Source: Cephalotus follicularis (taxonomy: Eukaryota > Streptophyta > Magnoliopsida > Oxalidales > Cephalotaceae). From it: a DNA stretch of 64,000 nt. Positions 1 through 64,000 of the stretch are shown piece after piece (the first letter of the stretch is position 1; the number at the start of each line of letters is the position of its first letter). A model generated the notes under the pieces. That model saw nothing but the letters and a program-made list of their open reading frames with translations. It was not told where the DNA came from and did not search any database. The position numbers were made by a program, and so were the translations under genes. The DNA is taken from the NCBI GenBank assembly GCA_001972305.1, contig BDDD01001509.1:124001-188000 (forward strand). Direction: 5' to 3'.

Positions 1-252
1 TGAAAATAAGGGTTCTAACCCTTGAGCACTTAGCCACTCTATAATGGGGAAACCCTCATTATTGCAGAAATCAAAATCCAACACTTTACCTACTAGAATC
101 TTGCGATTAAAATAGGCTTTAGGATACCTAGGGAGTGAAGAAGCAACCTCTGGTGTGGCTGGATGAACGTCTGTACCCTTCCCTTTACGCCCAATAGATT
201 TCCTTTTTGTTTTAGACCCTTGTCCAGCTTCAATACTCTTGGTTCTTGGCAT
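1..252 (-). CDS. Env-like extra ORF downstream of copia-1 pol, partial
   Basis: An ATG at 252-250 opens a frame that stays open for 84 codons to the window edge. It begins MPRTK, as does the extra ORF of copia-2 at 43906, and lies in the same place after pol. The start is basic (about residues 1-30, rich in Lys, Arg and Ser). A later stretch with DFDFCNNEGF and IEWL matches the DLAFC and SWLEEL region of the copia-2 protein. Extra ORFs in this position, sometimes called env-like, are known in the SIRE/Maximus group of copia elements. I see no signal peptide or membrane segment in this part. Function is unknown and the C terminus is outside the window. Confidence 0.6.
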   Translation of the reverse strand, partial: MPRTKSIEAGQGSKTKRKSIGRKGKGTDVHPATPEVASSLPRYPKAYFNRKILVGKVLDFDFCNNEGFPIIEWLSAQGLEPLFS

Positions 253-626
253 CTTTGATGTTAGTTTGAGATTTATAAAGGATTTTTGAATGTAATGAGG
301 CACAAAATCGCCAGAGACAGTGGGATTAGAGTTAGGGATTTGAGTTTTTGTGTGAAAATGGCTTGACAGACGGCGCTTTCTGTCTTAAAACTCAACTAAA
401 GCGTCGATGGAGTAGAGGGAGGCGTCGGTGCTTTGACTACTTTCCCTAATTCGATCCCTAATTTTTGTGTAAAGCGATGACGCTTTAATGACAGGCGTCG
501 GTGCTTTGCTCTATTTTCTGTCGATTTTTCGTAAACGCGCATGAATGAATGCAAATGATGTATTAATGAACAAACAAGCATATTGAGCAAACATATATTA
601 TCACACCAATCATATAAACATGTCAA
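253..626. other. Copia-1 3' spacer with phased palindromes
   Basis: Noncoding DNA between the pol stop and the extra ORF. It holds two pairs of TCGA-like cores flanked by GCG/CGC or GGCG arms: 404 and 425, and 477 and 498, each 21 bp apart. The 76-codon frame across 396-626 is a shadow of these repeats. Confidence 0.6.
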
Positions 627-1346
627 TCACTCAATTTCACACAGACCTAATTCCAATCTAAATTTTGAGAAGGTTTTTTCATCGAATGGTTTTGTGAAGA
701 TGTCCGCGACTTGTTCTTGAGTCGGGACGAAAACTAATTCAATATCACCTTTTTCTATGTGATCTTTTATGAAGTGATATCTTATGTCAATGTGTTTAGT
801 CCTAGAGTGATGAACCGGGTTTTTCCCTAAACATATCGCAGTAGTGTTATCACACCTAATTGGCACTTTTTCAAAGTTAAAGCCATAGTCAAGGAGTTGT
901 TGCTTCATCCACATGATTTGGGCGCAACAACTTCCCGTGGCAATGTATTCGGCTTCGGTAGTAGAAAGTGCTACCGAATTTTGTTTCTTGCTAAACCAAG
1001 AAATAAGCATATTGCCTAAAAATTGACACGTGCCACTCGTGCTTTTTCTATCTACTTTATATCCTCCGAAATCGGCATCGGAGTAAGTGTGTAAGTCAAA
1101 TGATGATTTCCTAGGATACAATAGTCCTAAGGAGGGTGTCTATGCTAAATACTTGAAGATTCTTTTTACGGCATGCAAATGGGATTCCTTAGGACATGCT
1201 TGTAATCTATCACATAAGCATACACTAAACAAAATGTCTGGCCTACTCGCCGTTAAGTAAAGCAATGAACCTATCATGCTTCTATACAATTTTTGATCAA
1301 TAGACTTACCTTGCTCATCTTTATCAAGTTTGGTAGTTGTACTCAT
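627..1346 (-). pseudogene. Copia-1 pol: end of RT connection and RNase H
   Basis: C-terminal pol of a copia element. The segment from 1346 holds [10 protein letters not shown] and SMIGSLLYL, then [12 protein letters not shown]. After one in-frame TAG near 1151 it continues with [14 protein letters not shown], the first RNase H acidic site, [11 protein letters not shown], the second, RCDNTTAICL, and [14 protein letters not shown]. It ends LGLCEIE with TGA at 629-627. RNase H removes the RNA strand after reverse transcription. The copia-2 pol matches along the whole length. The internal stop and the frameshift upstream make it non-functional as a polyprotein. Confidence 0.85.
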
Positions 1347-2401
1347 AGGGGTCTTACTCTTTTTGGCGTTCTACATCCCAAATCTTTTGAGTAAGTCCTT
1401 GACATACTTTGATTGGTTGATGAAGATTCCTTCCTCTAGTTGTTTGACTTGAAGTCCAAGGATTCTTCCTGCATGATCTTAGCGAAACTTTTGCACAAGT
1501 TTTTGTTAGTAGAACCAAAAATGATATCATCAACATAGACTTGAACAATTAAAATTTCTTTATTAATAGTTTTTGTGAAAAGGGTGATATCGATTGTTCC
1601 TCTTTTAAAGCCATTTTCGAGTAAATAGCCACTTAACTTTTCGTACCAAGCTCTAGGAGCTTGTTTCAAGACATATAATGCTTTTGAGAGTTTAAAGACA
1701 TGGCTGGGAAAATGAGGGTTTTCAAACCCGGGAGGTTGTTCCACATAAATTTCCTCCTTTATTACACCATTTAAGAATGCACTCTTTACATCCATTTGAA
1801 AGAGGGTGAAATCCTTAAATGATGCATATGCAAGTAACATACGTATAGATTCTAATCTAGCTACGGGTGCATACGACTCATCAAAGTCAATTCCCTCTTC
1901 TTGGGAATATCCCTTAGCAAGTAGCCTAGCTTTATTTCTAATTACAATGCCTTGGTCATCTACTTTATTACGAAATACCCATTTTGTGCCGATTATGTTT
2001 TGGTTACTAGGCCTACGAACTAGATTCCATACTTTATTTCTTTCGAATTGATTTAATTCCTCTTGCATAGCATTAATCCAATTTTCGTCTTTTTCAACCG
2101 CATTTATATTTTTAGGTTCTATTTGTGACAAGAATGCAATATAATTATGATTAACACTAGATCTAGTAGATACTCCTAGTCTAGAATTACCTATTATTGC
2201 TTCATGAGGGTGTCCTCTTACCACCTTCAAGGTTTTGTCGTGGAGAGCTTCGTGATAGCTTTCTTGAGAGGTTTCTTCTATAGTGGATTCCTCCTTTTTG
2301 GTTTCATCTAGATTTAGCATGTTAACTCCATTTTCAATAAAATCTACACAATCATCATCAATAACTTCTTTTGGAAGTTTAGGGTTAGTTTCATCAAATA
2401 T
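1347..2401 (-). pseudogene. Copia-1 pol: reverse transcriptase
   Basis: Open from the solo LTR edge at 2401 to about 1436 and then in another frame to 1347. Visible landmarks in order are [68 protein letters not shown] (family Gly changed to Val), and the catalytic YVDDIIFGS. The following part ([25 protein letters not shown]) is shifted in frame near 1436 and again near 1365. This is the RVT_2 type of RT found in copia elements. Residues at its N-terminal edge join across the inserted LTR to the integrase end at 4448. Confidence 0.85.
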
Positions 2402-4447
2402 TGTAACACCCCGCACCCGCAAAGCGGACACGTGGCATTACTCTCAGTCCAATACACAATACAATGGTCGGGACTAGCAACATAAAAATGCGAAAAACTT
2501 TAAAACTTTGCGATACATATCAGTTACGGAAGATACAATACAATTCCATCCATACAATACAAATCCTTTATAATACTAGTCTTTTCAATACATTAACAAT
2601 CCTTTAAACAACATTACAACACAATACATTTCCATATTTCACTACAATATCTCTATCAGCTTCACAAACCCAAGGAGTCGTGCGGTCAACGGGTCTTCAG
2701 TCCTTCAGTCCACTGCTACTTGCTGCCCTACCTATGCCGCACACAAAGGTACAACACAGCTCCACCCCGAAGGATGGGGTTAGCCATACTGGCTAAGCAG
2801 AAACCCCATGCAGCATGTATGCATGTACAATGTGCAATATCGGTGACAATCTATACAATATCAATGTGCGGTGTACAATATTAATGCATGACATGGAAAA
2901 TGTATATGTACAATTGGCGATCAGACTACCCGTATGACAGTGGCTCATAACAGAGCATACGAAGAGGATCTATAACAATCAATCAATGGCAGACACTCAA
3001 TGGTGGTGTATGAAACACCCAATTAATCAATTAATCAATCAATTAATATCCTATAGAGCGTGCGACTGATGTCAATTCAATATAAATCAGTTAGCAGTGA
3101 TCAATCCCACGGAAGGTAGTCCTTCGAAAAGGGTGGGAGATCTACCTACGGTTCTCAGACTGATCAGGTCTGGAACACATAGATCTTCCAGCCTATGGCT
3201 GAGCAATACAATCTCGATGAGCTACAGTTGAGGGAGCTACTGATGCCGTTAGGGAGCTACGGCCCTCAGCGAGCGTCAATCGTCAATCAATCGTGCTCGT
3301 CAGAAAGACAATACAATAAAAGAAACGGTCGACGGAATAGGTGGACAAGGTCAACCTAACATGCCGATGTAAAGCACAAGGTCGCTCTATAGGATCCATA
3401 CAATACAATTAATCATTCAATCGAGTCAATACAACATTAAGTAAAGTCAATAAGTGGTGGTGTCTAATGGAGAAATGGGAACGTGCGTCCATCTTACCGA
3501 CTTAGACTCACAACAACACTCACGACTCAAGCAATCGATCAATGTATTAATACAACGTCGAAGCAAGACCGATAAATGGTGGTGCCTAATGGAGGGAAGG
3601 AAACGTGCATCCATTTTACCGACTTAGACTCATAACAACACTCACGACTCAAGCAATCAATCAATTAATACAATCATTAAAATTGTTTTCAAACACTTGA
3701 ACACCTCAAGTGAGGCTCTAGCCAAGTGGCAAGGTGAAAAGAGGTTGAAAACCAGCTTTAAAACAGTTAAAACCTCCTTTCAGTACATTAGGCATCGATG
3801 TCTTTGGTGAAAGACATTGACTCCTCTTTAAAACGGTGGAAAGACGTCGATGTCTTTAAAAGACATCGATGTATTTCCATATTTGTATGGAGATCTGGCC
3901 GAAGACGTCGATGCCCTTGGAGAAAGGCGTCGACGTCTTTTAATAAAAATAGCCTGAGAATGCGCATCGATGTTCGGTATCGATGTCTTTCCAGGGGAGA
4001 GACATCTATAGGCAAAGACGTTGACGCCTTTGAAAGACGTCGATGTCTTTGCTACAGAATCAAGGATAAAGCACTCATATGAGAAAGACATCGACGCCTT
4101 TGGGCTAAGGGTCGATGTCTTTTCCGGGCAAGGTCGATTTTTATGCAGAAAATGACCAATCTCAAGTTAAAATCCAATTTAAAGCCATTCTTTGAAAACC
4201 AAAGTTTACAATCGATCATTTGAGGTTAGTAAGACTAGTTACAACCTTCCAAATTCAATTTCAATCTAGTCGATTCGATCAACTCTCCGAAACTCGGTCC
4301 AAAATCCCGACTATACATGCATATGATCAATACAATATCAATAGGTATAAGAATACCTCAATTCAATACAGTTCAGTATGGTCCAATAAGGTACAATACG
4401 GTACGATGTATGCATGAACAGTACAAAAGGGAATTCGGGTCGTCACA
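2402..4447 (-). mobile_element. Solo LTR of the gypsy-1 family inside copia-1 pol
   Basis: Begins TGTAACACCCCG and ends GGGTCGTCACA on the plus strand, the same ends as the gypsy-1 LTRs, so the LTR sense strand is minus. There is no gag or pol between the ends. At 2046 bp it is shorter than its relative at 27434-30103 (2670 bp), so it has internal deletions. Flanking 5-mers are AATAT and AAGCA and do not form a clear duplication, so one edge may be eroded. Bases 3795-4120 hold pairs of TCGA-core palindromes, for example 3795/3817, 3847/3866 and 3908/3930. Confidence 0.8.
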
Positions 4448-5716
4448 AAGCATTGATTCTTCAACTAGTGAAGTTCTTTTATTGAAACATCTATAAGCCC
4501 TACTACTAGAAGAATAACCAAGAAAAATACCTTCATCGACTTTGGAGTCGAATTTCACAAGATGCTCTTTTCCATTATTGGGGATGAAGCACTTGCATCC
4601 GAAGGTGTGAAAGTAACTAATGTTCGGCTTTTTCCCCCTCCATAATTCATATGGAGTCTTTTTGAGAATTGGCCTTATTGATATGCGATTTAAGATATAA
4701 CACGAAGTATTTATTGCTTCCGCCCAAAAATATTTTGGTAAAATATTTTCGTTTAAAAGTGTTCTACACATTTCTTGTAACGTTCTATTTTTCCTTTCAA
4801 CGACCCCATTTTGTTGAGGTGTTCTAGGAGTGGAGAACTCATGTATAAAACCATTTTCATTACAAAAAATTTCAAACAAATGATTTTCAAATTCTTTTCC
4901 ATGATCACTTCTAATCTTAGAAATAGAAGTGTCCTTTTCATTTTGAACGGTTTTACAAAAATTTAAAAAATCTTTAAATGATTCATTTTTATGGGCTAGG
5001 AAAATAGTCCATGTATATCTAGAATAATCGTCTATTATGACCATGGCATATGATTTTCCACCTAGGCTTCTAATATCTATTGGACCAAATAAGTCTATAT
5101 GCAAAAGTACCAATGGCCTAGTTGTTGATACAATGTCTTTGCTTTTAAATGAAGCTCTAGTTTGGTTTCCGTATTGACACGCGTCACAAACTTTATCCTT
5201 TTCAAAGCTAATTTTAGGAAGTCCTTTAACTAATTCATGTTTTAAAAGCTTTGATATGGTTGACATGCCTACATGACCTAATCTTCTATGTCATAGCCAA
5301 CTATCTTCATTTATAGATACTAAACATTTAATATTAATTAAGTCATCTATATCTACCACATACACATTCTCATGTCTATGTCCAATAAATTTTATTTGAT
5401 CATTGTTTATATCTATCACTTTACATGAGTCTTTTTCAAAAATGGCTCTAAAATTCTTGTCACATAATTGGCTTATGCTCAAGATATTGTGCTTAAGTCC
5501 ATCAACAAATAAAACATTATGAATTGAGGTTTTATTATTACCTATGGAGCCAAAACCTTTGATTTTCCCTTTTGCATTGTCTCCAAATGTTACATTCCTT
5601 TGATTCGTATTTGACGAAAAGACTCTTGTCGCCCGTCATATGCTCTGAGCATCCACTATCCAAGTACCATTGTGTCTTATTGGATAATGCCTTCAAGCAC
5701 ACATACAAACACAATT
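4448..5716 (-). pseudogene. Copia-1 pol: protease and integrase
   Basis: Protease lies at the upstream end with YLDSGCSEHMTGDKS near 5660, followed by a frameshift. From 5482 the frame gives SISQLCDKN, then HRRLGH, with an in-frame TGA just before the first His where copia-2 has Trp. The zinc-binding part ends CDACQYGNQ. The integrase core has [18 protein letters not shown] and GVVERKNR, which supply the two Asp and the Glu of the active site. It then runs to RCFNKRTSLVEES, where the solo LTR cuts in. Integrase joins the cDNA to the host chromosome. Frames beyond 4448 into the LTR are read-through only. Confidence 0.85.
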
Positions 5717-5717
5717 T

Positions 5718-7123
5718 TCAAATATTTGTTTGAGGTACCCAACAAATCTTGGGTCCTTTGAGGTTAGTCAAAATGGTTCCTTTGGGAACCCAACTCCTTT
5801 TTACTCTAGAGAAATTCAAATTGTTTAATATATTTTCTTTGTAAAAGCATGAGGTGGAAGTATGGCCATTTTTACCACAATTGTTGCAAGAAACAATTAT
5901 TCTTCTTTTATACATATTATTTCTTTTATAAAAGCAAGATGAAAATGCATGACCATACTTACCACAATGAGTACACGAGATATTTATCTTTTTCTTATAT
6001 ATGGCATTTTTCCTATGATAGCATTGTGAAGATGTGTGTCCACGTTTACCACAAAAATTACAAAAGTTATTCAAATTTTTCTTAAACATGACATTTTTTT
6101 ATGAAAGCAAGTAAAATATGTATGTCCATTTTTACCGGAATAGTCACACAAGGTTTTTACAATTTTCTTTTTAATTTGAACATTTTCAACTTTTTCTTTT
6201 TCTATTCTTTCTTTCCTTTCAAAGAATGTTTGATAAAACTTAACGTTATTCATCTCCTCATATCCTAGTCCGGCCTTATCAAAGACACACCTTTGCATGC
6301 CAAGAAGATTTTCAAGCTTCTCACTACTATTAGAAAACTTTGAGAAAGTTTTCTTTAATGCTTCTATTTCTTCTTTAAGATTTCTATTTTTCTTTTCTAG
6401 ATATGATACTTCATTTTCTAGGAGATCTACTTCAATTTCGTTTGAGTTTTCTTCCTTGGCCAAATTAATTGATTTAAGTTCATCGTTTTCATTTGCTAAT
6501 GTCTTTACCTTTTTCTTTAGGGATGCAATCATAGAGCTATATTTTTCTATTATTAAGACAAGTTCATCGTATGTTACCTCATCGCATTCTTCCTCTTCCT
6601 TTTCTTCTAAGGCCATCAAGGCTATTTGCGCCACTTCTTCATTTGAGTCTTCATCCGAACTAGACTCATCACTATCATCCCAGGTTGCGATCATAGCCTT
6701 CTTCTTCTTTTTCTTCAATAGGTCCTTCTTTTTGAGCCGAGGGTAATCACTTTTGTAGTGCCACGGTTTGTTGCACTCGAATCATATGATTTCTTCTAGC
6801 TTGCTTGACTCTCCTTTTTGGTGGATTTTCTTGTTTGGCTTTCCACCAAACTTCTTCTTGCTAGCAAGGAATTTTTTGAACTTTCGTGTGATAAGGGCTA
6901 GCTCTTCATCATCATCATCATCCTTGGAATCTTTGATTTGGGATGATTTTAAAGCAACTATCTTCATCTTCTTCTTCTCTTTTTCTTCATCATCATCCTT
7001 CTTATGCATTGAGAGTTCATGAGTCATTAATGACCCGAGAAGATCTTCTAGTGGAAGGACATTGAGATTCTTTGCTTCTTCAATTGCGGTGACCTTCGGC
7101 ATCCAAGACCTTGGTAAGCTCAA
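5718..7123 (-). pseudogene. Copia-1 gag with multiplied zinc knuckles
   Basis: Gag capsid and nucleocapsid region. It starts mid-domain at SWMPKVTAIEEAKN, which equals copia-2 gag near 39280, because the N terminus was lost at the LTR junction. Next come acidic and basic stretches (DDDDEE, then FKKFLASKKKFGG), a decayed knuckle near 6785-6745 (last Cys now Tyr), an acidic part with SDESSSDEDS, and a coiled-coil part (about 6560-6330) with Leu and Lys heptads. Then follow CDYSGKNGH (second Cys lost) and three good CX2CX4HX4C knuckles at about 6062, 5975 and 5888. There are frameshifts near 6790 and 6100. Knuckles bind the packaged RNA. Confidence 0.8.
5836..6150 (-). repeat. Tandem 87-bp repeats encoding zinc knuckles
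   Basis: Four successive units, with the first Cys codons near 6148, 6062, 5975 and 5888, so the period is 86-87 bp or 29 codons. Each codes one knuckle plus a basic linker. Copia-2 has a single knuckle at this position. Confidence 0.7.
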
Positions 7124-7130
7124 AGAGAGA

Positions 7131-8135
7131 GAGTTAGAGAGTTTGCAAACACGGTTTTTAGAGTGGTTCGGCGTAACTCTTGCCTACGTCCACTTTTCCC
7201 AAGGATCTCCTTGAGTTTCCACTAGTCTCCGAATACAATTCCGGGTGCTATTCGGTACACCTTTGTGATTGACCTAAATCATTTACAACTCTCTTTGGGT
7301 TCACTCCCCAATTTCTTTTAGAGTTTGCTCCCCTATTACAATCAAAGTAGATAGAATAATGTTTCATTCTAAACCTCTCAAAAGGTTGGATTTTACAAGA
7401 TCAAATCGCTCAATTTTAGTGGGAACAAATATAGGCTAAAATATAAGACAAAAGCTTTTGAGATGAACTTTGATGATCTTTTGCTTAATTGATCTTTTTA
7501 TATTTTGTGTTCTTCTTCTTGTTTTTCTTCAAAAACCTTTGTATATAGCCGTTTGTTGCCTGAGAGATCTGTTGGGTATGTCTTGAAACTTGTTGCATAA
7601 AAAACGGCGCATTAAAACTCTGTCAGAATTTTTCTAGCTATGCAAAGCGTCGACTGTCTCCCTCAAAGCGTCGCCGCTTATATGACCGTTAGGTATTTTA
7701 TTTTGAATTTGTCAAGTCAAAAAGCAGGCGTTCTGGATGTAGGAGTCGACTGTTGCCTCAAAGCGCTGACGCTTAGTGTTGAGTGTCGTCGCTTGTGTCA
7801 AATTGATTGGATCCAAGAAGTCTCTATTTCTAGGCGCTGACTTGAGGTCTCAAAGCGCTGACGCTCTAAATTAAAGCGCAAACGCTTCTAATTAGGCATC
7901 GACGATTTAAACATTTGTTCCTCTCCTCCATACGCTTCAACGGTTGACGCTTTGTTCATTGTCTCGACTGCTGCACAAAGCGCTGACGCTTTATTTCTGA
8001 GCGTCGACGCTTTATCCTGTTTCTGCAGTTTTTCTTGCTGTTTTGCGCATTCCATGTTTTTCTTGCACATAAAGAAACTTGGTTAAACACAAATATGTTA
8101 TCATCAAAACTAGGATTTAGACATAAATGTCAACA
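7131..8135 (-). mobile_element. Copia-1 5' LTR
   Basis: Sense strand is minus and starts TGTTGACATTTATG at 8135. The first 60 bases resemble the copia-2 LTR start. The end region carries a GTGGACGTAGGC block and a CCGAACCACT block, like other plant copia LTR tails, and passes directly into gag near 7131. Bases 7650-8010 hold a dense array of GCG-TCGA-CGC type cores at 7650, 7671, 7746, 7766, 7786, 7837, 7858, 7879, 7899, 7944, 7964, 7983 and 8004, with steps of 19-21 bp inside each run. Small frames here are shadows. Confidence 0.75.
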
Positions 8136-10146
8136 AGAACAACGAATAAAAGCAGAGGAGAAATAATAATAATAATACATGCACATCATGAAGGCAGACC
8201 ACAATCCATAACATAACATCATCATACTTTGTCCTCAGACTACTCAAATCATACATATCAATCACTTTACAGAGGTGTCTAGTCTGGTCATCCTATGGTC
8301 TGGTCAGTGTGTAAGGTTCACTTTTAGGCTCACCTGCTTGCAGAATTCTCCTCCAGGTTCACCTGCCGAGCGGAATTCACCCTTTGCTCACCTGCTCTGG
8401 CGGTTCACCCTTTGGATCACCAGCTTTAGCGGAATTCACCTTTAGGTTCACCATTAGGCGGATTCGCCTGAGGATCACCTGCCTCGCGGTATTCACCCTT
8501 TGGGTTCACCTGCCCAGCGGAATTCTCCCCTGTTGGGTTCACCTGCCTGGGACATCATTTATGTTTCCTTTCCTATGTCCATTCCATTTAATATATTCAT
8601 TTCCTTTCCTGTTCTCCTTTCTTTCCTTTAACATTTATATTTCATTCCTTAAGCCTGACCAGGGCATAACAGTGTGCATGGTGCCTTCCCATACATAAGG
8701 CTAAGTAACCATTGTGCATGCAAAGCTACAATCGGTGCAAGGCAGGTCAGGGAATGCATGCATGGCACATGCAAGGTGATGTTCACCATCCAATCACGTG
8801 CCAGGGATGCATAATACACTCTTCCCATTCCCTTTATTTTTGAGTGCATGCAAGCATTACTATCCATCCTTTAACGTACGCCAGGGGACATATATATAGA
8901 CAAGCACTGTAGTTCATTTAGAGAGCACACCAAGCTGAGGACAACGCTTCATGTCATATGCTCCTCAGTTGTCTACCATCAATAGTGGATACGTTATTCG
9001 GTGCCGATTGAGATGCGTGCCGTGCTCCTCAGCACCTCGGCCCTGACGGGGAAGAGCTCGGATACGTTAGGAGAGGGTCATGGTAGCTCGGGCATGGAGC
9101 TCGGGCATTGGCACCACGGCATCTCGGGCATGGAGCTCAGGCGTTGCACATCTCCTCTGGCACTTCATCTCCTCGGCACCCCTGGCAGCTCGACACTTGA
9201 CCTTCTCGGGCATGGATGCTTGTGCTCTGTATATGACTACTTGGTGAGAAGCCACGCTCAGACGTACCAGCAGGGGAGCTCGGGTGATCCTCGTGGCGTC
9301 TCTGCAACTCTCCTGACATGAAAGGTGCACAGTCAGGTACAAGGACAAAATGCCAGGGATGCAACAAAGTATTGTTTAGCTTCACTTACACAAAATGCAC
9401 CGTTGCGCCCTTGTCCCCCAATGTCCAAGAAACACTCACGTACTCTAGTCTTACTTCTCTAAGGTAATACATATACATTCAATAACACCCATACAATCAA
9501 TAATAAAAATAACACACAATCACTCAGACAAAAGAACAATCACACAACAATCACACACACACATACGCTGGTAGGCGCTCGGACATGAAGCAACCTACCT
9601 GGGGTAAAGGTTGGAAACGGAGATTGCTTCCTTCCTCTTTAATTCTGGACTGATACACTTTGCTTTACCAATTCTTTCTTCTTTGCACAAAGCCTTGCTC
9701 CCAAGGGCATGGTATTTATACCATCAGAGTGCAGGGAACATGGGGGCTCCATGGACAGCAACCACTTTGTCTCCTTCTTCCCACTCTCTCATTCTCTCAA
9801 ATTCTCTAGATAAATGGTGTGCAAGAAATGGCCAAAGTGTGTCTCACAAGCCTCATTCTCCTTTTATTAAAAGCAATAGAAGCATCCAGAATTCTTGAGA
9901 GAATTCTTACGGGTGCAGGCCTATGTTGGGCTTGGGCCAGCCTTCTCCCTCTTGGGCCAAATAAACTTTCCACATTAAGGCCCAATAAGCCAATTACTAC
10001 ATTAAATCCAACCCAAGGAGAAAAACATATTCTATATTTCATTAGGGCCCAAATAAATACATCATAAAATTCCGGCTCAGCCCAAAAGGTGGAAAAATTA
10101 TTACAAAGCCCAATAATAATATTTAGTAATATTTAGGGCTCTTACA
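8136..10146 (-). mobile_element. LTR-2 family LTR, truncated by copia-1
   Basis: Matches the solo LTR at 15927-18384: the blocks starting TCTGGTCATCCTATGG, the GGTTCACC repeats (8320-8545), the GCTCGGG-rich region (9000-9300), the blocks with CCCAAAAGGTGG, and the end ATTTAGGGCTCTTACA at 10146. The minus strand is sense (starts TGTAAGAGCCC). The part equal to 15927-16297 is missing because copia-1 begins at 8135; the missing part should lie left of the window. Open frames at 8384-8698, 9001-9385 and 9611-10067 occur in repetitive LTR DNA and show no recognisable protein. Confidence 0.75.
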
Positions 10147-11644
10147 TTGAGCGTGATCCCTAGCCGAGTATCCCACCTGGATGATGCCGAGGACATCCCA
10201 GAAAGGGTTAACACCGAAAGAGAGAGAGTCCAGGATAGATCCTCGCCTGATGTGCCGAGGGAAAGCTGTATTAAGCCTTCATCTCTTGCCTTTCCTTTAT
10301 GTCTTCTAGTTCCTTCTTTAACTCTGAATATCTTGTTTTTTCGTAGCGATGGAACCTCGGCATCATGTTGCTGACATCATGAAGGTCAGTAAGAAAAAGA
10401 AACTGAGGACAGTTGCTGACAAGGAAAAGGAAATAACTCCGGGGACCGAGGTGGCTACTGCGGCTAAAGTTGTGCCCACTGCTGCTGAAGCTGCCCTGAT
10501 AAGAGCTGCTCGGGGCAAAGAGATCTTGCGGGAGGTTCCTCCCCCACCCAAAAAGCAAAAAACAAGGCAGGGTGCTCTAACCGGGGGCAAGTTGAAGTGG
10601 CTCCCTTGGTGAGCTCTGAGGATCCTATTCGCCTTGCTACTCCTCGGGACGCCAGCAGGATGGAAGATGAGCTCGATGCTTTTGGTAGCTCTGAGTGGGA
10701 CCTCAATGCTCCTAGCGCCTCTTTCGTACTCAGCAAGTTGTGCTTTCACCCGTCCCAACTCCAAGTTAGGAAGGGATGGACTCCTGACTTGCTCTTCAAT
10801 GACTGCATTCGGAACCCGATACGGGTATGTAGGTCCTCTTATTTTCTCCGATATATTTTTGCTTCTCCTCTGACATTGGGTTTCCTCTGGCAGGCTCTGA
10901 ATGATTCTCAAATCATGGTGGAGAACTTTAAAGACACCCTGGGACTCAACAACCAGCTGCTCGAGGAAGTGGCGGAACTCACGAAAACCACAGGTCGACA
11001 AAAGCTCAGCTGGAAAAGGCTCTCGGGGTTTAAGAGACCATCATAGAGGAGAAAGCATAAGCCTTGGCAAGGCTGGAAAAGTAGAAGGCAGAGAAGAAGA
11101 GGATTGAGGAAAGCCTCTAGCATACCAGCGACTCCTTAAAAAATATTAAAGAGGAGTTCACCAAGTTCCGAGAGGAGGAGGCTTCTCGAACCCGCGAGGC
11201 AGAGTGTAGAGCCCAGGTGGAATTCAAGGCTTCGACTAAATTCCAAATGAAATTAGAGATGACTGTCCAAAACTTCAAAGCTTCTCCCGTATTCTGTCAG
11301 ATATTTCTCAAAGAAGCCGCTGAGTACTTTCGTCAGGGATTCTATTCTTGCCGGAATTGGATTTCTCATGTCCATCCGGGGGTTCCCCTGGATTATTTCG
11401 TATGCTGCTCGACTGTTGATAAATTTAACTTCTATCTCGAGGGCATCAAGGAAGCGAAAGAGAAGGCTGTCGATGCCTTGGAAGAGGAAGAGGAGCGCCT
11501 TGCCAGGGAGGCTGCAGAGGCTGGAGGACTTGAAAACTTGGATGTTGTGGTCATTACTCTGACCATGCTCCTCTACCTCGTCTCTCAGCCCCTTTCTCTG
11601 CACCTTTGCCAGAGGATGATCAAGAGGCTCCTCCAGAGGCTTAG
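10147..11644 (+). pseudogene. Antisense extra ORF of Tat-1, likely spliced, decayed
   Basis: Opposite strand to gag-pol, between pol and the missing 3' LTR. Exon 1 (to 10267) codes SVIPSRVSHLDDAED onward; its N terminus is cut off by the LTR-2 insertion. A GT-AG intron 10268-10346 joins it in frame to exon 2 (MEPRHHVAD, then a Lys-rich stretch). A second GT-AG intron 10825-10893 joins NPIR to ALNDSQIM. One extra base near 10580 shifts exon 2, another shift lies near 10995, and there are stops near 11065 and 11120. The remainder is coiled coil (KEAKEKAVDALEEEEE) with an acidic, Pro-rich tail ending TAG 11642-11644. Such antisense ORFs are reported in Tat elements; their function is unknown. 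Confidence 0.6.
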
Positions 11645-12787
11645 CTTTAGTCTTGTAATTTTATTTTTTCTTTTGACTTGTAATATACTTTCTTTTTTCA
11701 CAATGTAAATCTTTTATGATTAATGAAACGCAATGCCTTTGTACCTCGGATCTTCGCTTTACATCCATCTTTATTTTCTTTGCATTACATGCTCGGGCTC
11801 CACTTGAATACTCATGATTCCCTTGGGATAATTTTACGTAAGTAATAGAATCTGAATTATGCTTCACATGAGCACCATAATTCCCCATAGGAATTTTACC
11901 GTAGTCTAACTTATAGACTTTTTGTATTGTGGTCTTACAATTTTCAGACCTGATTGCCTAAACTTTCTAGTCCCCTTAAGACAACTTATTTCAAAGACGT
12001 TTAGGAAATAATACTTAGTCTTTGCGAGTTCCTGTGTGTTTACAGACAAAGTCTTAAGTCTTCTCGGACAAGTTCTTACGGGATTTTCAAGCAGGATCTC
12101 ATCTAGTCCGTTATATTCTAGAATAGGTCATCTGAGCTTGTAGTCCTTATAGGGACACTTATTTCAAAGTGCTCAGTCCAACGTACTTGATCGTTGCGAG
12201 TTCTTATGGATTCGCCTCTCAAGACACGATGTGGGTTTGGTAGGATAAATTCTTATGGAATTTTCAACTTGTGTTTGCTCCCTTCGGAGTCTTTTAAGTT
12301 TCCCCCTTAGGGGTTTTCTTAGGTTTTCCCCCTTATGGGTCTTCTGTTTATGTACTATTAGGTGCTCCTCGGGTGGGAGTCTTTAGCACTCCTCGGAAGG
12401 AGTCTTTAGCGCTCCTCGGAAGGAGTATTTGGCGCTCATCAGAATGAGTCTTTGGCACTCCTCGGAAGGAGTCTTTAGCTCTCATTGGAAGGAGTCTTTA
12501 TTGCTACTCGGAAGGGGCCTTTAGTGGGAGTTTTGTCTTCATAAGACTTGGAGAGCTCGGGTCCTGTATCAGGGCCCGCTCTGATTGCTCTCTTGGGAGC
12601 ATGGTCGGACATGATTGTATTAAAGCTTCTTGATTGAGGGAGTTGATCGGTGGCTATTCAGAGGTTTAAGGACATGAACATTGGGCCTCTGGTCCCTTGT
12701 AAACTTGGAACTATGTTCTTTGCACACATTTTTTGAATCAAAAATTGAATTTCATTGATATCTTTTAATGTATGTACAACTTACAAT
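11645..12787. other. Tat-1 spacer after pol, no gene
   Basis: About 1.1 kb without a credible ORF between the antisense ORF and the pol end. It is rich in short reiterations such as TTCCCCCTTAGGGG and holds a 23-bp tandem array at 12365-12526. Confidence 0.6.
12365..12526. repeat. Seven 23-24 bp tandem repeats
   Basis: Units of the type CTCCTCGGAAGGAGTCTTTAG, seven copies with substitutions. Each unit can form a 5-bp hairpin (CCT-type arms CTCCT and AGGAG around CGGA). Tandem arrays between pol and 3' LTR are common in Tat and Ogre elements. Confidence 0.75.
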
Positions 12788-12789
12788 AG

Positions 12790-12865
12790 TTATTGGTAAT
12801 ACTTCCTTAGATGCTCGGCATTCCAAGCTCTAGGAATTTCCCTGCCCCCTAGAATTTCGAGTTTG
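12790..12865 (-). pseudogene. Tat-1 pol: last residues of integrase
   Basis: Reads LEILGGREIPRAWNAEHLRKYYQ before a stop at 12790. The motif AWNAEHLRKYY is the usual C-terminal end of Tat-type integrases. The upstream part continues on the far side of gypsy-1 at 24900, which proves that gypsy-1 inserted within this exon. Confidence 0.85.
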
Positions 12866-15314
12866 GGTAACACCCCGCGCCCGGAGGACGGACACTTGGC
12901 ATCACTCTCAATCCAATATACAATACAATGGTCGGGACTAGCAATATAAAAATGCGAAAAACTAAAAGCTTTACAATACATGTCATGTGTGGAAGATATA
13001 ATGCAATATTCCATCCATGCGATACCATACAATACAAATTCGGTTACAATACTGTGCTAGTCATTTCATTACAATACATTTCAGTACAATACTCGTCATC
13101 AGTCTCATCAAGACAATCTACAATACAAGCTTTGCCATATCAAAACGGTCATGCGGTCGCACCGAATCTTCAATCCTTCTGTCCGCTGCTACCTGCTGCC
13201 CTACCTATGCCGCATGCAAAATGTACAACACAGCCCCACCCCGAAAGATGGGGTTAGCCACAAGGCTAAGCAGAAATCCCATGCAACATGTATGCATGTA
13301 CAATGTGCAAAATCGGTGACAATCTATGCAATATCAATGTGCTGTGTACAATATCGATGCATGATATGGAAAATGCATGAATACAATTGGCGATCTGAGT
13401 ATCCATATGACATTGGCTCATAACAGAGCATATGAATAGGATCTATAACAATCAATCAATAGCAGACACTCGGTGGTGGTGTATATAACACCCAATCAAT
13501 CAATCATATCCTATAGAGCATGAGACCTCGGGTCAGTACAATGTCAATCAATGGTAATGATCAATCCCACGGAAGGTAGTCCCTCAAAAAAGGTGGGAGA
13601 TCTATCTACTGTTATTAGACTGATCAGGTCCAGAACTCGTAGATCTTCTAGCCTATGGCTGGGTCAATACAGTCTCGATGAGCTACAACCGAGGGAGCTA
13701 CTATGCTGTCAGGGAGCTACAGCCCTCAAGGGAGCATCAATCGTCAATCAATCAATATGCTCAACAGCAAGACAATACAATAAATGAAACGATCGACGGA
13801 ATAGGTGGATAGAGTCAACAACCTACCTAACATGCTGACATGAATTATAAGGTCGCTCTATAGGATCCATACAATACAATCAATATGTCAGTTCAATGCC
13901 AGTAAGTGGTGATGTCTAATGGAGAAATGAGAATGTGCGTTCAACGTTCTGAACTTAGACTCACAACACTTATGACTCAAACAAACAATCAATCAATCAA
14001 TAGCCAATAGACGGTGACAATCAAATAATGAGATAGGAAAGAACATTTATCCAGTCAAAGAAGGTCACTGGGTCGTCGCCTATGGCTCAAGATGTCACTT
14101 TATCAATATATCAATTCAAGATTTGAAAACCATGAAAAACTGTGGTCTAAAATGCTTGAATACCTCAAGTGAGGCTCCAGTCAAGCGGCAATGTGAAAAG
14201 AAGTTGAAAACCAACTTTAAATTAGCTAAAAGTTCCATTCAGCCCGTTAGGCGTCGATGTCCTTGGCCAAAGACATCGATGCGTATCAGGGCATCCTTTT
14301 AAAATGGTGGAAAGACATCGACGTCTTTGAAAGACATCGATGTGTATCTCTATTTTTATAGAGATCTGGCCGAAAGACATCGATGTCCTTGGACAAAGAC
14401 GTTGACGCGTTTCATTATAATTAGCCTGGGAATGTGCATCGATGTTCAGCATCGATGTCTTCTCTAGGGAGAAGAAATTCCAAGGCAAAAACGTCGATGT
14501 CTTTCAAAGACGTCGATGTCTTTGCTGTGAAATCAAAGATGCTGCATTCTAAAGCAAAAGACATCGATGTCCATGGGCTGGGGATCAATGTCTTTGTTGG
14601 GCAGGGTCAATTTTTGTGCAGAAAATAGCTGATCTTAGGTCAAAATCCAATTTAAAGCCATTATTTTAAAACTAAGGGTTAAAATCGCTCTTTTAAGGTT
14701 AGTAAAATTTGTTACAATCTTTAAATATCAGTTTCAATCTTTCTAGATTAGCTAGATCAAGGGAATCAATAAAAACCCTAGTTTCACAATTCAATACAAT
14801 ACAATCATTCAATCAATCATGCAATTCAATCAATCAGTCAATTAAGCAATAGACAATACAAGTAGAGAAGTTCTACCTATAATAGAAGCTTCAACAGTTG
14901 AGCTAACGATCGATCAAAGGCCGGAAACACTCAAGAATCGGCTACTATGTTGTTCAATCTGCAAGAAGGAGACTTGCAATTGCTATATTTGTTGATGGAT
15001 AAGACAAATCCAGAGCTGCTAGAGGGTGAGGGAGGCTGCCGGCTGGGAGAGAGAAGAGGAGAAGGATAGGGAGAGGGAGAAGAATGAGAAATGAGAGAAT
15101 GAGAGTAAATAATTGACTTATACAGTCAATTCTTTCGATTCTCCGAAACTCAACCCAAAAACCCAATTATACGTGCATATAATCAAAACAATAACAATAG
15201 GTATAGGAATACCTCAATTCCATACATTACAATACAGTTCAATACGGTACAATACAGTACAGTATATGCATGAACAATGTTCAACAGTACAAAAAGAGAA
15301 TTCGGATCGTTACA
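12866..15314 (-). mobile_element. Gypsy-1 3' LTR
   Basis: 2449 bp. The sense strand starts TGTAACGATCCG at 15314 and ends at 12866, where the terminal CA is now CC. Paired TCGA-like cores lie at 14254/14276, 14318/14337, 14380/14402, 14439/14452, 14494/14513 and 14564/14585. The TATA-like site near 15117-15126 is altered to TATACA on the plus strand. Frames such as 14222-14488 follow the palindromes and are not genes. Confidence 0.85.
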
Positions 15315-15330
15315 TTCTCCCCTCCTTAAA
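15315..15330 (-). other. Gypsy-1 polypurine tract
   Basis: On the minus strand the purine run AAGGAGGGGAGAA directly abuts the LTR start TGTAAC. It primes plus-strand DNA synthesis in this class. Confidence 0.8.
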
Positions 15331-15363
15331 AGAATCTGGTCCCCAGATTCGTCAGTCAATCAA

Positions 15364-15926
15364 TTAATCAAATAGGAAGGGATATATCTCTCTCATATCG
15401 TCGTCGCGCTCCCAAGTTCTCTCTACTGAACCATGATACTACCATAGAACACTAACCAAAGGAATAGTCTTGTTCCTCAATACTCTGATCTGTCTGTCAA
15501 TAATCTGTATAGGAGTCTTGATAAAAGACGAGTCAGGTTCCAGATGAATCTGACCGTACTCAATGATGTGTGAGGGATCTCGAACATATCTCCTCAACTG
15601 AGAAACATGGAACACATCATGAAGTCCCGACAATGCTGGAGGCAAAGCGAGCCTATAAGCAAGTCGGCCAATCCGATCCAATACCTCGAAAGGTCCAATA
15701 AAATGAGGAGAAAGCTTTCCTTTCTTCCCGAATCTCATGATTCCTTTAGTGGGTGACACCTTGAGGAAAACATGGTCACCAACACTAAACTCCAAGCCTC
15801 TGCGATGAGCATCCGCATAGCTTTTCTGTCTATTATGTGCTACAATCAATCGGTCCTTAATCAATTTCACTTTCTCTGAGGTAATCTGTACTATCTCTAG
15901 CCCCAGAATGCTCCTCTCACCGACCC
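15364..15926 (-). pseudogene. Gypsy-1 pol: integrase C terminus with chromodomain-like tail
   Basis: From the insertion edge it reads GERSILGLEIVQITSEKVKL, QKSYADAHRRGLEF, then the GPY/F module (HFIGPFEVLDRIGRLAYRL) and HDVFHVSQLRRYV. The tail IQIIDRQIRVLRNKTIPLVSVLW is followed by a stop, then YHGSVERTWERDDDMRE and PFLFD with the final stop at 15366-15364. This is the chromodomain form seen in Tekay chromoviruses, thought to steer integration toward modified histones. One in-frame TAG separates the two halves of the chromodomain. Confidence 0.8.
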
Positions 15927-17193
15927 TGTCACGCCCCGAACCGTGGGATGGGCCCACGACTGGACACGTGGCAATCCGTACAGTCATCATCATTATTAAC
16001 CATTAAAATTTAAAACTTAATTAATTCATAAACATAATCCTTAATTTAATGTGTGGATAAACAGACCAAATACATTACATATAAAAATACACCAGAAAAA
16101 TACATAATTATTCTTCAAGAATCCAACCATAAAGCGTACTACCGAGGAGGAGGAACTTACTGCACCCTTTATCCTTGCCGCTGCTGTGATGTGCCACCAC
16201 TACCTACTCCTGTACCTGGACCATTCAAAGGAATGGGTCAGCAACCCTGAGGGTTGTGTAGGTTACCACATATACGGGCACATACCAGAGGAACAAACAA
16301 TACAAGCAGAAGAGAATCAAATATAATAAATCATTAATACCATACATATCACATACAGGGGAGTCTAGTCCGGTCATCCTATGGTCTGGTCAGTGTACAA
16401 GGTTCACCTTTAGGCTTACCAGCCCACGAAATTCTCCTCCAGGTTCAACTGCTGAGCGGAATTCGCCCTTTGCTCACATGCTCTGCGATTCACCCTTTGG
16501 ATCACCAGCTTTGGCGGAATTCACCCTAGGTTCACCATTGGTGGATTCTCCCGAGGATCACTTGCCTCGCGGAGTTCACCCCTTGGGTTGACCTGCTCGG
16601 CGGAATTCTCCCCAGTTGGGCTCACCTGCCTGGGCCCATCTATGTATATCCTTATCACAGTGTACTGTATTCATTATTACCTTTCCATTTTAACATAGTG
16701 GCCTTCTTAACATATATTTCATTGTACATTGTGCACGCTTTTAAGGATTGCAAGGTCACTGCATGCAACTTGGGCGCATGCATGAGGCTTACGTATCCAT
16801 GTGCCACCTCTCTCTTCACGAATGCTTGCAAGTAAGGCACCCTAGGGAACATATGCATACTTACCTCCATTTATCTTCCTCGTGAGCGCATGCAGGTTCA
16901 TGACAGGGATGGCTCCAGCATCATGGAGATTACGGAGCACTGCACGGACGTCCTAGAAGGCTTGGGAGAGAGGAGCCAGGGCGCTTGCATGGCAGGAGGG
17001 AACCAGAAACGGTTCCTCTGGCACTGACATCCTGGCGCAGCACCTCTTGCATCACCAGGCGTGGCACTATTGGGCTTCTCTGGCATCACTGGGCATGGCT
17101 TCGCTGAGCTCCTCTGGAATGGCAGGGAGCTCGGCACCTCAGCCATGGAGCTCGGCTTCGCATCCATGGAACTCGGGTGCTCATCCCTAGAAG

Positions 17194-17280
17194 CTCGGGC
17201 GCTCGTCCCTGGCAGCTTGGGCGCTCGTCCCTGGCAGCTTGGGCGCTCATCCCTGGCAGCTCGAGCGCTCCCGCCCAACA
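17194..17280. repeat. 22-bp tandem repeats in LTR-2
   Basis: About four copies of CAGCTTGGGCGCTCGTCCCTGG with few changes. Confidence 0.7.
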
Positions 17281-17615
17281 CCTCTGGCGTCAACGGTAGG
17301 GCTCAACTCACACCTGGTGTGAATGCACTTGGTGATATTCAACACGCCTAGATGCCTGCACAGTGGACGCCGGCGACAAGGAGTGCTCGGCGCTTGCAGG
17401 CGAGGAGCTTGGACGCCTCACCATGCTTGGGCGCATGACCAAGGAAGCTCACTTCACCCTGGAATCTCCTCCCATGGCGTTCATGTGCGTAGATACTGTT
17501 TGTATAACCAGTATGTGCAATATGGAGAAGAGAAACACGTGATGGACGCATGCTGAGGTCTGGCGCACAACCAAGGGGAGAGAAATAGCACACGTGTACT
17601 GCTTCTGCCGAGCTT

Positions 17616-17616
17616 A

Positions 17617-17654
<38 letters not shown>
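17616..17654. repeat. TA/CA microsatellite
   Basis: A run of TA dinucleotides followed directly by a run of AC dinucleotides. Confidence 0.9.
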
Positions 17655-18384
17655 TATACTTTACTACTTTACCAACAACATACAAACAAGCAACATTATA
17701 AAACATAGCAGGCAATAATAAAACGCACACGACATTCAGGCATACACACAGAGGCTGGTAGGTACTCGGACATGGAGCAACCTACCTGGAAGGTGGTTGA
17801 AAACGGAGATGCTTCCTTCCTCTTGAATTTTGGATTTTCTTCCAACAGGGGTCTGCTACACGCCTTTAGCCTCGCCAAATTCTTCTTCCTTGCACAAAGC
17901 CTTGCTCCCAGGGAATGGTATTTATACCATTGGAGTACAGGGGACAAGGGGGCTTCATGGACAACACCCACTTTGTCTCCTTCTTCACACTCTCACTCTC
18001 CCAATTTTTCTGGAATGACTGTGCAAGATAAAATGGCTAAAAGTGTGTCTTCAGGCCACGCATCATACTATATGACTGTGAAAGAAGGATCTAGAATTGT
18101 TGAGACAATTCTCAACAATTCAGGCCATTCCTCAACTTGGGCTAACCTCTCCAATTTGGGCCTCACTTTATATTTCTTTCATTCCTTTCCCTTTTAAAGC
18201 CCAAATACTAGACATATTAAATTTGGCCCAATGAGGAGGAAAATAATTTCCTAAGCCCAAGGTCATAAATTAAATTTTATTAAGGACCAAATAAATACAT
18301 CATAAATTTCAAGCCCAGCCCAAAAGGTGGGAAAATAATTACAAAGCCCATTAATAATTCTTTATAATATTTAGGGCTCTTACA

Positions 18385-18774
18385 GATCTGGTCCCAACAA
18401 ACTGGCGATCAACACTTCCTACCATAAAGGGCATCATAAGGAGCCATATGTATGCTCTCGTGATAACTATTGTTATACGAGAACTCAATCAAATGTAAGA
18501 AGTCATCCTAATTACCTCCAAAGTCGAGAACACATGCTTGAAGCATGTCCTCCAAAGTCTGAATGGTCCTTTCGGACAAACCGTCTGTTTGGGAATGAAA
18601 AGCAGTGCTGAAACTCAATTTTTTACCCATAGCTGCTTGTAAATTCCTCCAAAATCCAGAAGTGAAGCGAGAGTCTCGATACGAAATAATGCTAACAGGA
18701 GCTCCATGTGCTTTAACAATCTCTTTTATGAACAATTCGGACAACTTTTTTCCATAATAAGTCATCCGAGTCGA
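18385..18774 (-). pseudogene. Gypsy-1 pol: integrase core, second part
   Basis: Reads SELFIKEIVKAHGAPVSIIS, YRDSRFTSGFW (second catalytic Asp), TAFHSQTDGLSERTIQTLEDML (catalytic Glu), then ACVLDFGGN. A frameshift and stop near 18510 precede [16 protein letters not shown] and [11 protein letters not shown], and the solo LTR interrupts right after SPVCWDQI. A stop near 18775 separates it from the upstream part. Confidence 0.8.
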
Positions 18775-19689
18775 TTAAAAGTGGGCCGACTTCATGACTC
18801 GATCGACCACAACCCATATAGCATCATGTCTGCCACAAGTCAGAGGTAACCCGGACATGAAATCCATAGCAATATGTTCCCATTTCCACTCTGGAATGAG
18901 CAAAGGCTGAAGCAAGCCTGCCGGTCTCTGGTGTTCTGCCATAACTTGCTGACAAGTGAGGCATCTCGATACAAACTCTGCGATTTCTCTCTTCATGCCA
19001 ATCCACCAATAGTTAAATTTTAGGTCACGATACATCTTCGTACTCCCTGGATGGATAGAGAGACGAGATTTATGAGCTTGAGAAAGAAGCTTTTCCTTCA
19101 ACTCACTATTGGCTGGAATGCAAATCCTGTTCCTGTATCTCAACAACCCATCTGTAGATAGAGAAAAATCGGGTTTTAAACCCCCATCAATAGTAGTAGC
19201 CACTTTTTTCAATTCCATGTCCACAATCTGAGCATCTCTAATCTGGTCAAGCAATGCAGGTTGCACCTGTATATGAGAAAAAGTCATACAAGACAACTTG
19301 CGACTTAATGCATCTGCAACACCATTTGCTTTTCCTGGATGATATGCAATGTCACAATCATAATCATTAAGAAGTTCAAACCACCTTCTCTGTCTCATGT
19401 TCAATTCCTTTTGTGAAAAGAGATATCTCAAACTCTTATGGTCGGTAAAAACTGTGAACTTGGTCCTATAAAAGTAGTGGCACCATTTTCTAAGAGCAAA
19501 GACAATGGCCGCCAGCTCCAAGTCGTGCACTGGGTAGTTTTCTTCATGTCGTTTGATCTTTCTCAATGCATACGCTATTACTTTGCCATATTGCATAAGG
19601 ACGCAACCAAGACCTTTCCCAGAAGCATCGGTATACACAACAAAGTCTTCGTTCCAATCTGGCAAGGCTAGAACAGGAACGAAAACCAA
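18775..19689 (-). pseudogene. Gypsy-1 pol: RNase H and integrase N part
   Basis: An open frame of 304 codons. RNase H comes first: VYTDASGKGLGCVLMQ, with the first acidic residue in TDAS, then HDLELAAIVFALRKW, FTVFTDHKSLRYLF, and the end GKANGVADALSRK. The integrase zinc part follows (HPGSTKMYRDL, then CLTCQQVMAEHQ), and then the core start EHIAMDFMSGLP with the first catalytic Asp and WVVVDRVMKSAHF. This is the standard Ty3-gypsy order. The stretch itself has no stop, unlike its neighbours. Confidence 0.85.
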
Positions 19690-20990
19690 TATGTTCTTTA
19701 GCTCTTAAAAACTTCTTTCACAATCATTATCCCATACAAAAGTAGCATTCTTTTGTGTCAATTTGGTCGAAGGTGTAGCAATACGGCAAAATCCCTCAAC
19801 AAATCGATGATAATATCATGCTAAACCCAAGAAGCTGCAGACTTTGGAAGCATTCGTCGGTTGTTTCCAATCATTCACTGCCTCTACCTTCGATTGATCC
19901 ACTGATAAACCTTCACTAGAAACAATATTCCCAAGAAAAGCAACCTCCGATAACCAAAATTCGCCCTTGTCAAATTTGGCATACAATCAATGATCTCTCA
20001 ATGTTTGCAATACAATGTAGAGGTGCTGTGCTTGCTCCTCGTTGTTCCTGGAATAGACCAAGAGGTCGTCAATGAACACCACAATAAACTGATCCAAGTA
20101 CTGTTTGAACACTCGGTTCATCAGGTCCATGAAAGTTGCGGGAGCATTAGTTACACCAAAAGGCATAACCAGAAACTCATAAGTTCCATATCGCGATCTA
20201 AAAGCAGTCTTCGGAATATCCTCCTATCCGACTTTCACCTGGTGAGAGCCCGATCTCAAGTCGAGCTTACAAAACACTGTTGCTACTCTAAGCTGATCAA
20301 ACAGCTCATCAATATGCGGTAGAGGGTACTTATTTTTCACTGTAACTTTATTGAGCTACTGATAGTCAATACACATTCAGAGCGATCCATCTTTCTTCTT
20401 GACAAAAAGAATAGGTGCTCCCCAGGGTGAAGCACTAGGTCTTATAAAACCTTTGTCCAAAAGATTCTGTAACTGTATCTTTAACTCTTTCAATTCTATT
20501 GGTGCCATTCGGTATGGTGCTCGAGAAATCGGTGCAGTTCCCAGTATCAAATCAATCAGAAATTATATCTCTATGTCTGGCGGTAACGAAGTCAAATCCT
20601 GAAGAAAAACATCTCCGAACTCGCAAACCACTGGAATATCTTCTAGTTTCGGCCGCCATCTATCTGTATCGAGCACGTGTGCCAGAAACCCCTGGCATCC
20701 CTGTCGTAACAATCTATCTGCATGCAAGGCCGAAATCATCGGAACAAATAATGGCTCTAAGGTGCCAAGGAATCGGAAAGGTAGTCGTCCTGGAGGACTG
20801 AAAACCACTACTTTCCGATGACAATCCACCTGATCAAAGCTAGTAGACAACAAATCCATGCCCATAATCATATCTAGCTATCCATCAGTAAAACAATAAG
20901 ATCGGCTAACAAGCAACAATCGTCAATCTCTACAATACAATCTCTACATACTCGATCGGTCGTCGCTAACTAACCGAGAGGTGAGGATAC
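19690..20990 (-). pseudogene. Gypsy-1 pol: protease and reverse transcriptase
   Basis: Decayed by many stops. Visible from upstream: LDMIMGMDLLSTSFDQVDCH (protease end), [83 protein letters not shown], the catalytic [30 protein letters not shown] and [14 protein letters not shown]. The RT residues FIDD stand where YVDD or FIDD is normal for gypsy elements. No full-length enzyme can be made from this copy. Confidence 0.8.
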
Positions 20991-21353
20991 CTCTATCAAA
21001 AAAGGAAGACACTCAGGCCTCAAACCAGCACTCGGTTCCATAGAAAAACCTCTAGCCTGAACTGTTAGAGCAGAACTCATAGGTTGTTTCCCTCTGGACT
21101 GTGAAGTCCCACGGGAAGAAGATGATATACTGGTTGTCGGTCCTTGTGAAGGCAATGCTCGCTGTGTCTGATCCAATCCTCTAGGATGAGAACTCTGAGG
21201 ATAAACTCTGGAAATGTGGTCAGAACCACCACAAACCAAGCAATGGCCCATAAACCATCTACAATTATCAGAAGTGTGGTTGGACTTTTGAAAATGCACA
21301 CAAGGGACCGTAGCATTCTGATTACCGCTCCCAGAAAATCTGGAGGGTGTACC
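20991..21353 (-). pseudogene. Gypsy-1 gag C terminus with zinc knuckles
   Basis: Two worn knuckles in tandem: CVHFQKSNHTSDNC, where the second Cys is lost, and CLVCGGSDHISRVY, where the last Cys is lost. A Ser/Gln-rich stretch follows and runs toward the protease. Confidence 0.7.
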
Positions 21354-22325
21354 CTAACTAGGTGCTGAAGATCGGCCTCCTCGATGTGCATTCCTCAATC
21401 TACCTCCCCTCCGAGAACGGGATGAGTTCCCGCTACCCTGACTACTACCATGAGAACCAGGAGAGGGACTACTATCTGTCTTCTGCGATTTAGCACTACC
21501 ACTATCACTACCACTCTGCCAAGAAGAAGGAGTAGGCCAGGTGCGGGCTCTATCTCTCATCAGTCTAGCCTCAGCTGCATTATCCTCAAGCTGCATAGCT
21601 CGGGAAGAAATATCCGATATGGAGGTCAATCCCAAGGGAGTCAAGTGCCTCCTCAAATCCAATCTCAGTCCCCGAAGGAACTTCTTTATTCTAAGCTTTT
21701 GGCCTTCCACTAAGTATGGGGCAGATCGGGCTAATTGCATGAATCTCCCCTCATACTCAACAACTGTCATACTCCCCTGTACCAAGTTAGCAAATTCAAT
21801 CTCTCTTCTGTCTGTCTCAACCTGAGGGTAGTACCTTACATTAAATTCTCTCTTGAAGGCATCCCAAGAGCGGGCTGTACCATTCCTTGTCCAATCTGTG
21901 TTCACCATAGCCCACCAGTGCTCGGCTTCTCCTTGCAGCATATACACTGCCAATACTAATTTCTGTTCATCATCATATCCCATGACTTCAAAGATCTTTT
22001 CCAATTGAGCTAGCCAAGACTCAGCAAGAGTTGGATCAGGGGGCCCCACAAATGTTGGAGGCTGCAACTTTAGGAAATGGCTCAACATGTCTTCCCTCCT
22101 TGGTCTACGTTCCACTTGAGCATGCTGGCGTCCCATCAGAGTATGCATCTGTGCCATAGTGGCACATAACTGTCTCCAAACCTCAGGATCAGCCCCGGCT
22201 GGTGGAGCATTAGGATCATACTCTGGAAAAACATTATCGGGTGTCGGTTCATTAACAACATGAGTAGGGGCAAGAGCAGAAGATTTCCTTCTTCCACGAC
22301 GACCACGCCTTCCCCTATTGTTCAT
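21354..22325 (-). CDS. Gypsy-1 gag, capsid part
   Basis: An open frame of 323 codons from an ATG 175 bases after the LTR edge. The N terminus is Arg/Gly-rich (MNNRGRRGRRGRR). The retrotransposon gag domain spans about residues 90-230: SHFLKLQPPTFVG, ESWLAQLEKIFEVMGY, MLQGEAEHWW, SWDAFKREFNVRYYP, EFANLVQGSMTVVEYEGRFMQLARSAPYL. The C-terminal part is Ser-rich and basic, with the knuckles in the following decayed segment. Gag forms the particle in which reverse transcription takes place. The gag of the element at 34421 is a distant relative with the same layout. Confidence 0.85.
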   Translation of the reverse strand: MNNRGRRGRRGRRKSSALAPTHVVNEPTPDNVFPEYDPNAPPAGADPEVWRQLCATMAQMHTLMGRQHAQVERRPRREDMLSHFLKLQPPTFVGPPDPTLAESWLAQLEKIFEVMGYDDEQKLVLAVYMLQGEAEHWWAMVNTDWTRNGTARSWDAFKREFNVRYYPQVETDRREIEFANLVQGSMTVVEYEGRFMQLARSAPYLVEGQKLRIKKFLRGLRLDLRRHLTPLGLTSISDISSRAMQLEDNAAEARLMRDRARTWPTPSSWQSGSDSGSAKSQKTDSSPSPGSHGSSQGSGNSSRSRRGGRLRNAHRGGRSSAPS

Positions 22326-22486
22326 TACTATAAGAAGACAACAATGGCATGATCAGATACCATCTCTTTGATCAATCTCTTTTCCAATAACAAATAGCAT
22401 GAATAAGCAAGAACATACATCATGCAAATCCATTCAGTCAATCTCAATCAACGCATTAATATATTTCGCTAGTAGGCCAACCAATG

Positions 22487-22498
22487 TCTCTGATACCA
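22487..22498 (-). other. Gypsy-1 primer binding site, tRNA-Met
   Basis: The minus strand reads TGGTATCAGAGA three bases after the LTR end. It is complementary to the 3' end of initiator tRNA-Met. Confidence 0.85.
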
Positions 22499-22501
22499 TT
22501 C

Positions 22502-24894
22502 TGTAACACCCCGCACCTGGAGGAGGGACACGTGATATCACTCTCAATCACATATAAAATACAATGGTCAGGACAAGCAATATAAAAATGCGAGAAACTA
22601 AAAACTTCACAATACATGTCATGTGTGGAAGATACAATGCAATATTCCATCCATGCGATACCATACAATACAAATTCGGTTACAATACTGTGCTAGTCAT
22701 TTCATTACAATACATTCTCAGCACAATACTCGTCATCAGTCTCATCAGTACATTCTACAAAACAAGCTTTGTTATATCAAAACGGTCATGCGGTCGCACT
22801 GAATCATCAATCCTTATGTCCGCTGCTACCTGCTGCCCTACCTATGCCACACACAAAATGTACAACACAGCCCCACCCCAAAGGACGGGGTTAGCCACAA
22901 GGCTAAGCAGAAACCCCATGCAGCATGCATGCATGTACAATGTGTAAAATTGGTGACAATCTATGCAATATCAATGTGCGGTGTACAATATCGATGCATG
23001 ATATGGCAAATGCATGAATACAATTGGGGATCTGACTATCCATATGACACTGGCCCATAATAGAGCATATGAATAGGATCTATAACAATCAATCAGTAGT
23101 AGACACTCGGTGGTGGTGTATAAAACACCCAATAAATCAATCATATCCTATATAGCATGCGACCTCGGGTCAGTACAATGTCAATCAATGGTAATCATCA
23201 ATCCCACGGAAGGTAGTCCTTCAAAAAAGGTGGGAGATCAATCTACTGTTATCAGAATGATCAGGTCCATAACTCATAGATCTTCTAGCCTATTGCTGGG
23301 TCAATACAGTCTCGATGAGCTACTATCGAGGGAGCTACGGCCCTCAAGGGAGCATCAATCGTCAATCAATCAATATGCTCAATAGTAAGACAATACAATA
23401 AATGAAACGATCGACGGAATAGGTGAACAGAGTCAACAACCTAACATGCTGACAAGAATCATAAGGTTGATCTATAGGATCCATACAATACAATCAATCT
23501 GTCAGTACAATGCCAATAAGTGGTGATGTCTAATGGAGAAATGGGAATGTGCGTTCAATGTTCTGAACTTAGACTCATAACACTTATGACTCACTCAAAC
23601 AAACAAACAATCAATCAATAGCCAATAGATGGTGACAATCAAATAACTAGATACGAAAGAACATTTATCCAGTCAAAGAAGGTCACTGGGTCGTCGCCTA
23701 TGGCTCAAGTTATCACTTTATCAATCTACCAATTCAATCTTTGAAAATCATGGAAAATTGTGGTCTAAAATGCTTGAATACCTAAGATGAGGCTCCGGTC
23801 AAGCGGCAATGTGAAAAGAAGTTCAAGACCAACTTTAAAATAGCTAAAAGTTCCATTCAGCCCGTTAGGCGTCGATGTCCTTGGCCAAAGACATCGATGC
23901 GTATCAGGGCATCCTTTTAAAACGGTGGAAAGACATTGACGTCTTTGAAAGACATCGATGTCTTTCTCTATTTTTATAGAGATCTGATGGAAAGACGTCG
24001 ATGTCCTTGGACAAAGACGTTGACGCGTTTCATTAAAATTAGCCTGGGAATGTGCATCAATGTTCAGCATCGATGTCTTCTCTGGGGATAAGAAATTCCA
24101 AGGCAAAGACGTCGATGTCTTTGCTGCGGAATCAAAGATGCTGCATTCTAAAGCAGAAGACGTCAATGTCCATGGTCTGGGGATCGATGTCTTTACTGGA
24201 CAGGGTCGATTTTTGTTCAGAAAACATCCGATCTCAGGTCAAATCCAATTTAAAGTCATTCTTTGAAAACTAAGTATTAAAATCAGTCTTTTAAGGTTAG
24301 TAAAACTTGTCACAACCTTTAAATATCAGTTTCAATCTTCCTAGATCAACTATATCAAGGGAATCAATAAAAAACCTAGTTTCACAATTCAATACAATAC
24401 AATCAATCGTGCAATTCAATCAATCAGTCAATTAAGCAATAGACAATACAAGTAGAGAAGTTCTACCTATAATCGAAGCTTCAAAGGTTGAGCTAACGAT
24501 CGATGAAAGGCTGAAAGCACTCAAGAATTGGCTGCTATGTTGTTCAATCCGCAAGAAGGAGACTTGCAGTTGCTATCTTTGTTGATGGAGAAGACAAATC
24601 CGGAGCTGCTAGAGGGTGAGGGAGGCTGCCGGCTGGGAGATAGAGGTGGAGAAGAATAGAGAGAGGGAGAAGAATGAGAAATGAGAGAATGAGAGTAAAT
24701 AATTGACTTATATAGTCAATTTTGTCAATTCTCCGAAACTCAGCCCAAAAACCCGACTATACATGCATATAATCAAAACAGTAACAATAGGTATAGGAAT
24801 ACCTCAATTCAATACAGTAAAATACAGTTTAATACGATACAGTATATGCAAGAACAGTGTTCAACAGTACAAAAAGGGAATTCGGGTCATTACA
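22502..24894 (-). mobile_element. Gypsy-1 5' LTR
   Basis: 2393 bp, starting TGTAATGACCCG on the minus strand at 24894 and ending GGGGTGTTACA. It matches the other LTR at 12866-15314 with many single-base differences and small indels, so the insertion is not recent. Paired palindromes lie in 23870-24200. Like its partner it contains only shadow frames. Confidence 0.85.
24707..24716 (-). promoter_or_regulatory. TATA box of gypsy-1 5' LTR
   Basis: TATATAAG on the minus strand, bracketed by TTGACT and AGTCAA, so W-box-like TTGAC cores lie on both sides. The same arrangement is at 29917-29926 in the solo LTR. It sits about 180 bp inside the LTR sense start, an unusually early position. Confidence 0.45.
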
Positions 24895-24899
24895 GTTTG

Positions 24900-25960
24900 A
24901 ATGTTCCAGGTCGGAGCACTCTTTTCACCTTGTAGGGGCCTTCCTAGTTAGGGGCTAGCTTTCCTCTGGTACTGGTTGGATCTACAATAGTCGAGTTGCA
25001 GAGGACTAGATCTTCATATCTTAGTGGTCGGAGGTTTACCCTTTTGTTATAAGAACGACTCACCATTTATTTGTAGGCTGCAACTTTGATGGCGGCCTTA
25101 TCCCTAAGCTCTTCTACTAAGTCGAGGAGGTTCCTCAATCCTTCTTCATTATTTTCCTCTGTGAAATGCATAACCCTTGGTGACTGTACACCAATCTCCA
25201 CCGGTATCATGGTTTCAGCCCCAAAGCAAAGGTTGTATGGAGACTCACCAATCGTGGTCCGAGGAGTGGTTCTATATGCCTATAGTACACTCGGTAGCTC
25301 TTCTGTCCATCTTCCCTTTCTATCTTCAAGGCACTTTTTTAAGCCCGAGATGATTTCTCTGTTAATCACCTCGGCTTGACCATTGCTCTGGGGTAGGCTA
25401 ATAAAGCAAGCTTGTGCTCAATTCTCCACTCTTTACAAAAATCACGGAATGCTTGGCAATAAAACCGTTTACCATTATTTGAGACTATTGTCCTTGGGTT
25501 TCCGAATCTGCAGATGATGGATTTCCAGACGAAGGTCTCCGTGTTTTTCTTTGTAATTGTGGCAAGATGTTCAGCTTCTACTCATTTGGTGAAGTAGTCT
25601 ACCGTCACAATAAGATACTTCTTTTGCCCTATTGCTACTGGCAATGGTCCGACGAAGTTCATTCCCCACTCTTCAAAGGATCAAGGGGCCGTGATAGTTG
25701 TCAAAGGCTGTGAAGGTCTTCTGCTTATGTTAGCGTTCCTCTGACACTTATCACACCTTCTTACTAAGTCTATGGCATCTTGGTGCATGGTCGGCCATAA
25801 ATATCCCTGCCTCAACAACTTGTTGGACAAGGTTCTGCCCCCCCCGTGTGATTGCCACAAACTCTTTCATGGACATCCCCTAGAGCATAATCGACCTCTA
25901 AGGGAGTCAAACATCTCAGCCAAGGAAAAGTAAAAGACCTTTTGTAGAGGATCCCATCTT
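24900..25960 (-). pseudogene. Tat-1 pol: integrase
   Basis: Fragments in order: HQDAIDLVRRCDKCQRNAN (zinc part), EEWGMNFVGPLPVAIGQKKYLIVTVDYFTK, IICRFGNPRTIVSNNGKRF, a worn segment, AYRTTPRTTIGESPYNLCFGAETMIPVEI, and LRPLRYEDLVLCNS to GPYKVKRVLRPGTFK. Both Asp positions of the core now read Asn (MNF, SNN), and stops lie near 25570, 25405 and 25280, so it is inactive. It joins the C-terminal end at 12865 across gypsy-1. Confidence 0.75.
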
Positions 25961-25964
25961 GAAG

Positions 25965-27017
25965 CTAATATCTGTTTGCTCTGTACACCAGTTTTCTCGC
26001 CTTTGAGGGGTCCTCGGGTAAAATTCTGTTCCTCAGCCAATTGATAAATGGGGTCATCCAGTTTGGCTCATGTGGTGCATCTATGTCAATCAAGTCTACT
26101 TCTGAAATGGTAGGCCTATCCAGATAGTCTATCAGCACGGTTTGATTTTTCTGTAATTCCTCCGCTGTTGCTAACTTGGATAACTGGTCTGGTCGAGCAT
26201 TTTCTGCTCTGGGAACCTTCAAGACTCTAATCATTTGGAAGGATGACTTCAAATCTGAAAATGTGCTAAGTACTTAGCCATGGTATCCTCTCTGGCTTCA
26301 TACTCCCTACTCACCAAACCAACTACCAGCTGAGAATCACTGGAGGCTTCTATTTTTTGAATCTCCAAGTGCTTTGCAATTGTCAGCCCGACGATAAGAG
26401 CTTCCCACTCGGCTTCATTGTTTGTGGCCTTGAATCTAAATCTCATAGTATACTACAAGGTCCACCCATCTGAACTTGTTAACACCAACCCTGCTCCACT
26501 GATGGAGACACAGGAAGAGCCATCCACGGACACTCCGTAAGTGTATGATCTCCTAGTTATCGGCCACGATCTGTGATTTTATTGTTGGTCTGGCTTCAAA
26601 CTTCACGTCATACTTGCCCAACATGACCGACCACTTGATCAGCCTTCCCGAGATGTCTGGCTTTGCTTGGACTTGTCTTAGTGGTTGGTCAGATAGGACC
26701 TTGATGGTATGGGCTTGAAAGTATGGCCTCAACTTCCGTACTACTATAATCAAAGTATAAGCAAATTTTTCTAACTATGGATACCTCCCCTTAACATCGC
26801 TCAAGGCCTTACTAACGTAATATACTGACCTTTGAACTTTCTCCTCTTCTCTGACAAGCACTGCACTCACTGCGCCCTTTGTTGCCGCAAGGTACAAATA
26901 CAAGTCCTCCTCATCCATAGGTTTTGATATTAGAGGAGGGGAAGCCAGGTATTCCTTCAATTTGTCGAAGGCTGCTTGACATTCTTCATACCAAGAAAAT
27001 CCCTTGGGATCTCTCAA
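25965..27017 (-). pseudogene. Tat-1 pol: RNase H and second RNase H-like domain
   Basis: The first RNase H starts RDPKGFSWYEECQAAFDKLKEYL and continues LYLAATKGAVSAVLVRE, KVQRSVYYVSKAL, VRKLRPYFQAHTIKVLSDQPL. The second, an archaeal-type domain, is at 26446-26249 (NNEAEWEALIVGLTIAKHL, ASSDSQLVVGLVSREYEA, DTMAKYL) and continues at 26252-25965 (RVLKVPRAENARPDQLSKLA). Having both is a hallmark of Tat elements. There are frame breaks near 26755, 26550 and 26250. Confidence 0.8.
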
Positions 27018-27433
27018 TACTTTGAAAAAAGGAAGGCATTTTTCTGCAGATTTTGAAACAAACCTGCTCAGGAGTGTTATTCTACCATTGAGTTTCTATA
27101 TATCCCTGATGGTCTGAGGAGGCCTCATGCTCTGAACTGCTGAATTTTTTTCTGGGTTGGCCTCTATTCCTCTTATTGAGACCCTGAACCCGAGCAACTT
27201 GCCAGAGGTGACCCCAAAAGTACACTTCGAAGGATTGAGCTTCATCTTGTATTTCCTCAACACTTAAAAAGTTTCCTCCAAGTCTTTAATGTGGGGACTC
27301 TTCGCTGGTGACTTGATGACCATGTCGTCAATAGACACCTCCACGTTTCTCTCGATCTGGAGTTCAAAGATCTTGTTGACCAACCGTAGGTAGGTCACCC
27401 CAGCGTTGTTCAATCCAAAGGGCATGACTTTAT
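27018..27433 (-). pseudogene. Tat-1 pol: RT, C-terminal half
   Basis: Starts at the solo LTR edge with VMPFGLNNAGVTYLRLVNKIF, then IERNVEVSIDDMVIKS, where the first residue of the usual YVDD is Ser-Ile. After a stop near 27264 come KYKMKLNPSKCTFGV, KLLGFRVSIRGIEANPEK and LNGRITLLSRFVSKSAEKCLPFF. It continues the sequence that ends GMYCYK at 30104. Confidence 0.8.
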
Positions 27434-30103
27434 TGTAACACCCCGCGCCCGCAGGGCGGACATGTGGCATTACTCTTAATGGAATTACAATACAATAGTC
27501 GGGACTAGCAATATAAAAATGCGGAAAACTTTAAAACTTTACAATATATCTCATTTGTGGAAGTTACAATATCAATAAGCCATCCATACGATACAATACA
27601 AAACAAATCCTTTACAATACAAATCTTTTACAATACATTATCAATCCTTCAATACAGTATTACAATACAATACATTTCCATCCTTTCACTACAATATCTC
27701 AATCAGCTTTGTAATACCCAAGCAGTCGTGTAATCAGTCAAGTCTTCAGTCCTTCTATCCACTGCTACCTGCTGCCCTACCTATGCCGCACACAGAGGTA
27801 CAACACATCCCCACCCCGAAGGATGGGGTTAGCCAGACTGGCTAAGCAGAAACCCCATACAGTATGTATGCATGTACAATGTGCCATATCAGTGACAATC
27901 TATACAATATCAATGTGCGGTGTAGAATACCAATGCATGACATAGCAAATGCATATGTACAATTGGCGATCAGGCTACCCGTATGACAGTGGCCCATAAC
28001 AGAGTATACGGATAGGATCTATAACAACCAATCAACCAGTCAATAGCAGACACTCAATGGCGGTGTTATGCAACGCCCAATCAATCAATCAATCAATCAG
28101 TCAATCAAGTCAATATCAAACATTCGATGGTGGTGTATAAAATACCCAATCAATCAATCAATATCCTATAGAGCATGCGCCCGGTGTCAAAACAATGTCA
28201 ATAAGTTAGCAATGATCAATCCCACGGAAGGTAGTCCTTCGAAAAGGGTGGGAGATCTATCTACGGTTCTCAGACTGATCAGGTCTAGAACGCATAGATC
28301 TTCCAGCCTATGGCTGGGCCAATACAGTCTCGAGGAGCTACAACTGAGGGAGCTACTGATGCCGTTAGGGAGCTACGCTCCTCAGCGAGCGTCAATCGTC
28401 AATCAATCGTGCTCGTTAGCACATGCTCGTCAGCATGACAATACAATAGAAGAAATAATCGACGGAATAGGTGGACAAAGTCAACCTAACATGCCGACGT
28501 AAACTACAAGGTCGCTCTATAGGATCCATACAATACAATCAATCAAGTCAATACAATGTTAAGTAAAGTCAATAAGTGGTGGTGTCTAATGGAGAAATGG
28601 GAACGTGCATCCATCGTACTGACTTAGACTCACAACAACACTCGTGACTCAAGTAAACGATCAATGTATCAATACAACATCGAAGCAAAGTCAATAAGTG
28701 GTGGTGCCTAATGAAGAGATGGGAAAATGCGTCCATTTTACCGACTTAGACTCACAACAACACCTATGACCCAAACAATCAATTAATCAATCAATAAGTA
28801 GCCACTAGGCGGTGAAAATAGAATCGACAGAATAGGAATGAACATCTATTTGGTCAATGAGAGTCACTGAGTCATCACCTAAGGCCCAAGCTATCACTCT
28901 ATCAATCTATCAATTAGATCTTTGAAAACCATTGAAAACTGTGTTTTAAACGCTTGAATACCTCAAGTGAGGTAAAGGTCAAGCGGCAATGTGAAAAGGG
29001 TTAAAAAACCAGCTTTAACAGTTAAAAAATTCCACTCAGCCTGAAAGGCGTCGATGTCTTTAACAAAAGAAGTCGATGCGTATCAGGGCATGCTTTTGAA
29101 AAAAGTAAAAAGACGTCGATGTCTTTCAAAGACATCAATGTCTTTCTAAATTTGGCCAAAGACGTCAATGTCCTTGGACAAAGACGTCGACGCATTTCAA
29201 TGAAAATAGCCTGAGAATGCACATCGATGTCTCGCATCGACGCCTTATCTGGGGAAAGGCATCTCAAGCAAAAGACATCGACGCATTTGAAAGAAGTCAA
29301 TGTCTTTGCTAAGAAAACAAGGAGGCTGCATCCCAAAGAGAAAGACATCGATGTCCATGGGCAAGGGGATCGACGTCTTTGCTGGGAATGGCCAATTTTT
29401 CTGCAGAAAACCAGCAATTATCAAGCCAAAATCCAATCAAATCCATTCTTTAAGAAACCAAGGGTTAAAAATTGTTCTTTAAGGTTAGTAAAACTAGTTA
29501 CAACCTTCAATTTAACTTTTCAATCTTTCTTTTAACAATTAGGTCAAGGATTTACAAAAAACCCTAAAACCCTAATTTTCACTCAATACATTCAATTCAA
29601 TCATTCAATCTCTCAATCAATCATGAAATTCAGTCAATCAATCAATAAAGCAATAGGCAATTCAGTAAAGAAGTCCTACCTATCACTGAAGCTTCAAAAG
29701 TTGAGCTTCCAATCAATCGATCGGCAGAAATCACCCAATAATCCGCTACTTTCTTGTTAGATCGGTAAGCCACCACTTGCAATCGATATCCTTGTTGAAG
29801 AAGATGCAAATCAGGCTGCTAGGGAGGAATATGGAGGATCCAACAAGAGAGAGAGAGGGAGAAAGATAGAGAGAAGGAGAGGAGTGAAGAATGAGAACAT
29901 GAGAGTGAGAAAATGACTTATATAGTCAATTTGACCAACTCTCCGAAACCCAGCTCAGAATCCTGACTATACATGCATATAACCAATATAATCACAATAG
30001 GTATAGGAATACCTCAATTTAAAACAGTTCAATACGATTCAGTACAATACAATATCATACAATGTATGCATAAACAGTATAAAAGGGAATTCGGGTCGTC
30101 ACA
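27434..30103 (-). mobile_element. Solo LTR of gypsy-1 family inside Tat-1 RT
   Basis: 2670 bp, with ends TGTAACACCCCG and GGGTCGTCACA. Flanking 5-mers are TTTAT and TTTGT, a duplication worn by one base, at the RT codons for CYK-VMPF. It is closer to the 2402 copy than to the gypsy-1 LTRs (shared CGCAAAGCGG/CGCAGGGCGG start and TGCCGTTAGGGAG block). A TATA box lies on the minus strand at 29917-29926. TCGA-core palindromes occupy 29050-29385. Frames at 28068-28502 and 29022-29535 are shadows. Confidence 0.85.
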
Positions 30104-30712
30104 TTTGTAGCAGTACATGCCTCTGTCAGTGATGAAGGCTGTTTTGTTCTTGTCAGGCCCATACATGGAGATTTGATTGTACCCCGAGTCTGCATCCAAG
30201 AAGTTTAACATTTTGTATCCCGAGGTCGCATCCACCAACTGATCAATCTTCGGGAGAGGGAAGTAAACCTTCAGGAAAGCTTTATGGAGGTCTGTGAAGT
30301 CAATACACATCCTCCACTTGCCATTTGCTTTCTTGACTATGACCGGTTTCGTCAGCCAGTCAGAATAGTGCAGTTCTCTGATGAATCCCGCTTGCAATAG
30401 CTTGCTCACCTCCTCGGCTATTGCTTGTTGCCTCTCAGGAGTGAAGTTCCTTTTCCTCTGCTTGGTTAGAGGCCTCATAGGATCCACGCTTAATTTATGG
30501 ACCATCACCTCTGGGCTGATCCCAGGGACCTTCTCTGCCGACCAAGCAAATACATCATTATTATTTCTGAGGAACGTTATAAGTTCGCCTTTCTCCACCT
30601 CTCCAAGTTGTGAGCCGACTTGGAAAACTCTTTCTGCATTGCCCTCTTCCAAGGGCACTTGCACTACATCTTCAACAGGTTGTGGACGCTTGAGCTCCAC
30701 TTCCCCTCTTAG
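30104..30712 (-). pseudogene. Tat-1 pol: RT, N-terminal half
   Basis: Open from about 30700. Landmarks: LITFLRNNNDVFAWSAEKVPGISPEVMVHKL, RPLTKQRKRNFTPERQQAIAEEVSKLLQAGFIREL, WLTKPVIVKKANGKWRMCIDFTDLHKAF, PLPKIDQLVDATSGYKMLNFLDADSGYNQI, and KTAFITDRGMYCYK at the solo LTR edge. These are the fingers and palm of a gypsy RT. The 72-bp read-through into the LTR to 30029 is not part of it. Confidence 0.85.
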
Positions 30713-31290
30713 CTACACATTTACTATGGACAAGGCCTTCTCTTTTCCTTTGTCCATCACGACAGTTTTGTTGCACTGCCGTGCTACCTGTTTATCTCCT
30801 CGGACCTCCCCCACGCCAAACCTTGTTAGGAATTTCATTAGTAAGTGTCTCGTGGACACTATTGCCTCCATCAGATTCAGTCCTGGGTGCCCAATTATGG
30901 AATTGTATGGGCTTGGTGTGTCCACCACCAGGAAATTCATCTGTACTTCGGTCTGACGTGGGGCCTTTCCTGCAACCACGGACAGGTCGATGGATCCCAG
31001 AGGATGGACCATCTCTCATACAAATCTCACCAGTGGGGTTTTTATAGGCCTAAGTTGGTCGATCAGTACCCTCAGTTGATAATATGCATACTTGTACAAG
31101 ATATCCGCTAAGCTCCCGCTGTCAATCAGGATCCTCTTCGTAGTGAAAAGTGTCATCTGAAGAGTTACCACCACTGGATCATCATGAGGGAGACGTACTC
31201 CCTCATAGTCCACCTCGGAGAAGGATATCACCTCCTCCTCTCCTTCTGTCCTCAGCCTTTTTCTAATCTGGTATTGTTGCACAACAAAGG
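30713..31290 (-). pseudogene. Tat-1 aspartic protease region
   Basis: KRILIDSGSLADILYKYAYYQL holds the DSG active site near 31145. After a stop at about 31016 another frame continues VVDTPSPYNSIIGHPGLNLMEAIVSTRHLLMKF, the usual end of the gypsy protease. It would cut the polyprotein into mature parts. Confidence 0.75.
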
Positions 31291-32882
31291 TTTGCCTTGC
31301 ATAGGCATTTCTGGAATTTTTATGGTCGTCACCAGACGCGACCCCTCCAGATATGGTATGGATGACACCTCTAGGTTGCTACTGCTGCTCCTCTGGTTGC
31401 TATGGAGCTTCTTCTCTTTGCTCCCTCCTTTATTGAACAACATTCCTATCCACATACTTGTGTAGGTGCCCTTTGTGAATCAGGTCCTCTATCTGATTCT
31501 TTAGGTGTGTACACTCATCGATATCGTGCCCGTGGTCACGATGGTACTGACAATATTTTTCTGTATCTCTATTCTCAGCTGAGGACCTCATTGGTGTGGG
31601 CCATTGGATGGGGAACTTGTCCTTCTCCACGGCAAGTATCCCGGTGCGTGTCTCCAAGAGAGGGGTGAAATTGTTATAGGCCGGGATTGGCGTCCCTCCC
31701 CTAGGTGACTCCTCTCTCTTGGAAAGTTTGTGTCTGAGGTCATCCCTGGGTAACTCGGACCTCTCTTTCCGCTTCTCTTTCTTCCTGGGAACATTTCATA
31801 AATACTCCCCTTTCTCTACCTGGTGGCCCGACCAGGATGTTTTTTGTTTCCTAGCAGTCATTCCCTCCTCGGCGTTGACATATTTTTCTGCTCTCCTAAG
31901 CAGGTCTTCCATATCCATCGCGGGTTTCTTCATCAAGGAGAAGGTAAAGGGGGAATTGTCCTTCAATCCACTGTTTAGAGCCGCTAAATCGAAGGACGGC
32001 TCCAAGTCTTTCACTGTGAGTGACTCCTTGTTGAACCTAGTGAGGTAGTCTCTCAGTGGTTCATCTTTCCCTTGCACCACGTTGATCAGGTGTATAGAGT
32101 TTCTCCTCTGCGTGGCGCTATTAAGGAACTTGGTAATGAATGGTTCCGTAAACTGCTTGAAATTCACCACCGATCCCTCTGCCAGGGTAGAATACCACGA
32201 CTGGGCAACTCCAGTCAGTGTTGCTGGGAATCCTAAGCATAGGACAACATCCGAGGCCTGGTGCACTAGCATAACCTGGGTGTAGTAGTACGTGCTGAAT
32301 TGGGTCCGTGGACCAATCATACTCCTTGAGACTCTGAAACCGGAATCCCCGAGGGATACATTCCTTCATGATCATGGATATGAAGGGAGTAGCACTGATG
32401 TTTCGTACCTCAGACAGGTACCCCTTTGACTTCTTAGCTCCTCGGAGCCTTCTCCATCTATGCAAGCCTTCTATTCATTGCTTGCTCAACATCTTCTATG
32501 TTTCTAGTCTTGCTAGAAACATGTGACTGCCTAGCCAAAGTGGTTGAATGTGCTGACCTACTCCCACACACCATCTCAATCCTGCGCGAAACATGGGAAT
32601 GTGCACGGGCCTCCTCGACCCCCGCTGGGTGGTCCACTTCCATGGGATCCTGCTTGTGATGCTGGGGCCGAGGATCATTGTTGTGATCCCTGGTAGTCGA
32701 GCACTCCTCCCTATGAGATGTATTAATCTCAGATCTCCTCCTCAAAGATGTATCAACCCCTGACCGCCTTGGGGAGAGAATGCCCCTCCTCAACGGGTTT
32801 CGCCTCTGCCCACGAGGGCGTTGGTTCTCCTGGGCTGCCCTGTGCGGTCCAGACTTTCCTCAGCTGACTGGTCGGGCAGGTC
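31291..32882 (-). pseudogene. Tat-1 gag, main part
   Basis: Starts at the edge of the inserted gag-only element. Segments: SPRRSGVDTSLRRRSEINTS, NIEDVEQAMNRRLA, GAKKSKGYLSEVRNISATPF, then the gag domain VVLCLGFPATLTGVAQSWYSTLAEGSV, FTEPFITKFLNSATQRR, KDEPLRDYLTRFNKESL, LLRRAEKYVNAEEGM. Near the end KYCQYHRDHGHDIDECTHLKNQIE is the Cys/His motif seen in Tat gags instead of a CCHC knuckle. There are frameshifts near 32460, 32320 and 31790. Tat-2 gag at 62824 is a clear relative. Confidence 0.8.
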
Positions 32883-34207
32883 TGTAACGCCCGAGATTTT
32901 TGTTAAGGTGTAATATTGCATTTTTTTAATGTAATTTTATACGTGGCATTAATGAGAATTGTGTTTCTCCCCCTTGGTGTGATAAAAGTTGCAATAAAAA
33001 GTGTGTTAGTGTGCTTTTGGTGCAGGGGGCAGCCGACTGCCACAGGGAGGCAGCCGACTGGACTCCCCTGGTGAAGGCGGCGGTCGGCTATTGTGAGGAA
33101 ACAGCCGACTGTTTTGAGTGTCGGCAGAAACAGTCGACTGCCAAATGAAGGCAGTCGACTGTCAGGCGCCAGACGCCCACGTGTTTTCAGCCTTTGAAAG
33201 AGAAAAATGGAATGTTTTGGCATTTTGTGGACATGGCAGAGAAAGGGGTCGAGTCTCCTTGATAAAAACGCAAGCTTCTCTTCTCCAATCTCCATTCTTC
33301 CTCTGTGTGTTTGGGAGTAAAGAGAGTGGAGTGAAAGTGTGTGTGCTGTGAAGATACGGAGCTTCGTGTTGAACCGTGGCTTGGAGGCTCAGACCAGCGG
33401 AGGAATCGGACCGTGGGAGGCTGTTGGACGTGTTTGGAGGTGCAAGGACCTCGGATCTAGGACTTAAAGAAGTGGATTGCAACTCCTAACTTGGAGTTCT
33501 AAGGTAGGGGAAAGCTATATTTGTTATTCAAAGTCATTTATAATGATGTTATGGGTGATATGCATATGTGATATTGTGATAGAAGCCTGAATATGTGTTG
33601 TGGTGATAGTGTTTTATGGTTGAAATGGTTGAAATGTTGATTGAAGTGTGTGTTGTGCTGCTGTTTTTGGGCACTGCCCGTGGGGGCAGTCGACTGTCCA
33701 GGGAGGACAGCCGACTGTCCAAGGCTGGCAATGTACTGCATCATTGTGCATTCATATCATGACATGTTTTATCTTTGACCCTGGATCGCTTATATGGTTT
33801 TGCCGAGTGAGGACAAAGGCTAACCCCCTACAACTTCAGTGTGTTTCAGGTTGATGCAGCCGTGGGTTGCTGTTGGGCTCCGAGGAGAAATGTGGAGTTT
33901 TATGATGTTTACCTTGTGAAGTGTTTATGGAATATTGTGATAAGTGAATGGTTGTAATAAATGTATTGAGATATTGATGGTTTTTCTTCACGCTCCGTTT
34001 GAGGGCAGTTAACTGCGATGATGTTTTCTGTTGTAGCATGTAGTATGGGATGCATGCTATGTTATGTTTCGGCTTATTCTATATGCTCCCGCAGGTTGTT
34101 GATGGATATGGAAAGTTTTAAATTTTATGGTTTTTTTTTTTGCATAAGCTGGATTTATTTGTTTAATTGCCTCCACTTATATGTTGGTTGCGAAGCGGGG
34201 TGTGACA
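32883..34207 (+). mobile_element. 5' LTR of gag-only element
   Basis: 1325 bp, TGTAACGCCCGA to GGGGTGTGACA. CAGYCGACTG palindromes lie in pairs 21 bp apart at 33033/33054, 33084/33105, 33134/33155 and 33690/33711. Bases about 33729-33988 have no counterpart in the 3' LTR. Two copies of the flank ending CAAGGCTGGCAAT and CTTCACGCTCCG bracket this difference. Confidence 0.85.
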
Positions 34208-34210
34208 AAG

Positions 34211-34222
34211 TGGTATCAGAGC
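34211..34222 (+). other. Primer binding site, tRNA-Met
   Basis: TGGTATCAGAGC three bases after the 5' LTR, complementary to initiator tRNA-Met. Confidence 0.9.
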
Positions 34223-34420
34223 TTATATTCTTTTTATAAGCTATCGCTGGGATACTATCCTTGGCAATCAATGGTTGATACTACAATAGTGGTGATCGAG
34301 CATATTCCAAATATGCTTAATTTGATTAAGGAACTTATCTGAGCTAATATTTTCTTTGGCAATTAACGAATTGTTTCCTTGAGATGACTACTAATGACAT
34401 CTTTTCCATATAGGAACAAG

Positions 34421-35632
34421 ATGAACGGTCGGAGAAGACGCGGAAGGCGTGGGTTTTTTAACGAGAATGTTCCCGAGGGAATGAATGCTGGAGGAGATCC
34501 TATGGATGATGTTCCACAGGGGGCCGCTAATGTGAATGTGCCGGGGGCAGCGCCCGGAGTGAGAGATCCGTTGGATCGCATTGCTGATTTCTTTCAGCAA
34601 AAGATGGCTGCTTAGCAGCAATAGATGGCTGCGAATGCAGCAAATATGGAGGAGATGCGACGACTGTACGCCCAGGCTCAGCCTCAGCACATGGCTCCTG
34701 TTCAGGGTGCATATGATGACGGTAATCAGTTTGGGAGGGACCTTGAAAGGTTCATGAGGCAGAGTCCACCGAGTTTTAGAGGAGAGTTGGATGCTACCAT
34801 TGCTGAGCGGTGGTTACAAGATCTGGAAAAGATCTTTGATGTGATGACCTGTACAGATAACTAGAAGCTAAAGTTTGTTGTGTACCGTCTGTGGGGTGAG
34901 GCCATCCACTGGTGGGAGATGGTCAAGGCAAAGTGGGAGTCGACTGGACTCGGTTGTACTTGGGAGGGGTTCCGGAGGGAGTTCCTCGATGCTTATGTGC
35001 CTCGACTTGAGCAAGAACGGAGGGAGACAGAGCTCCTGGAGCTACGTCAACGAGAGATGACTGTGGCAGAGTATACAGCAAGGTTTATGGAGCTAGCCAG
35101 GCATTCCCCCTATCTGGTAGCTGATGATGGTAAAAAGATACGAAGGTTTTTGAAAGGTCTGCAATCGGATCTTCGGTCAAGGATCAGGGCCATGGAACTG
35201 GGGACTTTTGTGGAAGTCGCCCAGAAGGCGAGGTTGTTGGAGAGTATCTCAAATGAAGACCGTGCTGAAAGAGCTCGTAGGCAGCAGAGCAAACAAGGCC
35301 CTACTCAGTTCAGGCCAGCGCCATCACAATGGCAAAGCAGTGATTCTCCACCCAGATTGTCTGAGAACCAGTCTCAGCAGACTGCCACCCAAGGAACTCC
35401 TAGTCATGGGAGTAATGTAAGGCTCGGAGTTTGTTTTCACTGTGGTCGTATCGGTCATCAAGTGAAGGATTGTCGGGTGAAGAAAGGGTTGTGTATGAAG
35501 TGTGGAGCATCTGGTCACTTGGTGAGGGATTGTCCAGAGATTTCTATGGCAGTAACCGCGGGACCTGCTGGCGGTAGGGGCGATGCAGCTGGGTCTTCGC
35601 AGCGAAGGGACACCGGCAAGGGCATCATGTGA
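34421..35632 (+). pseudogene. Gag of the gag-only element, three TAG stops
   Basis: One continuous frame of 404 codons with in-frame TAGs at about 34613, 34622 and 34862. The N terminus is basic (MNGRRRRGRRGF). The capsid domain reads RFMRQSPPSFRGELDATIAE, RWLQDLEKIFDVMTCTDN, RLWGEAIHWWEMVK, WEGFRREFLDAYVP, REMTVAEYTARFMELARHSPYL. Two good zinc knuckles follow, CFHCGRIGHQVKDC and CMKCGASGHLVRDC, then a Gly-rich tail and TGA at 35630. There are no frameshifts, and the stops all sit where CAG could have become TAG. Confidence 0.85.
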
Positions 35633-35897
35633 GGTAACAGTCCTTACTTTTGTCTTGAGCATGAGTTTGTTTTCTTTTGCTTTCGTAAGTGACTTGTTGT
35701 TACCAATAAGAGTTGTTCTGGGTCTACGGACCGTTTGAGTTGTAAATGAACTATTTAAGTGGACCAACTCCTTGTAAGGGTTGTATGTGAAAGTGAGCCA
35801 ACGAGGGATAGCGAAATAGAAAATGCGAGAGCGTTGTTCTTTTTTGCCTTGGTATTGTTTTAATTTCGTGGACGAAATTCCTTGAAAGAGGGGTGAA
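35633..35897 (+). other. 3' tail and polypurine tract of gag-only element
   Basis: 265 bp without a gene. It ends GGACGAAATTCC, then the purine run GAAAGAGGGGTGAA, which abuts the 3' LTR start TGTAACG at 35898. Protease and all enzymes that normally lie here are absent. Confidence 0.75.
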
Positions 35898-37177
35898 TGT
35901 AACGCCCGGGATTTTTGTTAAGGTGTAATATTGCATTTTTTTTAATGTAATTTTATACGTGGAATTAATGAGAATTGTGTTTCTCCCCCTTGGTGTGATA
36001 AAAGTTGCAAGAAAAAGTGTGTTAGTGTGCTTTTGGTGCAGGGGGCAGCCGACTGCCACAGGGAGGCAGCCGACTGGACTCCCCTGGTGAAGGCGGCAGC
36101 CGACTGTTGTGAGGAAACAGCCGACTGTTTTGAGTGTCGGCAGAAACAGTCGACTGCCAAGTGAAGGCAGTCGACTGTCAGGCGCCAGACGCCCACGTGT
36201 TTTCAGCCTTTAAAAGAGAAAAATGGGATGTTTTGGCATTTTGTGGACATGGCAGAGAAAGGGGCCGGGTCTCCTTGATAAAAACGCAAGCTTCTCTTCT
36301 CCAATCTCCATTCTTCCTCTGTGTGTTTGGGAGTAAAGAGAGTGGAGTGAAAGTGTGTGTGTTGTGAAGATACAGAGCTTCGTGTTGAACCGTGGCTTGG
36401 AGGCTCGGACCAGCGGAGGAATCGGACCGTGGGAGGCTGCTGGACGTGTTTGGAGATGCAAGGACCTCGGATCTAGGACTTAAAGAAGTGGATTGCAACT
36501 CCTAACTTGGAGTTCTAAGGTAGGGGAAAGCTATATTTGTGATTCAAAGTCATTTATAATGATGTTATGGGTGATATGCATATGTGATATTGTGATAGAA
36601 GCCTGAATATGTGTTGTGGTGATAGTGTTTTATGGTTGAAATGGTTGAAATGTTGATTGAAGTGTGTGTTGTGCTGCTGTTTTTGGGCACTGCCCGTGGG
36701 GGCAGTCGACTGTCCAGGGAGGACAGCCGACTGTCCAAGGCTGGCAATTGACTGTTTTGGATAACAGCCGACTGTACAGGGATAACAGCCGACTGGGCAC
36801 TGGAGCCAGTCGACTGGTTGCACCTGGAATTGCAGGTTCTTCCTGTTGTTTGTGGAGTCGACTGCCAAGGAAGGCAACCGACTGTGTGGTGGTCCAGCCG
36901 ACTGTTTTGGGTGACAGCCGACTGGCCACGTGTCACTCTCCCGGGCATGCTGGGACTTCACGCTCCGTTTGAGGGCAGTTAACTGTGATGATGTTTTCTG
37001 TTGTAGCATGTAGTATGGGATGCATGCTATGTTATGTTTCGGCTTATTCTATATGCTTCCGCAGGTTGTTGATGGATATGGAAAGTTTTAAATTTTATGG
37101 TTTTTTTTTTTGCATAAGCCGGATTTATTTGTTTAATTGCCTCCACTTATATGTTGGTTGCGAAGCGGGGTATGACA
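35898..37177 (+). mobile_element. 3' LTR of gag-only element
   Basis: 1280 bp, TGTAACGCCCGGG to GGGGTATGACA. Nearly identical to the 5' LTR except that about 36749-36957 is replaced by a different block that is dense in CAGYCGACTG palindromes spaced 20-21 bp. Confidence 0.85.
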
Positions 37178-37182
37178 AGGTC

Positions 37183-37384
37183 CGACCTGATGTTGGTTGG
37201 CTAAGCTGGTGGCTAACAGCTTGGTGAGGCATTCCACTCCCTGTAGTAGCTGACTGAATTGCTCCCCAGTAATGAGAGCTTGCTCATCTGTGGCAGCAAC
37301 CTAGCAGGCAGCAGGTGGGTTATTTCCAGTAGCGGCTTGGTTGCCCTCAACTGCAGAGTTTTTGATCTTCTTTCTCGGAGGCAT
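37183..37384 (-). pseudogene. Tat-1 gag N terminus
   Basis: Starts ATG at 37384-37382 (MPPRKKIKNSAVEGN), 55 bases after the LTR end, and runs through one stop to ITGEQFSQLLQGVECLTKLLA, where the gag-only element cuts in. Tat-2 has the same segment at 62824, with its start codon changed to ATA. Confidence 0.75.
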
Positions 37385-37420
37385 GATTGAGTCTTAGTCT
37401 GAAGGCTTTTTTAAGCGTTT

Positions 37421-37438
37421 CCCACAGACGGCGCTAAT
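37421..37438 (-). other. Tat-1 primer binding site, altered
   Basis: On the minus strand TTAGCGCCGTCTGTGGG follows the LTR end. Tat-2 has TTGGCGCCGTCTGTG here. TGGCGCC matches the 3' end complement of some plant tRNAs such as tRNA-Asp, but the rest does not extend that match, so the primer is uncertain. Confidence 0.6.
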
Positions 37439-37955
37439 TGTTGATACAGAAATCCTCAACTCAACAGTATCCCATGTGTAGGACTTTGATTTGTTGAGAG
37501 AAACCCTGTGAAAGCTCTGAGAAAGTAATGAGGATGGTGGTGTGACTGTATTCCCTGCACAAGTAAGCAAACAGATCATAGGTCCAGGAGGGTTTACTCC
37601 CGGGGACACTCCGATGCTTAAGTTAGACAAGGCAAGGAAGAATGCAATCACAGGGTGCTTTTGTATGTAAAAATGGCTAACCTATGTAAAGTCTTTGATT
37701 ATGGTATTTATATAGATGGTTTGTAACTGCCTCTGCATAATTCTCGAAAGTGATTTGTGTTCCCCTAAGGAAATGCCGAGGATCTCGAGATTACCCTGAT
37801 TCTCCGCCAGACTTGGCGCCAAGCCGTTATTATTGGTTATGTTTCCAGAATGCGAATCCCTGGAATATAGACGAAGTTTGGGGCCTTATTCCTTAATGAG
37901 AGAGGAGATCCTATGAGTAACAGGCGAGGATCTCTCATGTTTCCTCATTTGGCTC
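37439..37955 (-). mobile_element. Tat-1 5' LTR, split by copia-2
   Basis: 517 bp next to the primer site. It matches Tat-2 LTR 62298-62778 in blocks such as GAGATCCTCGGCATTTCC, CTAACTTAAGCATCG and GTGTCCCCGGGAGTAAACC. The minus strand has a TATA box CTATATAAATACC at 37703-37715. Copia-2 interrupts it at GAGCC. The remaining LTR start probably lies at 46723-46754. Confidence 0.8.
37703..37715 (-). promoter_or_regulatory. TATA box of Tat-1 LTR
   Basis: CTATATAAATACC on the minus strand. The Tat-2 LTR has CTATAAATACC at the same place (62506-62516). Confidence 0.6.
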
Positions 37956-38862
37956 TGTTGACGATTTAGTCTCAATCCTAGTTTTGATGATAACATATTT
38001 TCATTTAACAAGTTTACTTAATGTGCAAGATGTTAGAAAGAATCACAAAAGGCAAAAGACAGTTGCATACCAAAAGACATCGATCCCTATTGAAAAAGAC
38101 ATCGACGTCTTAAAGTTACCAAAGTTACAGGCCACTTTTGGAGAAAGACATCGATCCCTTTCAAGAAAGACATCGACGTCTTTAGTGCACCAAAGTTACA
38201 GGTCGAATTTGAGAAAAGACATCGATCCTTATAGGCAAAGACATCGATGTCCATACAAAAGACATCAATCCCTTTCAAGAAGACATCGAAGTCTTGAGCT
38301 ACCAGAGTTACAGGTCAATTTTTAGTGAAGACATCGATCCTTGGATGTGAAGACATCGATGTCCAACAAAAGACATCGATCCCTTTCCTCAGACATCGAC
38401 GTCCTTCTAGACTCAACTGCAAAATCCAGAAAAGACATCGATCCTTGAAGAAGAAGTCGATGTGATGCTCATAACTTCAAATTCCTGGATACATTCCCAG
38501 AAACGACATCGACGCCTATAAAAGACATCGACGTCTTTTCAAATTTTTTGACCCGGGAATTAAGCAACGGCTAGTAAACCCACCTGCAATGGCTAGTAAC
38601 AGTCAAAGACGTCGACGCCTTTCAAAAGACATCGACGTCTTTATCTCAGCAGGCACAAAAACAGAGTTGCATCAACACATTTTGATATCTTAAATTCCCA
38701 AGATTTATGCAACGGCTACAAAGACTTTTTTGTCTATATAAAGGAAGATTCAAAAACAACAAGGACAACAATACAACAACAAGAGAGACATCAATTCAAG
38801 CATTCTAGTTCCAAAAAGCTCAAGTGCTCTATAGTGTTCTCAAAAAGCTTCAAAGCTTTATC
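37956..38862 (+). mobile_element. Copia-2 5' LTR
   Basis: Starts TGTTGACGATTTAG. Holds phased TCGA-like cores at 38080/38102, 38151/38173, the run 38203-38222-38244-38265-38286, the run 38315-38334-38356-38376-38396, 38438/38457, 38509/38528 and 38612/38632. Arms are AAAGACA and TGTC/CGTCTTT. It stops at GCTTTATC, where gag coding sequence begins without a CA end or primer site. Confidence 0.85.
38734..38744 (+). promoter_or_regulatory. TATA box of copia-2 5' LTR
   Basis: CTATATAAAGG, about 100 bp after the last palindrome pair. Identical at 46588-46598 in the 3' LTR. The palindromes therefore lie upstream of the likely promoter, in U3. Confidence 0.6.
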
Positions 38863-40377
38863 TGGGACATCATCATTGACGGCCCCGAACTTCCTCACTT
38901 TATTTCACAAGAAGGTATCAAAACCCTCAAACCGAGAAGTTCGTATACGGATGATGATAGAAAGAAGGTACAACTAAACGCTAAAGCTAAACATGTTATA
39001 ATATGTGCTTTAAACTCTAATGAATTCAAAGTATCATCATGCGCTACCGCTAAGGAGATGTGGGATAGACTAGAGGTTACCTATGAGGGAACCAATCAAG
39101 TAAAAGACGCTAAAATAAATATGTTAGTAAGAGAATATGAAATGTTCTCAATGAAAGAAAATGAAAATATTTCCGGTATGTTTGTTCGATTTACCAATAT
39201 TATAAACTCGCTACAATCTTTAAATAAGTGTTACACTAACAATGAGATGGTAAGAAAGATACTCAGGTGTCTACCCAAGAGTTGGATGCCTAAGGTCACT
39301 GCTATAGAAGAAGCAAAAGACCTCAACACGTTGCCACTTGAACAACTTCTTGGATCACTCATGACACACGAAATGACTATCAAAAATCATGAAGATGATG
39401 AAGAACAAGATAAGAAGAAAAAGAAAGTCATAGCATTCAAATCTTCTACAACGGATTCAAGCGAAGAAGATAGTGATGATGAAATGGCCTTGATCACAAG
39501 AAGATTCAAAAAATACTTGGCAAAGAAGAAGTTTGGAAGCAAACACTTCAAGAAGTCATTACCCTCAAAATCCGAAACAAAGAAAAAAGAAATAATATAT
39601 TTCGAATGCAACAAACCCGGACACTACAAGAGTGAATGTCCAAGGTTAAAGAAAGCTAAATAAACAATCAAAAAGAAGAAAGCAATGCTAGCTACATGGT
39701 CGGATAGTGATGAATCAAGCTCCGAAGAAGAGGAGAACCAAGAAGTAGCACAAGTAGCATTGATGGCAATTGATGATAGTGATGAAGATGAAGATGAAGA
39801 TGAAAATGAGGTAAGTGAACTTCTCGAATTACTTAAAAATTTTAGTCAAGAAAATTCATCTCTCAAAAGAACTATAAAATCACTTAATAAAGAAAATGTT
39901 AGTTTAAAACATGAAGTAGAATGCCTATCAAATAAGTCCTTAGATAATAAGACTATATCTCTAGAAAAAGAAAATGAGACCCTAAAATTAGAAGTTGATG
40001 CTCTTAAGAAAACATTTTCAAATTTTTTGAATAGTAGTGAAAAACTTGATAACCTTTTAGGACTTCAAAGGTGTGTCTTCAATAAGGCTGGCTTAGGTTA
40101 TGATGAGATGACTAATGTTAAACATTTTCAAAAATATCTTGAAAAGAAAGATGGTAAAAGGACCTCATCTAGCATAACTTGTAACTATTGCAATAAAAAA
40201 GGTCACACTACACACAATTGTTATCACAAGAAATATGATATGCATAAGAGAAATATATTATTGAAAAATAAAATTTTTAAGTTAAGAACTATATGGGTTC
40301 CAAAAGGAACATTTATCACTAACCCCCTGGATCCAAAGCAACTTGGGTACCCAAGTCTTCAACTTAAACTCTCTTGA
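38863..40377 (+). pseudogene. Copia-2 gag
   Basis: One frame with a single TAA at 39661. It begins inside the UBN2-type gag domain at WDIIIDGPELP and continues CALNSNEFKVSSCATAKEMWDRLEVTYEGTNQVKDAKINML, FVRFTNIINSLQSL, VRKILRCLPKSWMPKVTAIEEAKDL. A basic-acidic stretch leads to a knuckle CNKPGHYKSEC at about 39610. After the stop come SDSDESSSEEEENQE, a long coiled coil (about 39820-40030), then a second knuckle CNYCNKKGHTTHNC and WVPKGTF. The frame ends at 40377, and pol opens in another frame eight bases on. Confidence 0.8.
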
Positions 40378-40384
40378 TTTGTAG

Positions 40385-43351
40385 ATGTCACCAAAAAGGA
40401 ATCGGTGGTGCCTTGATAGTGGATGCTCTAAACACATGACGGGTAACAAAAGCCTATTTGTAACTTGGAAACCAAAAGACGAAGGAAATGTAACCTTTAG
40501 AGACAACACAAAAGGACAAATCATTGGACTCAAACACAATCTCTTGAGCATAAGTCAATTGTGTGACAAGAATTGTAGAGTTATTTTCGAAAACACATCA
40601 TGTAGAGTCGTTGACAACAACAATAATGCTACCAAGTTTATTGGACATAGAGAAGGCAATGTATATGTTATAAACTTAAATGATCTTCAAAATCAAAATG
40701 TTAAATGTCTTGTCTCTTTGAATGAAGATAGTTGGATGTGGCATAGAAGGCTTGGTCATGTTAGTATGAGAACTATTGCTAAGATTTTGAAACATGACTT
40801 AGTTAAAGGTCTTCCTAAATTGAGCTTTCAAAAAGATAAAATATGTGATGCTTGCCAACAAGGAAAACAAATTAAAGCAAGTTTTAAATCAACCAACATT
40901 GTCTCAACTTCTAGGCCACTCGAATTACTTCATATGGATCTTTTCGGTCCTATAAACATAAGAAGCTTAGGTGGTAATTCGTATGCTTATGTTATTGTTG
41001 ATGACTACACTAGGTACACATGGGTTTTCTTTTTAGCACATAAAAGTGAAACTTTTACATTCTTTGCAAATTTTTGTAAACATGTTCAAAAGGAAAAAGG
41101 ACTTTCTATTTTAAAAATAATGAGCGATCATGGTAAAGAATTTGAAAATAATACTTTTGATAACTATTGCATTGAAAATGGTTTTAAACATGAATTTTCA
41201 ACCCCTAGGACTCCTCAACAAAATTGTGTTGTTGAAAGGAAAAATAGAACCTTAGAAGAAATGACTAGAACTATGCTTTGCGAAAACAATCTTCCAAAAT
41301 ACTTTTGGGCCGAAGCCACAAACACTGCATGTTATATTCTAAACAGAACATCAATAAGGTCAATTCTCAAAAAGACCCCATACGAATTATGGAATGAGAG
41401 AAAGCCTAACATAAGTCACTTACGTGCCTTCGGATGCAAGTGTTTCATACACAACAACGGAAAGGATCAACTTGGTAAGTTCGACTCGAAAGCTGATGAA
41501 GGTATTTTTCTTGGATACTCACTTACTAGTAAAGCTTATAGATGTTTTAATAAACGAACATTGCTAGTAGAAGAGTCTAGGCATGTTGTTTTTTATGAGA
41601 TGCATGATTCTAGTACACATATGCATGATAGCATAGACTTTCATGAACCTTCTGAGAACATAGATGTTGAATCAAAGGATAATTACCAACAAGATCTTGC
41701 AGATAAAACATATAAAGTAGTTAAAGATCACCCACATGAAGCTATAATTGGCAATATTCAACAAGGTATTAGGACTAGGTCTAATGCAAATACTTGTAAT
41801 TATGTTGCTTTTCTTTTTCACTTTGAGCCTAAGAACTTTGTAGATGCTGAAAAGGATGAAAACTGGATAGTAGCTATGCAAGAAGAATTAAACCAGTTTG
41901 AACGGAACAAAGTTTGGTTTTTAGTACCTAGACCTAAGGATCATTCTGTCATAAGGACTAAATGGGTATTTAGAAATAAAATGGATAATCAAGGAATTAT
42001 AATTAGAAACAAAGCTAGATTAGTTACTCAAGGCTATTCACAAGAAGAAGGTATAGACTACGATGAAACATATGCACCTGTTGCTAGATTAGAATCTATT
42101 CGTCTATTACTTGCATTTGCTTGTTTTAAAAATTTCAAATTATATCAAATGGATGTAAAAAATGCCTTTTTGAATGGTTTTATAAAAGAAGAAGTATATG
42201 TAGAACAACCTCAAGGTTTTGAGGATCCTTTCTTTCCAAACCATGTCTTTAAATTAAACAAAGCTTTATATGGTCTCAAACAAGCCCCTCGAGCTTGGTA
42301 TGAGAGACTGACAAAATTTTTGACCGAAAATGATTTTAAACGAGGAAATGTTGATATAACTCTTTTTACTAAATCAAAAGGCAATGATTTACTTATAGTA
42401 CAAATATATGTTGATGACATTATTTTTGGATCGACTAACGAATCTTTGTGCAAGGAATTTTCTAATACTATGAAGTCAGAATTTGAAATGAGCTTGATGG
42501 GAGAACTCAACTTCTTTCTTGGACTTCAAGTTACACAAACCAAAGAAGGAATCTTCATCAACCAAACGAAGTACGTAAAAGAAATTCTCAAAAAGTTTGG
42601 AATGGAGAAACCTAAAACAAGAAAGACTCCTATGAGCACCTCTACAAAGCTTGATAAAGACGAACAAGGTAAAAATGTTGATCAAAAGCTTTATAGAAGC
42701 ATGATAGGGTCATTATTATATTTAACTGGTAGTAGACCCGATATATTGTTTAGTGTTTGCTTGTGTGCTCGCTTTCAATCAAAACCAAAAGAATCTCATT
42801 TGTTTGCTGTAAAACGTATTTTCAAATATCTTGCATATACACCTACGTTAGGCTTATGGTATTCCCAAGACTCTAGTTTTGATTTACACTCATACTCGGA
42901 TGCCGACTTTGGTGGATATAAAGTTGACCGCAAGAGCACTAGTGGCTCATGCCAATACCTAGGAAGTATGCTTATTTCCTGGTTTAGCAAAAAGCAAAAT
43001 TCTGTTGCTTTATCTACCACTGAAGCTGAATATATTGCTGAAGGTAGTTGTTGTGCACAAATCTTATGGCAAAAGCAACAATTGATTGACTATGGTGTTT
43101 GCGTAAAAGATGTCTCTATAAAATGTGATAACACTAGTAGTATTTGTCTAGCTAAGAACCCTGTTCATCATTCAAGGACAAAACACATTGATATTAGATA
43201 TCACTTTTTAAGAGAACATGTTGAAAACGGACACATTGTTTTAGAATACATACCAACGGAAAAACAAGTTGCGGACATTTTCACTAAGCCTCTAGATGAA
43301 AATTCTTTTTCAAAGTTTAGAAGAGAACTAGGTTTATGTGAGCTTGAATGA
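40385..43351 (+). CDS. Copia-2 pol: protease, integrase, RT, RNase H
   Basis: Unbroken 988-codon frame. The protease motif [10 protein letters not shown] starts at residue 11, very near the frame start, so the true N terminus probably joins the gag frame through a shift. Integrase zinc residues are H120, H125, C154 and C157; the catalytic triad is D185, D248, E284 with 35 residues between the last two. RT has [12 protein letters not shown]-type core [13 protein letters not shown] and YVDD at 675-678. RNase H has D839 (SDADFGG), E882 (TTEAEY) and D915 (KCDNTSS). It ends LGLCELE. All the catalytic residues checked are kept, unlike every other pol here. Confidence 0.92.
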
Positions 43352-43905
43352 ATGTTTATTTGTTTGAATGATTTGATCAATTGTATGTTTTTAATGTGAT
43401 GATTGATTTTTGGTTATTGTTCTATTTTGTTTGTTATTCTTCTGTTTTTATAAAATCACGTCGACTTCTTTTCAAAAACTTTGATGTATTTTTTTGCAAA
43501 AACGTCGATCTCTTTCATAAAATGTCGATTTCTTTAAGTCTCTCTGAAACACGTCAACTTCTTTAAAAACACGTCGATGCCTTTTAAAATGCAGCGTTTT
43601 CTAGATCGATGCCTTTCGTTTTTTAAAAGAACGCGTCGACGTCGTTGGAATAACATCGACGTCTTTTACCTGATATCCACTTTTTCATAAAAACGTCGAC
43701 TCCATACTCATCTCTCACTTTAACCTTACACTGGACATTTCGAAAAAAAATTTCTCTCTGATTTTTTAACAAAAATCGTTCTAATCGTTCTAAAAACATC
43801 TACTCCATCATCTTTCGTTCTCAAAAATCATATTTCCCTCTTTCAATCCGATTATTTTTCTCACTCTCTGTTCATATCTGTTGTGCATACCAACTGTTTG
43901 ATAAA
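43352..43905 (+). other. Copia-2 spacer after pol, with TCGA palindromes
   Basis: No gene. AT-rich, with TCGA-like cores at 43461/43481, 43505/43525 and others to about 43690, spacing 20 bp. The matching spacer of copia-1 (253-626) also has such pairs. Confidence 0.65.
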
Positions 43906-45237
43906 ATGCCTAGGACAAAAACAACAGGCTTTAAGAAGGCTACTACCTCTTCTCAACCTACGAAAACTGGTTCTAAGAGAAAGCTTGACATTAGGGAACC
44001 TTCTCCCGACCCCGCTCTTCAATCGGATTCCGAATCCGAAGAAGAAGTCCCTCTCCGAAATGTAGCTTTTGTTGATAAAAGAGTTATGGGAGGTAGGAAT
44101 ATAGACTTAGCTTTCTGTTCCAATGAATTCTCCTTTGTTTCCTGGCTAGAAGAGTTGCACCTCATTCCACTTGTTCAAATTCAAGACATTTTCTATGTCA
44201 AACTCGTCAAGGAATTCTATATGAATTTGAGAATTGTTTCTAGTCCTCATGAGGAATTTGCCCTCTCCTCAACTGTTAAAGGACAACGTATATTCTTACA
44301 TGCTACGGTTCTCGCTTCTATTCTACATATTCCTCATACCGGCATTTACATCTTTGAGTACAAAAAATGACCGGAAGTCGAGGGTTTTCACCCTAATCAC
44401 ATCTTGTCAATTCTCTACCCCAATGATCCAAATATACATCCAAACATGGCACTTTGTACAAACAAACTCTTTGTGGATCATCGTCTTCTCCATCACCTTA
44501 TCGTTCATCAACTCCTTCCTACCGGTGGTGGGTATGCTAAGCTCTCTCGGATGCAAGCATTTCTAATGTGGTGCATCATATCTAAAATTGAATTTTGTTA
44601 TCCTCTACTCATGCTCCATACCATGGTCCGAGCCTTCACCCAAAAGAAATCCGTTCTTCCCTTTGGGTGCATCCTTACCAAAATTTTTCGATATCACGAG
44701 GTACGGCTTGAAGGAGAGATTGGAACCAAGTTAAAGAAGGAGGATACTTACAATAAGACCACCCTAAACAGCATGGGATGGAAGAAGCAAGATGGAAATT
44801 GGACTTACTATCCAAAAAGTGATCAAGGGCAGAAGATTGAGAGAGAAGAACATGAAGAAATCCCTCCATGGGAAGCCCAAGAAGCTCCACCTGCTCAAGT
44901 TCAAGGATCTTTATCCACCAGTGATTATGATCGGATGATGGAATTCATGAGTGCTCGATTTGATGCATTAAATACTAAGTTTGATTCGATGGAAGCATCA
45001 ATTGAAGGCAAATTCGAGCAAGTGAACTCGCGCCTCGATAACTTGGAAAAGGATCACATGACCATTCGATCCGACTTTGAAACTATCGAAGATACTATCT
45101 ACTACAATCTACATGTCATAACAAGAGACGTCTCAAACTCTTGGGACGAAAGCTTGCTACATCCAAGACTATCGACACATGCGAAGACACTTCGGGCGAT
45201 GAATCCTCTCAAGATTCCGATCCTCCTCCTGCATGAT
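43906..45237 (+). pseudogene. Env-like extra ORF of copia-2
   Basis: Starts MPRTKTTGFKKATTSS. A single TGA at 44368 interrupts one frame to 45243, and a probable shift near 45170 leads to an acidic end SGDESSQDSDPPPA. Residues 1-50 are basic and Ser/Pro-rich. Residues 60-240 (NIDLAFC, VQIQDIFYVKLVKEFYMNL, GQRIFLHATVLASILHIP, NKLFVDHRLLHHLIVHQLLPTGGGYAKLSRMQ) resemble the plant-transposon protein domain found near retrotransposons. About residues 345-385 form a coiled coil (ARFDALNTKFDSMEASIEGKF). No signal peptide or clear membrane anchor, so a true envelope role is doubtful. Confidence 0.65.
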
Positions 45238-45809
45238 TCTTGATTGCTATGTGTTGCTGTTTTTGGTTGTAATCAAAATTGTTGTTTATGTAATTTTGAA
45301 TTTTTATTGTTGTGTTATAAGACATAGTGTTTATTAATGAAATGTGTTTGGTATATATGGTGTTGATATTATGGTTGTTTAAATATTGTTTGAATGTTAT
45401 TGCTAATATCTTGTTATGGTATTCAAATCTTGATTTCGTAAGGGGGAGCATTATTTGTTTATGTTCTATTGATGTTATTGAAATGCTTTTTCTTTATCCT
45501 TTCATTTATTAAGGGGGAGCTAATTACATCTCTTTTTGATGCTATCCAAAAGAGGGGGAGATAGAGCTCAAAAGCATAGCTCAATTGATATTGCTTAGAT
45601 TCTATAATTATGGGGGAGATACTCAAAAACATTGTAATAGAGCTCAATAGCTCAAAAGCATTGGAGATGAAGCTGCATTGAGATAGAGCTCAATAGCACA
45701 TTCAAATGGAACTTTCTTTTTATGAACATTGCTTATTTATGCTTATTGATATCACTTATGTTTATGCCTTTTTTTAGCAAATTTTTGTTATCATCAAAAA
45801 GGGGGAGAT
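45238..45809 (+). other. Copia-2 tail with five polypurine tracts
   Basis: GGGGGAG occurs at 45442, 45513, 45554, 45612 and 45801. The last abuts the 3' LTR and should be the working polypurine tract. No coding sequence. Confidence 0.75.
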
Positions 45810-46716
45810 TGTTGACGATTTAGTCTCAATCCTAGTTTTGATGATAACATATTTGCATTTAACAAGTTTACTTAATGTGCAATATGTTAGAAAGAATCAC
45901 AAAAGGCAAAAGACAGTTGCATACCAAAAGACATCGATCCCTATTGCAAAAGACATCGACGTCTTAAAGTTACCAAAGTTACAGGCCACTTTTGAAGAAA
46001 GACATCGATCCCTTTCAATAAAGTCATCGACGTCTTTAGTGCACCAAAGTTACAGGTCGAATTTGAGAAAAGACATCGATCCTTATAGGCAAAGACATCG
46101 ACGTCCAAACAAAAGATATCGATCCCTTTCAAGAAGACAGCGACGTCTTGAGCTACCAGAGTTACAGGTCAATTTTTAGTGAAGACATTGATCCTTGGAT
46201 GTGAAGACATCGACGTCCAACAAAAGACATCGATCCCTTTCCTCAGACATCGTCGTCTTTCTAGACTCAATTGCAAAATCCAGAAAAGACATCGATCCTT
46301 AAAGAAGAAGTCGATGTGATTCTCATAACTTCAAATGCCTGGATACATTCCCAGAAAAGACATTGACGCCTATAAAAGACATCGACGTCTTTTCAAATTG
46401 TTTGACCCGGGAACTAAGCAACGGCTAGTAAACCCACTTGCAACGGCTAGTAATAGTCAAAGACATCGACGCCTTTCAAAAGATATCGACGTCTTTATCT
46501 CAGCAGGCACAAAAACAGAGTTGCATCAACACATTTTGATATCTTAAATTCCCAAGATTTATGCAACGGCTACAAAGACTTTTTTGTCTATATAAAGGAA
46601 GATTCAAAAACAACAAGGACAACAATACAACAACAAGAGAGACATCAATTCAAGCATTCTAGTTCCAAAAAGCTCAAGTGCTCTATAGTGTTCTCAAAAA
46701 GCTTCAAAGCTTTATC
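45810..46716 (+). mobile_element. Copia-2 3' LTR
   Basis: TGTTGACGATTTAG to GCTTTATC, 907 bp, same palindrome layout and TATA box as the 5' LTR. The exact end is unclear because a typical CA end with duplication is not seen; CA dinucleotides follow at 46718 and 46723. Confidence 0.85.
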
Positions 46717-46722
46717 CAAATC

Positions 46723-46754
46723 ATTTGTACCCGCTGTAGGGGACACGTAGTGCA
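46723..46754 (-). mobile_element. Probable start of Tat-1 5' LTR
   Basis: The minus strand reads TGCACTACGTGTCCCC, weakly like the Tat-2 LTR start TGCCACGTGTCCTCGG. This is expected if copia-2 sits within the Tat-1 LTR. Beyond it the DNA becomes AT-rich and unlike the element. Confidence 0.4.
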
Positions 46755-47564
46755 CTGAATATTGGTAGATTATTTTCCTCATCAAATTAGTACTTTAAAA
46801 AAATTCTAATATGTTGTATTAGTTAAGCAACATATTATAGTATTTTTTTAGAAAAAATTTCTAACACATAAGTTTTATAATCAATAAAAACAAAAAATAT
46901 TCATCAAGAGTTTTACAACAAATCAACAGTATCATTTGATTTAATTTTCTATCTATTTAGGCTATATTGTGCAAGATTTATAAACTTGTTGTCCACTAAT
47001 TTGTATTGTTATTATTATAAAATATATATTTTTATTAATTAATATTGTAAATAATTAAAATATAAACTACAATAAATAAAAAGAAATTTAAAAATAATGA
47101 TAATTTACAATGGTAAGTATTATTATTTTATAGTCGTCTCTTAATTTATTTAAATTTATATGTAAATTATAATAATGATAGTTTAGTTAAATTACTCTAA
47201 TAAAATTATATATTCTTCAAGTTACTGAAAATGAGATTATTAAAATATCATATAAATAATAATTATATAGAACAATAAGAACTATAGTTACATGATAATA
47301 TAGTTAAACATATTAATATTACTATTTTTTCTAGTCAATAATATTTGCTTATTAACAGTAATTTAAATCAATTGTATTTAAAAATTATGTTATGAATAAT
47401 TATTAATCAAAAAGAAAATTTGTGTCATCAATATTTATTATAACAATATTTAACTTAATCGACAGAGTAGTCAATAAAATACTTATAAATATCATATCGA
47501 CTTCACTTTTGATATAAAATATGTTTATAAATATATATAATATTAAAATAAATAAAAAATTTAG
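46755..47564. other. AT-rich intergenic DNA
   Basis: Strongly AT-rich with long runs of A and T. No ORF, repeat family or RNA gene recognised. Confidence 0.7.
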
Positions 47565-47743
47565 TAGCGATTGCTATCATCAATTATGAATGCGTAGGCA
47601 ATTGCTATTGATATTCACCAATAGCGATTGCTGATGTAATCGCTATTGGTACCAGTAGCAATCATTACTATTTCTGACAAAATTTCTTTTTTTACAGCAC
47701 CAATAGCGGTTGCATCAATAACGATTGCTCTATTGGTGCAATT
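47565..47743. repeat. Cluster of AGCGATTGCTATTGG repeats in both orientations
   Basis: At least six short blocks of AGCGATTGCTATTGG or its complement between AT-rich DNA and an LTR. Such subterminal repeats are usual in CACTA-type DNA transposons, but no CACTA terminus or transposase is visible. Confidence 0.45.
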
Positions 47744-49268
47744 TGTTAGATATAGTGACCCGACAAGCCATTAGATGGGTTGTCATATTATATCTTGCCA
47801 TGTATGGAACAATCTTATTCTTATGTATATATGATGCGTGCTAAATTTGTTATGGCTATATCACTTGTATTTTATCACATAATTGAAGTAGTTTAATTAT
47901 TACCTACTTATACTAGTGATGCCCTGACATAAGGTTGGATGCCTCCAAAGGTCCTAGTAATGATCAGATATTTTAGCCATTGAGGTACTATCTAGGGTTG
48001 ACACATATCCTTACCCTAGACCTCAATCGGGGCCAAATATGACAAGGGATTATAGTACACGTGAACCGACGACTTAGAAAATCTAGGGTTGATGAGGTGT
48101 GTAATAAATTATGGGAAAATTAATTAGATTAAATTTTTCCATGTGGATAATATTAGAAATTATTCAGATAGCATTTAAATGGTCTGGGATCATTTAGAAT
48201 GGCTAAACCGAACCCTAGGGGTATTTCGGTAATTTGTGAACACCTCTCGATCTAACCAAGATTTTAAAGGGTCACTGCCTTATAATGATTAGATCTTTAA
48301 TATGTTGGACATATTAAGTCTTGGTGTCAAATATCGGTTGTGTGGATTTTACATTTTGTGGAAACACATATGTTTGATCTTACTTAACCAATATTCGAAG
48401 GATACACGAGATCACTTAAAGAGTTAGACTATTTATGCTTGACTGGACAAAAGGCGTCGATGTCTTTTATAAAGACGTCGATGCTTTTCTCTGATAAAGA
48501 CGTCGATGTCTTTTAGAAAGCATCGATGTGCTTTAGTGCCACGTTGCATAGGCGTCGACGTCTTTCGGAAGGCGTCGACGTCTTTCGGAAGGCGTCGACG
48601 TCTTTGAGCAGAACGTGTAACCTATGCACGACCGCAAATCGTGGGCACTACTTCTCTCACGTCCTTAGCCGGTTTCTCTCTATTCTACACGTTTTAGAAA
48701 CATGGGAATCATGGCTTCGGACTCCCAGGGAGTGAAGGCCATGATCTTAAGTGAATGAGAGATTGGGAGAGAGAATTGTAGGCTGGTTATAAGTATTTCT
48801 GCAGAAAATGGAAAAGTAAAGGGAGAGACATTTTTTGCTGGGCAATTGACCTCGAATTCTTCTCTGCAAGTGTGTGTTCCTTCATCAGATAAACACCAAG
48901 CAAAGGCTTATCTAGGGTGGATTGATTATTGACTTCATTGGTCATAATCAATACTCCTTCTCTAAGCTAAGTGAGAGAGAGAGTGAGTTCAAGCACTTTG
49001 ATTTTGCTGGTTGGATTACTTGGTGTTCCTGAGTCTTGGAGAAGATCAAAGGGATTCTACTCAAGCTTGTAGCGGCAAAGAACGAAGGAGCCAACACCCA
49101 CTGGTATAAATTCTTGGTCCTTCTTCCTTATGCCATGCTTGTGTGTCACCATTGTTTGCAATGGTGACACTAATTCAATTCTGTTGATGTTGTGGTGATC
49201 CATGTGGTCTATGGACGTGCCATAATGGAATGGTACTTACTGAAAACTTCATATTTCTGCTTCCAACA
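47744..49268. mobile_element. Unassigned LTR with TG...CA ends
   Basis: Starts TGTTAGATATAG and ends TTCCAACA, a short terminal inversion typical of LTRs, 1525 bp. The right flank is decayed gypsy-3 RT; the left flank is unrelated, so a simple solo LTR with duplication is not shown. Phased TCGA cores lie at 48457/48478, 48503/48523 and 48555-48575-48595. No coding sequence. Confidence 0.5.
48551..48600. repeat. Three 20-bp tandem palindrome repeats
   Basis: GGCGTCGACGTCTTTCGGAA repeated, with cores at 48555, 48575 and 48595. Confidence 0.85.
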
Positions 49269-49275
49269 TTGGTCT

Positions 49276-50001
49276 TTACCATTCCTTTATTATCATACCT
49301 TCTTTTGAAATTACATGGCCCAAGACGGATACTTCCTTCATCCAAAATTGGCACTTACTGAACTTAATATACAATTGTTCCCTCCTCAATGTTTGCAACA
49401 CATTGGTCAAATATTCTTTATACTCCACTTGACTTTTGGAGTATATCAAAATGCCATCAATCAAACTATCTCAAACTGGCTCAAAAATTGTTGAACACTC
49501 TCTTCCTCAACTCCATAAAAACAATTGGAGTATTTCTCAATCCAAATGACATTACCAAAACTCGAGTATCTTGTCCGAAAAGCCGTTTTCGGTACCTCCC
49601 ATTTCTTGACCTTTACTTGATGATAACCTGATCGAAGGTTGATCCTTAAGCATTCTTAAGCTGATCAAACAGATCATCGATCCTTGACAATCTGTACAGA
49701 GTCTCATTGTCTTGTCTTTCTTCCTTACAAGCAACATTGTTGTATTCCACTATGTCGGACAAATATTTTATCCAAAAACTCTTGCAACCGATTCTTTAAT
49801 CCTTTTAACTTGGTCCGCGCCACACAATAGAGACCTTTTGAAATCGGAGTCGCCCATTGCAAACTTTATCTCTCGATCAAGTGGTATGTCCAGTATATCT
49901 GCGGGAAACATACCCGTAAAGTGAACATCTTCTATTTTCTCCTTTTCTTCCTTAGTGTTCACCACATAAGTGAGGTAACCTTCGCAGTCGTTTTCCAACA
50001 A
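49276..50001 (-). pseudogene. Gypsy-3 pol: protease end and RT
   Basis: Segments CEGYLTYVVNTKEEKEKIEDV, FPADILDIPLDREIKFAM, MLLVRKKDKTMRLCTDC (RT fingers), then MIDGILIYSKSQVEYKEYLTNVLQTLRREQLYIKFSKCQFW and VLGHVISKEGM. The family motif FIDDILIYS now has Gly for the second catalytic Asp. There are several stops and frameshifts, and the central RT between 49750 and 49460 is barely readable. Confidence 0.7.
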
Positions 50002-50327
50002 TCGTCTAGCTTGGATTGCTGATATGAAACTTAGGGGTTTACTGACTTTTGCACTTCGGTAACCAAACTCCGATTGATTGGTTATCGAAACTCATCCTTC
50101 TTCTTATACCAACCAACAAAAACATGATTCCCCGAAAGTCAATCCATGCTTGTTGCAAAGTCATTGGAATTCTTTCACATCTTTAGTTTTCATGAAATAT
50201 GTTCTAACCGATGCTCTAGGTTGATGAGTTCCATCCTTTCTTTCTCCATCGGACTTTCTTTCTTGCTGCAGTAGCTAGAGGATTCATCTACCTTCCTCTT
50301 TTCTTGTCCTTAGTCCTTTCACTTTTG

Positions 50328-50800
50328 CTAGTGTTTCGGACTATTGCATCCATCAACACCGCTTCGTAGGTTTGCAGATCCTAAGCTATCAACAACCTTG
50401 AACATTGGGTTCCAAACCCTTGCGAAACTTATTCGCTCTTCTTTGCTCCGTTGACACCATGTGAGCAACATATCGAGACAATCTCGTAACTTCGCCTTGT
50501 ACAGAGCCATCGATTCGGACTTACCTTCTTCCAATCAAAGAAAGTCCTCATCCATCTTATCCTTCATCGGCTAAGGAAAATATTCATCCATAAATATTTC
50601 CTTAAACTTTTCCCACGTCATCGTTTCTAACTCCCGACGTGACTTTGTCATCTCGATCATGTCCCACCATCGATATGCTTCTCCTTCTATCTCGTCGAAC
50701 AGAAACTCTTCCTTCTGACGATCGATACAATCCATATCTTTGAATATCTTTTCCTTCCCTTGGATCCATACTTCGGTCTCCATAGGATCTGTCACTCTGA
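50328..50800 (-). pseudogene. Gypsy-3 gag fragment
   Basis: VWIQGKEKIFKDMDCIDRQKEEF, EGEAYRWWDMIEMTKSR, TMTWEKFKEIFMDEYFP are the capsid landmarks, followed after a stop by KSESMALYKAKLRDC. The knuckle region is not recognisable. Confidence 0.65.
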
Positions 50801-51660
50801 AAAGGCTTTCGGATGTTGTCTTGCGAACGGTTCTTCTTCGTTGATCGGCACGTTCCTTCTTTGACCGCGACTTTGTATTAAGTCAGTCATGTCTTTAAGT
50901 TACGAGTTAGCCCTCAACCTTAAAAAAGTTCTACTCAAGCCCTTACAAGGAACTAACATCTACACTTCTTTGCACATGTCTTACATTCACTATTTATTTC
51001 TTACATAAAACTTCTTCATAATCATTCTAGTCATCATTGCTAGACTCGTCATCATTGGGTATCTCTTCTCAGATATGCCTTAACATTATTAGCAAGTTTT
51101 CTCTAACTTCTCGTATAACTATTCCATTCATTTCCATATAAACCTCAAAAGAATATTCACTTAGCTTCTCTAAAGCATTCACCCTTTTCTTGCTAACTTC
51201 TATCTATACACTTCTTCCATAAGAGAATATACAATTCGTCTCCATTCTTCGCTATGATCCTTCTTAAAATTTCTTTCTCCTTGTAAAGTTTATGATTCCT
51301 AACCATTGAATCATGTACTAGTCTCCAAATGATCTGACTCAATCTTCAATGACATCTAAAGAAATCAGATCGGAAGATATTTCCACACTTATCATATCCT
51401 CAATTATAACAAAATCAACTCTCTCATATCATTCCTGGTATCAACATTAATCACAATTCTAGTCACCAAAATCTCTCTAATACCATTTCTGGTATCGGTA
51501 CTAATCACCAAAATTGCCCTGATAAAATTTCTCTGATAATATCTCTCTGACACCATTCTTGGTATCAATGCTAGTCACCAAAATCTACTAATCACCAAAA
51601 TTTCTCTGATACCATTCTTGGTATCAACATTAATCACAATGCTAGTCACCAAAATCTCTC
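50801..51660 (-). other. Gypsy-3 leader with repeats of primer-site-like hairpins
   Basis: Mostly noncoding. Between 51424 and 51670 the unit CTCTGATACCATTCTTGGTATC plus an AATCACCAAAAT linker recurs about four times. Each unit contains a copy resembling the primer site complement next to its own inversion (GATACC and GGTATC). Confidence 0.6.
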
Positions 51661-51672
51661 TGATACCATTCC
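51661..51672 (-). other. Gypsy-3 primer binding site, tRNA-Met
   Basis: TGGTATCAGAG on the minus strand, three bases after the LTR end at 51673. Confidence 0.75.
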
Positions 51673-53909
51673 TGCAGCACCCCCGATCCGAGCCCACTTT
51701 AAGCTCAAAGCGAGCTCCGAAGATCGGTGCGTTACGTGGGGTGAAACCTTAATCATCAAATCGTTTAATCATTTAACGATCCATTTCATATCATTTAATC
51801 TCAACTTAGATTTAAAATCTAACATCATTACTTAATAACTTCACAGGATCACATATGCTTACATCTTTGAAACACCAATTTCAAAATATCATATTCTCAT
51901 TATCATGATCGTTTCTAATACCTTACATTTATACATCACTTGACATGTAACCTTACACAGCGGAAAAACATAAACTTATCTTATCATAAAAATAATCATA
52001 TACTCACCTTTATCATTAACATCTCATACACTCAAGTATGTTCAATAACTTTTCATATCGTCATCTTACACAAAAACATCATAACCTATAGCATTCATTA
52101 CCTTACCTTAACATCTACACACCGTCTATCATAAAACATTGCACAGCGGAAAACATACACATATGACATAAAACATAACTTCATAGCATATACTTCCTTT
52201 CCTTACTCTTCTTTTGCGAACTTCCTCTAAAGCTCGCAACTTCACGTTCAACATTTCCTGGAAGATTTGTTTGAAAACAAGACATTGAAAGGAGTGAGCT
52301 TTTAAGAGCCCAGTAAGAATCATAGTCATAAAACGTTATCGAAATCCGTTATTTTTAATAATCTTTATCAAAACGTTTCAACATCATACATTTCATAATA
52401 TCTTTGAAAACCATCTTCTAGTTTTATAAAAACCAGAACATTTCTGAAATCATACATTTTCTGGTATATATAACCAGTGTACTTGAAAACAATCAAAAAC
52501 ATTTTCCATAACTCAAATGCATTCATAAAACGTTTCTCTTCATTTGAGTAGTTAACTCAAATGCATTCATAAAATCATTTTATAAAATCTTTCTTAATAC
52601 CTTGAGTGATCAGCCCAAAGCATTCATAAAACATCATTGTAAATCTTTTCTAAAACTGGTTTCTCATGTGGAAACCTTCATTTCATTTCATTTCACAATC
52701 ATAAAACATTTCTCATCACTTTGAGTAATTAACTCAAAATCCTTTAGAAAACAGTTTGCGCAACTTTACGAAAACGGATAATTCATATATAAATAAGCAT
52801 TTTCAGACAAAACTCAAAACATAAAAATTAAATTATACATCTTGAAGATTTCAGAAAGCTCAAGATCATAACAATTGGTTGAGAATTGAATCCTCTATGA
52901 ATTTTTGAAAGTGGCTGGTTTCATAAGAAAACAAGACATGAGCAGTAGAAGAAAACATAGCTTTTCATCAAGAATTCGACAGAATCTAGAGATGCATAAA
53001 ACATAACAGTTAAAGTAGAAATCTTGAGGTTTTCAAAACATTAAACCATTTGAAATTTCATCAAGAACTCAGCAAGATATGAATTAAAGTATCTGCTGCA
53101 TAATTTTGAATCAAAACAGTGGAATAACTTGATAAAATGGGTATGGAATCTCCTTACCTCACTTGATCTCCTTCTCTTCTTCTCTCCCAAGAAATCTCCC
53201 TCTTCAACTCAGCAGAAACAAGCCTTTTGTTCAGCTAACAAGGCACACATATATAAAGGGGAAGAGAAACTTGGAGGCTAAGCTTGGATGGTGTCATCCA
53301 TGACCTCACCCATGTGAGCTTGTCTCCATGTGATGAAATTAAACCAATTCAGCTGATGCCACCTGCCCTATAGTAGCAAAATATCATAATTCATCCATTC
53401 CTTGCTTGACACGTGCCCTAAAAACCATTTAAATCCTCCAAAATGGGATAAAAGCTAGAATTATGCATCTGACACAGGGCAAAGCGTCGACTCTTTACCT
53501 CTAAGCGTCGGCTCCTAAGGGTTTTACCTGAGTTTTTCACCTCTATCCCGACTAAAGCGCTGACGCTTTATTACAAAGCGTCGACGCTTTAAGTCTCCTC
53601 CAGGTCAATCCTCAACATTTGATCTCGAAGTGTCGACTTTTACATTCTAGGCGTCGACCGTTACTACCAAAGCGTCGGCGCTTTAAGTGTAACTGTCGGC
53701 GCTTTAGACAGTTTTCCTTCTCATCACTTAGCTAAAAAAATTTCTTCTAGGGGCACTGCCCCCTGAACCCCCGCCCGTTGTCCGGTGAGCGGAACCCCCG
53801 TACTCCCCGAGCGTAGGGTCATACTACGGGTCCCTTAAACTATTTTCCAATTACACAATAGCAATCATTTCCATAATTAATATATTTACTGGAAATTCGG
53901 GTCATCACA
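51673..53909 (-). mobile_element. Gypsy-3 5' LTR
   Basis: 2237 bp, plus-strand ends TGCAGCACCCCC and TTCGGGTCATCACA; the latter end resembles the gypsy-1 family. TCGA-like cores with GCG/CGC arms at 53487/53508, 53560/53581, 53633/53654 and 53675/53696, each exactly 21 bp. AT-rich, no credible ORF. Confidence 0.75.
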
Positions 53910-54440
53910 GAGGCTCAAATGGCCAAAATAATGGAGTTATGTGTGTTTCTCTCAAGCCAATGGCTAATTATAGCCATGACTTAATCCCATACCAATCCTC
54001 TATGGCCCGTTAAGGCTCAAATACTCAAGTAATGATACTTCGTAAGCTCGTAAATGTCCAAGATCACTCAAACCACTTACCTGTTACTCTATCATATACT
54101 GTATTCTCATTTCGATGTTAAACTGTCACTCTCAATCGAATTATGGAAATTTCATTTTTTTGAAAGTCCAATCTTTACAATTAAGTTTCTTTAATACTCT
54201 TACTAACTACTAATTTCAATATATTTGATTTTATTTTCAATATTTTTCGTAGTAATTTTCAAAACTACACCATGGGCATCATGCCCTGAGGGCATTGTTG
54301 AATCACCTAATGAACAATAGTGCTCTAATTAGTAATATATTGAATTATAATGCATCGCACCATTTTAAACTCATTGTAACGTGCAACATTTTCTTAAACT
54401 TTGAATAACTGAATATATATTGTTTTGTCAATATAATGTC
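53910..54440. other. Intergenic DNA, nothing recognised
   Basis: AT-rich, no ORF or known repeat seen. Confidence 0.5.
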
Positions 54441-54444
54441 TTAG

Positions 54445-54815
54445 CGTAAAACTTAACAGCCGTTAACGTTGTCGATGTTGCACTCAGAGTTGGTCAAACG
54501 TACGGATATTATAACAAAACATTTTTTTTAAAAATTTTTGTAACAAGGAACCCCTCCAACTATGTGTCACATTGGACCCTTAACTACAAGGTAAATCCCG
54601 AGGAGAGTAGTACAGTAGCCCACCAGTTGTTATATTCCATGTAATATCCTAGTTTGATCACAAGAGGATTCGAACCCAATACCCATGTGCCTATCCACAT
54701 AAGCCTTAACTTCGTCCTACCACTGAGCTAACTGAAGGTGGGGTGTTTTTATTATTTAATGAACATATAATCTCATTTATCTCAAACACTCAAAAAAGTA
54801 ATAAAAAAACCCAAT
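54445..54815 (-). repeat. Left arm of an inverted repeat with SINE-like sequence
   Basis: Inverted and diverged copy of 60735-61190. On the minus strand a tRNA-like A box (TTAGCTCAGTGGTAGG, about 54715-54731) and B box (GGGTTCGAATCC, about 54666-54677) are followed by a body and an A-rich end. The homology extends beyond the SINE-like part on both sides, so the unit that was inverted is larger than the SINE. Confidence 0.6.
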
Positions 54816-54902
54816 GACCTTGTAGTCTGATTGCATTGCTCTCACTCTTGTAATTGAGAGGTCTTGAGATCGAGTATCCTCAGAGGTGTGGTTAACCTCA
54901 TT
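54816..54902. other. Short tract before duplicated LTR
   Basis: Contains a GAGATCGAGTATCC stretch faintly like a tRNA B box. Nothing firm. Confidence 0.3.
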
Positions 54903-57112
54903 TCCCATCAAACTCATCTTCCAAAATCAACCGAAAGAAGGTCGAAGAAGAAGGAAGCAAACAAAAAAGTTAAGTTTGGTTTGAGTTGATGTTGACAATT
55001 GTAACGCTCCGAAATGACCCCTACTACCTTTAGCCTATATTACATCATGTTGTCATGGAATATAGATATTATGAAAATGATTGTGCATGTGGTTATGACA
55101 TGGATTGGGGTATTTAATCCCATATGGATTGATAAGTGTTTATACGAAATGTTTTGATGTGATTGAGGCATTAATTGCCCATATTTGAGCATATACCTGC
55201 ATATGCATGTTTTAGAGATGTTTAAATGTTTTATGTGCATACATGAGGGATGATATGGCAGCAGTTAGTTGCATATGACAGATGTGAGCATTTTAAGTTA
55301 AAGAGAGAAAACCGAGAAAACCTATAAATAGAAGTTTAATTCCTATTTTCATTTGATTCTCACAAAAGCTCTCTCTCTACTTCTCTCTCTTACCTGCCCC
55401 CGCCCTCTCTCTCTAGCCATACCTTCTCCAAATCTTGAAAACTTGGAACCCAAATGATCGTGAGAATAATAGGAAGTTGATAGAAGCTAGAGACTTGAGT
55501 CTCTCCTCCACTATCAGATAGATTCACTGATTGAAACTCCAAGGTGTTTAGGTAAAAAATTTCTCCACCTAAAATGCATTTGGAATGATTTATTTCTTTA
55601 TGATATGCATGATTGTAGTGCCTTGATGAGCACTTGAGTATGTATGTGATATGATCAATTAGAACGGATTAAAATGAGTTTTTCTTTGAAAATGGACTTT
55701 TAGATCTATTTCATCCCTTTTCAGAACTAGTGACCTTCTAACATTCCAAATAACTTGATCTCTTGATATGTCACCCTTAGACATGTCTAGATCTTGTCCC
55801 TTAAGTTTCATGTCAAAAAGATTTGAGGAAGAGGGTCAAAACCCTAAGTTAGCTCAGATTTAGCTAACTTGTAAACCTTATGTCCAGTCTAGATGACTAA
55901 TAGTCGACTAGAATGATCATGCTAGTTGACTAATGCTTCATTAGTTGCCTAATGACCTCATATCAGTCGACTAATAGTCGACTGGTCTGATGCTTTTCAC
56001 CCAAAAAGTGTTGTTTTTCAATGTTTTCTCAAACAACTTTTAATGGGAGTCTTCCAAGGCTCAAATGATAGCATTTTAAACATGTTTTTGACATACTTTG
56101 ATATGTTTAACAAACATTTTGACAAATTGGATAAAAGGATTTTGAAATGTAAAGTTTTATGGAGGTTTTCTCCGAAGTAACTCGTTTGAGACCTTTCTCT
56201 TGTTTCTCTCAAACGATCTTCTTCAAGACCCTCCTAGGAGTGAATTTAACCTATGTAAATATACTTTTCATTGAGTGATTGATTCTTTAAATTGTTTTCT
56301 ATAGTGGCTTGGTAAAGAATAAAGAGAGAAATTCATATATGTGTTCACCATAGAGTGAACGGTAACTACTAGCCAGGTATGAGGCGTCGTTCTATGGTCG
56401 GTTGAGCCCTTTGCTAGAGTTATTCATAGTACGTGTTTAGCTGAGTTTTGTGATTAACCTTAGAGCTGTGTGTCACCTTTGAGAAGTTTGATGTCATCAT
56501 CCTAGAGCTACGTTCCACCTTTGGGGGACTTGAGACTCACGCTAGCTGCTATCGATGGATCGATAGACGACTAGTTGTCTGATCCTTGAGTTGAGAGCCA
56601 TCTTGAAAAGGTGATATTTAGACTTATGTACAACCCTAGCGATGTGTGCCACCTTTGAGAGGGTCTATACTAATGTGTATACATAAGCTCTATAACTAAC
56701 CTTAAAGCTATGTGCCACGTTCGAGAGGTTAGATGTCCTCGTCCTAGAGCTGTGTGCCACATTTGAGGGACTTGAGACTATGTTGAGCTATTGAATACTT
56801 TTTTATCCAATGACTTGACTTGTATGGATCTTTAGCTAGTTGAGTACCTCTAGGTCTACCTGTAGGCGACTAGTTCTAGTTGGACCTATCACTCTCTTCC
56901 TCCCTCTATCACATCTCTCTCTCTATTAACAAACCATTAAACAACCACAAATACCAATACCCAAAATAAAACCAAATACCTAAATCCAACTCTCACCTGT
57001 ACCTCACACCAATCACTAACCTCACTTTTCACCCTCAAACTAGATCAACCGACAAAACATCAAAAACACCCAACCCTCACAAAGCCACTTCACCCAAATA
57101 TTCATCACCCAA
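54903..57112 (+). repeat. First copy of a 2.2-kb tandem duplication, truncated LTR
   Basis: A flank of about 97 bp ending GAGTTGATGTTGAC is followed by an LTR-like sequence starting TGTAACGCTCCG at 55000 and running to about 56888, where it departs from copy two; then 224 bp of C/A-rich DNA. Flank and LTR both recur at 57113 onward. AGTCGACT-type cores at 55893, 55904, 55926, 55945, 55967 and 55978 have spacings of 11 and 22 bp. Confidence 0.65.
56461..56800. repeat. Reiterated GAGCTGTGTGCCACC blocks
   Basis: About five diverged copies of CTAGAGCTGTGTGCCACCTT plus a GAGAGG or GGGGAC tail, at roughly 45-110 bp steps. The same series is in the second LTR copy at 58661-58980, with a further block near 59130. 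Confidence 0.6.
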
Positions 57113-57209
57113 ACACATCAAACTCATATTCCAATATCAACCAAGAGAAGGTTGAAGAAGAAGAAAGCAAACAAAAAAGTGAAGTTTGGGTGGAGTTGAT
57201 GTTGACCGT

Positions 57210-59888
57210 TGTAACACCCCAAAATGATCCCTACTAGCTTTAGCATATATTACATCATATTTTTACGGCATAAAGATCTTATGGAAATGATTGTCCATGT
57301 GGTTATGACATGGATTGGGGTATTTAATACCCATATTGATTGATAAGTGTTTATACGAAATGTTCTGTGGTGACTGGGGTATTAACTGCATGTATTTGAG
57401 CATATAATCACATATGCATGTTTTAGAGATGTTTAAATATTTTATGTGCATACATGAGGGATGATATGGGAGTAGTTAGTTGCATATGAGAGATGTGAGC
57501 GTTTTGAGTTTCAGAGAAAAAATTGAGAAAACCTATAAATAGAAGCTTAATTCCTATTTTCATTTCATTCTCACAAAATCTCTTTCTCTACTTCTCTCTC
57601 TTACCCACATCCATCCTCTCTCTATAGCCACACCTTCTCAAAATCTTGCAAACTTGGAACCCAAATGATCATGGGAATAAGAGATACTTGATAGAAGCTA
57701 GAGACTTGAGTCTCTCCTCCTCTATCTGATAGATTCATCGATTGAACCTCCAAGGTGTTTAGGTAAGAAATTTCTCTACCTAAAATGCATTTGGAATGAT
57801 TTATTGCTTTATGATATGCATGGATTGTAGTGCCTTGATGATCACTTGAGTATGTATGTGATATGATCGATTAAAGCGATTAAAATGAGTTTTCCTTTAA
57901 AAATGGACTTTTAGATCTATTTCATCCCTTTTCAGATCTAGTGAACTTATAACACTCCAAATGACTTTATCTCTTGATATGTCACCCTTAGACATGTCTA
58001 GATCTTGTCCCTTAAGTTTCGTTTCAAACGGATTTGAGGAAGAGGGTCAAAACCCTAAGTTATCTTAGATTCAGCTAACTTGTAAACCTTCTGTCCAGTC
58101 CAATCGACTAATAGTTGACTAGAATGAGAATTTTAGTCGACTAATGCTTCATTAGTTGTCTAATGACCTCATTTCAGTCGACTAATAGTCGGTTGATCTG
58201 TGGTTTTCACTCAAAAAGAGCTGTTTTTACATGTTTTCTCAAACGAATTTCAATGGGAGTTTTCTAAGGCTCAAATGATAGTATTATTAAACATGTTTTG
58301 ACATGCTTTGATATGTTTAACAAATATTTTGACCAATTGGATAAAAGGGTTTTGAAATGTAAAGTTTTGCAGAGTTCTCCGAAGTAACTCGTTTGAGACA
58401 TTTCTCTTGTTTCTTTCAAACGATTTTCTTCAAGAGCCCCCTAAGAGTGAATTTAACCTATGTAAATATACTTTACATTGAGTGATTGATTCTTTAAATT
58501 ATTTTCTATAATGGCTTCGTAAAGAATAGAGAGAGTCATAGATGTGTTCACCATAGAGCGAACAGTAACTACTAGTCAGGTATGAAGTGTCGATCTACAG
58601 TTGGCTGAGCCATCTGCTAGAGTTATTCATAGTACATGTTTAGTCGAGCTTCGTGATTGACCTTAGACCTGTGTGTCACCCTTGAGAGGTTAGATGTACT
58701 CGTCCTAGAGCTATGTGCCACCTTTGGGGGACTTGAGACTCACGTTAGCTATCTATGGATCGATAAACAATTAGTTGTCTGATCCTTGAGCTAAGAGCCA
58801 TCCTGAAAAGGTGAGATTTAGATTTATGTGTAACCCTAGAGCTGTGTGCCACCTTCGTGAGGGTTTATACTAATGTGTACAGAAAAGCTTTGTAACTAAC
58901 ATTAGAGTTGTGTGCCACCTTCGAGAGGTTAGATGTCCTCGTCCTAGAGCTGTGTGCCACATTTGGGGTATTTGAGACTACGTTGAGCTATTGAAGGCTT
59001 TTGTATGCTATGACTTGACTTGTGTGGATGTTTAACTAGTTGAGTATCTATAAGTCTACCTGTAGGCGACTAGTTCTAGTTGGACCTATTACTCTTTACA
59101 GTAGACAACTAGATGTTCTAAACCCTAGAGCTGCATGCTGTCCTGAAAAGTTGGGTTTAGACTTACGAATACTGTATGTTAGGTTAATCACTTATATATA
59201 CTAGTATGAGATATTTTATATATGTAGTTAACCTTATTATTGTATGATAGATTGTTTGGATAGGAAAGTATGTATAGGTTAACAAATTATGTATATACCA
59301 GTATGGGACGGTCATATACATGATTTGGTTAACTGCCATTATCATGCATCATACCATGACATACTTATAACTATGATAGTTGTTCATGCATGCCATGGAT
59401 ATACTATTATGATTGTGCATCCATTCTTTATGCATGGGGTCACGTTCTGCTTGGTCGTACGGGTAATCCATCCTTTGGGATAAGGCACCTATTGTGTTCA
59501 GGTACGGATAGATCAGGGGCCAGTGGAAATGGCCAAGGACATAGAGATCAATGACAACAAGATGCACAGAGCATGGATGTTTTACGTTATGGTTTTATTG
59601 TACGGATTGTATGAGATGATATGGATTATGTTAAGAGTGAACTTGTATTGTAATAAAAAGGCAAGCACTGAATATTTATGGATTGTAAGGATTATGAAAT
59701 TAGTATGATATAAAATCGTAAAGTATTGATGTTTAAGTATGGTTGAATGGACAAGCCCATATGTAATGTTAAAGTTATTATGGTTTTTTTGCTGTATAGA
59801 ATAGACTTACCTAGTACCCAACTCATGAATTAAGAGACCGAACGGGTGTTAGTGATGTCTCGGATCCCCTATGGTTCGGGGTGTTACA
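57210..59888. mobile_element. Gypsy-type solo LTR, second copy
   Basis: 2679 bp starting TGTAACACCCC and ending GGGGTGTTACA, a perfect 11-bp terminal inversion. No coding internal part. Flanks ACCGT and ACAGC match only partly. Contains the TCGA core region (about 58100-58200) and the GAGCTGTGTGCCACC reiterations. Small frames at 59289-59708 show no recognisable product. Confidence 0.65.
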
Positions 59889-60734
59889 ACAGCGGCTTGG
59901 GGTGATTGGTTATTGGTATGGTGGTGCTTTTGTGAGGTTTGGGTGGTGTTGGTGTGTGAGAGAGAGAGCTTGACCTCTTCTTCATCGATGGTGTCGGTTT
60001 CAAGATAGTGGATTTGGAACTGTTTCAGCGATAAGAAAAGGATTACAGCTTTGGCACAACGAATTAGGATTTCCAATTTCACGGCTCCGTCTTTAGTATC
60101 GATCTCGATTCCCTCTATTTCTTTCTCTCTTTATCTTTGTTTTGTTGATTTCGAAGTGATGGGTTTTGTAGGCGTGTCGTAAATCTTGGCAGTAGGGTGG
60201 CTATGGCAGGTGTTTCCAGTAGATTTGTGCTTGGTTTCTTGTTTTGCAGTTTGGGGTGTGGAGGTTAGGTAGTGAGTTGTGTAATTCGATTGTTTGAGCA
60301 TGATCGGTTTTGTGTTTTGGAGGATGGGGATGATAGTGACTTTAGTGGTTGAGTTAGAGTGATTTTTTTGTTGTGTTTGTAGAATGGGTTTGAGGTTGAG
60401 TTATGTCAATGGTGAGGTAGTGACTTTAGAGGTTGAGGATAGGTTTGAGGTTGAGTTGTTGTGTCAATGGTGAGACACTGACGGTGATTTTTCTTTTTTC
60501 ACAGTATTTTTGTATGAAGGGTATTATTGTCTTCGAAAATATAGTCAAACATGTTTTTTTTTACTATTTAAACGGCTATACTAACGGTTTTTTAACGGAG
60601 AGACCTAAGTGTCCTCTAAATTCAAATTCATTCAGAGGATTTGGACAAAGTGTCAACAATCAAATTAGAGGGAACCCAAGTGTTACCCCATCAAACCTCA
60701 TGGTTTTTTTTTTTGGACTTTACCCATTTTCTTT
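59889..60734. other. G/T-rich DNA between LTR and right arm
   Basis: Part (59900-59980) resembles the reverse complement of 56990-57110. A 77-codon minus frame (60082-59849) and a 105-codon plus frame (60433-60750) have no recognisable motif and I do not call them genes. Confidence 0.4.
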
Positions 60735-61190
60735 TTATTACTTTTTTTAGTGTTTGGGAAAAGTGTTCATTAAATAAATAAAAAAAATACTCCATCTCTA
60801 ATTAGCCCAGCGATATGACATATTTAAGGTTTTGTGGATAGGCATATGGATCTTGGGTTCAAATCTTCCTGGGATTAAACTAGGGTATTAAGTGGAACAT
60901 CACAGTCGATGGGTTGTTGTACTATAATCCTCGGGGTTTACTTGATAGCTACGGATGCAATGTGACACATAGTTAGAGGGGTTCCTCGTTATAAACAATA
61001 AAATAAAAAATAAAAAAAATGTTTTGTTGGACATAATTTCCATTTGACCCGTGAACTCAAATTTTGGATCAATTAAGGATCTAAACTTATAAAATTGGAT
61101 CAATTTCAACTGACATGGCGATCATCCGTATGTTTGACCAGTTGTAAGTGTCACGTGAGCGCCACGTAAGATGTCACGTCAACAACGATC
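60735..61190 (+). repeat. Right arm of the inverted repeat with SINE-like sequence
   Basis: Plus-strand counterpart of 54445-54815: worn A box near 60800, B box GGGTTCAAATC near 60858, body with TTAGAGGGGTTCCT, an A-rich tail at 60995-61020, then shared flank with CGTATGTTTGACCAG. Confidence 0.6.
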
Positions 61191-61547
61191 ACGGCTATTA
61201 AGTTCTTCGTCAGGTTTGGTCCTCAATTGAGCCAAATTTAATAGTTTACATTCTTGATTGAATCGTTTTTAAGTTTGAGGGATAATTGATATTTTCACTA
61301 TAACTTCATGGGAAAAATTAGGTCTTTAACCTCGTATAGAATATAAATAACTGATTATTTAAATTATTTAATTATATATGTAGTAATTTAAAATATAAAT
61401 AGTTGTTTAAATTGGAATAAACATACATAATTAATTAATGAGTAAGCTGGAAAAACTTATGTCAATCATAAATCTATGAATATTATATTGAATATGCTAA
61501 AAATTATGGAACATTTAAAATTTTCATACGTAAAGAAAATAAAAAAT
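61191..61547. other. AT-rich DNA, nothing recognised
   Basis: No ORF or repeat identified. Confidence 0.5.
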
Positions 61548-61899
61548 TGGGAGAAAAATACAATTTAGTACATAATATTTGGTATCAGTGACACTTTAGT
61601 CTATTTATTAAAAAAAAAGACACATTAGTCCCTTATTATGAACATTGACTAGACATATTAGTTTTTCCGTTTGTTGACCGTTAACAATTCCGTTATGATA
61701 AATGACAACTTATTCTCTGACGTATGATTATAAAAACACAATAGTCACTAAATATAAGTGTTCACCAGACACTTTAGTCCCTGTATTTATTTGACTTCTT
61801 AATTCGTTTACTGACAGGGACTAACATGTCATTTACCCTAATAGAGACACTAAAATGTATCTGACACTAAACATTAAATATTAAATTGTACTTTTTCCC
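61548..61899. mobile_element. MITE with about 55-bp terminal inverted repeats
   Basis: Starts GGGAGAAAAATACAATTTAG and ends with a diverged complement, CTTTTTCCC. The inner ends carry GTATCAGTGACACTTTAGT and its diverged inversion. About 350 bp with no coding sequence. The flanks share ATT, too short to name the superfamily. Confidence 0.6.
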
Positions 61900-62297
61900 A
61901 TTAGACATTCAATAGATGAAATTTAGCCAATCCTTGTTTTGTTGAATATTGTTGCACAACTTGTTTGACAGTATTTGTGCAAATGTACATTTCAGCTAAT
62001 GCCATCTCTAAACTGAATCATGTTTTCAAGCTTCTACGTACTCCTCGTGTCTCTTGGTGGATGAGTTTTTTATAAAGTTTTTCCCTTTAGTATACAAAAA
62101 AATTTGAAAAATGACACAGGTCGTAAAAACCAATACTGCAGATTTGATGGGTAGTTACTAACATTGTTTATGTTAATATATATTCTTATTATATTTATTG
62201 TTCTTATTATATTTAGTATTCATATTATATTTAGTTTTTCTACAATATTTAGTATTTTTATTACTGATATGGAAAAAAAATCTTTCTTAAATTATAC
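61900..62297. other. AT-rich DNA, nothing recognised
   Basis: No gene. Ends with TATAC just before the Tat-2 LTR. Confidence 0.5.
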
Positions 62298-62778
62298 TGC
62301 CACGTGTCCTCGGGAGAGCAAGCCAAGTGCCATCCAGAGCCAAATGTGTGTGGCCAAGCGCTCTAATTTGGAAATGATAATATCAAATAATGGCATGGCG
62401 CCAAATAAGGTGGAGAATTAAGGATATAGCCTGAGATCCTCGGCATTTCCTTAGGGGATCATTTATCAATTCCGAAAAACAAGCAAGGCAGTTACAATCC
62501 AACTTCTATAAATACCAGCTTCAAAGTCTTAACAAATGTCCGCCACTTTCACACTAAAAAGCACCATGTGATTTCTTTCTCTGCCTTATCTAACTTAAGC
62601 ATCGAAGTGTCCCCGGGAGTAAACCTTCCTAGGCCTTCAGCTAGTTTGCTTCACTTGTGCAGGGATAGCAATCGAACCACCACTCAAAGTACCTTCTCGG
62701 AGCATTCGCAGCGTTTCCTTCAACAAATCAAACCCTTCCACGTAAGGGACTGTTGAGGAAAGGATTTTTGCATCAACA
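62298..62778 (+). mobile_element. Tat-2 5' LTR
   Basis: 481 bp, TGCCACGTGTCC to GCATCAACA. TATA-like CTATAAATACC at 62506-62516, then the GTGTCCCCGGGAGTAAACC block shared with Tat-1. Confidence 0.75.
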
Positions 62779-62780
62779 GT

Positions 62781-62796
62781 TGGCGCCGTCTGTGAG
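62781..62796 (+). other. Tat-2 primer binding site
   Basis: TGGCGCCGTCTGTG two bases after the LTR. The first seven bases fit a tRNA such as tRNA-Asp; the remainder does not extend the match. Confidence 0.6.
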
Positions 62797-62823
62797 AAAC
62801 GCAGCAAATGGCCATTAAGAATC

Positions 62824-64000
62824 ATACCTCTAAGAAAGAACAATAACCCCTCTGTAGTTGATGGCAGCCAGGTTGCTATTGGAAACAACCCACCTTCAAC
62901 CGGCCAGGTTGCCGCCACTGCCGAGCAAGCTCCCATCACTAGGGAGCAATTCAATCAGCTTTTCCAGGGGATGGAGCGCCTAACCAACTTGTTGGCAAAT
63001 AATCTGGCCAACTAGGCTCAGGTTGGACCTGCCCGACCAATCGTCCGAGAACAATCTGGTCCGAGCAGGCCGGCCCAGGAGAACCAACGCCCTCATGGGC
63101 AGAGGCGAAACCCGCCGAGGAGGGACATGCTCCCCCCAAGGCGGTCAGGGGTCGATACACCCCTGAGGAGGAAAGCTGAGATTAATACATCTCATAGGGC
63201 AGAGTCCTCGACTGCTCGGGATCACACCAACAATCCCCGACCAGAGCATTCTGAGCACCAAGCGATGGAAGTGGATCGCCAGGGGGATGCTGAGGAGACA
63301 CGAGTGCATTCCAATGTTTCGCACAGGACAGGAACAGTGAGGGGGAGCATGTTGGACCACTCAGACACACTGGTCGGGGAGACATAAGTTTCTAACAGGG
63401 CTAGGAACATTGAAGATGTTGAGCAAGCAATGAATAGAAGGCTCCGAGGAGCCAAGAAGTCAAAGGGGTACCTATCCGAGGTACGTAACATCAGTGCCTC
63501 ACCCTTCACAACTGAGATCATGAAGGAACATATCCCTAGGGGATTCCGGTTCCCGAGTCTCAAGGAGTATGATAGGTACACGAACCCAATTCAGCACGTG
63601 TGCTACTACACCCAGGTAATGCTAGTACACTAGGCCTCGGACGTTGTCCTCTACCGAGGATTCCCGGCAACACTGATTGGAGTTGTCCAATCGTGGTACT
63701 CTACCCTGGCAGAGAGATCGGTGATGAATTTCAAGTAGTTTACTGTTCGTTACCAAGTTCCTCAATAGCACCATACAGAGGAGAAACTCTACTCACCTGA
63801 TCAACGTGGTGCAAGGAAAGGATGAACCGCTAAAAGACTACCTCACCAGATTCAACAAAGAGTCACTCACGGTGAAAGACCTAGAGTCGTCCTTCATTCT
63901 AGAAGCTCTAAATAGTGGGCTGAAAAACAATTCCCCCTTTACTTTCTCATTGATGAAGAACCCCGCGGTGGATATGGCAGACCTGCTGAGGAGAGCAGAA
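62824..64000 (+). pseudogene. Tat-2 gag, partial
   Basis: The expected start codon is ATA. Continues with EQAPITREQFNQLFQGME, a stop near 63013, RRSGVDTPLRRKAEINTSHR, a stop at 63385, NIEDVEQAMNRRLRGAKKSKG, SEVRNISASPF, GFRFPSLKEYD, a stop at 63632, ASDVVLYRGFPATLIGVVQSWYSTLAERS, and beyond about 63740 only in shifted frames. Same domains as Tat-1 gag. Leaves the window. Confidence 0.75.

Follow-up and report, generated by a model that had tools for sequence, protein, structure and literature searches.

Palindromic boxes in plant LTR retrotransposons

The closest described systems are the RM boxes of Sireviruses, palindromic dyads that occur in 8-32 copies per element and lie in the LTR upstream of the TATA (Bousios et al. 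2010, PMC2829016). In the passages of this source on which we draw, env-bearing Sireviruses possess additional RM boxes upstream of env, the LTR's CpG island is made up of the RM array, the RM core is CGG-CCG in all elements but Tnd-1, and a TCGA centre is present in 2 of 13 RM boxes, those of Vitis (CGGTCGACCG) and Tnd-1 (ACAATCGATTGT). RM boxes are termed Sirevirus-specific there, as against classic Ty1/copia elements, a comparison in which these passages mention no gypsy element (PMC2829016). A Sirevirus LTR palindrome of maize, CACCGGACNNNGTCCGGTG, is reported to occur in clusters within the cis-regulatory part of copia LTRs (PMC10760457, PMC5311732); since it is also reported from Helitrons (PMC10760457), there is precedent for palindromes common to different element classes. 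Palindromic LTR boxes have formerly been described as a Sirevirus trait.

A further likeness is seen to the VANDAL/VANC system of Arabidopsis, where short anti-silencing target motifs are amplified in the non-coding parts of mobile elements and form lineage-specific dialects. VANDALs are, however, DNA transposons encoding their own VANC protein, unlike the arrays described here, for which we infer a protein.

The window, a stretch of 64,000 nt from the Cephalotus follicularis genome, consists of densely packed, nested LTR retrotransposons and contains palindromic boxes with an RTCGAY core; short palindromes with a TCGA-like core were first noted in the original prediction. Within the published passages on RM boxes (PMC2829016), two similarities stand out: the Cephalotus boxes are high-copy palindromic dyads in LTRs (17 in the copia-2 3' LTR and 9 in copia-1, at up to 4 mismatches), and extra boxes precede an env-like ORF (9 boxes in copia-2; likewise at the sampled locus L022, where an array is located between copia pol and env-like coding sequence). 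In contrast to RM boxes, the Cephalotus core is RTCGAY without CGG-CCG, Tnd-1 being the published exception, and the arrays are also found in gypsy LTRs (in gypsyA, and 5' of gypsy gag at the five sampled loci L009, L019, L021, L024 and L038). Their helical spacing is unreported in the passages of PMC2829016. The maize palindromes differ in their core, and the passages of PMC10760457 and PMC5311732 mention neither gypsy sharing nor a helical register. The original prediction knew of no described element of this form, which was wrong, as palindromic LTR boxes of Sireviruses were published in 2010 (PMC2829016). As far as the literature was searched, the novel features are the helical register, the presence of boxes in Ty3/gypsy LTRs, and dialects common to both superfamilies, whose LTRs otherwise show no detectable similarity. 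A motif type hitherto known mainly from one retrotransposon genus is now extended to other element families.

Box dialects and their carriers

The boxes of the window fall into four dialects, D1 (AAAGRCRTCGAYGYCTTT), D2 (AAAGCGTCGACGCTTT), D3 (GGCAGTCGACTGCC) and D4 (ATTAGTCGACTAAT), with lengths from 14 to 18 bp. Twenty dinucleotide shuffles yield on average 0.2 (maximum 1) TCGA-core palindromes with 9-bp arms and at least 8 matches, whereas the window has 17; for AAAGRCRTCGAYGYCTTT at up to 2 mismatches the corresponding figures are 0.0 (10 shuffles) and 61. The existence of such palindromes, claimed originally, is thus confirmed. The claim that they are limited to LTRs and 3' spacers also holds: all 93 boxes counted at a limit of 2 mismatches are located in LTRs or linkers and none in the 21.2 kb of coding sequence, while at the loosest cut-off 1 of 140 boxes lies inside pol. 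Among the 41 cores listed, 24 read TCGA, 34 read YCGR and just 21 reach 6/8 palindromy; 35 are within 1 bp of a dialect box (mismatches allowed: 4 in D1 and D2, 3 in D4, 2 in D3), the unscored ones being 7837, 7964, 33084, 53508, 53633 and 53654. A cluster assigned to an LTR at 55000 without positions is found at 55905-55979, with a second copy at 58138-58179.

The arrays and their carriers are as follows.

404..508, minus strand: linker array of copia-1 (Sirevirus-type), 3' of pol; D2, gaps 21/52/21
2399..4447, minus strand: gypsyA-family LTR copy, solitary within copia-1; D1 array 3788-4122
7643..8013, minus strand: array of the copia-1 5' LTR; D2, 9 boxes at up to 4 mismatches
12867..15316, minus strand: gypsyA 3' LTR; D1 array 14246-14574
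22502..24897, minus strand: gypsyA 5' LTR, 90% identical to the gypsyA 3' LTR; D1 array 23864-24194
27431..30106, minus strand: gypsyA-family LTR, fourth copy; D1 array 29043-29380
32883..34211, plus strand: LTR of a gag-only element; D3 array (GGCAGTCGACTGCC); gag at 34865-35632, plus strand
35898..37181, plus strand: second LTR belonging to the gag-only element; D3 array at 36043-36926
37956..38862, plus strand: copia-2 (Sirevirus) 5' LTR, aligned extent; D1 array 38072-38642
43453..43706, plus strand: array of the copia-2 linker, with pol on one side and the env-like ORF on the other; D1 in degenerate form (1-4 mismatches), 9 boxes at 43462-43697
45810..46716, plus strand: copia-2 3' LTR, aligned part; 17-box D1 array 45926-46496
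48449..48605, unstranded: array in an unassigned element; D1, includes a 20-bp tandem x2.8
53480..53705, unstranded: array in a probable gypsy-3 LTR; D2
55898..55986, unstranded: array within the first copy of a 2-kb direct repeat present twice; D4, TTAGTCGACTAA-like
58131..58186, unstranded: array within the second copy of this 2-kb repeat; D4

The arrays at 3.8k, 23.9k, 29k, 36k, 43.5k, 46k and 58k were missing from the original list.

GypsyA belongs to Ty3/gypsy, with Retrotrans_gag, gypsy RNase H and H2C2 integrase domains in Pfam; Pfam revealed no chromodomain in it, so that any Tekay label would be tentative. The gag fragment of gypsy-3 (50571-50882, minus strand) is a weak match with E 0.0014, under the Pfam cut-off. 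Copia-2 has an RVT_2 pol (Pfam), an env-like ORF at 43762-45243 and five GGGGGAG polypurine tracts at 45442-45801, the last of which adjoins TGTTG. Neither the PBS TATCAGAGC nor a polyC integrase signal was found in copia-2, which lacks its leader and the end of its 5' LTR and in which the end of the 3' LTR is unplaced. Copia-1 was labelled Sirevirus-type because its coding DNA is 68-76% identical to that of copia-2; no multiple polypurine tract like that of copia-2 was found in it. TATA-like matches are present at 7542 in copia-1, about 109 bp beyond the last box in the element direction, and at 46588 in copia-2, ~100 bp beyond the array, for a pattern that occurs 13 times per strand in the window, in some cases within the copia-2 and gypsyA arrays.

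Single dialects contain partial matches that may be DRE-like, W-box-like or bZIP-like, none of which is known to fit all dialects, and we know of no factor that suits all four. The original prediction put forward one host factor; the divergence of the arms between the four dialects points to more than one specificity or to a recogniser that varies. An Rfam search gave no match, and a Sirevirus RT piece used as a query had no relative among viral contigs. An exact scan of the viral contigs for the D1 box returned 3 stretches, the viewed regions being lone boxes in unrelated sequence, and the box-pair pattern was found in one stretch only of the prokaryote genomes, in an Arthrobacter record.

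Spacing of the boxes in the window and in the genome

The mean spacing between box centres is 20.75, 20.88, 20.80 and 21.00 bp at box lengths of 18, 16, 14 and 14 bp, respectively (n = 24, 8, 5 and 3). Because the centre spacing is fixed at about 21 bp while the box length varies, the linkers range from 2.75 to 7 bp; several D1 linkers are only 1-2 nt long. Linker sequences are unlike each other between arrays and also within most arrays. Simple packing of boxes was rejected, since the spacing is independent of box length. The predicted two-turn register was recovered in nine non-redundant arrays, where 38 of the 67 adjacent gaps of up to 120 bp measure 19-22 bp; the copia-2 linker array, for instance, has gaps of 20/24/20/29/20/62/20/40.

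For the 28 window gaps of at least 24 bp, a period of 10.45 bp fits best, with R 0.496; p is 0.006-0.008 by jitter and 0.002-0.029 under leave-one-out. The evidence for odd-turn spacing comes from small samples, the window having four such gaps at 29-32 bp and five at 49-52 bp; off-phase gaps of 24, 25, 45 and 62 bp also occur in the window.

A genome scan of the kind proposed originally was run, and the 19-22 bp peak is present: TCGA-centred pairs in the whole genome number 491,450 at 19-22 bp (control 19,966), 28,642 at 24-27 bp (control 19,539) and 202,028 at 40-43 bp (control 14,457), the last peak containing triplets of 21-bp steps and thus being unable to tell helical phasing from a 21-bp unit. 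We further analysed 260 kb of arbitrarily chosen stretches, taking one array from each of 26 sequence families. The in-phase bins of this set hold 23, 1, 12, 4, 8, 6 and 5 pairs, against 0, 2, 2, 0, 2 and 0 in the off-phase bins. At lags of 24-84, R(10.5) is 0.396 with a jitter p of 2.5e-4, the smallest attainable. A period close to 10 bp is supported by these stretches; the best fit in the sample is 9.0-10.05 and not 10.5. The 29-32 bp spacing is scarce in the sample (1 pair, one array per family). With redundancy kept, 12 pairs of the 260 kb fall in the off-phase bin 45-48 and 16 in the off-phase bin 65-68, and the first 200 kb sampled have no 10.5-bp phasing at lags 24-130 (R 0.09, best period 9.05). 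A single satellite as the source of the genome-wide peak was rejected in view of the four dialects and of the 26 sequence families in the sampled genome, although the largest family accounts for 21 of the 55 segments.

Proposed regulatory function

On balance, we interpret the boxes as cis-regulatory operator arrays, at which a DNA-binding protein would act cooperatively and in helical phase. This reading draws on the palindromy and position of the boxes, a centre spacing that does not depend on their length, the period of about 10 bp, the restriction of sharing to the boxes, and their stronger conservation relative to the linkers. Each box would be a dyad-symmetric site with the RTCGAY core and dialect-specific arms, bound by a dimeric protein. 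Neighbouring boxes would stand two helix turns apart and others about 3, 4, 5 or 7 turns off; we propose that, owing to the two-turn spacing, bound dimers would share one face of the DNA and cooperate. The array may act on the LTR promoter, by activation or silencing, and in Sirevirus copies would have a second site of action upstream of env. The same few dialects may be present in copia and gypsy because they are selected by the same host factors, without copying of whole U3 regions. More tentatively, dimeric host proteins of one small family, with a fixed RTCGAY contact and differing in their arms, might bind about half a million phased pairs and control both superfamilies. If true, this would stand as the plant counterpart to retroelement recognition on a genome-wide scale, and the dialects would record a long co-evolution. 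A box code common to copia and gypsy and set in helical register would point to one regulatory or silencing machinery for both, and same-register sites by the hundreds of thousands make a very strong pull-down or footprinting target for finding the protein.

Alternative origins of the arrays

It is unlikely that the boxes act instead as RNA, adjacent palindromes forming hairpins that are diced to small RNAs, a process already proposed for the palindromes of maize Sireviruses, and the array being a host silencing target or a retained by-product. All four box segments tested outfold their shuffles (z -2.5 to -6.5), and the maize Sirevirus palindromes are reported to be small-RNA hotspots (PMC10760457, PMC5311732). 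However, hairpins leave unexplained both the single centre spacing over three box lengths and the phasing between non-adjacent boxes, and the 1-2 nt linkers of D1 cannot form a loop between two full boxes.

Neutral minisatellite growth would require no binding at all, a 21-bp unit being multiplied by slippage or hairpin-assisted replication and carried by the elements. Duplication does feed the arrays, as seen from the perfect 20-bp tandem at 48550-48605 and the 71-bp and 112-bp repeats within the copia-2 LTRs, and the strong even-turn peaks (19-22 and 40-43 bp) are consistent with it too. Nevertheless, we consider this origin improbable, because one spacing holds for all four dialects despite their unequal lengths and differing linkers, unrelated elements carry arrays at equivalent places, the odd-turn gaps of the window (29-32 and 49-52 bp) are not multiples of 21, and boxes are better kept than linkers. 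Among the four gypsyA LTR copies, identity is 82-96% in boxes versus 70-92% in linkers, being higher in boxes in 6/6 pairs, with box columns picked by consensus match and hence biased toward conserved sites. Boxes have fewer indels than linkers in 5/6 pairs; in one LTR pair, identity outside the array (85.5%) exceeds that of the boxes (81.8%).

The sharing of boxes by copia and gypsy, noted originally, is confirmed, with D1 common to copia-2 and gypsyA, and D2 to copia-1 and the probable gypsy-3. It could reflect U3 blocks exchanged between the superfamilies via template switching or nested recombination, which we find very doubtful: masking of the boxes leaves no similarity at E<=1e-3 between the window's copia LTRs and its gypsy LTRs, whereas a 39-bp match persists between the LTRs of the two Sirevirus-type elements. 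The exchange of whole U3 modules suggested by the original prediction is not borne out, and an ancient exchange may be supposed only with all flanks eroded since. Finally, nucleosome placement or DNA bending in place of a specific factor is the most improbable source of the periodicity. Nucleosome signals typically show a 10-bp period, but bending needs neither long sequence-specific dyads nor dialects, and no comparable peak appears in eight other palindromic hexamer classes, which have 0-4 pairs at 19-22 bp in 220 kb versus 55 for RTCGAY.

Palindromic boxes and their dialects

The palindromic boxes of the window are real. TCGA-core palindromes with 9-bp arms and at least 8 matches occur 17 times, whereas 20 block shuffles yield 0.2 on average. 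In 20 arbitrary 10-kb stretches of the genome, apart from the AT-repeat cores ATAT (61 versus 10.6) and TATA (58 versus 8.4), TCGA is the one core with strong enrichment (39 versus 1.4 in five shuffles). The boxes, short palindromes around RTCGAY, form four dialects, of which D2 equals D1 minus one base per arm. Among 41 core positions taken from the original prediction, 35 score as a box, but only 21 are palindromic at 6 or more of 8 positions.

Box dialects in the window: consensus; length; matches at ≤2 mismatches versus shuffles; mean centre spacing
D1: AAAGRCRTCGAYGYCTTT; 18 bp; 61 versus 0.0 (10 shuffles); 20.75 bp (range 19-25)
D2: AAAGCGTCGACGCTTT; 16 bp; 8 versus 0.0; 20.88 bp
D3: GRCAGYCGRCTGYC; 14 bp; 19 versus 0.5; 20.80 bp
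D4: ATTAGTCGACTAAT; 14 bp; 5 versus 0.1 (at 3 mismatches, 11 versus 3.9); 21.00 bp (n=3)

An element of this form had been thought undescribed; however, the available excerpts of Bousios et al. 2010 (PMC2829016) report that 13 Sireviruses carry palindromic RM boxes, the core being CGG-CCG except in Tnd-1, and list those of Vitis (CGGTCGACCG) and Tnd-1 (ACAATCGATTGT). They are termed there Sirevirus-specific, by comparison with classic Ty1/copia elements. The Cephalotus boxes resemble them in being palindromic and in their placement in the LTR and before env. The maize palindrome is reported from Helitrons too (PMC10760457). In the searched literature, which covered few subscription journals and included the accessible parts of PMC2820488, PMC5738225, PMC11963269, PMC6911290 and PMC10794571, no report was found of a helical register of LTR palindromes or of palindromic boxes shared with gypsy elements. 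Palindromic LTR boxes are known already; the register and the gypsy sharing are new as far as this literature extends.

Spacing of boxes in the window

In nine non-redundant arrays, 38 of the 67 gaps of ≤120 bp measure 19-22 bp. The mean centre spacing is nearly constant although the boxes are 18, 16, 14 and 14 bp long, and is therefore not set by packing; the sequences between boxes vary. Tandem duplication clearly contributes boxes to the arrays, but neutral tandem growth, an unlikely explanation overall, leaves unexplained why four dialects share one register. Longer gaps gather near 30, 42, 51 and 72 bp. Phasing strength R reaches 0.496 at a best period of 10.45 bp among the 28 gaps of ≥24 bp (jitter p 0.006-0.008), with p of 0.014-0.019 at stricter box cut-offs and 0.002-0.029 when any single array is omitted.

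Spacing across the genome

The genome-wide scan proposed in the original prediction was carried out on the 1.577-Gb assembly of Cephalotus follicularis (Oxalidales) with the pattern TCGAY-N-RTCGA, and its counts include numerous copies of the same families. The expected peak is present: 491,450 pairs at 19-22 bp between centres (control 19,966), compared with 28,642 at 24-27 bp (control 19,539). The first 100 places listed for the peak split 10/27/50/13 over 19/20/21/22 bp. A further 202,028 pairs lie at 40-43 bp (control 14,457), which alone is no proof of helical phasing because triplets of 21-bp steps contribute. Exact matches number 51,413 for AAAGACRTCGAYGTCTTT (versus 187), 8,918 for GGCAGTCGACTGCC (versus 21) and 3,552 for the D2 consensus (versus 5).

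We also sampled 35 stretches (260 kb, contigs C3 to C957), picked by contig number and position and blind to content. They contain 55 segments with at least two RTCGAY sites; these segments group into 26 sequence families, one of which accounts for as many as 21. With one segment per family, the bins 19-22, 29-32, 40-43, 50-53, 60-63, 71-74 and 81-84 bp hold 23, 1, 12, 4, 8, 6 and 5 pairs, and the intervening bins 0, 2, 2, 0, 2 and 0. R at 10.5 bp is 0.396 over lags 24-84 (jitter p 2.5e-4, the smallest attainable); p is 0.013 over lags 24-58, and adjacent gaps of ≥24 bp (n=38) give a Rayleigh p of 0.004. In the first 220 kb, RTCGAY forms 55 pairs at 19-22 bp, versus 0-4 in each of eight other palindromic hexamer classes. 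Other results from the sample count against phasing. With redundancy kept, 12 pairs fall in the off-phase bin 45-48 and 16 in 65-68; the period that fits best is not 10.5 but 9.0-10.05 bp, and over all lags 24-130 in the first 200 kb, redundancy included, 10.5-bp phasing is absent (R 0.09, best period 9.05). Phasing is therefore clear to ~80 bp at most. A GAGTCGACTC doublet with 13-bp spacing, outside the helical register, recurs in three of 20 sampled 10-kb stretches (L015 6530-6543, L017 3438-3451, L022 5533-5546).

Location of boxes in retroelements

The window (contig BDDD01001509.1, 124001-188000) is a nest of LTR elements that contains the following, the remainder being element fragments:
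copia-2: a Sirevirus
43762-45243: env-like ORF of copia-2, two in-frame pieces with one stop between
copia-1: coding DNA 68-76% identical to copia-2
gypsyA: Ty3/gypsy element with 2.4-kb LTRs; two more LTR copies of its family
32883-37181: short element, LTRs 97.6-97.8% alike, sole ORF gag (Retrotrans_gag, zinc knuckles)

As originally claimed, boxes are restricted to LTRs and 3' spacers: at ≤2 mismatches, all 93 fall within LTRs or the pol-env linker, and 21.2 kb of coding sequence contains none, the latter being the stronger half of the result because the LTR and linker intervals were our own, some of them (48k, copia-1 linker, gypsy-3 LTR) drawn with the arrays already known. At the loosest cut-off, 137 of 140 are so placed; two are elsewhere, and a single D4 match, probably a chance one, falls inside the pol of copia-2. 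In copia-2, boxes occupy both LTRs and recur between pol and env. TATA-like matches lie ~100 bp beyond the array in copia-1 and copia-2, and further ones inside arrays.

Sharing between copia and gypsy elements

The predicted sharing holds: D1 is common to copia-2 and gypsyA, and D2 to copia-1 and the probable gypsy-3 (weak gag match, E 0.0014). Copia and gypsy LTRs or linkers in the window share matches of 38-46 bp, none of which is left at E≤1e-3 after box masking, whereas the masked LTRs of copia-1 and copia-2 still have 39 bp in common. Exchange of whole U3 modules, suggested earlier, is thus not borne out; copia-gypsy sharing is limited to the boxes. Arrays, or pairs spaced 19-22 bp, are present in 18 of the 35 sampled stretches. 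D1 arrays lie 5' of gypsy gag in L009, L019, L021, L024 (also with copia coding nearby) and L038; L022 has an array between copia pol and env-like coding, and L012 a lone 20-bp pair within gypsy coding. Dialects do not track phylogeny.

Conservation and possible role

When four gypsyA LTR copies are compared in pairs, identity is 82-96% in the boxes and 70-92% in the inter-box linkers, and boxes score higher in all six pairs. Identity outside the array is 77-92%, and in the pair A3k-D27k it exceeds that of the boxes (85.5% versus 81.8%). Boxes have 0-1.0 indels per 100 bp and linkers 0.7-3.9, with fewer in boxes in five of six pairs. Of 90 D1 boxes, 77 retain the central CG, 32 the left CG and 32 the right CG, which is suggestive only because the consensus lets outer changes pass and LTR copies repeat. 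The aligned D1 boxes at 3848 and 14319 in two LTR copies (ACGTCGATGT and ACATCGACGT) are exact reverse complements, reflecting either box inversion or two CpG decays.

We somewhat favor the boxes as putative cooperative sites for a dimeric DNA-binding protein in promoter control. Dyad symmetry would suit binding by a dimer, location on one helix face would allow contact between dimers, and position in the LTR and before env would fit promoter control. That paired palindromes act instead as folded RNA linked to small RNAs is improbable: paired boxes do fold strongly (z -2.5 to -6.5 in four of four segments), and small-RNA hotspots are published for maize palindromes, in the excerpts available, but hairpins leave the constant spacing across different box lengths unexplained.

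Other features of the elements

The gag-only element is a recent gypsy element, probably non-autonomous. The copia-1 pol is broken up at 2399-4447 by a gypsyA-family LTR copy without internal region, a probable solo LTR. The copia-2 5' LTR ends early at 38863, directly into gag, leaving this side without LTR end, primer site or leader, while the 3' LTR runs on further. Both pieces of the copia-2 env-like ORF have Transposase_32 similarity under Pfam's cut-off, and among 440 matches to the piece 44371-45243, the 120 listed come from Cephalotus follicularis proteins at 61-91% identity. Two 2-kb direct repeats at 54906-59095 (88% identical, 220 bp between them) have no TG..CA ends at their aligned borders. 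Finally, ~29-bp arrays with GCGGAATTCACCC at 8355-8547 and 16341-16645, 86% alike, form a further non-coding module rich in repeats that bears no relation to the palindromic boxes.
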